The notes under the pieces were generated by a model, which searched no databases, was not told the DNA's origin, and saw only the letters and a program-made list of their open reading frames with translations. From assembly GCA_903813345.2 (NCBI GenBank), contig CAIIXF020000009.1:12582030-12646029 (forward strand): a DNA stretch of 64,000 nt. The letters are read 5' to 3'. Below are positions 1 through 64,000 of the stretch, piece by piece. The stretch is from Owenia fusiformis. Its lineage: Eukaryota > Annelida > Polychaeta > Sabellida > Oweniidae. The position numbers and the translations under genes were made by a program. Position 1 is the first letter of the stretch; each line of letters begins with the position of its first letter.

Positions 1-3000
1 TGTATACTTGTTTATAAAATTGATAAAATGACATATTCTAGACAAGGATAGGCATTTGCCATAATAAACTATGAGGGATAATGACTCATAAACTTACACA
101 ATGGAGATTTGGGGTAGTAATATGGAACATACGTCATATGGAAACTGTAACCTTATAAGATCTTGTCCAGTATTTCAGTCATACCTGATTATAAAGGACC
201 ATTGATGTTACAGCATCAGGGCATATTACATATAATATTCAATCATGACCATCATTTCTACTGTGCCAAAATAATTCAACCAATTTTAAAATGCAATACG
301 AGAACAAGATTTCTTATTTTAGGTTATATTCATATGTCTAATAATATTTGATATTAAACTATTAACTTTTATTGTTTTTATACACTAAACAGATTTGTTA
401 AGATATTATTTTAAGTTTTAACATAACAAACCACTTTCCAGGTCGAAGGAATCACTAAAGGTACAGCATTTCAGAAATGTGTAAATTGTTTATATTTCAT
501 TATTTTGTGAAATACTAAAAGGAGTTTTACCCGTTCCTTGTTGACCATGAGTCAATGAATGCATTATGTAATATCTGCAAAATGATGCACTATGCAATTC
601 ATACATGGAATAATTTATTTTGCCATATTGGAATCAAGTATTTTCGTTAATCCATTGGATAGATCATGCATTACCTGATGTTGATAATAGAATCAGTTAG
701 TCAATTCTAAGACACCATTTATCCGAGAAAATCTTAGTTATGTATTAAGGCAGGGCATTACATTTCACATATCGTTTATTCATGTTTACTACATCTATGG
801 TTCCAATGTCATTTAAGCCTGATTTGGTGCAAATGTCAAAGCATAACATCAACTCTAAAGTAGTTTAATTCAATGAAAATTAAAAATATCAAAATCGACA
901 ATTACTGTCCGCCATCTTAGATGCGAAGGTTACGGCCGTTACCTTCACTTGGTACTGATCAGTGTTGGTCCATTACTTTTCAATTGCATAAAATGGCTCT
1001 AACCCTGACAAATATATTAATCAATTTTAACTCATAGCTCTTGATCAATGAAACTATTTATATTCTAGCTTCAAGTCAATGAATACGACTTTGACAAGCT
1101 AAAAAGACTAAGGACCTCTAGGACTTAAAAGTTAATTTGACCATTAATGACCTATGATAGGGAAGGGTCATGATAACACTTATATAAAATATTTAAAGTA
1201 TCTAATAATGATAATGAACATACTACAATGTTACACAATGTTAGTAGATGCTAATTTAATGTCAATTGTTGTTAGTGTAATAAGTATTTTTCATTTAATG
1301 CTGCAACAATTACACAAGTACCAAAAAGTGCCACGCCCACTTTTCCCTAAAAGCAGTTGTGTGTGACTACATTTGATAAATATTATTAATTTATGAGATC
1401 ATTATATCAAGTTTTTAGTGCTTTAGTGTGAATACATACATATTAATTCAACTTTTGACAAAGTTGCAGCCACAAAATCCAAACAGATTTGCAAATATTT
1501 CACTTTGAGAACTTAAGGACACATTTGGGACGGGGTCAAATTGAGAAGATTGTGAGATATAAATACTGTTTCCATGGTAACCATATAAGTCAGAGATTGG
1601 AAATTTCTGGCACTGACTAACCATGGCATGCCCTACCCACTATAAAACGATGAATATCTGATATGCATTAGTATTATTTTTATTGGGTGGTATTAAAGTA
1701 CCCCCAAGGTTTTGTTGGGGTAGGGGTATAAATTGGCCTGAGGGCCTTCTGCCACCCCTACACAAAGTCCAACTACCCAGAAAGTGTCTATTATAATCAT
1801 ACAAATTGTTTGAAATATGTTGGAATGTGTGACCTTCCATGAAAAGCGAGATCCATTTCTAGAGCACTTCTACAGAATAGTCCGCAGTCAAGCTGAGTGC
1901 ACATGAAAGAAGCATTCACTTGACACGCAATTGACATACTAATTCAGACTCCGTGACTGTTGGGCAGTTAGGTAAGCATCGTTCGTCCTATACTCTGTGA
2001 TTGTGTGATATTGTCTAAAACCAAACGTGTTCATTCGTAATGCACTGTCAATTAATAATTGTTTGACTTGAATACGCTTTTGGAAAAATTGATCCAATAA
2101 TCTAATGAACTTTTAAAAATCCATTCTCCGTCAGAGCTTATTTGGATAAAACTTTGATTTTCCAAGCAGTCAAGCTTATTCCTTCACCAAAATATCGTGA
2201 ACTGTTTTATATAGTAATGTCTCTATTAGGCTATTACATGCACATATTGAATTGATTTTTATTACTGTGCTCACGTTTCTATGCACTACATGTACATAAC
2301 TAACTTAAAAAATAAAAAGGAGGCGTGTATTTGAAATGTTCTAGTCCCAACACACACTGTTAATGCGTACATTTCGAACAAATAGAAAATATAACCATAG
2401 GCCTTGGAACATGTATAAGATATCAAGTCGAATTCTATTTGATATCTTAGTACATCGGCCATCCACATTTGGTCTTTAACAATTTCGTAATAAGACGTGA
2501 ACTTCAATGCGCGCGCAGATGAATGGCGTCAGATTTGTTTGTTTCTAGTCCATGGTATGAAATCTCTAGGACGTCTAATAAAGGAGCTGGTAGCACACTA
2601 TAGCGCAGCAATATTTGACCTAACATTAACATACCAACATATGTTCCCTAATACTTTTTATTATAACCGTTTAATATACTTCCGGCTTTTAGGCTGAATT
2701 ATGCCTATCACTAACAGAGGTCAAAAAATTACCAAAAAAATAAAGTCTCAATTTTTCACAATTTCGAGTACACAATGCAACAGAAAATAATACAAAATAT
2801 TTATTTTTACATATATGATTTAGGTTTCTGAGCTATAAGTTTGAAGTTCATTTTCTTAACAATACCAAAAAATTATGTAATCAATGTATCAACGTTTTGT
2901 ATTGTTTCTCGGGTATTAATAAGATAATTGCTACAAATGAATCACTTTTATATTAGAATGACAAATGGTTAAATTATGCTAGTTTTCACAAAATGGGTCT

Positions 3001-3731
3001 CAATACGTTTTGAGATATGGATTTTTATTCCGCGGTGAACATTATCAATAAAGGCGGGCCTGTTGCTTTTCCTTGACTAATTAGGACTACAGCTAAAATT
3101 CTATTTCTCGTAGTTAGATATAGCTCAGTTGTTTATAAAACAACCATCAAGACTTAGTCGAATAATTGAGAAAATCGTTATCATTATCTTCCTAAAATTT
3201 GCCTTTTCACTATATTTGATTTGCGAACGAGGCATTTTCTTTGAGTTAAGTCCGCCCTTGATATGAGCAGAAAGTGAAACTAAAGTAATTGAATTATGGT
3301 TGAATATGAATTAAAGCAAAAATTAAACAAAATAGTATATATAAAAAGCTGACTGTACTCGAACCCAGATCCGACGGAAACGAGTCTTAAGTGCTAACCA
3401 TTACACCATATAGAGCCATGACCCTTAGTGATGGCCACCACATAAATATACCTCCACGTCCACTGACATGGTTTCAGACGTGAAGCTTAACAGTAAATTT
3501 TCTTAAACGTGTGCTTGAGCGTGAAATTACGAGTTCTGGTTCATGGTTTGCATTTGTGCGTGTAACTTAACCTCTCTAATGACCTAGAACGACGGAAAGG
3601 AGACACGTGAAATATATTTAGTCCAGTTATAGTATTGCACACATAATCAACAAACAATTCACTGTAACTCAGGATCTGAATGTTGAAGTCTTTTTTTTTA
3701 AATATAGTGAAGAGTTAATTATTTTCTAAAC
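1..3731. other. No gene recognised upstream of the methyltransferase
   Basis: Only short open frames without family resemblance are present. The sequence is AT-rich and resembles intergenic or 5' flanking DNA. A tRNA-like remnant lies near 3.4 kb. No promoter for the gene starting at 3732 could be defined; a T/A-rich tract just before the ATG could also be the end of an intron. Confidence 0.5.
3345..3418 (-). repeat. tRNA-like remnant (SINE head or tRNA pseudogene)
   Basis: On the minus strand there is a box-A-like stretch (TGGTGTAATGGTTAGCAC) followed, at tRNA-like spacing, by a box-B-like GGTTCGAGT. The anticodon stem pairs at only about three positions and the T stem is imperfect, so a functional tRNA is unlikely. 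A SINE head or decayed tRNA copy is the better reading. Confidence 0.4.
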
Positions 3732-4022
3732 ATGAAGGAATCATCGGTGAAGATCCTAGTCCGCGTGTTCACGTTATTATCTATTCTACTAGTCATCCTT
3801 CTATTATACCATCATGGTCAGACATCGAGGATCACTGAGGTGCAAGAGGTCATCGGATTGGAAGATGTGCCCATTCGCGAGGCGCCCGTCGATGAAACTA
3901 TCAATCCATTCGATACATGGTGGAAAAACTACAGAAAGTCTGATGAGTTTGGAGATGTTTTTAAATGGAATCATTATTTTGATATCTATCACAGACATTT
4001 TGCAAGGTTCAGGAACAAGGAG
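3732..4022 (+). CDS. Methyltransferase exon 1
   Basis: Encodes residues 1-97: initiator Met, basic residues, a Leu/Ile/Val-rich anchor, a stem, and the conserved lead-in YHRHFARFRNKE. The donor is GAG|GTAGGC after a complete codon. The ATG is the first in frame and sits directly before the anchor. Confidence 0.85.
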
Positions 4023-7000
4023 GTAGGCTTTGCTTCTAAAATTGATTTTAATGAGAAACCATACATTTTTATCACACCATCGGTGGGATATAGTCGTCAT
4101 ACTGGTCGTGATCGTGGTCGTGATCGTGATAGTGATCGTGGTCGTGATCGTGATCGTCCCGCTTTTTGTCATCGCCGTTTAAGGAAAACTGCTCATCAGA
4201 TTTTCTCCAAATTCGCAGAGATGATAGATCATATAAAGTACTAGAGCTGATTAACTTTTGGGTGGCCATCTTGTTTTCTGGCGGCCATTTTGAAGGTTTT
4301 TCGAAAAATCTTGTCATCGCCATTTCAGGAAAACCGCTCATTGGATTTCCTTCAAATTTACACAAATGATAGAGGATATCAAGTACTAGAGCTGCTTAAC
4401 TTTTGGGCGGCCATCTTGTTTTCTGGCAGCCATTTTGAAGATTTTTCGAAAAATCTTGTCATCGCCATTTCAGAAAATCCGCTCATCGGATTTCCTTCAA
4501 ATTTACACACATGATAGAGGATATCAAGTACTAGAGCTGATTAACTTTTGGGCGGCCATCTTGTTTTCTGGTGGCCATTCTTGTCATCGCCATTTCAGGA
4601 AAACCGCTAACCGCTCATCGGATTTCCTTCAAATTTACACAAATGATAGAGGATATCAAATACTAGAGCTAATTAACTTTTGGGCGGCCATCTTGTTTTC
4701 TTGTTCTTGAAATTTGTAAACATAATAGGAGAACAGTTTTCCTGGTTCATAGTGTCTGCCTATTTGACGGTGTGATCTCGTTCACGTCCTGTGCCTTGTT
4801 TTCTTTAAAAAGGACAGAAACAAAATACCTGGACACACCAGGGACATATACTGCAGTAAAAGTTGGCTGAACATTTTGAAACTGGTTCACCTATGGTAGA
4901 GCAGAACGAATTTGTTATCATTTTAAAGCAAAGGGGTGGCATATGGAATAAATTGTAGTATAAAATATAAATGTGTTACAAGAAGAGGTGTTAATTGCAC
5001 TTAAATTACACTCCCCTCCATAGTTTGGCAACCTTAGCTCCCCCATTGAACTACGTGTAAAAGCCTCTTTACGTTTGAATTTTTATTTACTTAACCGGCA
5101 ATGAAATAACTTATAATATTGATGAATATTGAAAGTTGATGATAAATTTTTGAAAATCGTCATTCACATGTAATCCAATGGGAAATGGAAGGTTCGGGGC
5201 AAATCAGAATATCTTTTCAGTAAACGATTCAGCAAAAAATAGTTTTATATAGAAAATTGAATTGTCTAACTGTTTTGTTCACTAAGGGTTTAGTTTATTT
5301 GATGAATACTAAAGTTACAGCGCTTCAAAGTCATTTTTAAAAATCATTTTTCGCCTCCTGTGTTATTTCAATCGGAGAGGTTTTTTGAAAAACAATTTTG
5401 ACTTTAAAGCCCTATAACAATTGTTGAACCTGAAGAAACATATCAATTTTTGGTTAAATAAAGTTAGCAAATACAATTGCCTGCCTAACTCGTATTCTTT
5501 GCAAGGACTCGGATGGATGGATTTCTGTCATATGACTTGCGGCAAACCCACCATTTCCCATTGGTTAACATGGGAATGTCGATTTTAAAAAAATTCATCA
5601 AATTTATCATCAATTTTCGACTTATTGTAATTGAGAAAAAAATTGAGAAAATTTGGAGGTATTGGAAGTAAAGTCAAATTACGTTTCCATCATGGTATAA
5701 CTATTTTCATCACAGGTTAAGTAAAGAAAAATTCAAAGGTAAAGAGGCTTTAACACATAGTTCAATGGGGGAGCTAAGGTTGCCAAACTTATGGAAGGGA
5801 GTGTACATAACCCTAATTTAAGTAGAATTTACAATGTAGATTTATAGGGGTCAAATGATTCATAAATTATGTTTAAATCAATCGGCTTCGCCCCCGAATT
5901 TAGGTTATCGGTATCAAGTCTGGGGAATTATCACCATAGTGATTTGTGGAAAGGTTAAGACCTCTAGACTAAGAAAATATGTGATAGCATTGTAACCAGA
6001 AGAAGTGAGTAGCTCCCACAATTATATCATATTCTATCGTATTCGGGGATGAAACGATGAAAACATCAGTTTACTCAAATTTCATCACCCTTTAACTGTC
6101 ACGCTTAATTTGGTACACATCCTGTGGTAAACAAGCATTCAATTGCGCAATTCTGATGAAGGACAAAATAGCAATAGTAACACCCCAGTCGCATTTCCTA
6201 TGGCGACCGTGCGGTCCGCTAACCGCATGGCGAGTTCTTGAATTTCTGTTGGTTAACGTTATTTCATCTTTTATTTTATCTACATCAGTACAATTTATAA
6301 ATGTTGTTTGTAGTGATAGGATATAGTATCGAATAAAAAGTGCAAGTGAAATATAAGTTGCTGTGGTATCAGTGATCGACCCTACACAAACAGTATACGT
6401 ATTATGTTGTGTCTACAGCAAATATATGGCTAAAAACTGACAGAAAAACTGTTTCCAGAGGTACGTTACCCATCAAACCCTATAGCGGACGCAAATCAAC
6501 GGCAAACCCGACGTGCCACCGTTGATCCTTTCTGGCAACAGTCTGTTGATCTCTACGGGGACCGCAGAAATTAACTGGAGAGGTTAAGCTACCGTATAAA
6601 ATCCAAAACGCAACTTAAACGTATCAATCGCCCCTATACAAATACATGTAGAGTTCACACATAAATAGCCGTTCAGCTCTAGTGTTTGTTTAGACTACAC
6701 CATAGCTTGTAATGATTACATAGTATGCCATTGATGAAGTTCAATAGCTGGTTTTCTAATACATATTTTAAACGAGCTCGTTTCGTAAGATTATTGGAGT
6801 TAAATCATGCGTAACATACATCATCTTCTTCAGAAAGAATTATACTCTGCATCGAAATCAAAATTGCAAGGATAGTATTCAACAGACATGAGTATAATGA
6901 TTCCCGTTGATAGCAACGTGAAATTTAAAATCTCCCGTTCTAAACACGCAACTTTGAAGTTGAACGGGTATCTGAAGTACACTAAAGCGATACAATCCTA

Positions 7001-10000
7001 TGTTGATTCAATGTACTTTGCGTTTACGTATACGTTTTGAAAAACCGTATTGGAGAGGTTAAGCTAACGATGTTTTTCACAACGTAACCGTGAACGCAAA
7101 GTTCAAAAATTAACAAAGGAATGTATCGAGCGCTCATAGTTTTATGCGCGCTTAGTCTACTTCAGATACTCTTTCAGCTTCAGAGTTTCGGGTTTAGAAC
7201 GGGAGATTTGAATATTTGACGTTGGGTCAACGGGAACCATTTAACTCGTGTCTATTGAACACTATGGTGTCAATTTTGATTTCGATGCACAGTTGAATTC
7301 TTGCTGAACACGATGATGTATGTCATGCATGATTTAGCGCCAAAAATCTTACGAAACGAGCTCGTTTAAAATATGTATTAGAAAACCAGCTATAAAACCG
7401 CATCAATGATATACTATAGAATCATTACACGCTATGGTGTAGTCTAAACAAACACTGGATTTGAACGGCTATTTATATGAGAAGGCTACATGAATTTGTA
7501 TATGGTCGAGTGATACGTACAGGTTCAGTTTCGATTATATATGCAAAGCTTAACCTCTCCATTTGCTTAACCTCTCCACTAATATTATAACTCCGAGCTA
7601 TAATTTCTACGGCTACCCTGCGGTCTGTAAAAAACACAAGGAGACCGCAAGGCGAGCGTAGTTTTTCTACGCTCGCCGTAGAAATTCACTGATTTAATTG
7701 ATCTGCGGTCGACGCACGGCCGCCGTACGACAAATGTAACTGGGGTGTAAACATTTCTGGCTTTATTTTATCACTAGACACATGCTTGATCTATACGACA
7801 TATGTAAGTAGGCCTACGAGTGACACAATTTATCTGTACTCCATGCAATGGATATATCATTGCGGGTAACTTTAACTTCTGTTTGGTGTCCAACAACGCT
7901 AAGAGTAAAAGCCATTGAAAACGGCGCCGGAGTATCATACTCCAAAATGTACCATTTCTTTTATTTCTTTTTATGGTACAAGAATAGTGACACGATAATG
8001 TTTACATATTTTTTCAGCATAACTCTGAAGTTTGATGTATTGGGTATTTTTAATATTTTTTAATATAATCAAAAATTATGTTTAAATTTATTGTCCGCTG
8101 TGACGGAGCAGTTTTAACTGTGAATTACGTTAAGAATTTAAGATTCAAATTATATCTTTTAAAACTACCCTTAGAGGAGAGAATGTCTCAAATCACTTTC
8201 CTAAATTATGACAAGTAGTCTGGGAGATCTGGGGTAATGTAAATCTAAGATTTAAAAACGACCAATCTTTTAGCATTTTTCGGAGGTTTGTACTGAAATC
8301 AACATATATCAACATGGCGTGAAGTCAACATACAGGGTGACCCAAAAAAATGCAACCCTCCACTTCTTCAATATCTTTATAAATGGAGGTAAATTGCTCT
8401 GAGATTTGGCACACAAGGACTTCATTCAATGTGGGATCCTCTGGCAAAGTTTTAATAATCACAGTCTTATATTGATAGAGTTATGGCTGTTTCAAAATAT
8501 GCTCAAGATGTCGTCAATTTTGCTGAAAACAAACTTGCAATGTTCAAGGAAAACTGTTCATAACATGGATGCATTCTACCCCATGGGTATGGCTCATATT
8601 TTTGCAGCCATTGCTTGTTGGAGTTCTGCAATTGCGGTAGGGTTATTTTCATACACATTATCCTTTAAATAACCCCATATATAGAAGTTAGGTGCATTGA
8701 GATCAAGACTGTGGGATGACCATGGGTTCTCCGTCCTAGGAGAGATAATTTTCTCATAGAAATGACTAGTGAGCCAGGCTATGCTATCATTAGAAGTGTG
8801 AGGAGTAGCTCCATCCTTCTAGAACCACTGTTCTTGTCTATTGAAGCCTCTGTGTCACTCTAGAACTGCCTAGAACTTCCTGGGAACGCCAATATTGCGC
8901 TGTGTGTTAACAGTAACAGTGTTGCCATTATCAACCTCAAACCAGAAAAGGGGCTGATGATTTCATGTTTGGAAAAAAGCTGTGCATTTAACAGAATGAA
9001 GGGGCCTTTGAAGCACTTCATCTGGAATTTGTGATCCCAGAACACATTATTTTTTGAGTTTACATGTTCGTAAAGAAGGGAATGTGATTCTTCCGAAAAC
9101 CTAACATTGAAAATGGACGACATTTGGAGCATATTTTGGAATGACCATAACTCTATCAATTTAAGACTATGAATACTGAAACTTTGCCAGAGATCCCACA
9201 TTGAATGAAGTCCTTGCCAGTGTGTGCCAAATTTCAGAGCAATTAACCGCCATTTAAGAAAAATATTGAAGAAATGGAGGGTTGCATTTTTTTGGGGTCA
9301 CCCTGACGCCTTGGAATGTCACGTGTAGTGTAAATAGGGCTATTATGATTTTTTTTTGAAATAGCGTGCAGACATCCTGCATTCCGACAGATGTATAACC
9401 TTTTACCACATAATATTACGGAATATTACTATATGTAAGATGATCCCAATACAGATTTAATTTATTCATGCCTCGCCGTTTTGCTAAGTCTAAAAATATA
9501 AAGTAGCATCATTGATATATGCCCTTGAGACAGTGAATTCCACTTGTGAACAGTTCTGGGACTGAATAGATGTAGGGTTCATGGAAGACCAATTCTGTAA
9601 GTTGTCCCCGTACGTGGTAGTCGCAGATGGGGCTACCGAATGACCAGAAAGCATCATCAGTTCGGGGAGGATGAATCTTGTAAACTATAAAATTGGAACA
9701 TAGAGTATTTAGTAACAGAATGTCAATAAAGATTGAACAATTTGCATATAAGATAGGTCTAAATGTTGGATTATAATTTCCAATGATACAAATGTTGTTT
9801 AGAAATCAATACATGTATATCGGTTTAAAATATACTTTGTGCTCATTGTGAAATGTTGCAATAATAAAAAATATGATTTGATATGAATTTTATATCACCT
9901 ATAATATCACCTATAAAATCAACGGGGAAATTCCCGGAAAAAATCCCCGGGGATAAAATTGGCTTATATTAAGGTTGGTTTTCAGCCTAAGGACACCCCT

Positions 10001-11444
10001 GGTTGGCATCGGGTGATCTGGGAGCCAGGATTAGTGGGATGAATCTAGGCACATTATCCTTTAAATATTTTAGATTCTTGTAGAACCTATGGCTTGGAGA
10101 CTCATCTTGTTTGAAAATGTAATAATTTGAAAATGAGCTCATATCATGGTGGTGCAAAAACAACAGAATTGGATAATCCGATGCCAACGTCTAAGACTAC
10201 CACATATTGGGAGAACTAACAGAATTGGTGAACCATAAACCCCTTAGGTCTATCCAATCCTTCATTAAGGGTAGCATTGTTGAAAAGTGGAATTCATTTC
10301 TCAACAGCATATCAATGATGCTATTTACCAGTTTAGGCCAAGATGATGTCTTCAGTTGATGAAAATGGTGGACATATTGAACGTCCGTTTATGTAAAAAT
10401 AAAGTTGTCAAAAGAACTTAGTTCTTGCAAATTTTGATAAAAACCTTTTGAAACAAAAATTATGTCATTATGGACGTTAGTTAACAAACATTGCAAAACA
10501 GTGAACTTATGATATACCAAATTAAAGATCATTGAATTCCCTGTTCACTGGTATATAGTATGACATTCTTTCATCAAGAAAATCAATATTTATTTTTGTC
10601 CCATTTTGTGTCCCATTTTTTGGACCACCCTGTATATATCTTCATAGGTATAACTTAAAGACATCACTTCAATTTAGTATCTCTATATAGAAAGGCATTA
10701 AATCAGTGAAGGATTTCTTCATAGTCAGGCATAATTTTCAATGTAACATCTCTTTAGACTGCCACCGCTTCAATAGTATGAAACAAAGCTCCTTCAGGGC
10801 ATTTAATTATAAAAAATAAAGAAATATAGAAATAATATGTCGAGGTATCATGTGAGCAATGATATTCAATGCACCAGGCTTACAATTTTCTTACTTTGCA
10901 GATGACTATGCTGGAGATAGGAGTGCGAAATGGCGGCTCTTTGAAGATGTGGCGAGATTACTTCGGTCCTGGTCTACAAATCTATGGTCTAGATATTAAA
11001 CCCAACACTAAACGATTTGAAAATAAATTAGAGCGAGTCAAGATCCTAATTGGAGATCAGGGAAATGCAACATTTTGGACTGAAGCACTGAAAACGTTGC
11101 CCAAGTTTGACATTGTTATTGATGATGGGGGGCACACAATGAAACAATTAAAGGTAACTTTTGACCATCTGTATGACCATGTGAAACCAGATGGTGGGAT
11201 ATATCTCGTGGAAGATCTTCATACTGCTTACTGGAGAGGCTTCAAAGGAGGGTACAAAAGGCAAGGAACTTTTATAGAATACACTAAAGATCTTATTGAC
11301 CAGCTGAATGCAGATCACAGTAAAGATGAAAACCTAAAAGTGACAAAGTTTACAAGAAGCACACAAAGTATGCATGTGTATGACAGTATAGTCGTATTTG
11401 AGAAGTCACCACACCCTAAATATTACCAAATAATGTCACAGTAA
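3732..11444 (+). CDS. Type II membrane, MycE-like class I SAM-dependent methyltransferase (2 exons, spliced 277 aa)
   Basis: Join 3732-4022 and 10902-11444, both in phase 0. The protein has a short cytoplasmic start, one hydrophobic segment (about residues 9-26, signal anchor) and a lumenal class I methyltransferase domain. Motif I is MLEIGVRNGG (100-109) and the acidic ribose-binding residue is D128 in YGLDIKP. DDGGH (171-175) and VEDLH (200-204) match the Asp/His and Glu-Asp positions known in the bacterial sugar O-methyltransferase MycE to bind the metal and act as base. A sugar or small-molecule O-methyltransferase of the secretory pathway is therefore inferred; the substrate is unknown. 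The intron (4023-10901) is 6.9 kb and packed with transposons. Reading exon 1 past its donor adds an Arg/Asp-rich tail that is only intronic repeat. The family is clear; the exact role is not. Confidence 0.85.
4083..4715 (+). repeat. Helentron-like interspersed element with internal ~140-bp tandem units
   Basis: Begins with a 'ggtgggatatag' head and a short GTCGTGATCG-type simple repeat. It continues with four imperfect units of about 120-145 bp, each containing 'gaggatatcaagtactagagctg' in whole or part and 'cggccatcttgttttctgg'. The arrangement resembles the better-preserved element at 52045-53373. Its simple repeat creates the spurious Arg/Asp tail on methyltransferase exon 1. The ends are not well defined. 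Confidence 0.55.
5009..5803. mobile_element. Non-autonomous DNA transposon with ~100-bp terminal inverted repeats, TA flanks
   Basis: The left end CACTCCCCTCCATAGTTTGG is mirrored at the right end (reverse complement of CCAAACTTATGGAAGGGAGTG), with TA on both outer sides. The inverted repeats continue through 'gcctctttac' and 'aaatttttctttacttaacc'-like sequence. No transposase is visible. A second, right-truncated copy is at 16051-16756. Confidence 0.75.
6181..7747. mobile_element. Long foldback element (arms ~750 bp), TAA target duplication, Harbinger-like
   Basis: The ends CACCCCAGT and ACTGGGGTG are inverted, with TAA on both sides, which fits the 3-bp TWA duplications of PIF/Harbinger elements. 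Nearly the whole length forms two arms. For example 'aaacgagctcgtttcgtaag' near 6770 is mirrored near 7350, and 'gtttgtttagactacaccat' near 6686 is mirrored near 7440. The arms meet near 7.0 kb. The arms have diverged visibly, so the insertion is not recent. No ORF is retained. Confidence 0.75.
8333..9305 (-). mobile_element. Mariner-like foldback element with transposase remnant
   Basis: The ends CAGGGTGACCCAAAAAAATG and its mirror in 'gcatttttttggggtcaccctg' define inverted arms of more than 200 bp. On the minus strand around 8.60-8.75 kb a frame reads SLDLNAPNFYIWGYLKDNV, the third catalytic-Asp region of mariner/Tc1 transposases (usually SPDL.P.DFFLWGYLK). The rest of the transposase is gone. 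TA is present on the left but AC on the right, so one flank has mutated. Confidence 0.75.
9987..10187 (-). pseudogene. Mariner/Tc1 transposase C-terminal fragment
   Basis: The minus-strand frame contains FKQDESPSHR (second catalytic Asp region, usually QDNAPSH) and DNVPRFIPLILAPRSPDANQ (third region, usually NSPDLNP). No upstream DDE part is seen and the frame ends shortly after. A mariner-type end (caccctgtatata, 10628-10640) lies downstream on the plus strand, so the parent element probably spanned roughly 9.4-10.6 kb. It is a different copy from the one at 8.3-9.3 kb. Confidence 0.7.
10600..10640. repeat. Mariner-type terminal repeat
   Basis: The reverse complement reads ACAGGGTGGTCCAAAAAATG with TA-rich flanks, the usual look of a mariner terminus. 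It probably bounds the transposase remnant at 9987-10187. The partner end was not located with confidence. Confidence 0.5.
10902..11444 (+). CDS. Methyltransferase exon 2 (catalytic domain, stop)
   Basis: The acceptor TACTTTGCAG precedes MTMLEIG. The exon encodes residues 98-277 and ends with TAA. It holds all catalytic motifs. The join FRNKE-MTMLEIGVRNGG keeps frame and matches the usual continuity of this family. Confidence 0.9.
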   Translation: MTMLEIGVRNGGSLKMWRDYFGPGLQIYGLDIKPNTKRFENKLERVKILIGDQGNATFWTEALKTLPKFDIVIDDGGHTMKQLKVTFDHLYDHVKPDGGIYLVEDLHTAYWRGFKGGYKRQGTFIEYTKDLIDQLNADHSKDENLKVTKFTRSTQSMHVYDSIVVFEKSPHPKYYQIMSQ

Positions 11445-11935
11445 ATCACAAAAGATGTCAGAAATGTTGAGAGAGGGCTCAAGCTAGTCTAATATAAAAT
11501 CATTTTTGATCTTGCTTATCTTACTTTTGACTGATTCTCGGCAATTACACAATTAAACATTAAAACAGCAATTTTAATGATGTTATACAAATCATTATTA
11601 CCACCTTGCCGGGCCTGTTCTAGGGCTATTAGTGCTAGTTTAGAAGGCATTTATTTTACTTTATACCATGGTCAGAGCCAGGTATATAATAGCAAATCAC
11701 ATATTTTGGACAGGGACAAATGATAGATGATATCGGGTTCAGAGGGATGATATCAGGGCTGATATTGATATCATCCCGGATAAATTCAAAAAATTGTTTT
11801 TTCCCCCAAAAATTCATTTTTTCAAAAAATATGGTATAAGATCGTTATTCTGGGTTATTCACCTGTCGGGATGATATGGGTGAATATCCCTCGGATGATA
11901 TCGATATTATTAAAAAGGCCTATTTCTATCATGCA

Positions 11936-12612
11936 AAAATAACTGAAATCATGTTTAACTACTACATATTCAGAGTCATAGTGTGTGACACAAATCATCC
12001 AACCAAATCTGGAAAACTTAGAAGGAACTTACAAACAGTTCCTTAATGATGAGGCATATGGGCGTTCGTCCAGTTCTGAATTAAGTGATGGGACTCGGTT
12101 AGTCTTACTGTTATTTAAGTTAATGGCACGATCGTAACAGTAATTATACTGATATGTAAACAGCAAGTGATTTGAAATACTTGCCACATACAACACCCTA
12201 ATGTTGACCGGAATTTTCCCTGGCTGGTGATAAATATTTTCCATAAGAAATAATATGAAAAGTAAGCAGAAACACTGAAATTGAACTGTTGAGGTATTAA
12301 AGGCCTAGCTAGCTCTCCTATGCAAAAATAACTGAAATCATGTTTTAACTATATGTACATTCAGAGTCATAGCGTGACACAAATCATCCAACCAAATCTG
12401 GTACATGCAACTTAACAAACAGTTAGTTCATTAATGATGAGGCATATGGGCGTTCCTCCAGTTCTGAATTAAGTGATGGGACTCGCCTACATGTCGTTTT
12501 ACTGTTGTTTAAGTTAATGGCACGATCATGACAGTAATAAATTGATATGTACATGTAGACAGCAAGTAATATGAAATACTTGGCACATACAACAATAGTT
12601 ATAGTTACCATT
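11936..12612. repeat. Tandem duplication of a ~300-bp segment
   Basis: The segment 11936-12240 ('atgcaaaaataactgaaatc', 'gatgaggcatatgggcgtt', 'ttctgaattaagtgatggg') recurs at about 12322-12612 with scattered differences. The spacing is about 385 bp. The second copy also forms part of the inverted pair with 13.64-13.74 kb. No coding content is recognised. Confidence 0.7.
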
Positions 12613-13740
12613 TAATGACTACAGTCCGATTCAAAATTCTATTGAGTACTTTGATTTAAAAAAATAAGCAATTAAATGACCATATTGGAACAGTATATGG
12701 AAATATAAACATATGTACTAGCTTTGTAAATGTAATAATGTATGGTATTTTATTCTTGTATTAAAATAAATAAACTAGGTCTACCAACGTTCGTCTTCTT
12801 TGATATAAACATGGCAGAGAAGCATCAAAATACACCCTATGCTTAGTGAGCGGACCTAATTTCAAGGGTGATGGTAAAGACGAGGCATGGCGCCCAAACC
12901 TGGCCTGTAACTAGGTGCACTGATGCTTTCTACGCAAATTACATCGCCATTGCTCGTCATCGAAATTCTGATCGCCGAATAGACACTCTAGTAAACATTC
13001 ATTTTGTATTGGATGTACATAACTAGAGACCGCTTTATTTCGCATATATGAAAAAATAAAACATATCTAGGTACATATATCTTTATATGTGACATCGATC
13101 AGGAATTATTGACATATTGACAATAATAGGTTGTAATTTCTTGCGGTAAATTCAAATTGTATCTTTAAACGACTGTTTCATCTTAACTATTCGTTTTATT
13201 GGATGTAAAACAAACGGTATGCATAGTTTAATATCTTTCACTTCTAAAACAGCATAAAATATCACAATATCATCACCCTATGCTGCAATAATACGACTTA
13301 AAAGATTATGGTACTAATATTCTTTGGTTTTTGGGTGCCATGCCTCGTCTTTACCACCACCCTTGAAATTAGCTCCGCTCACTAAGCATAGGGTGAAATA
13401 TAATAGTTTACATAGCCGAACTACAGAACAAACCAAAATATACAAAAGTTAGGCCATGTACAGTATGTATGTTTCTATTTTTACATATACTGTTTTAATA
13501 TGGTCCTTCAATTGCTTATTTTTTAGATTCAAAGTACTCAAAAGAATTATGAATCTGACTCGAACTTTCTATGTTTTCAAGGAATAAAAATACAAGCTAG
13601 TTCTATTTACTTTCTTTTGAATATAAAGCAAATATATGACATAAAAATTTTGAATCGGACTGCAGTAATCATGGTAACTATATCAACTGTTGATGTGCCA
13701 CGTATTTCATATTACTTGCTGTCTACATATCAATTTTATA
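12540..13740. repeat. Inverted repeat pair (12540-12780 / 13430-13740) split by a later insertion
   Basis: 'cagcaagtaatatgaaatac' and 'gcaattaaatgaccatattg' on the left have reverse complements near 13.70 kb and 13.51 kb. This makes an older foldback whose middle now contains the separate element 12833-13395. Confidence 0.65.
12833..13395. mobile_element. Inverted-repeat transposon inserted inside an older foldback
   Basis: The left end CACCCTATGCTTAGTGAGCG is the mirror of the right end CGCTCACTAAGCATAGGGTG. The arms continue to about 60 bp through 'gacgaggcatgg'. AAATA occurs on both flanks and may be a 5-bp target duplication. No transposase is seen. Confidence 0.7.
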
Positions 13741-14147
13741 GATATGACTTAAGTTTTATTTGAAAGATACAGTGTCAGATTATTCGTTTAGAAAGCGTAG
13801 CATTTATGGCACCAACACTTTTTACTTTGAAAGAAAATTGACATTTTATCACAAAATGCTAAATATTTAGGTCAAGTTGACCTCGATTTAACCTCGTTGA
13901 CCTACTTTTTCAAAGAATGCCGTGCAGTACTTTTTCTGAAGAGATTATTGAATAAGTTTTACAATAATACCAACATTTAGAAATCAGACAAGTAATAACA
14001 AATTACAGAGAGGGGGGGGGCCCAAATGACCCCCATATAAAGGTTCCAGACATCAGGGTTAAAGTTGTTCTCAAACCATTTCACTCGATTTAGAGATATT
14101 AATGCTATTTTACCGTATGAAAGTCACACTTTACGCTGGTGAACCAT

Positions 14148-14250
14148 CAACATTCATGACAGTATATAGTTGTGTTTGAGTAGTCACAATATCCTAAATA
14201 TCACATAATGATTTCACAGTAAATCACGAAAAATGTCAGAAATGTCTTAA
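14148..14250 (+). pseudogene. Decayed copy of methyltransferase exon 2 (3' end)
   Basis: Sequence here aligns with 11374-11470, the last codons, stop and start of the 3' UTR of the methyltransferase. Shared blocks include 'atgacagtata', 'cctaaatat', 'cacagtaaatcac' and 'atgtcagaaatgt'. Small indels break the frame. It lies 2.8 kb downstream in the same orientation, as after a local tandem duplication that has since decayed. Confidence 0.7.
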
Positions 14251-14449
14251 AAATAAAAGGCATTCTTTTCAAAGTAAGAAATAAATTACAAAACATGCAT
14301 TGATAGTTCTACTCACTTGTTTATTCACATATTTCTTATTGCAACATCATATACTGTAGGCTTAAATAAATTCTCACTGGCACCGTTATTTTTATCTTCA
14401 GAGAGGAAAATTTAAAATCTTAACAATTTTTGACATTCACAAGTTACAG

Positions 14450-14620
14450 GCCTCATGCACTTCAACCAACGCGAACATCAGTTCTGACCTCGCGAACTAC
14501 GTTCCTTCCACTCGAACCACGTTTCTCACATCGCGAACGTGAAATCTTTAGTCAGTTAGTCGCGCACCACAATTTCCTCGCTCCCGAACATATTTCTCCA
14601 CTCGCGCACAGAGATGTTAT
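14450..14620. repeat. CpG-rich degenerate ~21-bp tandem repeat
   Basis: About seven imperfect units of the type CGCGAAC-N-ACGTTTCTCCACT run through this stretch, with cgcgaac or cgcgcac heads every 19-29 bases. Base composition differs sharply from the AT-rich neighbourhood. The open frame across it is probably a by-product of the repeat. Confidence 0.5.
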
Positions 14621-16050
14621 GTCATTCGCATTATTACGCATAACTAAAAAGTAGTACCGTGGTTACTGGGCTCACATGGTGTTGCTCAAAAGTGAATGAT
14701 GGCTAAAATGGCAGAAGATAAAAAAATACATTTGTTACCCAAAAAACACACTTTGACACCTCGCATTTAAGGAATCCTTGACATTTCAATAAGTAAACAT
14801 GAATCGACTACTCGTTAAAATATAAGATGTCATTATATTTTCCACGCATTGATTCTTGTCTATTAATTACATAATGCAGGACTCGTTTTATATGCATAGT
14901 GGATAAATGAATTAAAGAAGACATGAGAAAACGAATATGCTATTGGATTAATTTAACAAAATATTGAACGTAAAATTATCACTCAAATGTAATATGAACA
15001 CAAACCAGAATTCATCCCCATTTGAAACATATAACTTTATACAGCAGTTACGGTCACTGGTTTACTTCAGTATTCATTGAACCCAGTAACTATGAACTTT
15101 ATTTGATCTATGCCTTACCCGTAGCGACCGGGGGTTCGAGGGGTTTGTGCGAAGGAGGGTAGTTGTTTGTAGAATGAATCGGGGTGTTTTTTAAGCATTT
15201 CCCTTGTTTGTCATCAAAAACATCAATACAATTTGAATCATTTTATTGACTTAAGATTGCACCATATAATCTCCAAAAATATATTTCTGATAAATGGTGT
15301 TTTTAATAGGTTTCATGTATGCCAATAATTTCTCAAATTGTGTAAATGGTACCAATTCAGGAAAGTAAATCGTTACACCTTTTGGGTTGCGCGTATAAAC
15401 CAAAACATTTCTTTCCAGATTTACCGTGCGGGAAACGGAAATTTAAATTTTGTAGCAAAATCCTTTTTCTCTAGTAGCATTGTCTCATCGCAAACATGTA
15501 CATTTTCTAAAACATATGATACTGATACACGTTTGTGAGAAAAAATTTGGTGGGGATTCTGCCTATAACGCGTGAAATAAGGAAAAAATAAAAATCGTAC
15601 CTTCGACGTTCCGACATTTTGTTACCGAAACGGTAATTTTTTAAATCAATGTGGCTTTTAGCCAATGTTGAAATACTAGGACATACCCGACACACCATGG
15701 TACCACATATATTACATTAACTTTTAAATGTTGTTTCTGGCTACACATTGACATATTGTTGTATGTGCCAAGTATTTCATATCGTAAATGACTTGCTGTT
15801 TCATCTCGCTTCATCAAACTTATGACTGTGTTTGAGTGTGTGAACCGACGATGTATTACCATCATCTACAATAGGATTCATCATAGCCATCATCTAATAA
15901 GAACTGTAATTATGGTGTCATTACCTAACATTTACATCAGCAGGTCTCATCAGTTAATTCACAACATGAAGAACACCCTTTGATTTTCGCCCCAAATGCC
16001 TTATTATCACTGGTCAACAACTGGAATCAGTATCATCAAAATTATTTATA

Positions 16051-16756
16051 CACTCTCCTCCATAAGTTTGGCATCCTTAGCTCCCCCATTTAACTACGTG
16101 TTAAAGCCTCTTTACGTTTGAATTTTTATTAACTTAACCTGCGATGAAAATGCTTATACTATATATGGAAACGTAATTTGACTTTATTTCCAATACTTCC
16201 AAATTTTCTCAATTTTTCCCTCAATTACAATAGGTCGAAAAAGTGAAATGGTGTGTTCGGGCATATCAGAAATCAGGATAGCTATTCAGTAAAAGATTCA
16301 GCAAAAAATATTTTTATATTACATAGAAAATTGAATCGTCTAACATTTTCGGACACTACGCGTTTAGTTTACTTGATGAATACTAAAGTTACAGAGCTTC
16401 AGTCATTTTTGAAAATCATTTTTCGCATCCTGTGTTATTTCAATGGGAGATGTTTTTGGAAAACTTAATTTTGACTTTAAAGACCTATAACGTTGTTGAA
16501 CCTGAAGAAATGTATCAATTTTTTATTAAATATAGTTAGCAAATTCAATTGCGTACCTAACTTGTATTTTTTGCAAGGACTCAGATGGATGGGTATTCTG
16601 TCATACGACTTGCGGCAGACCTACCAGTTCCCATTGGTTAACATGGGAATGTCGATTTTCAAAAATTCGTCAAATATCATCAATGTTCGACATATGGTAA
16701 TTGAGGAAAAAATTGAGAAAATTTGGAGGTATTGGAAATAAAGTCAAATTACGTAT
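16051..16756. mobile_element. Second copy of the 5009-5803 transposon, right end truncated
   Basis: The left end CACTCTCCTCCATAAGTTTGG follows TA and the body tracks the 5.0-5.8 kb element (for example 'tggatgg..ttctgtcata', 'cccattggttaacatgggaa'). The match stops after 'aagtcaaattacgt', so the last ~100 bp including the right inverted repeat are missing. It is followed by a 40-bp sequence also present at 15077-15116. Confidence 0.7.
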
Positions 16757-16829
16757 GGATTGAACCCCTTAACTATGAACTTTATTTGATCTATGGAGTG
16801 AAAATAAAGTTCCGTCCACAACAGAAGTG

Positions 16830-17990
16830 GCAGATTGGGCCAGGTCTTCTTTATGGTATCACACTCTGTTGGCTTTACATTGTTTTCCTTAGCTGATTTT
16901 AAAAGTTGATTTTCAAAATATGTTACTCACGATGTCTAATGTTGAAAACAATGATGGTTTAACTCTTTTTTCTTTAAGTCAATGACAGAAGGAACATCCA
17001 AATCGCAATACCGCCCCTCCCTCAACATTTTATCACTTCACTCTGTTATCATTTGGACAAGCTGTTGATCTTGATTTTCAATGAAAGTTACTCCCTGTTT
17101 ATCCATTATTCTATTTTCATAAATTCTTCAAACTCTCCTCCTCATCACTGTTTATGACAACTATCATTAGGACGACCTGTTGACAAGAAAATCTACTGAA
17201 ACTAAAAATGAAACAACTGAATCTTTTTTTAGTACTGAATCTCAATAACGCGGCCAATGCACAAAATATTGTTATTTTTTTAAACTAGACTATTACCATA
17301 ACATGCTTTTCGCTTTTTTCTTGAATGAATATGTTTCAAAAATCTCTTCCAAATGTGCTATGGTTGAAATATTTCTACACCTTGACATTCCTCAACAGGA
17401 GAAAAATGCCATTTATATATACAGTATTTAAAGACACACTATACGTAATTTAGAAGAAAAAAGAAAAAAATAATCATTGAAACGTGCAACTCACATATTT
17501 GCTCAAATATGACACAAAGTTTGATTTGCTTTAATATTGAACCAAGAAAAAAATAACTCACATTTTTTGAAATTATGAGATGATTAGACATGCATGCACA
17601 TGTTAAACAAAGTGCATGTTTTAAATAACTATTGCTTTAAAAGATGGCGACACTTCTATAAAAATGAATGTATCATGTAATACAAACAACTTTGCCATCT
17701 TTCAATGACATTTATAAAAACTTGATATATAAAGCTGGACAGATCGAAAATATTTTTTGATAATTTATTGTTAGCTTTGATGTGGTCAATGAGCTGTTGT
17801 TGGTGTCAAATGAAAGATAAGGTTCATCAATACATTGGACATACTATGGAATTTAAATGTAAGTCTTTATTTTGCCCAAAAATGTTGAAAATTCCAAAAG
17901 TGGGCCTTTAATGCATTGACATTGAAATTTTCGATTTTTTGATGATACTAATTACTTTAGTTTATGGTTCTCCATCACAACCCTGTGTCA
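16830..17990. other. Intergenic stretch without recognised content
   Basis: AT-rich DNA with poly-T runs and no open frame of note. No inverted ends or tandem structure were seen. It lies between the transposon copy at 16 kb and the 120-bp array at 18 kb. Confidence 0.4.
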
Positions 17991-17999
17991 TTATATACA

Positions 18000-18590
18000 A
18001 TAATACCAATCTAATATAACATTGTATATTTTGAACCTAATATACATTTATTGTATATTAAACCTAATATCAATTTAATGTAACATTTTTATAGATTTAG
18101 TATATATTTGAGCCTAATATACATGTACATCTAATATCATTCTGCCATTATGGTGCTCCATCACACCTATGTTCCATTAAATATTGAACCTAATCAATTT
18201 AATGTAACATTGTACTAGATTTAGTATATATTTGAGCCTAATATACATCTAATATAATTCTGCCATTATGATTCTCCATCACACCCATGTTCCATCAAAT
18301 ATAGTGAATGTAATATCAATTTAATGTAACAAATTTAGTATATATTTGAACATTATATACATGTACATCCAATATCATTCTGCCATTATGGTACTCCATC
18401 AGTGTACCATTAAATATATTGAACCTAATATCAATTTAATGTAACATTTTTATAGATTTAGTATATATTTGAGCCTAATATACATGTACATCTAATATCA
18501 TTCTGCCATTATGGTACTCCATCACAGTACCATTAAATATATTGAACCTAATATCAATTTTAAAATATAATTCTGTCATAATGGCAATCC
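18000..18590. repeat. ~120-bp tandem array downstream of the DHHC gene
   Basis: Four to five imperfect units share 'tctgccattatgg', 'tttgagcctaatatacat' and 'atcaatttaatgtaacat'. 'ctgccattat' recurs at about 18142, 18260, 18381 and 18503. The array lies just beyond the 3' end of the minus-strand gene, perhaps in its 3' UTR. Confidence 0.75.
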
Positions 18591-18974
18591 ATTCCACTTG
18601 GTAACAATTTACTATATTACATGCAATTTGCAAGCTTTGATATTTCATTGATTTATGAGTAACAGACTGCTATGATTTAATTTGGATTTAGCAGATATAT
18701 TAAAGATGAGCCACGTTAAAGTCTTTGAACATGGCCGTAGCATACATGTATTTAGCCATTATGTCCATATCATTGAATATTTGCCCGAAGTCTGTCATCA
18801 ATATAGCCCAACAATGTAGCTTGCAGTCTTAGAAAATAGTCCCTAGACATGTGGAAAAAAGTTTAGCGGCTAAACAAGAATATATAGTAGACCTTCAGCT
18901 CCACTGACTCCAATAAAAATACTTCACTGGGTATGTAATATGTACTCATATTGCCTCCTATCTTCAGGGAGATT

Positions 18975-19448
18975 TTACACTCTGTGTAGTGCACCTGAAT
19001 GTGGTCCACGTCCAAAGAAGAAATCAGTGAGATGTCTTAATCTTTCAGCTGTTCTTGGAGATTCATTTTTCAGATAGCCTTTAGTTAAGACTTCACGTGT
19101 TAAATGTCCTCTAGCAATTAACCCTAACTGGAACTTAAGTAAATTCACGCCCCAAATAATAGATAATATATTACACAGGAACACACTAAAAACCCAGGCA
19201 TGATTTTTGAAAATCAGTGTCAGAGTTGGCAGGTCATACTGAAAAGTGTTTGTAAAGATGGCAGTGATGTAGCAATGTGTGCTAAAGATGAAGAGCAGCA
19301 TGCATGTTACACACGCTGCCACAAATAAAACGAAGAGTCTGTGGTTGGTTTTAGCGATACATTTGTTAAGGAAAAGGCAGTGGTGATCCATATCTGCCAC
19401 GCATACCTCACATAGTTTACAATGTTTGCTCCGGCCAGTTTGCACAAT
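18975..19448 (-). CDS. ANK-DHHC exon 9 (DHHC active site, C terminus)
   Basis: Acceptor CTCTTTTTCAG. Encodes TGRSKHCKLCEVC, MDHHCLFLNKC, two membrane segments and GHLTREVL at the place of the TTxE motif, then stop TAA. The catalytic His-His-Cys is intact. Phe-Leu replaces the usual Pro-Trp after DHHC. Confidence 0.92.
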   Translation of the reverse strand: MVQTGRSKHCKLCEVCVADMDHHCLFLNKCIAKTNHRLFVLFVAACVTCMLLFIFSTHCYITAIFTNTFQYDLPTLTLIFKNHAWVFSVFLCNILSIIWGVNLLKFQLGLIARGHLTREVLTKGYLKNESPRTAERLRHLTDFFFGRGPHSGALHRV

Positions 19449-22400
19449 CTGAAAAAGAGAACACAAGGTGATTAATATTGCAAACTTCAACAAGAACACA
19501 AATGTGTACAACATGTCCCCACCAATGGGTGATCCTATACACTGCAAATTTTTCATCCTGAATGCCTAACCATTATCAGTTGAAAAGACAAGATTTTAAG
19601 AGAAAAATCATTTTCATCCTAAGAATCATTCCTGAAAATTTAATATTGATCCCTCAAACAATTAACCTGAACATGCAAAAACAAGACTTTACAGACAAGA
19701 TTTTAGGACGGAAAATCCAAAATGGCTGCCTTAACATTTACCCAGAATGCCGAAAAACTAATTAGTTCTAGATTGTCATATTATGAATCATTCCTTAAAA
19801 TTTGAAATTGATCTTAGGATGGAAAAATCCAAAATGGCCGACAATGAAAAAGAGATTATGATTTTTTGCTGATTTCTTTTACAGAATTATCACATATAGC
19901 TACTGTTAACAATAACATAGGCTTTTACAACAAAGTACACCTGAAATTATATTTATAAAGCTACGTACTAAATAGTTTAAGTATGAAAACTCAAAAATAC
20001 CATTCAAAATGATACAAAGTATTAACGCACGACAACTTTTCTTAGGACATTCAAAATGGCTGCTATGACTGAGCTATCTGTGGAATGAAGTGAGCTGAAC
20101 AAGATGTTAAAGTTTTAAAAGCATCCGAAAAGCTGTTTTTCTTAAAGTTTGCAGACAAGGAGTTTAGCATTTGACTTCAAAATGGCTGACAGGAAGTAGG
20201 TATTGAGTCGAAATTTTCGGTTTCGCATCTGTATGTACTCATTAGTTATCCCTGAAAATTTGAAGATGGTATCTCTAGCGGTTTAGGAGAAAACTGTTGG
20301 ACATACAGACGGACAGACGCGCCTAGGCCGACAATATGGCCCCACACTATGTGGTGGGGACATAATAAAACTGAGTTATTCATATAAAGGAAGATTAATA
20401 ACACTAGATAATAGGTGTCATTATACAGTTATTATGTATGCTTTAAATATGATGAGACTTTAATCAACAGCCTTGGGTTGAAAGGTAAATCTGATTCCCT
20501 ACAACTGTAGGTGCTTGTCATATTTACATACAACTTTTACAGCACTAATAATGGCTGATGCTTAAAATTCATATTAGCCTTCAATCTGCACCATTGACAG
20601 ACTTGTACACATTTATTCAAAATTGCCAAAATTGAAAATGCGTCCACATAGACAGTGCCACAATAAACACAAACTTAACATGGCATAGTCACCTCTTATA
20701 AATAAGGCAATTGATTCACTGAATATGTAAGCAAACTTGAGCTATTTTTCAAGCATAATATTTATAACAAAGCCGGTGCATGTTACAGGCTATTCACAAA
20801 ATCCTAATTGTTGTTTCTTAGGATCAGATATAGGCAATTGGCTTACCTCGCAATCAAAACAGTAATCCCCAGGGGCAATCTCTCCAGAAGCGATATCTAT
20901 TACACTGTACTGATCTATTCCATTAGGCTTCAAAGATGACTGACGTAAAATACCTGCAAAAACACCCTGACTTTAGGATTAATCATACACTGTAGAGCAT
21001 GACAATATTTTCCTCATTTTTCTCATGTGGAATTCTCATTTCAGAAAAAATTCTCTTGTGAACTTCAATTTATTGCTAAACAAATTGTATGTTATAGAAA
21101 GCCCAAGGTGCAAAATTTCAAATTGTTTGTATGTCCCTCCAGATGATACTTTTAAATTGGTACTCAGGTAGCTTTAATGGAGAAATAGTTTCAACTAAGA
21201 TAATTTCTTCAGGTCCATTAATCTGGTGGAGACCAAAGAAGTAAGAACTTCAGAACTCCAGCACTGCCTGATAGAAGAACAGCCATACCTGGGTCTCTAG
21301 TAATGAGTGTATAGTGTGACCATACCAAGACAGGTGCCAATAGCAATGCCATGAGAGTAAGTATAGTGTGATCCATGTAGATCCCTGAGATACCATTAAG
21401 GGAAAATAGTGTATATCAGTAATTCACAAGATAAATTAAATAAAGAAATACATGCCAGGACTTATTATCATTTTTATTAGTTGAGCCCCTGTACTGACCA
21501 CAACCTTATTATGGAAATGTGCAAAGTTGGTTTCTTCCATAATGAAACCTGTACATTTATGAAAACCTCTCCAATCCAAACTCCCCTCAAAGTTAACATT
21601 TTTTGTAGGTCCCAATCCCCACAGGAGCACAGAGTAACTCTGAAATGTGAGATAGAAACTGCTTAAATCCAAACACTTTTGGCTGGTTTCAGTGGTGTTC
21701 ATATGAGACAGGTTTTTAGTGTACATGTATTTGTATGATGCTTCCTGAAAAAACATGAATACAACGTAGGAATGACTTGTCACTTTTATATTAAAAGATT
21801 TTATATGTGTTACTTGAATTTGATAAGGATTTGACAGATGGGCCTACAAGTAAATGATTTTGAACAAGAATGAAATACTCAACAAGATGGCAGTTTCAAT
21901 TTGTGCCACCAATATTGGCATACAGATGGAGGGATCAGTAGAAGGAATAGGCTCACTGTGGTAGGCAACATATTAAAGGTAGTTTCCTTCCTGGGAGAAT
22001 CTATGTTTGATATTAAAAAGGATACTAGGAAGAATGACACCAAAGCAGCAGACCAATGTGTGGTAGAGCCCAGCTCCAAAGGTCCCCATAAATATAGGAT
22101 TCGGCCATCTATAAGCAAACAATTCACAAAATTGTATAATCAAGAAATCATATTTTTGATCCTACTCTACTGGGGGATATTTTTAGCATGTTATGGAATT
22201 CTCTTGTTTTTGCGAATCTCGAGAAAATGTGTTAAGTTTTCCTTTGCGAGCATACTGTATTTTAAGATGTTCCTACCTGGCAACATGATTAATACGATGC
22301 CCGTGCTGATATAGTGTTACTAACAACATCACCATGCCAACTGTTGCTACCAAGCCCTGGTTACTGAACTGTGTTGCTATGGCAATGATGATTGCGTACA

Positions 22401-25400
22401 ATACGCTAGGCATAGCAAGGTGCCAGTACCATGCCAAAGTTGGACCTTTTGGTATGCTGTTACGATCCCCTTTCTTTGTATAGTAAGTCATATAGCCTAT
22501 CATATTTTTGTGTCTGAAAAGAATTTCTCAGTGGTTACATTTCAAACTGTAAAATAAAGAGAACATGAGAAATAGCATAAAATAAAGTAAGCAAGGTCTA
22601 GGAGGCTGCATGAGGCATAGAACAATTATTACCCATTTAATGTTACCAACATATGTTTTATCTATACTGTCATGGGCGTAGTGCTATATTTCTAAGTAAT
22701 ACGCCACCGCGGGAACAATAGTTGAGTGAAGCAAAAGACAAGCGTTTAGGTGGGTCTCCCACCAGAAAAATTTTGCAATTTGGTTGTATTTAGAGCATTA
22801 TGTACAATGATAAAAACTGAAATAGTAGAATACACTCTCTTTAAATGTTGTTAAAACAATGCTCGACTTGTCAAGTATTGTAGTAAGTATTGAACTTGTA
22901 AAGATGATTATAGGAATAGCATATGAATCTATAATGGAACTACCATTTATCTTTTTGAAAGAATAAAAGATGTCACTGATGTATGGAAATGTATTTTGGT
23001 TAAAAGTTCTTTGAAATTGAAGTCTTATCTGTATTTGCATATAAGGATAGTTAAAAAATGAAGGATTTAAGATCCTGGTCCTGGTAAGCAACCTAACAGA
23101 ATTAGTGAACTTTCAGATATGAAGCTGATTCCTTGTCTAGAGATAAATACATGTTGTACAGCAAATCTCATCTGCATCAAGAATTCTAAAATATGGAACC
23201 AACCATAGACACATTTAAGACTGCTTCATTCTGATGGAATAAACTCTCACCTTATATTGTTCTTTTTGAGTATTAAATCTAATGGAATAAATTCTCATCG
23301 TTCATTGTTCTCTTTGAGTATTAAATGTAATGGAATAAACTCTCACCATATATTGTTCTCTTTGAGTATTAAATCTAATGGAATACACTCTCAATGTATA
23401 TTATTATCTTTGAGTATTAAATGTAATGGAATAAACTCTCACCATATATTGTTCTTTTTGAGTATTAAATCTAATGGAATAAACTCTCGATGTATATTGT
23501 TCTCTTTGAGTATTGAATCTGATAGAATACACTCTCACCTTATTGTTTTATATATTGTTCTTTTTGAGTATTAAATCTAATGGAATAAATTCTCATCGTT
23601 TATTGTTCTCTTTGAGTATTGAATGTAATGGAATAAACTCTCACCATATATTGTTCTTTTTGAGTATTAAATCTAATGGAATAAACTCTCAACGTATATT
23701 GTTCTCTTTGAGTATTAAAACTAATGGAATAAACTCTCACCGTATATTGTTCTCTTTGAGTATTAAATCTAATGGAATAAACTCTCACCTTATATTGTTC
23801 TCTTTGAGTATTAAATCTAATGGAATAAACTCTCACCTTATATTGTTCTTTTTGAGTATTAAATCTAATGGAATAAACTCTCACCATATATTGTTCTTTT
23901 TGAGTATTAAATCTAATGGAATAAACTCTCAACGTATATTGTTCTCTTTGAGTATTAAAACTAATGGAATAAACTCTCACCGTATATTGTTCTCTTTGAG
24001 TATTAAATCTAATGGAATAAACTCTCACCTTATATTGTTCTCTTTGAGTATTAAATCTAATGGAATAAATTCTCATCGTTCATTGTTCTCTTTGAGTATT
24101 AAATGTAATGGAATAAACTCTCACCATATATTGTTCTTTTTGAGTATTAAATCTAATGGAATAAACTCTCAACGTATATTGTTCTCTTTGAGTATTAAAT
24201 CTGATAGAATACACTCTCACCTTATATTGTTCTTTTTGATTATTAAATCTAATGGAATACACTCTCAATGTATATTATTATCTTTGAGTATTAAATATAA
24301 TGGAATAAACTCTCACCTTATATTGTTCTCTTTGAGTATTAAATCTAATGGAATAAACTCTCACCTTATATTGTTCTCTTTGAGTATTAAATCTAATGGA
24401 ATAAACCCTGCTCTGTTGACAACATGCAGCATCTTACAGCCTCCCTTTGTGAGGAGGTCCCAACAGAGTAGACTTTGACCCCTCTGGGCGCAGATGTGCA
24501 TGGGTGTGTTGCCTTGGATGTCAGCACGATGAATATCACTGCGCTGTAAATATCATATCATGTAGTGCATTACACAAGACAAATTGTCCCTATCCTACAG
24601 TGTACACGTATGTGGCAAGTTGTTAAAAAATTGATTGTGAAAGTAACAAGTTTAAAAGACATTGACTGCCAATCCTGGACTCAAAAAATGGTGGCTATCT
24701 CAGTTCGTCACCATTTTGTAGTTGTATAATGATGTTAGTACTATAACACCATGCATTAGAGAGAAAAAACACAAATAAAAATATTGTTTATCAAAAAATA
24801 GTACATGAATTCATTGCAAAAATAGAAATGTAATAATAATCATTGAATTAAATGAAAATTGATTGAGTTCATTGATTTCTGCAATTCTTAAATACATACC
24901 CCTATCTTGGTAAGGTATCTAAAAGCCTCCATGTTGCCATGGAAACAGACAATATGGAGAGGTGTCTGTTGGTTCAGGTCAGCACCATCTAATGGGAAGT
25001 TATACACCTCATGCATGTATGCAAATGCTAATCTGAAAAAATAACAAAATTGTTCAAGGCATTTTGATTGCAATTCATCATGGTTATGGCAGAATGTAAA
25101 AATAGTATTTATTCATCAGTTTAAAGATGGCAGCACCTAATCATTTTTTTTATTCTAATTCATTGGGGTGAGGTTCTATACAATTTTCTGATCCAATCTA
25201 AACCATTGATTAAATAAGAGAGTCCTTGTTTAGTTTAATTAATAAATCATCCTTTAAGTAATCTTTGGGTTTAATAAAATGGACTCACACACTCCCTCCC
25301 TGTGCTATAAAATGCATGAGGTTTTTGCCACTGAGGTCCAAAGCATCCATATCTGCGCCATGTTCTATCAGGGTCTTGATCATGACAGGGTTGCCCCGTC

Positions 25401-28364
25401 GACATGCAAAGTGCAGTGGGGTCTCCCCCGCAGCATTGGAGCAGTTAACATTAGCACCATGTTGTAGTAAAAGCACCATAAGATCCATGTCCCCCTTCAG
25501 TATGATGTGATGAAGTGGAGTCATACCATTCCATCCTGGAATTCAGAGTTTGTCTTTATTTTCCATATAAAACATAGTGGCACATTGCTAGCTGCTTATA
25601 TTTTTATATTTATGAAACCTTACAATTACTTACTTGAGGGAATCTAACTGCAATGTAAACGTAATACTGAACTTTTATGATGTCACACAATTACATGTAT
25701 TTTGACATGAGGTGTGGGGTAACCTCAACATTTACTTTCTAGAAATAAGAACTTTCTTTTCCCCATGAAAAATCAAAAGCATGCAAGATCTCCATACATG
25801 TACATGGATTGGATATTGGCTAATGAAAATGGCTAATTAAATCCCACACTAAGGGCTGATGTGGAAAAGTCAGTCCACCCTAGTGGGGATTGAACCCTGG
25901 GGTGACGACCTCCCGCTTTCCGGGTAATTGCTCTACCACTGAGCAACATGTATAGAGCATTCATTTTCTCCTGGATTAGATATAAGAGGTGCGCAACAAG
26001 GTGTCAAAGTTACCCTATACATGTAAGTTGAACTTTTTTTAAAAAAGAAATGGAATACCATCAAATATGTACCTGCTCACCCTTACCAGAGTTCTCACTA
26101 GGCTTTTAGAGTCTTTTAGACCCTCTTGCTCCAGAGTCTAGTAGCTTTTATCTCTAATTTCACATGGGGGATGAGAAGTCGCGATATTGTGGATAATCTG
26201 GGGTCTAAAGATTACCTGGTGAGAACCCTGCTTACGTGTGCATGATAGGAATTTATCCTATTCTTTACTCACTTTCTCATATTTTGCTGAAGCAGAGCAT
26301 TTTATTCCAGCCTCAAAAGTTCTAAGTTCTCTGTGCATGTACATGTGAAAAACTTTTTGCATGGGGCGGGGGTTCATGGCATAAGCAAGGCAAAAAAAAC
26401 AATTTTTTTAAGATTTGTTTTGAATTTTACAAAAATTGATGCAACTTCCTTCAAAATTAAGCCGGAAGCTTCAAATAAAAAGCATATTAAGGTACAGCTG
26501 GAAAATAACATTTTGGTAAAAAATTGCTGTACCTGCACATGTTATTTTGGGTACACTATAAAGTATGAAAGCATGTGTTAATTCCCTTACTTTTTTCAGG
26601 AAAGTATCATTACATTGTTTTCTTTTAGTATATCTGGTAGAAGGTCAATGGGAACTCCTGGGAATTCTGATATTTCACACTTTCTATTTTTCCAAATTTT
26701 CTTTCAAAGTTTCCAGACAACACAGGAGCTACCATTGACCTGTTTCCAGGTTTACTAAAAGTATACAATGTAATGATACTTTCCTGAAAAAAGGAAGGAA
26801 ATATATACACATGCCTTCATATTTAATTTTGTACCAGAAAATAACATGTGCAGGTGTAGCAATTTTTACCAAAATGTTACTTTCCAGTGAACCTTAAAGC
26901 TCTTTTCTTCCTCTATGTAACTATGGGTTTTCTAATTCAAAGCCCATGATCTAATGGTTCTATTTTTATTGGTTATTGGAGGGGGGAGTGATGTTCACAT
27001 ACTTTTTTACTCAGTTAATTCAGCCAGTTTGTCAAAAGGTTAGGCACATGAGCTCCCTAATCATGAAGCAATCTGCACTAGGTTTTAACTTGAAGTTCAT
27101 TCTGATTTATGGGGCTATACTGGAATTTGAAAATACTGGCTGACTAATTCATTGACTCTAATAACAAAGTAAACACTTCTCCGAGAGGATATATGTCACA
27201 ATACAGGGTAGAAATTTTTGGTTTTTTTATTTTATGCTAGATCTACTTTTGGAATTAGAATAAAGTATAAAGTAGCACAAAATAAAAACCCAAATATTGC
27301 TACGCTACATTATATTGTGACACTGATGTCTGCGAGTTTGTCAGAGCTTCGGCAACCTAGGGAAAATATAGCAAAATGTTCGGTACAATCGACTGAGGTA
27401 AGAAATAGGTATACAGGGGCACAGATCCGGGGCACAGATCCGGAGCCAGATCCAGCCCCTTTTGGTATTGGCTCAAAGAATAAATGAGAAGATAAGACAC
27501 CAACCAAAAATGGCACATCCAAAAAATGACCACCCAAAAATATGATGCTCATACTGATCGATCGACCTTTATCTTTTCCATCTCTCAAACACTGAGTGAT
27601 CAATAGTTACCCTGTAATCTCTTCTTTATGTATTAGTTTGAATGGTTGCAGATGATATCAATTATTGACGCTTTAAATCGAATTTTCCCAGGACATTTAT
27701 TTCAAATTTTCAGAGCGTAAAGATAATGGAGGGCTTCGGTAATTTCTGGCAGTGTCCCATGTTGTTCATCTCTTGAATTATGTCATGTCGCAACAAACAG
27801 CCAATGAAAGTAAACGATCGCGTAGGCTACAAACCGTTGTTATTGTTTCTACAGGAGTTTAAAGAAATGTCATGGGATTTCTCAGTAATCTCTGATGTGA
27901 CGTCATCCGGAGTGGCGTCACATTCTCAGAAAAGTATGACATCATTGACATGTTATATTTATTGATAAACTGACTCCAAAATCAAGGAAATTAAATTTTC
28001 CGAAGACTTTGTGTCTTGTCCTTGAGTATATTTATATGTATTGAGCCTAGACACTACCAAGAAGAGGTAATCTGGCTGAGGTCTGTGCATGAGGGGTGTC
28101 AAAAATATATATTCTGCATATGTTATATCTAAGTCTGTTTCGGTTTATTTATTTTGTACCTTTCTGGTTCACTGAATCTGGATTCTGCTTGAGAATTTCG
28201 ACAATGCCTTCTCTCCCAACATAATTTATGGCTTCGTTGAGATTGTTCAGGATTCCAGATGGTGGTTTTCCTCCATTGGTTTTCATTCTCTCTTGCGATC
28301 TCATTTCATCCATTAAATTATGAAAAACTTGGTAAAACCAAGCTTTTGAGCATTTTCTACTCAA
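18975..28364 (-). CDS. Ankyrin-repeat DHHC palmitoyltransferase, ZDHHC13/17-like (9 exons, spliced 586 aa)
   Basis: Exons in transcript order: 28364-28160, 25535-25289, 25032-24900, 24543-24365, 22513-22277, 22108-22026, 21384-21289, 20953-20847, 19448-18975. All junctions agree in phase and total 1761 nt including the stop. Residues about 40-255 form ankyrin repeats (MTPLHH, GETPLHFACRRG, QTPLHIVCFHG, NTPMHICAQRG). Transmembrane segments follow, then DPG (392-394), a Cys-rich domain (YCFDCE...SKHCKLCEVC), the catalytic DHHC (450-453), two more membrane segments and a short tail. This is the layout of HIP14 and Akr1 S-acyltransferases, which palmitoylate proteins at Golgi or vesicle membranes using ankyrin repeats to bind substrates. 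Human relatives are somewhat longer (about 620-630 aa). The exon 6 donor (A|GTATCC) is weak and is the least certain boundary. Confidence 0.88.
19570..20370. repeat. Interspersed element with 'aaaatggc(t/c)g' units in intron 8 of the DHHC gene
   Basis: Several imperfect repeats of 'aatcattcctgaaaattt' and 'atccaaaatggctgcc' lead to 'gacatacagacggacagacg' and an end 'gtggtggggacataata'. The organisation recalls the Helentron-like elements at 4.1 and 52.0 kb, but it is more decayed and its boundaries are uncertain. Confidence 0.45.
20847..20953 (-). CDS. ANK-DHHC exon 8 (start of Cys-rich domain)
   Basis: Acceptor TTTTTGCAG, donor GAG|GTAAGC. Encodes ILRQSSLKPNG and ends GDYCFDCE, the first zinc-binding cysteines of the domain. 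Confidence 0.88.
21289..21384 (-). CDS. ANK-DHHC exon 7 (membrane segment and DPG motif)
   Basis: Acceptor TATCTCAG, donor CCAG|GTATGG. Encodes a helix (LTLMALLLAPVLVW) ending in ITRDPG, the DPG motif that precedes the Cys-rich domain in DHHC enzymes. Confidence 0.85.
22026..22108 (-). CDS. ANK-DHHC exon 6 (membrane segment)
   Basis: Acceptor TTGCTTATAG. Encodes WPNPIFMGTFGAG and YHTLVCCFGVILP. The donor A|GTATCC is weak but gives the required phase 1 and a full-length helix; G|GTGTCA is an alternative giving a shorter one. Confidence 0.65.
22277..22513 (-). CDS. ANK-DHHC exon 5 (first membrane segments)
   Basis: Acceptor TTCTTTTCAG, donor CCAG|GTAGGA. Encodes MIGYMTYYTKK and the hydrophobic HLAMPSVLYAIIIAIATQF and GLVATVGMVMLLVTLYQHG, two likely transmembrane helices. 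Phase 2 on both sides. Confidence 0.85.
23231..24405 (-). repeat. 48-bp minisatellite, ~24 units, derived from ANK-DHHC exon 4 and its splice donor
   Basis: The unit read on the gene strand is the exon end (TTTATTCCATTAGATTTAAT, then ACTCAAAGAGAACAATATAAG) plus the donor GTGAGAG, after which the next unit begins. The unit at 24362-24405 is the functional exon edge; all others lie in the intron. Units end in GGTGAGAG (donor kept) or variants such as CGTTGAGAG and CGATGAGAA (donor lost). A block of five units repeats at 240 bp (23641-23820 equals 23881-24060). Because 48 is divisible by three, long open frames run through on both strands; they are not genes. Confidence 0.95.
24365..24543 (-). 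CDS. ANK-DHHC exon 4 (ankyrin repeat; source of the 48-bp array)
   Basis: Acceptor ATTTACAG. Encodes DIQGNTPMHICAQRG and ends FIPLDLILKENNIR, with donor AAG|GTGAGAG. The final ~40 coding bases plus the donor are the first unit of the 48-bp tandem array that fills the following intron. Using a later donor would run into the in-frame TGA inside GTGAGAG. Confidence 0.85.
24900..25032 (-). CDS. ANK-DHHC exon 3 (ankyrin repeat)
   Basis: Acceptor TTTTTTCAG, donor GGG|GTATGT. Encodes LAFAYMHEVYN followed by GADLNQQTPLHIVCFHGN, a canonical repeat. Ends in phase 0. Confidence 0.88.
25289..25535 (-). CDS. ANK-DHHC exon 2 (ankyrin repeats)
   Basis: Acceptor AATTCCAG; the first two bases complete a Gly codon. 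Encodes WNGMTPLHH, GETPLHFACRRGN and IEHGADMDALD, which are textbook ankyrin signatures. The donor GTGAGT was chosen among overlapping GTGT options because it gives phase 2, as the next exon needs. Confidence 0.88.
25876..25953 (-). repeat. tRNA-derived SINE head or tRNA pseudogene
   Basis: The minus strand shows a perfect D-arm-like TTGCTCAGTGGTAGAGC, a stem-loop around GGAAAGC, and the box B GGTTCAATCCC at correct spacing. Acceptor-stem pairing is absent. It lies in intron 1 of the DHHC gene. Confidence 0.65.
26093..26232. mobile_element. Short MITE-like inverted repeat
   Basis: AGAGTTCTCACTAGGC on the left mirrors ACCTGGTGAGAACCCTG on the right, with internal 'ttttaga' and 'tctaaaga' also inverted. 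The length is about 140 bp and it is non-coding. Confidence 0.5.
26491..26893. mobile_element. 403-bp MITE with TTAA target duplication (piggyBac/Kolobok type)
   Basis: GGTACAGCTGGAAAATAACA on the left mirrors the right end, and TTAA flanks both sides (26487-26490 and 26894-26897). The arms extend inward through 'aggaaagtatcattacattg', giving ~170-bp foldback arms. TTAA duplication is typical of piggyBac and Kolobok elements. Confidence 0.75.
28160..28364 (-). CDS. ANK-DHHC exon 1
   Basis: Residues 1-68 plus one base. Begins MSRKCSKAWFYQ and ends in the first ankyrin helix (NEAINYVGREGIVEILKQ). Donor AAAG|GTAC. The ATG is the first in frame; a non-coding upstream exon cannot be excluded. Confidence 0.75.
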
Positions 28365-30599
28365 TGTTGTTATGCGCAGCAGGAAAGCCGGATTTTTGTA
28401 AAGAACACATTGATTGATTTAGAATTTGGAAATAGTGAAATCAAACCAATCAAATCACGGAACACATAATTTTGAAGCGGAAGTTCTAAAAACGTTTTCT
28501 GCGCAGATTTCACGTTTTGCGGTAATTTTTAATTTTTTCCCAAATTTGTATTAATTTGAGTCTGTTGTCCAGTGGTGGAATCGATAGCTTATTGAAGATA
28601 CCTCAGAAGTATGAAAACATATTTCTGCATGTAAAGCAACACTTATTTTGTTATGTTGTGTCAGTTCATCTCACGTCTAAAATTCAGCCAAATTTCGATA
28701 TTGTACCAGGAAATTTATTTGTACCTCGTCTGTCAAAAACCTGGATTTCTTGAAAAATTCAAATGTGCATATTAAATTATCGCATCCTCCGACCCCCACT
28801 ACGTCTGTGGTCGTACGTGCGAATCATTGCAGTCAATGTTTTTACATAGTTGGAGAAAATACTACGCATTGCACACTTAAATAACCTACCATGATACATC
28901 AAGGGCGTTACAATACCCGGGAATTTATCGGTTCGTGCAGTACTTGTTCGTGATAGCGCCCTCTATAGGTCACTGTGCTTAATAGCCTACAGTAATACGG
29001 GGTAGGATATTGGGAATTCGGTCAGTTTTCATCCGTCGATTACGCTATGAATTGAAGCAAGTGTGACCACTTTATCCACTTAAACAATTTGATAATTGAT
29101 TAGATCTTTAAACAAAATCGATAAACACGTTATACACTTCCTATCTCCTTAGAAATTTGCATGTATTTATGGATTGTGTTTTCGAACAAGGCTCGACCCA
29201 GTCCAATAGGGAAATCCTTATGCTAATTAGTATGACGTCATATTTTCCTGGGGAATCCTAGATTTCAAAGCTTCAGTCTGTTATTGTGTCAAATGTAAAC
29301 GCTCTTTTGCAGACAGAAAATTGACAGATTAGCTTATAACTTTCAGCTTTGATGTTTAAATATTCTGTATTTCTACCGGACTTCTTGCTGAATATCATAT
29401 AATGTTATAACTTGATTTGGACCATTGCCTGATTGATCATTCTGAAATTTTGATTAGTGATTAGAAGTCCATGCACAAGCATACACATAAGAGACAAACA
29501 CACCCAGGCTCCAGGCCGTGGATGGAAATATAAAACTATTTAAGGCACAAACTGGTATTTAATAGACCGATATGTAGTGTCTGCCATGTATTGAAGGTAA
29601 ACCAATTTGCATTATTATGTTACTTCTATCAATACATGGATTGTGCAATGGAAAAGCAATGGCACAATCAAAAATGTGCATATCAATCGTGAATATCTCT
29701 CGGTTCAAAGCTCATTTCCAACAGAATCGTGTCAAAATATGTGTCTGAGTAACAGTTATACATTATAAGATCGCAAACTCTTACCAATTATCAGCCGAAT
29801 GGCTCATTTTCAACGAAATGTCCTTAAGACAACAGCCCTGGGTCGCGCCTGAGACCAAAAACTATTTCAAATAGCCCTCCCCTAAATATATTGGATAATC
29901 ACATTTATGCGTGCGCGCGCAGCTCATCCACTGAACGAAACGCCACTTCCCGCTGAAATCACCGGGTATTGATCTTTCCCTTGGATACATTCCTTAAGTA
30001 TTTAAGCCAATTGTATGGGTTTATCGGCAGAAAGAAGAGATTTTCGTTTTTGAATCGGAAATATTAAGCCCTTTCCAAGATGGTGGAAGCTCATCGGAGG
30101 GTGACTCCCCTCATGACTGGTGCATGCCGGGACCGGATGTACTACTAAATTTAGGAATTTGACGGTTGAAATAAGTTAAATATTACAAGCAGCCTACTGC
30201 TATCAAAAACAAAATCTTTCGCTCTTCCGATAAACCCATACATAAAAAGACTTCTAAAATACTAAGGAATGTATCAAGGTAGGTCATTTAAGTGTGCAAT
30301 GTGTAGTATTTTCTCCTTGTGTTTTAACAACTTCATTTATCTTGCTTAATTTAATTCTGAATGAGGGAGATGCCATGATTCCAAAGCACGTATGTGGGCG
30401 GAGCCAGAGGGAGGGGGTGCGAAGGGTGCCAATTTCAACAATCAAATGCTTTTCATTACATGACGTATTATTACTAGACTAAACCTCAAAATTTTCATGA
30501 TCAGCCTGAGTTTCAAGAGGAACATAATCATATATTCTTATGGGAAGTAAAGATTGTGTTAAATTATATTTTAATCATTTGAATTCAGAAAGAGAAAAG
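28365..30599. promoter_or_regulatory. Divergent intergenic interval between ANK-DHHC (-) and LARP7 (+)
   Basis: The two genes are head to head, with start codons 2.2 kb apart. The interval has no recognised coding sequence. It holds inverted pairs: 28850-28900 mirrors 30265-30315, and 29985-30060 mirrors 30200-30270. It also has a TGACGTCA CRE-type palindrome at 29233. An acceptor (GAATTCAG, ending 30588) just before the LARP7 ATG implies a non-coding first LARP7 exon somewhere in this interval. Exact promoters could not be placed. Confidence 0.5.
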
Positions 30600-30734
30600 A
30601 TGGATAAAGAAGATGAGGATGTTTTCACCAAAAATGACGCAAAGATTGAGCCAGCCAAGGATAATATAGCTGCTCCCACTGAAAAGAAAAAGCGCAAAAG
30701 GATGAAGGAATTATACAAACAAATCTTAAAACAG
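30600..30734 (+). CDS. LARP7: LARP7 coding exon 1
   Basis: Residues 1-45. The ATG at 30600 is preferred over the in-frame ATG at 30540 because a splice acceptor (GAATTCAG, ending 30588) lies between them and the upstream residues look unlike LARP7. Donor ACAG|GTATAA. Confidence 0.85.
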
Positions 30735-33700
30735 GTATAATTGCATCTATTTTACCAACAGACTGCATTTCATCTTTAAATAAATCAAATATATTATTAA
30801 ATTATTACCACCTTGTTGGGCTTGTTCTAAGGGTATATGTTACTACAGAGACATTTAAAACATATGTTTTATATGTCTCTGGTTACTAGTTTAGAAGGCC
30901 TATATTATACTATATTGACCTGAGCAATATGTGATGTCATAATGGTGGGCCAATATTGTGTCTGTTAATTTCTCTTCAAACATTTAATTGTTCATTTTCA
31001 GATGGAATTTTACTTCGGAGACGCCAATCTGAGACGTGATAGATTCATCAAAAAAGAGATTGACAAATCAGTGGATGGATGTATGTATTTAATTTTTTCA
31101 ATTTTAGAATTTTCCTCAGTCAAATATGTACAATCACATTTTAAGAGTATTCCCAAGGTTCTTATTTGACCCAGGAAATTGAAAGAAGTTTATGTTGTTA
31201 TTCCTTTTTTAAATGTGGATCTACTTTATTATTTGGGAGGATTTATACATTTTACACATTTTGCAATTTGAATCTTTAAATAACTTTACCTCATAACCGA
31301 TAAATCGTGTTTTACTCAAAGTCAAATTTCTGATGTATTTTCAGATGTTCCTCTGGAGATGTTCCTCACATTTAACAAGATCAAGGCCCTCACTGATAGC
31401 TCTAAGGTTCTGGCAAAGGCCTTAGCACCATCAACTCTTATTCAGGTATGTGATCCCGTGCATTCCCTAAAATTGCAGCAACCTGGTTCAGAACCCAGTT
31501 TAGAATTTGATCATCCCCAAATATCAGTAGCTTATTTTAGTACCTTATTTAAAATCTTCAATTTTGTGCAAGGTTATTAACATGAATGATATTGTTTGCA
31601 TGATTGATTGGTAGTTGTGTGCTCGCAACAGTTCATATAACAAAAATTGAAAGAAACAATGTAAAATTAGAAATGATGATTCTTTTTTTTTTGAATTATG
31701 TATATACAGTTGAGCGAAGATGGTACCAGGATCAAGAGAACCAAGGAGTTGGCGTCAGAGTCTGACTGTGATGCAAGAACAGTATATGTTGTAAGTACGA
31801 GAAACATTCCTCATCGATTACTAAAAGGCAGTTATGAACTATGTGTATTTGAGCAAATTTACTTTAACCTCTTGAATTCCAGGCTCTAAAATCGGTTAAA
31901 ACCAGAGAATTTCAGAGTGACGAGAAAATCCATCACAATATTATCTCGTCACTCCAGGTCGTCAAGAGGTTAAAATAAAATAAAGCCATAGGGAAAAATT
32001 ACTATAAGTGAAGAATGAGAAATGAAAAAGTGATAATTCTGATATACTCGACTCGGTATCTATCAAATTATGTCAAAATAGCCTTGAACAGTTTCTATGC
32101 TAGAAGCTTAATGTAACTTTTAATGTTTTATGATTAAACAATAGCGCTAGTGTAAATTTTCCATTTATATTTATTTGAGTTGTGTGCGGTTTGGAGTCGC
32201 TTGATCACTACTTTAACCCAATATGTTATATCAATTATTGGGTTTACATGATTTCAACATAATTCTTACAGAAACATTAGTTAATCTATCTCAATTTAAT
32301 ACTATATTCTTATACCGAAGGGGTCCCTATCGCCAAGATATATATTACAATAGACAATATATTTTATATATGTTTTTACTTACTTTAGTTGCAGTACATT
32401 AACCTGTTCATTACTTTGGTTGGTGCTGGGGAGGCTGGTGGGTTTTCCATGCTATGAGTTCACAAACTGATTCCTGCCAAATGTAGTCACGTGACATTTC
32501 TTCCTTATCACATGGTCTATATAAATTAACTCACCTATGCACTCTATACACTCTGCCATCTATACATCACTTACGAGATAGATTTAACTGTATGAATATC
32601 TAGTGATCTGAGACAACTCCAAAACACATAAATATTTATATTTCATATAAGTCATTTTCTTGTACTTTAAGGAGTGTTTACCTATCAAAGTTGATCATGA
32701 ATGGGTCAAGTCCACCTTTAATGTTTGCGGGGAGATCGCTTATGTGAGTCTTCCACGTTTTAAAAGCACTGGAGATATCAAAGGGTTTGCATTCATAGAG
32801 TTTACCACAAAAGAAGGAGCTGAAAAAGCTGTACAGGTACATGGCTTTTATACAAAGTGCCTAGGAGGCTTTGAGTAGAGAAAGCTTCGAGTAGAGGAAG
32901 CTTCATAGCTTTTCTTGTGTATTTAAAAACTCTAAAAGGCAGATCCCCATAAGTATTTGAATGTCACATTTATATAACCAGCATCTAATAAATAGGTGTC
33001 AGGTACAACTTAAAATATCTATAAGCTTCTCAAACTTCACATGGAGAATCTCCAAATCAATTCCTTATTTTCAGAAGTAAACACTTTTAATACTTCAAAG
33101 AATTAATATTTCAACCAAAATGGGTCAAAATTGTTTTTTCTAAAATCATGACGAACTTTCCATTGCTTTAAGATATTCAGATATTAACCCACAACAAATG
33201 AATTTAAATGTTGAAATGGATATTCCAGCAACTAAATAACCCTCCTGTGAGTGCTGGGGAAAAGCTTGGACATTTCCCAAAGTACAACAAACAGCTAATC
33301 AGTCTGCAGAAATCTCTTTCTACAAATGACGGTACAGGTAAGACTAATCAGTGTTATGAACAAGTGGTGGTTGGAGTAAGATATTGTAAAATATGTAAAG
33401 TGGAACACCTAGAAGTAAGTGGAGACCTAGATGAAAGTGGAACATTGGATGTAAGTCGAACATTTTCAGGTCCTATTATCCACAAATTTAACATAAAATG
33501 AGCCTCTGTAATTGGAATCTGTCACATGTAAATTTTCTTTGAATTGAACACACATTTGGTTTTATCTTAATAAGGGTTGAGTTATTGTTGTCTTGTGCTG
33601 GTCATGTTACCAAAAAGAGGAAGACACAAGACTCTTTGTTATAGCCACATACTGTATTTGTTTGACCTGTCACCTACAGCCTCAAGTCACTGTAGTCAGA

Positions 33701-36700
33701 AACCCATGCCTCTCTATCGTTTCAAAAAATTAACCCAACGTGTTCGTCTCTGTTAATTTATGGCATCCATACTTTTTTGAAAGGTAACACTTTGAGGTTC
33801 AATTTTCTGCCGGATGCCCTTGCAAACTCTCATTGGTTGCTCTGTATTGTAGCATTCCGTTACCATGGTTACGCATCTATAGACATCTTTCCTTGGAATC
33901 TTAAATCATTTGTAGCTTTGTCATTATTTTGTCTATAGAAATGATATTGGTATCAAATTAAACCTAAAACAATTTCCCATATAATTACGATATTTAATTA
34001 TTCAAATTAGCTCATTTGCATAAATTGTGACGTCATAAATCCATTTTTGGTTCAGAATTTTCAAGTATAGCAATGTATCTTTAAGAACTGAAGCTGTACG
34101 GTAGAATTTCTTCAAGGTTATGACTTTTATTCTATAAGCAAAAGGTTTAAGCAACACAAAAGTGAAAACAGAGTCAAAATTGGATCAGAACTAACAAAGT
34201 TATTAAGCTTTCTGGGCAGCTACCATGAACCTTATCATTTAACAATTAACTTTAAACATCTTACCTTAGAATTGAAATGTTTGGTAGCTTTGTCATTATT
34301 TGGTCTATAGAGGAGATCTTGGTATCAAATTGATCCGAATTGAAAAACCGGTAAAGTAACGATATTCAATTATGCAAATTAGCTAATTTGCATAAATCAT
34401 GATGTCATCAATCTATTTTTGGTTCAGAACTTCCAAGTATAGCAACATATTTATTAGATCCGAGGTTGTATGGTGTAGTTTCTGCATTCTTTGTCATTTA
34501 TTCTATGAGTGGAAGAGGTATGAGCAACATAAAAAATGATTCAAAATTGAATTAGTATTAGCAAAGTAATTCAGCTTTTGAGACAGCTACTATGAACATT
34601 ACTATTTGAAAATCATAAATAAAACACTAAAATAACAAAAATGAAACAAAGCTGATTCAAGCTTATTGAGTGAAAAATATATAGTTTCCATGTCACTGAA
34701 TTAATTGGTCAATTAGAAATGATACAGGTATTTGTAATTTTGACTATCATTGACAGGGGTCAAAACATTTTTTTTTTATTCATAGGCGTCAATCTATTTA
34801 AAAAGGCGAAACATCATGACTGCATGGTCAAACATAAATATTTGTGCTGCGATTCAATCAGTGAACATCTACATGAATTTTTTAACTGATTTGCTTTATA
34901 GGCGTCAATCTATTTAAACATCATGAAAGGTCAAACATTAATATTTGTGCTGGGTTTCAAGCGTGAATATCTATATGACCTGTATATACAAATTGATGAC
35001 GTTATATCACAAAATGTATGTCATTGCTGTTTTTTATGTCACCATCAAAAGTGGTGACATATTATTATGTTCTCCATTTATTGAGATGGCGTTTTGTTGA
35101 ATTTTCTAGCAGAAATCGACTCCCCTTCATTCATTTTGTCAGATTATTGGCAGTGACATTAAAAATACAATTTTTATCATCTAGGGTGTCTCAAAAAATG
35201 TACCAAAAGGTATATCAACAGCAAAGATAAATTAATCAATATTTTCAGATATTTTTTGCATGGTAAATTTAGGAAAAGCATGTAAGTTTTCTCTCCAAAT
35301 TAAAATTTTTAGGTCAGTCTTGCCTTTTTGATGCTTTAACCCTTTTTATTCCATGTGTTTAATTTAACCTCCTTACATTTCGATGAAAGACTGCATCCTT
35401 ACTGCTACATTGTCTATCGTATATGATAATGTTTCTGGTGGAATGTTTTGAATTTCCTTTTACATGTTGATCTCAAGTTGTTCTATGTCTCTTGGCTTGG
35501 GATAAGCATGAACATGGTTCTTCAAGTCACCCCAGAGAAAATGTTTGGGGTGTCAAATCTGTTGAATAGGGAGGCCCTAACAATGTCTTTACACAGAGAG
35601 AAGAAACTGCTTTCATGAGAATTTTTGTGTGGTCCTTGCTGTACATGGAGGTACTCAAACTGTCTGGAACCACAGTGTTCTCATTTGTATATCATTCAGT
35701 CTCCGTAACTCTGGCAGATGGAACTCCATTATCAATTAACCGCTAAATCATTTGACGATAATTGACCTGGTTCTCTGTGATTGTTCTGCCATCTTCAACC
35801 TTGGAACTTCTTTCTCTGGGGTTATTTGAAGGAGCATGTTAAGCTAACCCCAAGCCAAAAGACCTGGAACAACATAAGGCCAACACCCAAAGAGAAAATC
35901 AAAACGTTCCACTTGAAACATTATCAAATGTAATGAACAATCTAGCAAAAGGATATAGGCTGTCATCGAAATATGAAATAAAAAGTAAAGGGTTAAATCA
36001 AAAAGGCAAGACTGAACTAAAAACTTTGTATTGGGGAGGAAACTTACATGCTTCAGCAACATGACCATGCAAAAATATCTGAAAATATTGATTGGTTTAT
36101 CTGTGCCATTAATATTCTTTTGGGTACATTTTTGAGACACCTAGTATTATTTATCATACCAAGCTATTATAGTTCATAGATAGTATTGCATTTTTATATT
36201 AAGTGTTAATGAAGCGTAGAAATGAATAGTGAGGACTTGTGTGAACCCTAGTGAACCCAAGAGTTCCTACATCCAAGTGTTACTGATTTCCATGTGACTA
36301 ACATCACCTTAATAGTGTAACCTGAAATCCATCCATTTGAGACTCATATTTTTCATAGATTTGTACATATTTCATATTTTGGAAACCTTTTAAAACAAGT
36401 TTAGATAATAAGTTCCATACCACACATACTTCCATTGGAGATGTAGGAAACCTATATATAGATATAGGAAGGGTTAGTTAAAGAGGCTCTATGCCATAGG
36501 ATAACACAATCAAGACCCCTCTGGATTTTTTTTCATATTGAGTTTCACCACATACTCGTATATACCCATCTACTTACAAAAGAAGTAGTCCCAAATCCCC
36601 CCCCCCTTTCAGTGTTAATTTTGCGATTGTGCTGGCTGATCTAATTATTTTCGAAGAAATTAATTCAATCTGAAGTTTGAATATACCAGGAAAGTCATCC

Positions 36701-39700
36701 TGTTATCTGATTGGTCGTTGAATCTATTTATCATAAACCTGATTGCCTGCCTGGTTCAAGGCGCTTGTGTGACTCAATGGGGATTCCCCTCGCTAGCCGA
36801 GGAATCGATTGTGTTTAATTCTGGAGTTTGGTTGTTCTGTTGATTATTTCCGATATTTCGGCAATAATATACCGAAAAGCTATTCTCAAGATATATCCAT
36901 GGTATGTGAGATATTATATGAGCAATAACAATAGGACATCATTGATTGTCTGGGGGAGAAACCTATGGCATAATGCATCTTTAAAGTCCTACGAATATCA
37001 CATTTCATGCTCTAATTTACACGCTGACTACTTATAACCATCATCTATCACTTCAGCTCACTCATGGGACATATCGTGTTTGAACTAACGTATAATTCAA
37101 GTTCAAAATACCCATATCTGGACCGCAGCGGATGCCGCCATTGTTATGTATCAATGACGTCATTGATGCCTTAAAATAGATGCCTGAAGTGTCGCTTGAT
37201 ATCACGTCATACTCAAATCACAGAAATAGAGCACAGTTTACTGATATTTTATAACTATGTCCGCTTAATATTGTTGCCGCATTTTCATGTCGATGTCATA
37301 TATATTTGGGAAGGTTGTTTCAATATATTTTTAAAGAACGAATTTAATTCCTGCACGGCCTGTTTGTAAACTACTGTGTTTATTTTCTCCAATGTGATAT
37401 AGTATAGGCTAGGTAGAAATATCACCAAACTTATGAGATATCGGCTGCGCGATTCGGAATTTAACTGGTTTTGACTGAAAAGTAATCGCATTATATTCTA
37501 CTTGAAAAGTATCATCAATGAATTGTTTCATATTAAATGATAGGGTATCCGTCGGAAAATAGGCCTGACTGTCGCAATTGCTTTCTAAACTAATGGTAGA
37601 TTTCCAATTTGTAGTTCCAAATGCGTCTACTAAAAAGACTGACAATCGGCCAGTCGATCTTCTACTCTTAGACGAATAGGTGCAGATTTAAAGAAAAAAA
37701 AACTAAAATCAATAGGCCTAATCAATGCCAATGACAAATTAACTTAAACGTGTTTAAAAATTAAAATCATGAGGAATCCTCAAGTCTAAATAATACGTGT
37801 ATACATTAAATGCTAATCTCGGCTAAAAACAATAATAAAAAGTCAATAATAAAAGTGCAATATACCATTCTAAGTCACGATAAAACTTAGTATTTTTTAT
37901 AAACGTGAGACCTAATTGAAGCGGGAACTTGATCTAACAGATTTAAACGTGGAACTGTGATGGTTAGATTTTTATTTTCACGCGCGTGTCACGATTATAC
38001 TAGATATACTCCGGGGGGGGGGGGGGGGGGCACTGCCGCTGAAGTTGGTCACTTTTTGCCGAAAGATGTGGGTCCCATTTTTATTTTTAGTTACTTGTAC
38101 ACGCATTTTGAGAAATTATATGAATTGATAATAGATACAAATCACAAGACGGATCGTGAAGGATATATGTTTTAATATCTGAAGGCATTGAAATGACACC
38201 ATTTGTGACATTTGTAATTGTAATGATATTGAAATTATTTGTTTTCAGCGTAATATCAATGTGTAGGAATTATTGGCTGGAAAGCATTTGAGTTTATGAC
38301 AAGATACCGATTTTGGAGACATGATCGTAAATGATCGTTATGACGACAATATTACTGTAAATTGCTTTAATTTGGGGTTATTTAATTTAGCGGATTGGGC
38401 AATTTTTACTGCCGTTTATTTTGGGGTTGACCATCAATCGCGTCTATTACATCAAAGCTAACCACTAATCATATCAAGAATATCACGTCATTTGCTCATT
38501 AACATAAATTCTGACATATGACGTCACAGATTATTGTCAATGGGAAATTACTATAGGAATTCTTAAAAAGTGAATAAAGTATGTGATAATTTACGAATTA
38601 GAATTTACTTGAAATGGCATATTATACATGACACTATTATGAGTAACATAGTGAAAAAATTGAATTCCCAACGTTAAAAAATAAGCTTCCCCCAGAAAAA
38701 ACGTGTTTTGAAATCACTTTGTATGGAGAGCAGTAGCGTGACGTCATAGTTTTTGTGAAAACATGGTGAAAATGGCCAAATTCAACGTCTTTAACTGGCT
38801 GTAAAAAAGAAATTTGTTAAAATCAGAATTTACTCGAAACGGTTATAGGAAGATCTAGATTAATCTTACATAGTAGAAAAAAGATCAATACTTGGGGTTT
38901 AAAAAATAAGCTTCCCCCAGAAAATCAAAATAGGTCGTTTATCAAATGGCCAATTATAATTCTGTTGATTACATAGCAGCCTTAAATATTGAAAATTGCT
39001 TAATTACGACGCCCCGTTTTATTTAGCGATCTGCCATTTGAAAGGAGCCCATTTTACCTTTCTGGTCAATAGTTTCTTATCTTCATTACTGCTAAGGTGT
39101 CATGTTAGTTAACTTATTTTCTACTTATTTCCCCGAAAGTTCCCGGGGAAATGAACAAGTATATCATTGACGTGATTGGATAATCTAGTTGTGACGTCGT
39201 ATAATTATTCACATAAACAATAAAAAAAGCACGTGGTAAAATGACGCAATATTCTTGATATGTATGCGACGCAATTTTATTTCTTACTTCCAACCCAAAG
39301 TTCTTAAAAGCAAGCCCAATGTGATGTTTAAAAACCCTATTCTTATTATTAAAAATGGATTCTAGAAATACTATCCAATACATAGGCGTAGCCAGGGGTT
39401 GCACTCACCCCCATAACCAATTAAAATATAACCATTAGATAATGGAAGAAAAGAGCTTCAAAATGTTTATATTTGAGGCTTCTAACTCAATTTTGAATGG
39501 AAATAGCATTAGTTTTTGTTTTATTCAAAAAACGTTTTGGGTTGCTTGTACCACGTTCGAACCCTCCCCCGACTGAAAACCGAAAAATTGGCGATCCCTC
39601 CCTCCTTGACTGAAAGCTGGCTACGCCCCTGCAATATCAGTCTATTTGTTGGGACTCGATCAACTTCAGTTCTTCTGAGAAATTGAGAATTTCAGCAAGG

Positions 39701-42700
39701 GACATACATACCTTTGACCCCTTTCTGAAAGCCTAATTTTCTCAGAAGAATTCATGCGTGTTGATCAAATCTCAACAAGTAGATTCATGTTAGATAGTAT
39801 TGCTTGAATCCATAATTTCAATAGTAAGAATATGGGTTCTTAAACAGGACATTAAGGCTTAACTAAGGACTTTTTGATTTTTTGGGCAAGTACTATCTCC
39901 TCGTTTCAGATTGTTTTGTTTAAACCAGCGGGGATTCCGTACATCTTCGTAAATAGTATAATAGTTTAATAGCATTCAAATTAAAAACGGCCGTCAGATT
40001 AAAGCAATTTACATTCTATTAATATCTTGGACCATAAGTAATTTATGTATCAATTAAAAACACAAAAGTGCACATACAAGTGTTAAGGCCTAACTAGTTT
40101 GGGAGTAGTCTTCCTTGCACTAGGTCTGGCCGGCTTTCTGGGTGCCTTGGATTTTCTCTCGGTTACAGCTCTAAGGAATTCTGCCGTTTCCTAAAAATTA
40201 AAATGATGATAAATCCATTGTCTATAGAAGGAGATGAAATATAAATATTATATGATATTATTTAAAAATATATAATTTAATGATTCGTGTTTGTATTTTC
40301 GAGACTCTTTTAAGAAAAAAGAAAACCGACCAATCAGAATGCCCGATTTCTCAATATTTTCTTAACTGAATCTTAAAATTCTCAAAAAGGCCTTTAGTCT
40401 CGAATTTACAAATCACAAACAGATCGCTTTAAGAAGGATACTAGTGGGAAGCTGTTATTGTCAGCTTTACGATGGCACTATTAATTTTGAAATTGACCTG
40501 CAAACGACGGAGAAAAAGACAGATGAGTGCAGTTTCTAAAACATCGAGTTTTGAGGCCAAAAAGTGGATTGGGACTGCAAGAAAGCCGACCAATCAGAAT
40601 GCAGTATTTCTTTTGAAATTCCAAAAATCGTCTTTACCCTTAATTTCACACATTTTCTCACAATCTGTTCACTACGAGAGCGGTATTATCGGAAAGCTAT
40701 CGTTGCGAGCCAAATAATGGTCTTATTTATTTAGAAATCCCGTACCAAACGGCGGAGTAATAGACCGATAAATTTCATTTCTTAAACAGCCAGTTTAGAG
40801 TGAGAAAAGGGTTAACCCAAATAATTGTTATAACATGCGTATTCCCATACAAACGATCTGTCTTCAAGAGAAAACTAAGATTTGTGGACATGTTTTGCTA
40901 TCATTGCATCATACCCCAGTATGTCCTCTGTCAGTCAAAAAAGTTTGAATCAAAACTCCCCACGAAAATCAAAAGATCTCACCTGTTGAAGACGCCATCT
41001 ATAGAAAATGTCAAAAAATGTCATTCTGATTTTGACAGATGGAGGCAGGTCAAAAAGGTCACATTTTTTAAAGAAAATGCACCTTAATCACATCAAATCA
41101 TGTCTCAGAGTTGGTCCACACATACACTTTTTCATTCATGTACTTACCAAAATCCAACCACTGGTGATGCTAATGTAATTACAATAATTGGACTATATTT
41201 TTGTTTTTATAATGCCATCTATTCGTCTTCCCACTCGGCGGAAGGATCTAATGGTTGTGTGTCTCCTAGTAGTGACCCATCCTTTAAGTTACAATTGTAA
41301 TTTCCTCCAAAATGTAACCCCAAGTTGTTTTCTAGTAAAATAATACAAACCGCAAGCAGATTCGACTATTTTTTCCAGATATATGAATGATTAAAGTTAC
41401 CCATCCCCTTTCTGCAATTAGATGTTTTCCTGGGATATTGACTAAAATTGGAACCTATGGCTAGATGTGTTGGGAGGTGTCTAGTTTGAGATGGGGAGGT
41501 AGTACAGAGCTGAATGAGCTATATCTGGAAAGCACATTTTGCCTAGAATCAATTTTTGTAATTTAAAGAAATAGGCAATTAATATCTCTTATTTATGCGC
41601 ATATTTAATAACACGGGGTAGATTTTTGCGAAAAAATGCTTATTCGACACTTTTGGGAAATAGTACAGACCATCGTGACATTAAACTTTGTCAAATGATA
41701 GAACAATTCATGTGTTATCAATTACATAAACTAATTGTAATCATTATTATTGCTTCTGAATGTTTACAGAGAAATATTTAGTATGGAGGATACAGAAAAA
41801 TTGGTCATTTTCTCCAGTTGTTGTTCTACCCTGGGGAATATTCATCAAAGAAAACCAAAACAACACACATTTCCAATTATAGGTCTCCCAATTGATAAAT
41901 GATCATTCTGAACACTGTATTTGATTACTTAGGGTTAAGTCAAGGTTAGGATTAGGGGTTAGGGTTAGGCTTGGGCTTAGGGTTAGGCTTTAGTTAGGAC
42001 TAAGGGTAGTGTTGGGGCTAGGGTTAGGCCCTGGCTTAGGGTAAGGCTATAGTTGGGGTTAGGGGTAGTGTTGGGGTAAGGGTTAGGTTCTAGCTTAGGG
42101 TTAGGCTATAGTTAGGGTTAGGGGTAGTGTTGAGGTTAGAGTTAGGGGTTAGGGTTAGGCTCTGGCTTAGGGTTAGGCTATAGTTAGGGTTAGGGGTAAT
42201 GTTGGGGTAAGGGGTTAGGGTTAGGGGTTAGGGTTAGACTCTGGCTTAGGGTTAGGCTGTAGTTAGGGTTAGGAATAATGTTGGGGTTAGGGTTAGGGGT
42301 TAGGGTTAGGCTCTGGCTTAGGGTTAGGCTATAGTTAGGGGGAGTGTTGGGGTTCAGGTTAAGGGTTAGAGTTAGGCTCTGGCTTAGGGTTAGGCTATAG
42401 TTAGGGTTAGAGATATTGTTGGGGTTAGGGTTAGGTCATGGCCAATGATTTAGCCTTCTAGAGCAAAATTTGTGAAAATTCCAATAAAAAGTCATGGAAA
42501 CAGTGGAGAAATATGACCAAAGTAACAAAAAGTTGACTCCTGGTTGGAGCCTATGACGGATGTGTTGGGAGATGTCTAGTTTGAGCTGGGGAGGTATTAC
42601 AGAGCTGATTGAGCTATAACTGGATAGCACATTTTGCCTAGAATCAATTTTTGTGATTTAGAAAAATAATCAATAAATTTCTCTAATTTATTCACATATT

Positions 42701-45700
42701 TGTATAACACGGGGTAAATTTTTGCGAAAAAATGCTTATTCAGCACTTTTTGGGGAAAAGCATGGACCATAGTGACATGAAACTTTGTCAAACGCATTGA
42801 GAGAGATGAAATTAATGAAAGTCCCAATAAAAACTGGAAATAGTTGAGAAATATGACCAAATTAAAAAAAAGTGGTACTCCAGAATGGGCGATAATAGGG
42901 TTAACCCAACTAATTGTTATAACATGCGTATTCCCATACAAACGATCTGTCTTCAAGAGAAAACTAAGATTTGTGGACATGTTTTGCTATCATTGCATCA
43001 TACCCCAGTATGTCCTCTGTCAGTCAAAAAAGTTTGAATCAAAACTCCCCACGAAAATCAAAAGATCTCACCTGTTGAAGACGCCATCTATAGAAAATGT
43101 CAAAAAATGTCATTCTGATTTTGACAGATGGAGGCAGGTCAAAAAGGTCACATTTTTTAAAGAAAATGCACCTTAATCACATCAAATCATGTCTCAGAGT
43201 TGGTCCACACATACACTTTTTCATTCATGTACTTACCAAAATCCAACCACTGGTGATGCTAATGTAATTACAATAATTGGACTATATTTTTGTTTTTATA
43301 ATGCCATCTAATGGTTGTGTGTCTCCAAAGTGGATTCAGACTGCAACAACTTTATGCAAATTAGCTAGTGACGTATCTATGTTAGTAGGTCACGTATATA
43401 GGTTAGAAGGTTTGTTTTGTCAAGGCTGCGCATGTATTGTTTATAAAGCCAGGTCACGTATATAGGTTAGAAGGTTTGCTCTGTCGAGTCCGCGCGTGTA
43501 GTGTATATAAAGCCAGATCCCATTCAGATCAACGTCATTATTCCGACTAAAAGGCTCGCGATTAGCAAACGTTGCGGGCAGGAGCATGTCTGGCCGTTTT
43601 TTGTTTTACCTTATTTCAGAAACTATATGGCCAATAAACTTTCTGATTTAATCAGATTCAGTATAAATGAATGATATGGGAAAGTAAAAGTTGATACATG
43701 TAATGACAATAAGCTGATGACATTAATGGACATGGAAAAACTTACACGGGATTTGATTCTCTTTCTAGATCGCTCATCTCGTGTTTCAGTTTCAGAATTG
43801 TTGAATGTAGACGAAACAGTCAGAGTGCCTCTATAAACGGGCTTATACAGGATTGGGACAGCGTCTGCTTTTAGAGTCTTGCTCCAAGTTTTTGATTTTT
43901 GGAATTTTGTACCAAATACACTGACAAATTGTTCATTATTTGAATAGTCATCCTGACGAAAATGGTCACTGCAAATTGTTTTGTATTTATTGAAAATGAA
44001 ATTGTTTACATTCCACGGTATACCATTTTGATCTACTGTTCCAATATTATGAAGCCATCTGGCCGCTAATTCCCGATTTTTACTTCCATCCGGAATCCTG
44101 TGGAATTTTATATTATTTTCTTTTGATGGTCTATTGTTACAACCGAAATATAAACATGTAGGCATTCTCTTCAAAAATGGCGCCAGAAATCTTTTGGAAT
44201 GCTATGGCATCAATGACGTCATAACAATGTCGTAAAGAACCACTTTACGGTTAAAATGGCAGCTCCATGGTCCAGTTCACATGCAAAAACCCGGGGCTCA
44301 ATAACAACCAATGGGTTAATGATAGAACAACAAAACTAAGTTGGATTGAAAGATGTATCTTTATTCTAACTTATTATCAAGTTTAAGGGACAAAACTTCG
44401 CATTTCCCTTTAAAGGGCATTTTTTCTTCGTGGCTATTTCAGCAGACTTTAATTTCAGGATTACAAGTACTACTACTGAGCTCTTTGTATGGATTTGGTT
44501 ATCATTTTTCATTGCATATCAAAGAGGTTATACTTTGTAAAACTAACTACTTTTCAATTTGCTTCCTGAAGTACCTGCTGCTTATAGTCCATTTTCAGAA
44601 AAGCTATAACAAAAATCATTCTAAGGTTGAATCACCAAGGATTTTGAAGGTTACAAAATTCCCCTGAAGTAGTGGTCATGTTAGTACCCTGTACCCTACC
44701 ATCTGCCGGAAAGTATTCACACAGTGGCGTACACTGAGCTACAAGGCCTAAGTGTGACAGCTCCATCAAAGGAATGCATCCTGGGGGGGGGGGTGTGATG
44801 TGACTCCCTCAATACTTGACATAAGTTGTAAAATTGACACTCTATCTGTAATTTGAATATAAAATGGTAATTAAGGTGTATTTAGCTTATGTCCAAATAT
44901 CAACAAAATTTTGTTTTCAGCTTTTTCACATGTTAGAAATCAAATGAAACCAAGAACACTCCTCCATATAATTTTTGTAAATATTAATATGTATACTAGT
45001 CAACATATGTCAAAATAGCATAATTAAAGCATTACTATGTATTTATATGAATCATTGACAGTGTATGGTAAATTATAAAATTGGATTTTAAAATACAGGA
45101 TCGAGATCACACGATTTTGACCCCTGTGAATGATAGTCAAAATACATGTAACATCTCCACATACTTACATGTTCAGTTCAATGGAATACTATGAACAAGT
45201 CATGTACATTTTTACTCAATAAGATTGAAACAACAATGTTTGTTTCTTTTTTCGTTATTGTAAAACTTTTTATAATTGTCGTTCCCAGTAGCTGCCCCAA
45301 AAGCTGAATAGCTGCTAATTCTGATCCAATTCTGAATCTGTTGTCTCTTGAATGTTGCCTATATCTTCCACTCATCAAATAAAGGTCAAAACTATGCACA
45401 CATTCTGTCATACGGCCTCAGTTCTAATAGGTATGTTGCTAAACTGGGATATTCTGAACAAAATAGATTGATGACGTCACAATTTATGCAAATAAGCTAA
45501 TTTGCATAATTGAACATTGTAATCGTACAGGAAATTAAATAAGGTCTAATTCGATACCAATATCATTTCTATAGACCAAATAATGACAAAGCTACAAACA
45601 TTTTAAACTTCCATAGTAAGATGTCTGAATATAATTGTCAAATAATGACATTCACAGTAGCTGCCTCGAAAGTTTAATAGCTTTGGTAATACTGATCCAA

Positions 45701-48700
45701 TTTTGAATCTGTTTTCACTTTTATGTTGCTTATACCTTCTTCTTATAGTCTAAAGAACCAAACTTCGCAGAAATTCTGACATATGGCCTCAATTCTAATA
45801 GATATGTTGCTATACTTGAAAATTCTGAATCAAAAATTGATTGATGACGTCACAATTTATGCAAATGAGCTAATTTGCATAATTGAATATCATTAGTTTA
45901 TGGGAAATTTAATTAGGTTTAATTTGATACCAATATCATCTCTATAGACCAAATAATGACAAAGTTACAAATGATCTAAGATTCCAAGGTAAGATGTTTA
46001 TAGATGCGTAACCATGGTAACGGAATGCTACAATACAGAGCAACCAATGAGAGTTTGCAAGGGCATCCGGCAGCAAATTGAAATTCAAAGTGTTACCTTT
46101 CAAAAAAGTATGGATGCCATAAATTAACAGAGACGAACACGTTGGGTAAATTTTTTGAAACGATAGAGAGGCATGGGTTTCTGACTAGTATAACACATCT
46201 TACATTTTTGCAACCTTTTGTGGATGGTGTTTTGTCAGATTAATATCTAAGAATATTTCTTTTTCTTCATGTAAATTGGCATAGCCAGAATCAACATTTT
46301 AGTGAGGCAAATGTGAATAGGTGAGGCAAATTTATGATTGAAAGAAGAAATTTTTCTACTTTTGGATTTCATTTCCATAGTTTTAGGGTAAAGGGGTGTA
46401 ATGTCGACATAAGAGACTTGGCAACTTCGACACTTACTTATTATTAGAAGTAGAATTTGCGTTTTCCGCCTTCTTTGATTTCTGGAAAAAATTTAAATCT
46501 AACGAGATCTCGATCCATGTGAGAAAAAAAACATGGCTCCCCCTAGATCGGAAATTAGAGCAAATAAACAACAAGGTGTCAAAGTTACCCAACATGTCGA
46601 AGTTATCCCAAAATGGTGTCGACGTTACACCCATTCGCCCTATTTGAAAGGACTTCAATTAATATATTCATTTAAGATTTTGATCAGTTTCCTCGCCTGC
46701 CTCATGCTTAGCTACTGGTATCCAAGAGGCTAAATATGAATCTCTTAACACTTACATACAAATACAGTACATATGTATAGTTACTTCACTGATATTTCCA
46801 GTTCCTGAGAATACCCAATCAGAGAAATGCACAACTGATAAAGTCACATGTAAGAAACGCAGAAGACGCAGACAAACCAGTGAATGTAGCGTTGATGACC
46901 AAGAGGCTACTCCTGAGAAGAAAACCTGCACAAAATCTAATGATATCACAACAGAAACTGATGAGATCACTACAAAAAATGATGATGTCACACAAACACA
47001 GAAAATTGCCAAAATTGAAGAAACTGAACAATTAAAAGACAATGAACCTCCTAGGAAAAGGAAACGTAAAAGGACAAGGAGTGTCAACATTCCTGTTTGC
47101 CCCGAGCCTATACAAACTGACTCCTCAGAACCCACAACACCTAAACGTAAATCCTCAAAGGAAGATGAAGAACGACTTACTCCAATAATATCAACCTCCA
47201 CAAGTGCAACACCAAAACGGAAAAGAAAACCAGAAAACACTGAACTAACTAGTGCTACTCCAAGTGACTCTAAAAAGGTGAGGATAGTAGAACCTCACGA
47301 AACTGAGCCAGCTTCTAAATCTGAGAAGGAGAACATGGAAGGAGTCACCTCTGAAAAGACAAACACTGAAGTTGTTAAATCTAAAAGAAAGCGAAAGAAG
47401 AAAAAGCAGAATAAACAGCAAAAACACAAGAAATCTTTGAAGGAAGTACCTGAACTCAGAGTCATACCAAAGTAAGTTAAAATACAATACATTTTACATT
47501 AATACTTTTCTGTTTTTATTTCTTGGGATTTTTGCAAAGATATACTGAGCTTCTACTCAATTTTGGCGCTACTTATTTTGGTCGATTTGCTGTTTAGAAC
47601 ATTTGGCGGCTACTTCATTTGGCCGATTTGTACAGTACAGTACAGTACAGTACAGTTATTTGCCAATACCGTACATAATTATGCATTTGTTAAAAATATC
47701 TGTTGCTGACTAGCTCTTATTAGTTTTGCAAAGATATGATGTTTTTCCCTCTATAAATGAACTGTGAATAATTTACATGATGATTCATTCAGAAATTATT
47801 TACTCAATATGCTTCATATTTTAATGTTTTAGACAGAAATGGTTAAACTTGAAACAAGAGTACTTAGACCAGCAGAAACTGAGCATGTCCAAGCTAAAGC
47901 GAACTCTCAATGAATTCAAGGCGAAAACATCACCAGGTAAATCACTTTTTGTACCCTTAAATTTCTTACCAGTGATCTCCCCAACATTAAAGCAGGATCG
48001 AGGAGGGTGCAGCACCCACATGAGATTTTAAAAACAGGCTTACACCACTTGAAAATCCATGAAAAATAGGCATATTTTGACCAATTTAGGTATTGATTGT
48101 GAAAATGAGAATTTTGCACATTCATGTGAGTGAAATGTCTACATATATTCCTATACTATTTACAAAATAAATTATGAATATGGGTCAGGAATTTGGCGAT
48201 TGCAACATAATTTATGCCAGTCTTTGTTCTTAATAATTTTTTTGAGATATTGATATTTAGCCATTGTAGTAGGTATTCTTATTTTACAAATATTCCTGGG
48301 AATCCTAGTTGAGTTTATATTCATACCCTGAATTGCAGGAAGAAAACTTTGGTCAAACTCTGATAACACAAGTACATATAACATAAATGGGAATAATGAG
48401 AAGGCTAGGGACAAGAAAATTGAGTTCATAGCTTATGTTTGCAATAGTCAAAGTATATGAATAGATGAGTTGAAGTTTGGTATATTCTGATTGTAATTGT
48501 ATTATAGGTGCTAATGAGAACAATGAGAAGGCCAAGGACAAGAAGATGGAGTTCATACCTGATGTATGCAATAGTCAAAGTATATGAATAGATGAGTTGA
48601 AGTATGGTATATTCTAATTGTAATTGTATTATAGGTGCTAATGAGAACAATGAGAAGGCCAAGGACAAGAAAATGGGAGTTCAACCTGATGTTTGCAATA

Positions 48701-51700
48701 GTCAAAGTATATGAATAGATGAGTTGAAGTTTGGTATATTCTAATTGTAATTGTATTATAGGTGCTAATGAGAACAATGAGAAGGCCAAGGACAAGAAGA
48801 TAGAGTTCATACCTGATGTATGCAATAGTCAAAGTATATGAATAGATGAGTTGAAGTTTGGTATATTCTGATTGTAATTGTATTATAGGTGCTAATGAGA
48901 ACAATGAGAAGGCCAAGGACAAGAAAATGGGAGTTCAACCTGATGTTTGCAATAGTCAAAGTATATGAATAGATGAGTTGAAGTATGGTATATTCTGATT
49001 GTAATTGTATTATAGGTGCTAATGAGAACAATGAGAAGGCCAAGGACAAGAAAATGGGAGTTCAACCTGATGTTTGCAATAGTCAAAGTATATGAATAGA
49101 TGAGTTGAAGTTTGGTATATTCTGATTGTAATTGTATTATAGGTGCTAATGAGAACAATGAGAAGGCCAAGGACAAGAAAATGGGAGTTCAACCTGATGT
49201 TTGCAATAGTCAAAGTATATGAATAGATGAGTTGAAGTTTGGTATATTCTGATTGTAATTGTATTATAGGTGCTAATGAGAACAATGAGAAGGCCAAGGA
49301 CAAGAAAATGGGAGTTCAACCTGATGTTTGCAATAGTCAAAGTATATGAATAGATGAGTTGAAGTTTGGTATATTCTGATTGTAATTGTATTATAGGTGC
49401 TAATGAGAACAATGAGAAGGCCAAGGACAAGAAAATGGGAGTTCAACCTGATGTTTGCAATAGTCAAAGTATATGAATAGATGAGTTGAAGTTTGGTATA
49501 TTCTGATTGTAATTGTATTATAGGTGCTAATGAGAACAATGAGAAGGCCAAGGACAAGAAAATGGGAGTTCAACCTGATGTTTGCAATAGTCAAAGTATA
49601 TGAATAGATGAGTTGAAGTTTGGTATATTCTGATTGTAATTGTATTATAGGTGCTAATGAGAACAATGAGAAGGCCAAGGACAAGAAGATGGAGTTCATA
49701 CCTGATGTATGCAATAGTCAAAGTATATGAATAGATGAGTTGAAGTTTGGTATATTCTGATTGTAATTGTATTATAGGTGCTAATGAGAACAATGAGAAG
49801 GCCAAGGACAAGAAGATTGAGTTCATACCTGATGTTTGCAATAGTCAAAGTACATATGAATAGATGAGTTGAAGTATGGTATATTCTAATTGTAACTGTA
49901 TTATAGGTGCTAATGAGAACAATGAGAAGGCCAAGGACAAGAAGATTGAGTTCATACCTGATGTTTGCAATAGTCAAAGTACATATGAATAGATGAGTTG
50001 AAGTTTGGTATATTCTGATTGTAATTGTATTATAGGTGCTAATGAGAACAATGAGAAGGCCAAGGACAAGAAAATGGGAGTTCAACCTGATGTATGCAAT
50101 AGTCAAAGTATATGAATAGATGAGTTGAAGTATGGTATATTCTGATTGTAATTGTATTATAGGTGCTAATGAGAACAATGAGAAGGCCAAGGACAAGAAG
50201 ATGGAGTTCATACCTGATGTATGTAATAGTCAAAGTATATGAATAGATGAGTTGAAGTTTGGTATATTTTGATTGTAATTGTATTATAGGTGCTAATGAG
50301 AACAATGAGAAGGCCAAGGACAAGAAAATGGGAGTTCAACCTGATGTATGCAATAGTCAAAGTATATGAATAGATGAGTTGAAGTTTGGTATATTCTGAT
50401 TGTAATTGTATTATAGGTGCTAATGAGAACAATGAGAAGGCCAAGGACAAGAAAATGGGAGTTCAACCTGATGTTTGCAATAGTCAAAGTATATGAATAG
50501 ATGAGTTGAAGTTTGGTATATTTTGATTGTAATTGTATTATAGGTGCTAATGAGAATAATGAGAAGACCAAGGACAAGAAAATGGGAGTTCAACCTGATG
50601 TTTGCAATAGTCAAAGTATATGAATAGATGAGTTGAAGTTTGGTATATTCTGATTGTAATTGTATTATAGGTGCTAATGAGAACAATGAGAAGGCCAAGG
50701 ACAAGAAAATGGGAGTTCAACCTGATGTATGCAATAGTCAAAGTATATGAATAGATGAGTTGAAGTATGGTATATTCTGATTGTAATTGTATTATAGGTG
50801 CTAATGAGAACAATGAGAAGGCCAAGGACAAGAAGATGGAGTTCATACCTGATGTATGTAATAGTCAAAGTATATGAATAGATGAGTTGAAGTTTGGTAT
50901 ATTTTGATTGTAATTGTATTATAGGTGCTAATGAGAACAATGAGAAGGCCAAGGACAAGAAAATGGGAGTTCAACCTGATGTATGCAATAGTCAAAGTAT
51001 ATGAATAGATGAGTTGAAGTTTGGTATATTCTGATTGTAATTGTATTATAGGTGCTAATGAGAACAATGAGAAGGCCAAGGACAAGAAAATGGGAGTTCA
51101 ACCTGATGTTTGCAATAGTCAAAGTATATGAATAGATGAGTTGAAGTTTGGTATATTCTGATTGTTACTGTATTATAGGTGCTAATGAGAACAATGAGAA
51201 GGCCAAGGACAAGAAAATGGGAGTTCAACCTGATGTTTGCAATAGTCAAAGTATATGAATAGATGAGTTGAAGTTTGGTATATTCTGATTGTAATTGTAT
51301 TATAGGTGCTAATGAGAATAATGAGAAGACCAAGGACAAGAAAATGGGAGTTCAACCTGATGTTTGCAATAGTCAAAGTATATGAATAGATGTGTTGAAG
51401 TATGGTATATTCTGATTGTAACTCTATTATAGGTGCTAATGAGAACTATGAGAAGGCCAAGGACAAGAAGATGGAGTTCATACCTTATGTTTGCAATATT
51501 CAAAGTATATGAATAGATGAGTTGAAGTATGGTATATTCTGATTGTAACTGTATTATAGGTGCTAATGAGAACTATGAGAAGGCCAAGGACAAGAAGATG
51601 GAGTTCATACCTGATGTATGCAATAGTGAAAGTATATGAATAGATGAGTTGAAGTATGGTATATTCTGATTGTAACTGTATTATAGGTGCTAATGAGAAT

Positions 51701-54700
51701 AATGAGAAGGCCAAGGACAAGAAGATGGAGTTCATACCTTATGTTTGCAATAGTCAAAGTATATGAATAGATGAGTTGAAGTATGGTATATTCTGATTGT
51801 ATTATAGGTGCTAATGAGAACAATGCGAAGGCCAAGGACATGAAGATGGAGTTCATACCTTATGTTTGCAATATTCAAAGTATATGGGGAGATGAGTTGA
51901 AGTATGGTATATTCTGATTGTATTATAGGTGCTAATGAGAACAATGCGAAGGCCAAGGACATGAAGATGGAGTTCATACCTTATGTTTGCAATATTCAAA
52001 GTATATGGGGAGATGAGTTGAAGTATGGTATATTCTGATTGTAATTATCCCACCGAACGAAGTTCGAGAGGGATATAGGAAAGCCGTCCGTCCGTCCGTC
52101 TGTCCGTCCGTTCGTCCGTCTGTCCGTCCGTCCGTCTGTTTGTCCGGGCGATAACTCAAATACCATTTCACGGATTTGATTCAAATTTTATAGGCTTATG
52201 CCTTATGGGTGTAGGACCTCTGCTCGAGAAGGAATTTTCAATATTGCCACTGAATTCAAAATGGCCGCCATTTTTCGTAAAAATGTAATCTTTAATAACT
52301 CAAATACTAGTTTGCAGATTTGGTTCAAATTTTATATGCTGATGCCTAGAGACACAGTAGATATGTTCGAGTAAAAATTTTCAAGATGGCGGCTAGATTT
52401 TAAAATGGCGGCCATTTTTCGTAAAAAAACTTAATCTTTGATAACTCAAATACCAGTGAACAGATTTGGTTCAAATTGTATATGATGATGCCAAGGGACA
52501 CAGTAGATCTGTTCGAGAAAATTTTTTCAAGATGGCCGCTGAATTTCAAAATGGCGGCCATTTTTCGTAAAAAAACGTAATCTCTGGTAACTCAAATACC
52601 AGTGAACGGATTTGGTTCAAATTTTATATGATGATGCCTAGGGACAAAGGAGCTTCGCTCAAGATGGGATTTTCAAGATGGCCACTGATTGTCGAAATGG
52701 CGGCCATTTTTCGTAAAAAACGTAATCTTCGATAACTCAAATACCAGTGAACGGATTTGGCTCAAATTTTATATGATAATGCCTAGGGACACAATAGATC
52801 TGTTCAAGAAAGAATTTTCAAGATGGCGGCTTGATATTCAAAATGGCGGCTATTTTTCGTAAAAAAGGTAATCTTTGATAACTCAAATACCAGTGAACGG
52901 ATTTGGCTCAGATTTTATATGATGATGCCTAGGGACAAAGGAGATCTGTTTGAGAAAGAATTTTCAAGATGGCGGCTGAATTTCAAAATGGACGCCATTT
53001 TTCGTAAAAAACGTAATTTTTGATGACTCAAATACCAGTGAACAGATTTGGCTCATTTTTTATGATGATTCCTAGGGACACAGTAGATCTGTTCGAGAAA
53101 ATTTTTTCAAGATGGCGGCTGAATTTCAAAATGGTAGCCATTTTTCATAAGAAAAAACGTAATCTTTGATAAGTCAAATACCAGTGAACAGATTTGGTTC
53201 AAATTTTATATGCTGATGCCCACACACACAGTAGCTCTGTTCGAGAAAAAAATTTTAAGATGGCGGCTGATCTTCAGAATGGCTGCCATTTTTCATTTTC
53301 ATTTTCATAATCTTTGGTAACTCAACTGCCGTTCGGTGGGATTTGCTACTCCGAGGAGTTGCTGTTTTTCTAGTTGTATTATAGGTGCTAATGAGAACTA
53401 TGAGAAGGCCAAGGACAAGAAGATGGAGTTCATACCTTATGTTTGCAATATTCAAAGTATATGAATAGATGAGTTGAAGTATGGTATATTCTGATTGTAA
53501 TTGTATTATAGGTGCTAATGAGAACAATGAGAAGGCCAAGGACAAGAAGATGGAGTTCATACCTTATGTTTGCAATATTCAAAGTATATGAATAGATGAG
53601 TTGAAGTATGGTATATTCTGATTGTAATTGTATTATAGGTGCTAATGAGAACAATGAGAAGGCCAAGGACAAGAAGATAGAGTTCATACCTGATGTATGC
53701 AATAGTCAAAGTATATGAATAGATGAGTTGAAGTTTGGTATATTCTGATTGTAATTGTATTATAGGTGCTAATGAGAACAATGAGAAGGCCAAGGACAAG
53801 AAGATGGAGTTCATAGCTGATGTAGTAGTCAGAGTGAAGAGTGAACAGCCACTGGACAAGAAGAAACTTAAGGTATGGTAAAGTACAAATTTGAAAAACT
53901 GTGCCAGTGTTTACATAAGTTGCCCATGCTACTTGGTTGCAGGGCAGGTTCTTTTCATTTTCATGTTTAAATGACTTTACCATCAAATTGCAATCAGGTA
54001 GCTGGTAGCTGATAGTCACATTCTCAAATACAGCCTTAGCATGGGTGTAGCAATACTCTAATATGCGATAGTGCAGAAAGACAATAATATTCTTACCTTC
54101 TAAAAAGAAGCTGAACATAATACTAAACTGAGAGCTGAACAAGCTATGTGTAATACATGGGGGAAACATACCAAAAATCAAAATGTTCAATATATACTAC
54201 AAAATACAAAGGTTAACAATGAAGTAATTGTACTACAAGATGTATTTCAAAATTCAAAAAGACTTCTAACCCTATTAGAATTCAATGACAAATTCCACAG
54301 TAATATTAATTTTTTAGACTATTTGAGTCTAAAAAATACTATTCCAAAGCTTGGCTAAGAGACGTCATGGAGAATAATCAAAATATCATTGATTATGAAA
54401 GAAACAAAGCACATGTAAAAAAGTTCATGACTCAGTCAAAGATTAGTAAAATAATATACTGGGAATTTGTTCAGAACCTAGAAAAGAATTCAAAATATAT
54501 AGAAGGATGGAATAAAGATCTGAATTTGTCACTCAATCAAAATGATTGGAAGATGATAAATAAACTTAACAAACTGAGTAACTACGAACCTAAGTTAGCA
54601 TCATTCATTTACAAAGTCCTTCATAGATTTTTAGCAACTAATACATACCTAAAGATGTGTGGACTCATAGAGTCAAACATTTGCACTTTCTGTAAAGCAA

Positions 54701-57700
54701 ATCCTGAAACGATTTGCCATCTTCTGTATGAATGTACTTTTGTAAGTGCTTTATTAAATGACATTAAACAATGGCTCCCTTTGGAGCTCACATTGTTATG
54801 TACTAAACAAAATGTATTGATAGGACCTGAGAGTATAAATGAAAAAACAATCATCCTAAATAATATGCTATGTATTTTTAAAAGGTATGTTTATTTGTGT
54901 AAACATTCTATGCTAAAACCAACACTTAAAGGTTATATAAGTAATGTGAAGGAATATTGTATTATGGATAAACGGGTTGGCAGAGGCGATAAGTGGAAAA
55001 TCATGGAAGCAAAATTAAACAAATGATACTGATGATTTTTCCTTAAAATAAAAAAGATTGCCAATGTAATAACATTTCTTAAGAATAACGCTTAACCAAT
55101 ACTGTATTGTAAAATTGTAAAATGTATGTTTACCATGTAACTGTATTGTAATTGTTTTTTGCAATTGCTTTAACATGCTTATTCTTTGAAATAAAAAAAA
55201 TTAAAAAAAAAAAAAAAATTCTTACCTTCCGTGTTGAAGAGCTCAAATTTCGGGTACAGATTTGAACAGGGTCCGATTATGAACACATCATTTCACCTTT
55301 ATTTGACATTCTTCTTTATGTATATTTGCACAAGTGATAGAAATATATGTCCATATGACAACCGTATTTAGCGTTTTCATGACTTTCCAAAACTGACGAT
55401 AATCATGAAATGTTTTACTGTGAGGTCACCGAATCCCGTTCCCGGAAGCTGAGACCCGATGGTTCGATATGAAAGAAGAAGCAAGTTCTTGTGTATATAA
55501 CGCGGGCTTGATTTCATGTTTATATATGTTTGACTTGTATCCACCAATGAAAATTTGTTCCACTTGAATCAATGCTTTGCGGGAGATATTTGTGTTAATG
55601 GCCATGTTTTTGACTATTGCGCATTAGACTATTGTCAAGGGGGTGGGATTTTTTGGCGTTTGCATCTTTTGGAGTGAAGCGAGCCTCAAAAAAAAAGGGG
55701 GAGGGGTACTGCATTCTAAGCATTAATAAAACTTTAATTTGCTAATGTTTTTTACAAAATTGCCATTTTCATTTTTTGTTTGGGGGTGCAAGCACACCCA
55801 TCACACCCTTTCTGGCTTGGCTTTATGCTAAGTGATTCATTCATTGTATTGGAGCTAAACTTTTTTAATTTTAATGATGTTTACATGAAAATTTTATTAT
55901 GATTATATTTTGCTTTTTCAGAGTGTATTGTGTAATGCAGGGGATGTGGCATATATAGACCTTCTGGATGGAAACAAAGAGGGACATATTCGCTATAAGG
56001 AGGCATCAGGTGTAGAAACATTAGTAGCTACACCACCCCTAGACTGCACAATTAGTCGAATATCAGGTAGGTTTCTAGTTATTTGCACACACGGATCCAG
56101 GATATTGCGCTAGAGGGGGCGCTAATATATCCCAAAAATGTGTGAGAATGAATGCTGAGTGTATGCTATGGGGATGAACACGAATAATATTGAAAATAGA
56201 GTGCAGTTATGGGTAATCTGGGTAATTTTCCCACAATTAAAATATGAATTCATGACTTCCTTTAATTTGTATTACTTTGTTATATATGCCACAAGAGTAA
56301 TTTTACTTCAAACTTTTTTTCTTTATTTCAAACTAAAATGTGTGCATCTTTTATCAACTCGAAATGAAAGGAAATTGAATATCCAGAAATTAAAAGCTCA
56401 TCCAATTTTTTTATTTCAATTACTTACTTGAGTATACTGCCATTAAAGTAAGATTGTATGACATGTAATCACTTTTTAATATGCATGTATATTTTTAATA
56501 TGTGTGTTTTACTTCATAGATGGAACTGTAAAGATGCTGCACTACAAGGTTGTATGTGCCACTGTTGTAAAAGTGTTTTAGCAAATAAAAAATAAATAAA
56601 ATAATTACAGGTGAAGAGGAGAAAAATTACTGGGACAAATTGATTGCACAGAGAGATGCTAAACTGAACTCTAAAACCAGGGACAAGAAACGTGGAAAAC
56701 ATAAGGTAAATTATACTCTTCAAAGTAGAAAGCTTATATCCAATCAGAATGTGGAATGAGAAAATCACCAGAATTTCTGCCTATAGTATAGGTGGCTATG
56801 TGACTTTCATTTCACATTTAAACATTCATAAATAGGGCATTTGAGATTATTGGACTGTATTGTAAAAATTTGAATATGTTGCAATTGTCTGAGAGAAGTT
56901 TAGCTAATTAATGTGGATTCAGAATAGCTGAGTGCAAACAGAAATGTTTGCCTTAAACTTTAAAATGTCAAAGTGATCTCCAAAGTGACTCTGGTTTGGC
57001 AGGAGAATTTGATTTGAATTTCTTACAGTTGAATTCATATTGAAAAATAATGAATTATTAGTATCACGCCCGGTGATCGTACAAAATGGATGGAGGGGGG
57101 AGTAGGCAATTTCTGCAAGAAAACTCAACAAATATCGAAGTTCTATTTTTTTAAGAGAAAATTTACAACTGAATTGCCAAATGAATAGGCGCAGTGCATG
57201 GCAAAATATGTTAGGTCTTCTAGTATTTTTTTTTGAACTGATACCTTTCTAAGATATGAGATCTATTAAAAAAGGCGCATCATCACCAACGTGCAAAAGT
57301 CAATGTTTTTGCTATAAATCAGGCAACAATGGTATACATGACCTGTAATAAATAGGTATAAGGGACATTATTATCACATTACTAATGACATTGCTCACTT
57401 TTTAAAGTTTTTTTTTGATAAAATTTATTTCAGTTTAACATAATTATTCACAGGTATGGTACAAAGATGAGGTTTCAAATTCATAAAGAGTATTTAAGTT
57501 ACTCACACATTTTTCAATATACCATTTGTGAATAGATAACTTTGCTATCAGTATATTTTTGTAATTCTTTACTCTACCTATTCCATATATTTGATTGGCA
57601 GTTATATTTGGGAAATGTTTAGTCCAAAATTCAGCAACTGCTTTGCATTTAACAAAATGATGCTCTAAATTATCTATTTCATCACAGCTTGTACATTTGC

Positions 57701-58363
57701 TTGAATTTAAAATACCATATCTATGCAGTAAAAGATGGATATATTGAATGTAAAATCTTCCAGTGTAGTATAATAAGGTCTGTTGCTGTTGTACAATTTT
57801 TTGCATTAAGCCAGGTTTTTCTTGTTAAAACTTCATTTTTGAATACAATTTCACAAACCCGTTTTTCTATTAAAATTTTCCTAAAATCTTGAACATTTAA
57901 GTACTGCACATCTGTATCATTGAAGTATAAAGTATCTTCTGGAGCTACAATTTGAAATTCTAATATCATCTCCCTTTTGAGTGCTTGTTTCAAAGTTTGA
58001 TATTGCATCCATGTTTCAGCATTTCTGCCTACTGAGGAAACAATTTCATCATAAGAAATAATCTGGCCATTTTTGCAAACATCACATATAAACTTTTTAA
58101 AGTTAGTTTCCATGGTTATACAAAAAATAATCGAAACAAATTAATATTGGATGGAGGGGGAGTGGATGGAGGGGATTGGGCGCCGTAACCACTAGGTTGC
58201 GAGTTCGAGACGCGTGTGCTCCTTGTGTTTATTCATTTAGTTTGCCACCCAATTTAATAAATCTAATATTGTCTTTTATTTGTGTTTTTTGTTACAGGTG
58301 ATCAGACAGGCAGAGAGATTGATACAAGAAGTCAGCAAGAGAGAACACATCATATTCACATAG
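30600..58363 (+). CDS. LARP7: La-related protein 7, LARP7 (12 coding exons, spliced 618 aa)
   Basis: Exons: 30600-30734, 31002-31080, 31345-31445, 31710-31790, 32672-32836, 33229-33337, 46802-47471, 47833-47936, 53766-53872, 55922-56066, 56611-56705, 58298-58363. All phases agree, giving 1857 nt. A basic stretch (EKKKRKRMKELYKQILKQ) leads into the La motif (MEFYFGDANLRRDRFIKKEI, 46-65). RRM1 follows (TVYVECLPIKVDHEW to GFAFIEFTTKEGAEKAV), then a Lys/Arg-rich linker encoded mostly by one large exon, and a C-terminal xRRM (VVVRVKSEQPLDKKKLK; AYIDLLDG, RNP3-like Y528/D530; KNYWDKLIAQRDAKL). LARP7 binds and stabilises 7SK RNA in the nucleus, holding P-TEFb inactive, and also guides U6 modification. 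The length is slightly above the human protein (582 aa). Intron 6 is 13.5 kb and contains an antisense THAP gene. Confidence 0.95.
31002..31080 (+). CDS. LARP7: LARP7 exon 2 (La motif)
   Basis: Acceptor TTCATTTTCAG. Encodes the La-motif core FYFGDANLRRDRFIKKEI. Donor GGAT|GTATGT, phase 1. Confidence 0.93.
31345..31445 (+). CDS. LARP7: LARP7 exon 3 (La motif, second half)
   Basis: Encodes YVPLEMFLTFNKIKALT and VLAKALAPSTLIQ, matching the winged-helix half of the La motif. Donor TCAG|GTATGT. Confidence 0.93.
31710..31790 (+). CDS. LARP7: LARP7 exon 4 (La motif to RRM1 link)
   Basis: Encodes LSEDGTRIKRTKEL and ends RTVYV, the first RRM1 strand. Donor GTT|GTAAGT. Confidence 0.92.
31862..31978. 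mobile_element. Short MITE-like inverted repeat in LARP7 intron 4
   Basis: 'ttaacctcttga' on the left mirrors 'tcaagaggttaa' on the right, with further internal inverted sequence around 'gtgacgaga' and 'tctcgtcac'. Length about 117 bp, non-coding. Confidence 0.55.
32672..32836 (+). CDS. LARP7: LARP7 exon 5 (RRM1)
   Basis: Encodes the bulk of RRM1, including the RNP1-like KGFAFIEF and the second helix KEGAEKAV. Donor ACAG|GTACAT, phase 0. Confidence 0.93.
33229..33337 (+). CDS. LARP7: LARP7 exon 6
   Basis: Acceptor GATATTCCAG. Encodes QLNNPPVSAGEKLGHFPK, conserved in LARP7 after RRM1. Donor ACAG|GTAAGA opens the 13.5-kb intron. Confidence 0.9.
33695..34766. repeat. Left arm of a 1.07-kb inverted repeat bounding a 12.5-kb block
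   Basis: Begins GTCAGAAACCCATGCC after TA and ends near 'tatcattgacaggggtcaaa'. It is the reverse complement, with moderate divergence, of 45117-46185. The arm itself holds two tandem copies of a ~360-bp unit, each with 'tttggtctatag'-like and 'aattagctaatttgcataaat'-like sequence. Confidence 0.85.
35184..36141 (-). mobile_element. Mariner-like element with broken transposase
   Basis: The ends GGGTGTCTCAAAAAATGTACC and its mirror 'gggtacatttttgagacacc' are flanked by TA on both sides. On the minus strand (about 35400-35830) pieces such as PYSTDLTPQTFSL and WGDLKNHVHAYPKP are the C-terminal catalytic region of a mariner transposase, with frameshifts and the middle deleted. The arms are long (at least 200 bp). 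Confidence 0.8.
36142..40082. other. Non-coding interior of the 12.5-kb block
   Basis: No recognised gene. It contains TGACGTCA palindromes at 37155, 38519 and 38739, an 18-base G run at 38013-38030, and a direct repeat around 'aaaaaataagcttcccccag' (38680 and 38906). A 132-bp hairpin lies at 39651-39782. A minus-strand open frame at 37409-37645 has no recognised family. Confidence 0.45.
39385..39627. mobile_element. MITE with GGCGTAGCCAG ends
   Basis: GGCGTAGCCAGG on the left mirrors AGCTGGCTACGCC on the right. MITEs with this terminal sequence are common in animal genomes. No ORF. Confidence 0.6.
40083..40190 (-). CDS. Putative THAP exon 2 (basic C terminus)
   Basis: Acceptor TAATTTTTAG; encodes ETAEFLRAVTERK followed by KAPRKPARPSARK and PKLVRP, then TAA. 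It could instead be the last exon of another minus-strand gene. Confidence 0.5.
   Translation of the reverse strand, partial: ETAEFLRAVTERKSKAPRKPARPSARKTTPKLVRP
40083..44174 (-). CDS. THAP-domain protein (2 exons, spliced 178 aa), nested antisense in LARP7 intron 6
   Basis: Join 44174-43746 and 40190-40083, phase 0. Residues 4-110 form a THAP zinc-binding DNA-binding domain: C7 and C12 (CLYFGC), W40 (AARW), C68 and H71 (ICSDHF), and ADAVPIL at 104-110 in place of AVPTIF. The tail is basic (RSRKRIKSR; KSKAPRKPARP). THAP proteins bind DNA as transcription factors or derive from transposases of P-element or Kolobok type; no catalytic domain is seen here. The second exon is joined on phase, acceptor quality and basic character only, so intermediate exons may have been missed. 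The 3.55-kb intron contains duplicated blocks and a telomere-like array. Confidence 0.7.
40809..41266. repeat. Duplicated block A (first copy)
   Basis: Nearly identical to 42898-43326 in the same orientation, from GGGTTAACCCAA to GGTTGTGTGTCTCC. This copy has 29 extra bases near 41219-41247. Both copies keep a 90-residue frame (CVFPYKRSVFKRKLRF), but with no known family this may only reflect recent duplication. Confidence 0.9.
41451..41699. repeat. Duplicated block B, partner at 42547-42798
   Basis: Shares 'gatgtgttgggaggtgtc', 'cacattttgcctagaatcaa' and 'gcgaaaaaatgcttattc' with 42547-42798. It is more diverged than blocks A and A', so B was probably duplicated earlier or changed faster. 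Confidence 0.8.
41935..42440 (+). repeat. Interstitial telomere-like array, (TTAGGG)-derived
   Basis: Dominated by gggttagggttagg with regular interruptions ('ctctggcttagggttaggct', 'atagttagggttaggggtag'), forming imperfect higher-order units of about 60-75 bp. TTAGGG is the usual telomere motif of deuterostomes. The copy is degenerate and sits in the THAP intron. Confidence 0.9.
42898..43326. repeat. Duplicated block A' (second copy)
   Basis: Partner of 40809-41266. The two copies flank block B, the telomere-like array and block B', giving the order A-B-telomere-B'-A' with all pairs in direct orientation. Confidence 0.9.
43387..43514 (+). promoter_or_regulatory. Two tandem 64-bp units each ending in a TATA box
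   Basis: 'aggtcacgtatataggttag' begins at 43387 and 43451, and each unit ends with TATAAAGCC (near 43442 and 43506). About 30 bp after the second TATA is 'cattcagatcaacg', a possible initiator. No plus-strand gene follows. It may be a transposon promoter or a solo LTR fragment. Confidence 0.45.
43746..44174 (-). CDS. THAP exon 1 (zinc-binding domain)
   Basis: Encodes the full C2CH THAP domain. Donor CCCGT|GTAAGT is strong. Met4 (44165) is an equally likely start because most THAP proteins begin Met-Pro. Reading past the donor gives an unrelated hydrophobic tail. Confidence 0.88.
45117..46185. repeat. Right arm of the 1.07-kb inverted repeat
   Basis: Ends GGCATGGGTTTCTGAC followed by TA, mirroring the left arm. 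TA at both outer edges (33693-33694, 46186-46187) may be a target duplication. The pair encloses the THAP gene and other repeats within LARP7 intron 6. Confidence 0.85.
46393..46632. mobile_element. MITE-like inverted repeat just before LARP7 exon 7
   Basis: GGGTGTAATGTCGACAT on the left mirrors GTGTCGACGTTACACCC on the right, with internal 'caacttcgacac' and 'gtgtcaaagtta' also related. It lies about 170 bp upstream of the exon 7 acceptor. Confidence 0.6.
46802..47471 (+). CDS. LARP7: LARP7 exon 7 (basic linker)
   Basis: A 670-nt exon encoding 222 residues rich in Lys, Arg, Thr, Ser and Glu, with several nuclear-localisation-like runs (KKRRRR, RKRKRKR, KRKRKKKKQ). It is low-complexity and likely disordered. 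The opposite strand shows long open frames that are only shadows. Donor CAAA|GTAAGT. Confidence 0.88.
47833..47936 (+). CDS. LARP7: LARP7 exon 8
   Basis: Encodes QKWLNLKQEYLDQQKLSMSK and LKRTLNEFKAK, the conserved helix between linker and xRRM. Donor CCAG|GTAAAT, phase 1. Confidence 0.92.
48389..53820 (+). repeat. 127-bp minisatellite, ~33 units, derived from the LARP7 exon 9 acceptor and 5' end (interrupted 52045-53373)
   Basis: Each unit contains 'attgtaattgtattatag' followed by GTGCTAATGAGAACAATGAG and AAGGCCAAGGACAAGAA, the same acceptor and exon start used by LARP7 exon 9. It continues with a decayed version of later exon bases and 'atagatgagttgaag'. Only the last unit (53766 onward) runs on into intact exon. 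Many units end the exon-like part with GAT|GTATGC, a potential donor, so each could act as a 53-nt cryptic exon. Blocks of five units repeat at 635 bp (around 50040-50570 and 50674-51205). Confidence 0.96.
52045..53373 (+). mobile_element. Helentron-associated (HINE/DINE-like) non-autonomous Helitron inserted in the 127-bp array
   Basis: Starts TTATCCCACCGAACGAAGTTCG, with subterminal palindrome and a GTCCGTCCGTCTGTCC tract. It carries about eight internal ~142-bp units ('ataactcaaataccagtgaa', 'aaaatggcggccatttttcg'). It ends with the hairpin ACTCCGAGGAGT about 13 bp before CTAG. The array reads GTAA before it and TTGTATTATAG after it, exactly the uninterrupted unit, so insertion was between A and T with no target duplication, as Helitrons do. 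Inverted 'tcccaccgaac' and 'gttcggtggga' lie near the two ends. Confidence 0.85.
53766..53872 (+). CDS. LARP7: LARP7 exon 9 (start of xRRM; source of the 127-bp array)
   Basis: The acceptor TATTATAG precedes GANENNEKAKDKKMEF, then VVVRVKSEQPLDKKKLK, the first xRRM strand and helix. Donor TAAG|GTATGG. The acceptor and the first ~55 nt are the last unit of the array filling the preceding intron; only this copy continues into intact xRRM sequence. Confidence 0.92.
54101..55217 (+). mobile_element. 5'-truncated LINE (non-LTR retrotransposon) with 12-bp target duplication and poly-A tail
   Basis: ATTCTTACCTTC occurs at 54089-54100 and 55218-55229, bracketing an insert that ends in an A-rich tail. 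The insert encodes the C-terminal end of a reverse-transcriptase polyprotein, including a Cys-His cluster (CTFCKANPETICHLLYEC). It lies in LARP7 intron 9 in the sense direction. Confidence 0.9.
54367..55026 (+). pseudogene. LINE ORF2 C-terminal fragment
   Basis: A 219-residue frame with a zf-RVT-type cluster (CTFCKANPETICHLLYEC) and basic tail. The preceding in-element frame (54146-54358) belongs to the same polyprotein but is shifted at about 54355. No reverse transcriptase core is present, so it is inactive. Confidence 0.8.
55922..56066 (+). CDS. LARP7: LARP7 exon 10 (xRRM core)
   Basis: Acceptor GCTTTTTCAG. Encodes AGDVAYIDLLDGNKEGHIRY, including the RNP3-like YIDLL that contacts 7SK in known LARP7 structures, then DCTISRIS. 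Donor TCAG|GTAGGT. Confidence 0.93.
56611..56705 (+). CDS. LARP7: LARP7 exon 11 (xRRM C-terminal helix)
   Basis: Encodes GEEEKNYWDKLIAQRDAKLN, matching the extended third helix of the xRRM, followed by a basic run. Donor TAAG|GTAAAT. Confidence 0.93.
57410..58091 (-). mobile_element. Second 5'-truncated LINE, 13-bp target duplication, antisense in LARP7 intron 11
   Basis: ACTTTTTAAAGTT occurs at 57397-57409 and 58092-58104. The minus strand ends in AATAAATTTTATCAAAAAAAA, a poly-A tail. Two overlapping frames, shifted near 57.73 kb, encode the C-terminal end of a LINE polyprotein with CTSCDEIDNLEHHFVKC. It is a different copy from the one at 54 kb. Confidence 0.85.
58170..58216 (+). repeat. 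tRNA-derived fragment (SINE-like)
   Basis: 'gggcgccgtaaccactagg' followed by 'ttgcgagttcgagacgc' resembles the anticodon-arm and T-arm half of a tRNA with box B. It lies 80 bp before LARP7 exon 12. Confidence 0.5.
58298..58363 (+). CDS. LARP7: LARP7 exon 12 (C terminus, stop)
   Basis: Acceptor TTGTTACAG. Encodes VIRQAERLIQEVSKREHIIF and Thr, then TAG. Its last ~45 nt are the parent of the 72-bp array that continues into the 3' UTR. Confidence 0.9.
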   Translation: MIRQAERLIQEVSKREHIIFT

Positions 58364-59105
58364 GCTAGCAAGTTTCCCTTATAAATAATCCTGAGAGGAA
58401 TTGATACTGGAAGAGAACACATCATATTCACATAGGCTAGCAAGTTCCCCTTATAAATAATCCTAAGGGGAATTGATACTGGAAGAGAACACATCATATT
58501 CACATAGGCTAGCAAGTTCCCCTTATAAATAATCCTGAGGGGAATTGATACTGGAAAAGAACACATCATATTCACATAGGCGAGCAAGTTCCCCTTATAA
58601 GTAATCCTGAGAGGAATTGATGCTGGAAGAGAACACATCATATTCACATAGGCTAGCAAGTTCCCCTTATAAATAATCCTGAGAGGAATTGATACTGGAA
58701 GAGAACACATCATATTCACATAGGCTAGCAAGTTCCCCTTATAAATAATCCTGAGAGGAATTGATACTGGAAGAGAACACATCATATTCACATAGGCTAG
58801 CAAGTTCCCCTTATAAATAATCCTGAGAGGAATTGATACTGGAAGAGAACACATCATATTCACATAGGCTAGCAAGTTCCCCTTATAAATAATCCTGAGA
58901 GGAATTGATACTGGAAGAGAACACATCATATTCACATAGGCTAGCAAGTTCCCCTTATAAATAATCCTGAGAGGAATTGATACTGGAAGAGATCACATCA
59001 TATTCACATAGGCTAGCAAGTTCCCTTTATAAATAATCCTGAGAGGAACTGATACTGAAGAGAACTCATCTTATTCACGTACAAGTAGACAAGCAAATTC
59101 CCCTT
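58310..59105 (+). repeat. 72-bp minisatellite, ~11 units, derived from the LARP7 stop-codon exon
   Basis: Unit: 'ggaattgatactggaagag', 'aacacatcatattcacatag', 'gctagcaagttccccttata', 'aataatcctgaga'. The first unit overlaps the last ~45 coding bases and the TAG stop; in it 'gatacaagaagtcagcaag' stands where later units have a ~10-base deletion. 'cacatcatattcacatag' recurs every 72 bp from 58347 to 58995. The last unit is diverged. The open frame on the opposite strand is a product of the repeat. Confidence 0.95.
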
Positions 59106-59230
59106 ATGGACACTCCTCTCTAAAAGTGTGGCAGACCGGCAGACCTTTTTACCATGCTTTTTACGTTTAATGATTCGAACTTTTTCGTTAAAGTTATATG
59201 CATCAATTCCTGGACTATATTAATTAATGA

Positions 59231-59236
59231 ATAAAA
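59231..59236 (+). terminator. LARP7: Candidate LARP7 polyadenylation signal
   Basis: First AATAAA after the 72-bp array. If used, the LARP7 3' UTR would include the whole array. Confidence 0.4.
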
Positions 59237-59249
59237 TTGAGATTCTTTA

Positions 59250-60530
59250 ACATAACACCCAATTGATGTTAACAGTTGCATAACTCACTGTATATATTTG
59301 CTGGACCAATGGCATATAGCCTAATTACAGTGCATGTATGAAGATGAAATCGTAGAGAGGCTTCAGAACAGCTCTGGTACATTATAGCATCTGTAGATTC
59401 ATTTGTACAGTATTTTATATGATACTGTACAAACATATATGAACACTGAAGCCCATTATGTGAAGATAGTTCTCCTTTTTCATGAATTTCTTATAATAAG
59501 CATGTTGAATAATGCAGACGATATTGTACAAACTAATACATGTACAATACAGTTGTTGTATAGCCCATAGCTACGACGTCCAGGGAATTAAATATCTACA
59601 ATGAAATGTCGTATGTAAGTTATATTAATTTTGATATATAAAACAGCAAAAACAATCTAAAGATCTTTCGTCTTTTTAATGATTTAATTTTCGGAATATT
59701 ATGCTAAAATCCCCCTTTGGCCGCCATTATAAACTTTGAAAAAACCCAAATCTCCATCATTTCATATTTCATTCGTTAAGTGATCAGCAACTCCAATTTA
59801 CCGAATAAAGAAGCAGTTTAAACACCATACCGGGGTATTTTCTTATCTGCGCACTTTGATGTTCCAATTTATTAAAATAGCGATGTAGGTCAAAATAATT
59901 CCAACGTGAGCAATTGTTTACTACGCGTGTGCCCTTCATATCAGAATTGAGCAAATGGTACGACAAACGTGAATTACAATAAATGGACGCTGAATATGTC
60001 TCAAAAAGTAACCTGACTCCCTAAAATTTGATGAAGATCAATCGAACCCCTCTTACTCAAGGGGCGAGAAGGAAAATTCTCAATAAATGGTGTATAGTTG
60101 GTTTGGCAGTATTTTCAGTTAGGGAAGAGTCTTGGATGAAAATTCCACCTAGGTGATAGCTTCACAGAGTGGTAGGAAGTTCTTTTTTTTGAGGAGTTAG
60201 CCCCCCACCCCCCAAAAACACCCCCACCCTGGGGAAAAAATTGTTCACACTAAATAACCTTAGATATTTTGATGTTTGTAAGTGACATACATAGATATTA
60301 TATATATGAATAATTTGCAGTATTATTGATGCTGATTACTCCTAAAGAATTTGAATATCAGTACAAAGTGTGTACCCCAGGGGGCAAATTCGTGACTCAT
60401 TTTCTTACTGTTTTGATTCTAACTTTTCAATTAGACACTGTAAGAGGTTGAAAAAATTCATGTGAAGTGCCCAATAGCAGGGTTAGTAACCCTGAAAGAT
60501 GAAAAGCCATTGAAGAAGTAGGAGCTGAGA
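59250..60530. other. Stretch downstream of LARP7 without recognised content
   Basis: AT-rich sequence with a C-rich tract near 60.21 kb ('ccccccaccccccaaaaac'). No gene, inverted ends or tandem structure were recognised. Confidence 0.4.
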
Positions 60531-60539
60531 AAAAAATTG

Positions 60540-62010
60540 TTGATTTTTCGAAAAATTTGACATTTTCAACAACTGGATTTTGTGTATGACTATAGCTGAC
60601 CCCTATAGTTTCTAGATCCATCCCTCTATGATGATATTTATGGTTTAATACTGTGGAACTGAGATGTAAAACATAATTTAGATGGGTTTTAAGGAAGTTA
60701 AAGGTTTTAAACAAGTCCAAAATTTGAAAAATTGTAAATATAAGGTTTCAAATTTACGAATTCCAGGTATAGCCATGGCTGACCCCTATAGTTTCTAGAT
60801 CCATCCATCTTTGATGGTATTTATGCTTTCGTAGTGCGAAACTAAGATGTGAAACATAAATTAGATGGGTTTTAAGGAAGTTATAGGTTTTAAACAAGTT
60901 CAAAATTCGAAAAATTGTAAATGTAAGGTTTAAAATTTACGAATTCCAGCTATAGCCATGGGTGACCCCTATAGTTTCTAGATCCATCCCTCTTTGATGA
61001 TATTTATGGTTTTGTAGTATGGAACTAAAGATGTAAAACATAATTTAGATTGGTTTTAAGGAAGTTAATGATTTAAACAAGTCCAAAATTTGAAAAATTG
61101 TAAATATAAGGTTTCAAATTTACGAATTTTAGGTATAGCCATGGATGACCCTTATGGCTTTTTCATCACTACTTCTATGATGAAACATATACTTTTAGAG
61201 TGTGAAACTAAGATGTAAAACATACCGAAGATGAATTTTAAGGAAGTTTAAGAATTTTAACAAGTGCAATATTTGAAAAATTGAGAAATATCAGGTCTCA
61301 AAGGAGCACGGAAAGTATCGCAACAGATTTCAGACAGTCATATGTTGGATTTTGTCTGAGGATTTAAGCAGGTGCATATGATAGGCCATTGCATTACCTA
61401 CGGGAAAAGAACTCTTAGAGGTGATAAAATAGTTTGAAATTTGAGACAGCGAAGGTGAAAACAATCCACCCACATGTTTTTTGGGAAATGTCGTCCTGAT
61501 TTTCAACCCCGTTCACCCCTGGTTTTTCAATTTTTGTTGCATACATATGTTGCGTTTTGAGACATAGTTAACCATTAAAAGGATAAATTTCTTTTAGATA
61601 AAGCGGAAAACAATATTTTCCTGTTATTTTCCCATAGGGAAAACTCATGTGATCCATTGCTTTCAGCTTAATTTTGGTCACCCATATTTGATATCTTTAA
61701 AATCCCTGATGGAATGTATTTTTCATTTAAAGGGGTTAACTGTATGTAAAACACATATATTTATACATATACACATATATATTTATGCATGTGGCTGGGT
61801 TGTTTGCACCTTCCCTGTCTCAAAATAGAAATTATTTTATCATCTCTACACTCTACGGGTGCTTTTCCTGGAGGAAATGCATTGGCCTAACATGCAACAT
61901 GAAATATGCACCTCCTCAAATCCTCAGAAAATAGCCAAAATCCAACATATGATTGCTGAAATCTGTTGCGATACTTTCAGTCCTCCTTTACGATTTCAGG
62001 TATAGCCCTG
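60540..62010. repeat. 182-bp tandem array, ~4-5 units, split by 61303-61986
   Basis: 'gacccctatagtttctagat' recurs at about 60598, 60781 and 60965, and a diverged unit follows at 61147. After the inserted element, 'tttacgatttcaggtatagc' resumes the unit at the expected point. Confidence 0.85.
61303..61986. mobile_element. Inverted-repeat element inserted in the 182-bp array without target duplication
   Basis: 'gaaagtatcgcaacagattt' at the left mirrors 'aaatctgttgcgatactttc' at the right, and the arms extend ~120 bp. Removing it joins 'caaa' to 'tttacg', exactly the array sequence at this point in other units, so no duplicated target bases are visible. Confidence 0.75.
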
Positions 62011-62689
62011 GATGTATGACTTAGCTTAGAAATTAGATGTTGAAAATATTGTGGTCAGGTTTGATCCATGTTACATGTATTGTTAAAAGAAAAATCATTA
62101 GAGTTGAGGACTTAACCCTTGAGTTCCTAAGGGAGTGAGAGGTTAATAAATCCCCCAGTAAGTGTAACTGCTCCTAGGGATATCGTATACAGTGTAGTAA
62201 TTGATTGATTAAATGGATTATAACCAATTAATTATTATTTGATGATATCTATTATGTGATATAGCATTTTTACTTTTTCACATCAACATGTTCGATGTAA
62301 TGTTCTGCATTATTAAAATACATAAAGACATGGTTAATTAAAAGAAACATGTTTTCTCTATATTTTGTTATGCCCCTTCTGTAATTAAGCAATGATCATC
62401 TCCTAATACAAAATGTTGTTATGAATTATCAAATTATAATCACTACACTCCCAATAAAACAATTTGTCATCAGGCAACGGTAATTATTTAAAATAAGGAT
62501 TATAAGGATCATACCCCCCCCCCTCAGGCCTAGAAACTTCCGTTAGTGCAATGATATAAGGAACTCTAGGGTAAAAAGGTCTTGTCACATTAAAATCTTC
62601 ATGCAGATCAAAAAAGTATATATGGTGATATGATCAATTTGTTTCAAACAAACAGACATTGAAGAAAATGTTTACATACTGACTTTGCA

Positions 62690-63400
62690 GATGACATTTT
62701 CTAGCATAGTTGAAGAATTTTTTTCATTTATTGAAATGATAGTCATAAAATTATAATATCAGTGTCATTTGATGCAAATTACTGCAGTCCCACATGTTCT
62801 GCTGAATGTAAAACAGAGTGAATAATTTTAAAATCAGCCTCTTCAGGAGTCAGGGAGTGGAATTTAATAGGAGATTTCAGTTATCATTTTCACAGATATT
62901 TGAGTTCTCTCCAATAGTTCCACTTAAAACAATCTTGACATTTGGCACACTTTTAGAATCCTGCTTTATTGAATTTCTTTGTAATCTTTGAAAATTTGTC
63001 TTATATTACTTGGACAAAGGTATTCATATTTTTAGGTAATGGTGTAATTTCTTCTATGGATTAAAGTTCAATAGGGGAAGCATCCATTCTTCGCATTCTT
63101 TCAGAATCCTTTACTGATGGAGACAACTAGCTAGGAGTCTAATATGAAATCTATTCTTTGGGCTCCTTTACTAGATTTGATGGAGTAGTCAAATATAGCT
63201 TTCCAAAACTCTCCAAATTTCAACATATAAGTTAATCTTCATTTTCCCTTTGTCATAGCCATTGCATCAACCACGAAAGTTTTATCAATTTGTGGTATGG
63301 TTTCATCGATCTCCATTTCAAACCCCTTTTTAAGTTCTGATTTTACAGGATAAGATAGATGATCATTGTCAAACGAACTCTTTGTATCCATATAAGATCA
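62690..63400 (-). pseudogene. Degenerate copy of an uncharacterised multicopy invertebrate family
   Basis: The minus strand gives readable blocks interrupted by stops: DETIPQIDKTFVVDAMAM, FGEFWKAIFDYSIKSSKGAQ then RIDFILDS, SERMRRMDASPIEL, and SLTPEEADFKIIHSVLHSAEHVG followed by NDTDIIIL. This order (VVDA...F..Y......RID.V.D.Y......R..R, then EEAD..I..H......NDTDI) is one I recognise from many predicted marine-invertebrate proteins of unknown function. At least five stops or shifts break it. Confidence 0.55.
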
Positions 63401-63759
63401 TAGTTTACTCACACATTTCTAGGCAAGGTGTGTCCAATCCCAGCCAATTCAATATTCCATATAACTGCATTCCAATTTACTACTCTCATAAACCCAAGGT
63501 CAGTTTTAGATTCTAGAGAAACTAATGAAACTAATGATCATAGGGAATAGCATGCCAAGTGCTTGTATTTGAATTTATGTGGATTACTCATTTGGTAGAC
63601 ACCTTTATCAAATGTTAAAGTGTTGTTGATTTTCAAGTTGTACAAGCACAGTGTCATGGGTGCTTTCTTTTCCTGACATAGTATAACATTGTGGTAAAAA
63701 TTATCAAAGGCACCTAGTACAGTAGTTCTAGTTCATAATCTTGTATAAATGATATATCA

Positions 63760-64000
63760 GCAGTGAAACCTGTATATCCCAACATCTGACTATTGTGAAC
63801 ACCTACCAATCATCCCAACACCTGACTTATCTGAAAACCAACCAATCTGAACACTTTTCCCCAGTTCAATTTTTCCTTCCTCCCATTGACTCCTATGTTT
63901 AAAAATTGAAATCTGAACACCTCTTAATTCGAACAGTGAACACTCATATTTGAAAAATCAACCTGTTTAACTTGAACTTTTTTTTACCAAATATCACATA
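63760..64000. mobile_element. Possible pogo/Tigger-like element, cut by the window end
   Basis: 'cagtgaaacctgtatatccc' followed by repeated 'gaacac' and 'ctgac' motifs resembles pogo-family termini (CAGTRRAACCTC...). The other end is outside the window, so this is tentative. Confidence 0.35.

Follow-up and report, generated by a model that had tools for sequence, protein, structure and literature searches.

Two neighbouring genes in the 64,000-nucleotide stretch of DNA analysed here (the window) carry three minisatellites whose repeat units each span the edge of a coding exon. Arrays of the same design recur in other genes and on other chromosomes, and in the samples that we examined they span exon edges more often than randomly placed founding units would. 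The initial annotation had placed three such arrays in the two genes, and both TRF and a unit-by-unit reading found them where it had put them (Table 1). We consider these arrays to be, very probably, exon-boundary minisatellites of the kind known as "mirages".

Table 1. Positions and strands of the features discussed, in window coordinates, and loci of the genome-wide sample with copied exon edges.
Feature	Position	Strand	Remarks
DHHC palmitoyltransferase exon	18975-19448	minus	assigned to the same gene as the ankyrin exon; Pfam DHHC E 1.1e-23
48-bp array	23230-24406	minus	24 units (TRF and unit-by-unit reading)
Unit 1 of the 48-bp array	24358-24405	minus	supplies the exon end and donor of the gene model
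Ankyrin-repeat exon	24365-24543	minus	the 41 nt at its 3' end make up the exonic portion of unit 1
LARP7-like gene	30600-58363	plus	11 exons by eye, some maybe missing; La, RRM_1, RRM_3
127-bp array, distal block	48386-52046	plus	28 acceptor-bearing units and a truncated distal unit
Mobile element	52047-53373	plus	1.3 kb, inserted in the 127-bp array
127-bp array, proximal block	53374-53823	plus	4 acceptors, the last being the exon's own
LARP7-like exon	53766-53872	plus	acceptor and first ~58 nt match the 127-bp unit
Last LARP7-like coding exon	58298-58363	plus	ends ...REHIIFT stop
72-bp array	58340-59078	plus	10 units (71-72 bp each) followed by a degenerate unit
Edge-spanning loci of the sample			L011, L012, L026, L041, L112, L131, L152, L169, L173, L182
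Degenerate series copying an exon edge			L153, L164

Anatomy of the three arrays in the window

The unit of the 48-bp array consists of 41 nt of exon end followed by GTGAGAG. In unit 1 these form the donor AG/GTGAGAG at the 3' end of exon 24365-24543, and read-through past this donor meets a stop one codon later. Units 2, 8 and 13 match unit 1 exactly. Few parts of the unit vary as much as the donor core, and the GT is kept in 14 of the 24 units. At the far end of the array an incomplete unit remains, in which 10 nucleotides match exactly or about 16 inexactly, and the 10-nt word TTTATTCCAT is present both there and in the exon. Judged from its sequence, the host gene is a ZDHHC17/13-like gene combining ankyrin and DHHC domains, with Pfam ankyrin matches that are weak on exon 24365-24543 and strong on exon 25289-25535.

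The 127-bp array repeats an acceptor, TTATAG/GTGCTAATGAG, in 32 units, besides which there is one truncated distal unit. Of the 32, only the last continues into the full exon 53766-53872, and all 31 decoy acceptors lead to a stop after 26-36 codons. The acceptor that the gene model requires is the last of 32, about 5 kb past the first and beyond a 1.3-kb mobile element. This element has 13-bp inverted ends (ATCCCACCGAACG and CGTTCGGTGGGAT) that enclose a run of CCGT as well as a 146-bp minisatellite. A 223-bp piece from its right-hand part gave 184 matches, from 40 scored of 2051 candidates, and among those scored the best 39 other places are 92-97% identical to it. We take the host gene to be LARP7-like from its La, RRM_1 and RRM_3 matches; the La match on the 25-aa exon lies under the Pfam cut-off. 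A long intron of the same gene also contains a degenerate TTAGGG-rich array with units of about 59-72 bp (41929-42435).

The 72-bp unit is made of the last 7 codons, the stop codon and 48 nt of 3'UTR, and in the first unit these seven codons and the stop, TAG, are those of exon 58298-58363. Since its edge is a stop codon and no splice site, this array counts as a mirage only if the term is widened. Another array, with 3.9 units of 183 bp, occupies 60595-61302, about 2.2 kb downstream from the stop codon of LARP7.

According to the gene models, the authentic boundary is the terminal unit of each array and the duplicates sit within one intron or within the 3'UTR; a boundary-spanning unit with exonic and intronic parts is found in the 48-bp and 127-bp arrays. 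The initial annotation had described a functional terminal unit with copies spreading outward. The gene models agree with this description, which carries no further evidential weight since it follows from topology: tandem duplication of a segment straddling an edge leaves the joined copy terminal, so that a functional terminal unit and outward copies necessarily result. The outermost units are degenerate in the 127-bp and 72-bp arrays. Identity between units barely drops with distance, from 0.94 to 0.92 in the 127-bp array, and is flat in the 48-bp array. Turnover by exchange between neighbours is thus not evident from identity against distance in these two arrays, and such exchange is something that we infer rather than see. 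In a DNA search of the 498-Mb assembly each of the three arrays was matched at one locus only, a result that leaves rarity unproven; as to alleles, a single copy of each array was found in the assembly.

Edge-spanning arrays in a genome-wide sample

In the window, 22 exons recognised by eye gave 44 edges, some of them approximate, and were compared with nine arrays of units of at least 36 bp (shorter units and the repeat of the mobile element were left out). With random founder positions 0.53 edge-spanning arrays are expected, while 3 are observed (P(3 or more) = 0.012). Since the window was selected for the pattern, we sampled loci elsewhere in the genome, most of whose 498 Mb are held in 12 contigs of 32-62 Mb. 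Exon-centred stretches were taken around Pfam matches at 175 loci, with 390 match ends, which only approximate exon ends, serving as exon edges.

The discovery set comprised 60 kinase loci (66 of 144 matches used; GC content 34.6%). The kinase rule admitted a match of at most 150 model positions in an open frame of at most 260 aa, each gene or paralog cluster contributing a single locus; second matches within the same stretch were retained. Three follow-up sets were analysed. The homeobox set held 40 split exons, considered on the donor side only (the first 40 of 51 with a model end at 44-48, out of 139 matches). The second set took 27 of 106 P450 and 8 of 25 ABC matches under the kinase rule plus one per neighbourhood, ABC (PF00005) being pooled with P450 because it gave 25 matches only. 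The myosin set took 74 of 92 myosin-head matches in 40 stretches picked for compactness before reading, and a twelve-match exon cluster was excluded from it. This cluster (C9:37986009-37994334, minus strand) holds twelve matches to myosin-head positions ~18-84 in 8.3 kb and is probably a large alternative-exon cluster of a myosin gene. The threshold of 30 bp for the unit was fixed after the kinase set had been seen. Under the null model a founding unit was placed randomly in the stretch, never wholly inside the match. Arrays cut by the stretch ends may have been under-counted, which would inflate the edge-spanning share.

Edges lying in arrays with units of at least 30 bp amounted to 9 of 390, about 2% (kinase 4/132, homeobox 1/40, P450/ABC 0/70, myosin 4/148). 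When read by eye, all nine arrays at these pre-defined edges have the splice site inside the unit, the exonic part being only about 4 nt in L152. Counted by arrays, 9 of 22 span an edge, against 2.59 expected from random founders (P 0.0003). The discovery set contributes 4 of 8 arrays (0.86 expected, P 0.004) and the follow-up sets 5 of 14 (1.74 expected, P 0.015). Without the marginal L152 the follow-up sets retain 4 arrays (P 0.07) and the overall P is 0.001. Lowering the threshold to 20 bp gives 10 of 39 arrays against 3.1 expected; the tenth, at L182, lies on the donor side, has 26-bp units and by eye starts about 11 nt inside the intron. At this same threshold the non-spanning arrays are not clustered near match ends (of 29, 6 lie within 40 nt, where 7.9 are expected), so it is spanning itself that is in excess.

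Altogether 13 further edge-spanning arrays or degenerate series were found, in 12 of the 175 sampled loci (Table 1). Their host genes, which lie on several chromosomes, belong to the kinase, homeobox, P450 and myosin families, and the arrays share one design but are independent of each other. In L012 copies are present at both edges of one exon, with two copies on the donor side. The arrays of L011 and L131 lie at neighbouring exons outside the HMM matches, the latter having been found by eye. At L026, presumably a MAP2K-like gene, the amplification of the exon-edge array took an inverted-repeat insert along, so that a higher-order unit of 246 bp resulted. Self-BLAST, used as a second criterion, added L055, L088, L106 and the degenerate L153 and L164, none of which is among the 9 of 390. 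In L088 and L106 the self-BLAST matches were short and weak (32 and 23 nt). L055 (C10:2256896-2257205), which we take to be a GSK3-like kinase, contains two adjacent kinase exons with 178 bp between them, both of them open and with 68% identity along 146 nt; they form a tandem exon pair, possibly a mutually exclusive one.

These results bear on the simplest alternative, in which minisatellites arise randomly and some happen to straddle one of many edges without any attraction to them. Such a process does predict edge-spanning arrays in nonzero numbers, 0.53 in the window and 2.59 in the samples; P450/ABC genes show no excess at pre-defined edges (0 vs 0.43 expected), and taken by itself the homeobox set does not reach significance (1 vs 0.16 expected, P 0.15). 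Against it stand the overall 9 vs 2.59 and the 5 vs 1.74 in families sampled after the idea had been formed, to which at least two more arrays are added at exons outside the HMM matches (L011, L131). We therefore judge chance alone to be rather unlikely. The excess is moderate, rests on small numbers and is uneven between families (the myosin set by itself has 4 vs 1.15 expected, P 0.008), and it may reflect seeding, retention or sequence composition. It is quite possible, and we propose it tentatively, that minisatellites of this spiralian arise preferentially at exon edges, affecting roughly 2-3% of edges, several times the random expectation. The suggestion in the initial annotation of a local or genome-wide process is upheld as recurrence in other genes and chromosomes, with a moderate excess at exon edges (9/22 vs 2.6 expected).

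Proposed birth of the arrays and choice of splice sites

Birth at the exon edge would begin when a short segment straddling the edge is duplicated in tandem, probably when short direct repeats slip or exchange unequally; the 48-bp array still has its 10-nt word at the exon end and at the far end. The copy still joined to the exon body would keep the gene working, so that the duplication would be tolerated, and each later gain or loss of units, possibly by unequal exchange, would again leave one intact edge. The remaining copies, lying in the intron or 3'UTR, would bear near-identical splice signals or stop codons. As the gene models and RT-PCR reports from lancelets suggest, these decoy signals would normally be ignored, probably because no partner splice site lies at an exon's distance from them.

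The gene models stay open only when the terminal splice sites are used. Because a stop follows when a decoy acceptor is used or donor 1 is read through, the normal protein would require one site to be chosen among many near-identical ones. If the transcripts are as modelled, the 127-bp array would favour exon definition over use of the first suitable AG.

We then consider the possibility that the arrays are functional, selection keeping the extra splice sites as decoys or regulators, for instance in poison splicing of LARP7. Decoys were counted in 13 sampled arrays, of which L164 yielded no copy, and in both splice-edge arrays of the window. The AG was lost in 0 of 59 decoy acceptors from eight arrays (6.2 losses expected), and the use of decoys would give premature stops, as poison splicing needs; both observations agree with a function. 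Decoy donors, on the other hand, have lost the GT in 18 of 47 copies from six arrays, up to three of these 47 being doubtful chance matches (one in L152, up to two in L153), where 9.3 losses would be expected if they behaved like other sites; in the 48-bp array alone the loss concerns 10 of 23. Counted by arrays, neither the GT nor the AG figure is significant, according to a rough estimate from per-array divergences. Since the copies are not independent and some matches are doubtful, we make no claim from this comparison. Each window array was moreover found in one gene only, and we regard a selected function as improbable.

Much less probable still is that the arrays are no minisatellites but what is left of genuine alternative (mutually exclusive) exons. 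The genome does contain tandem duplicates of whole exons, as L055 and the twelve-match myosin cluster illustrate, but the splice-edge units of the window contain only part of an exon together with an in-frame stop, and no strong second splice site was seen in the units by eye. Misassembly that created or expanded repeats at exons is hardly credible: assemblies are known to be weak at tandem arrays, but the units bear distinct variants, a mobile element lies inside the 127-bp array and an inverted-repeat insert inside that of L026, and the same design appears in several unrelated genes.

Relation to known mirages and significance

Exon-boundary minisatellites thus remain our preferred reading of the window arrays. 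Lancelet mirages are reported to have been described in Adh3 by Canestro et al. in 2002, and in troponin C as well. In two lancelet papers (PMC3087553, PMC3902484), mirages are tandem arrays across exon-intron boundaries in Adh, globin, troponin C and PGBD5 genes, the globins being BflGb6 and BflGb9 (PMC3087553). The same papers present them as a lancelet feature of unclear origin, report that splicing is undisturbed and propose them as a source of introns (PMC3087553, PMC3902484). The view expressed in the initial annotation that this had not been described as a recurrent pattern is therefore superseded by these earlier reports (PMC3087553, PMC3902484). The pattern itself is already known from lancelets; its presence on the spiralian branch is new as far as the open-licence PMC literature shows.

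Lancelet mirages resemble the present arrays in spanning donor or acceptor boundaries, with the authentic edge beside the copies, and in having units (~10-160 bp) many, though not all, of which keep the AG or GT. Homogenisation of the units is reported there, whereas it is not evident here. The arrays described here differ from those of lancelets in their spiralian host, in a 33-unit array, in copies at both edges of one exon (L012) and in a stop-codon edge; they also come with a measured rate and an excess in a sample of exon edges. The motif KLTGP following the Lox5 homeodomain is a spiralian marker. It follows the homeodomain in the Lox5 homologue L068, and this spiralian-type Lox5 rules out a lancelet origin of the window.

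Other systems share single traits with these arrays. A study of human segmental-duplication genes (PMC2812944) reports internal tandem repeats at exon-intron boundaries, which like those described here are minisatellites at exon edges and which can change splicing. The human set consists of variable repeats in recent paralogs, with 30-bp units repeated four times on average, and, unlike our sample, was chosen for changed gene structure (PMC2812944). In potato, the duplicated segment likewise crosses an intron-exon boundary with its splice signals, and a new intron was made (PMC4974935), whereas none is evident here. The minisatellites near alternative exons of C. elegans (PMC4039745) are a different phenomenon. 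In the open-licence PMC literature, judged mostly by titles and the opening of abstracts, we recognised no report of edge-spanning arrays in spiralians.

If exon edges are indeed preferred birth sites, then by extrapolation thousands of exon edges would hold strings of near-identical competing splice sites, and a mutational seeding at exon edges, beyond mere tolerance, would be common to lancelets and spiralians. The process would then supply new introns continually, and its products would offer a natural test of how one site among dozens is selected by the spliceosome. Two long-standing questions become testable by counts: a contribution of tandem duplication at edges to intron gain, and the spliceosome's choice among near-identical sites. 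Mirages at about 2% of the sampled spiralian edges, above the random expectation, suggest a wider animal phenomenon.
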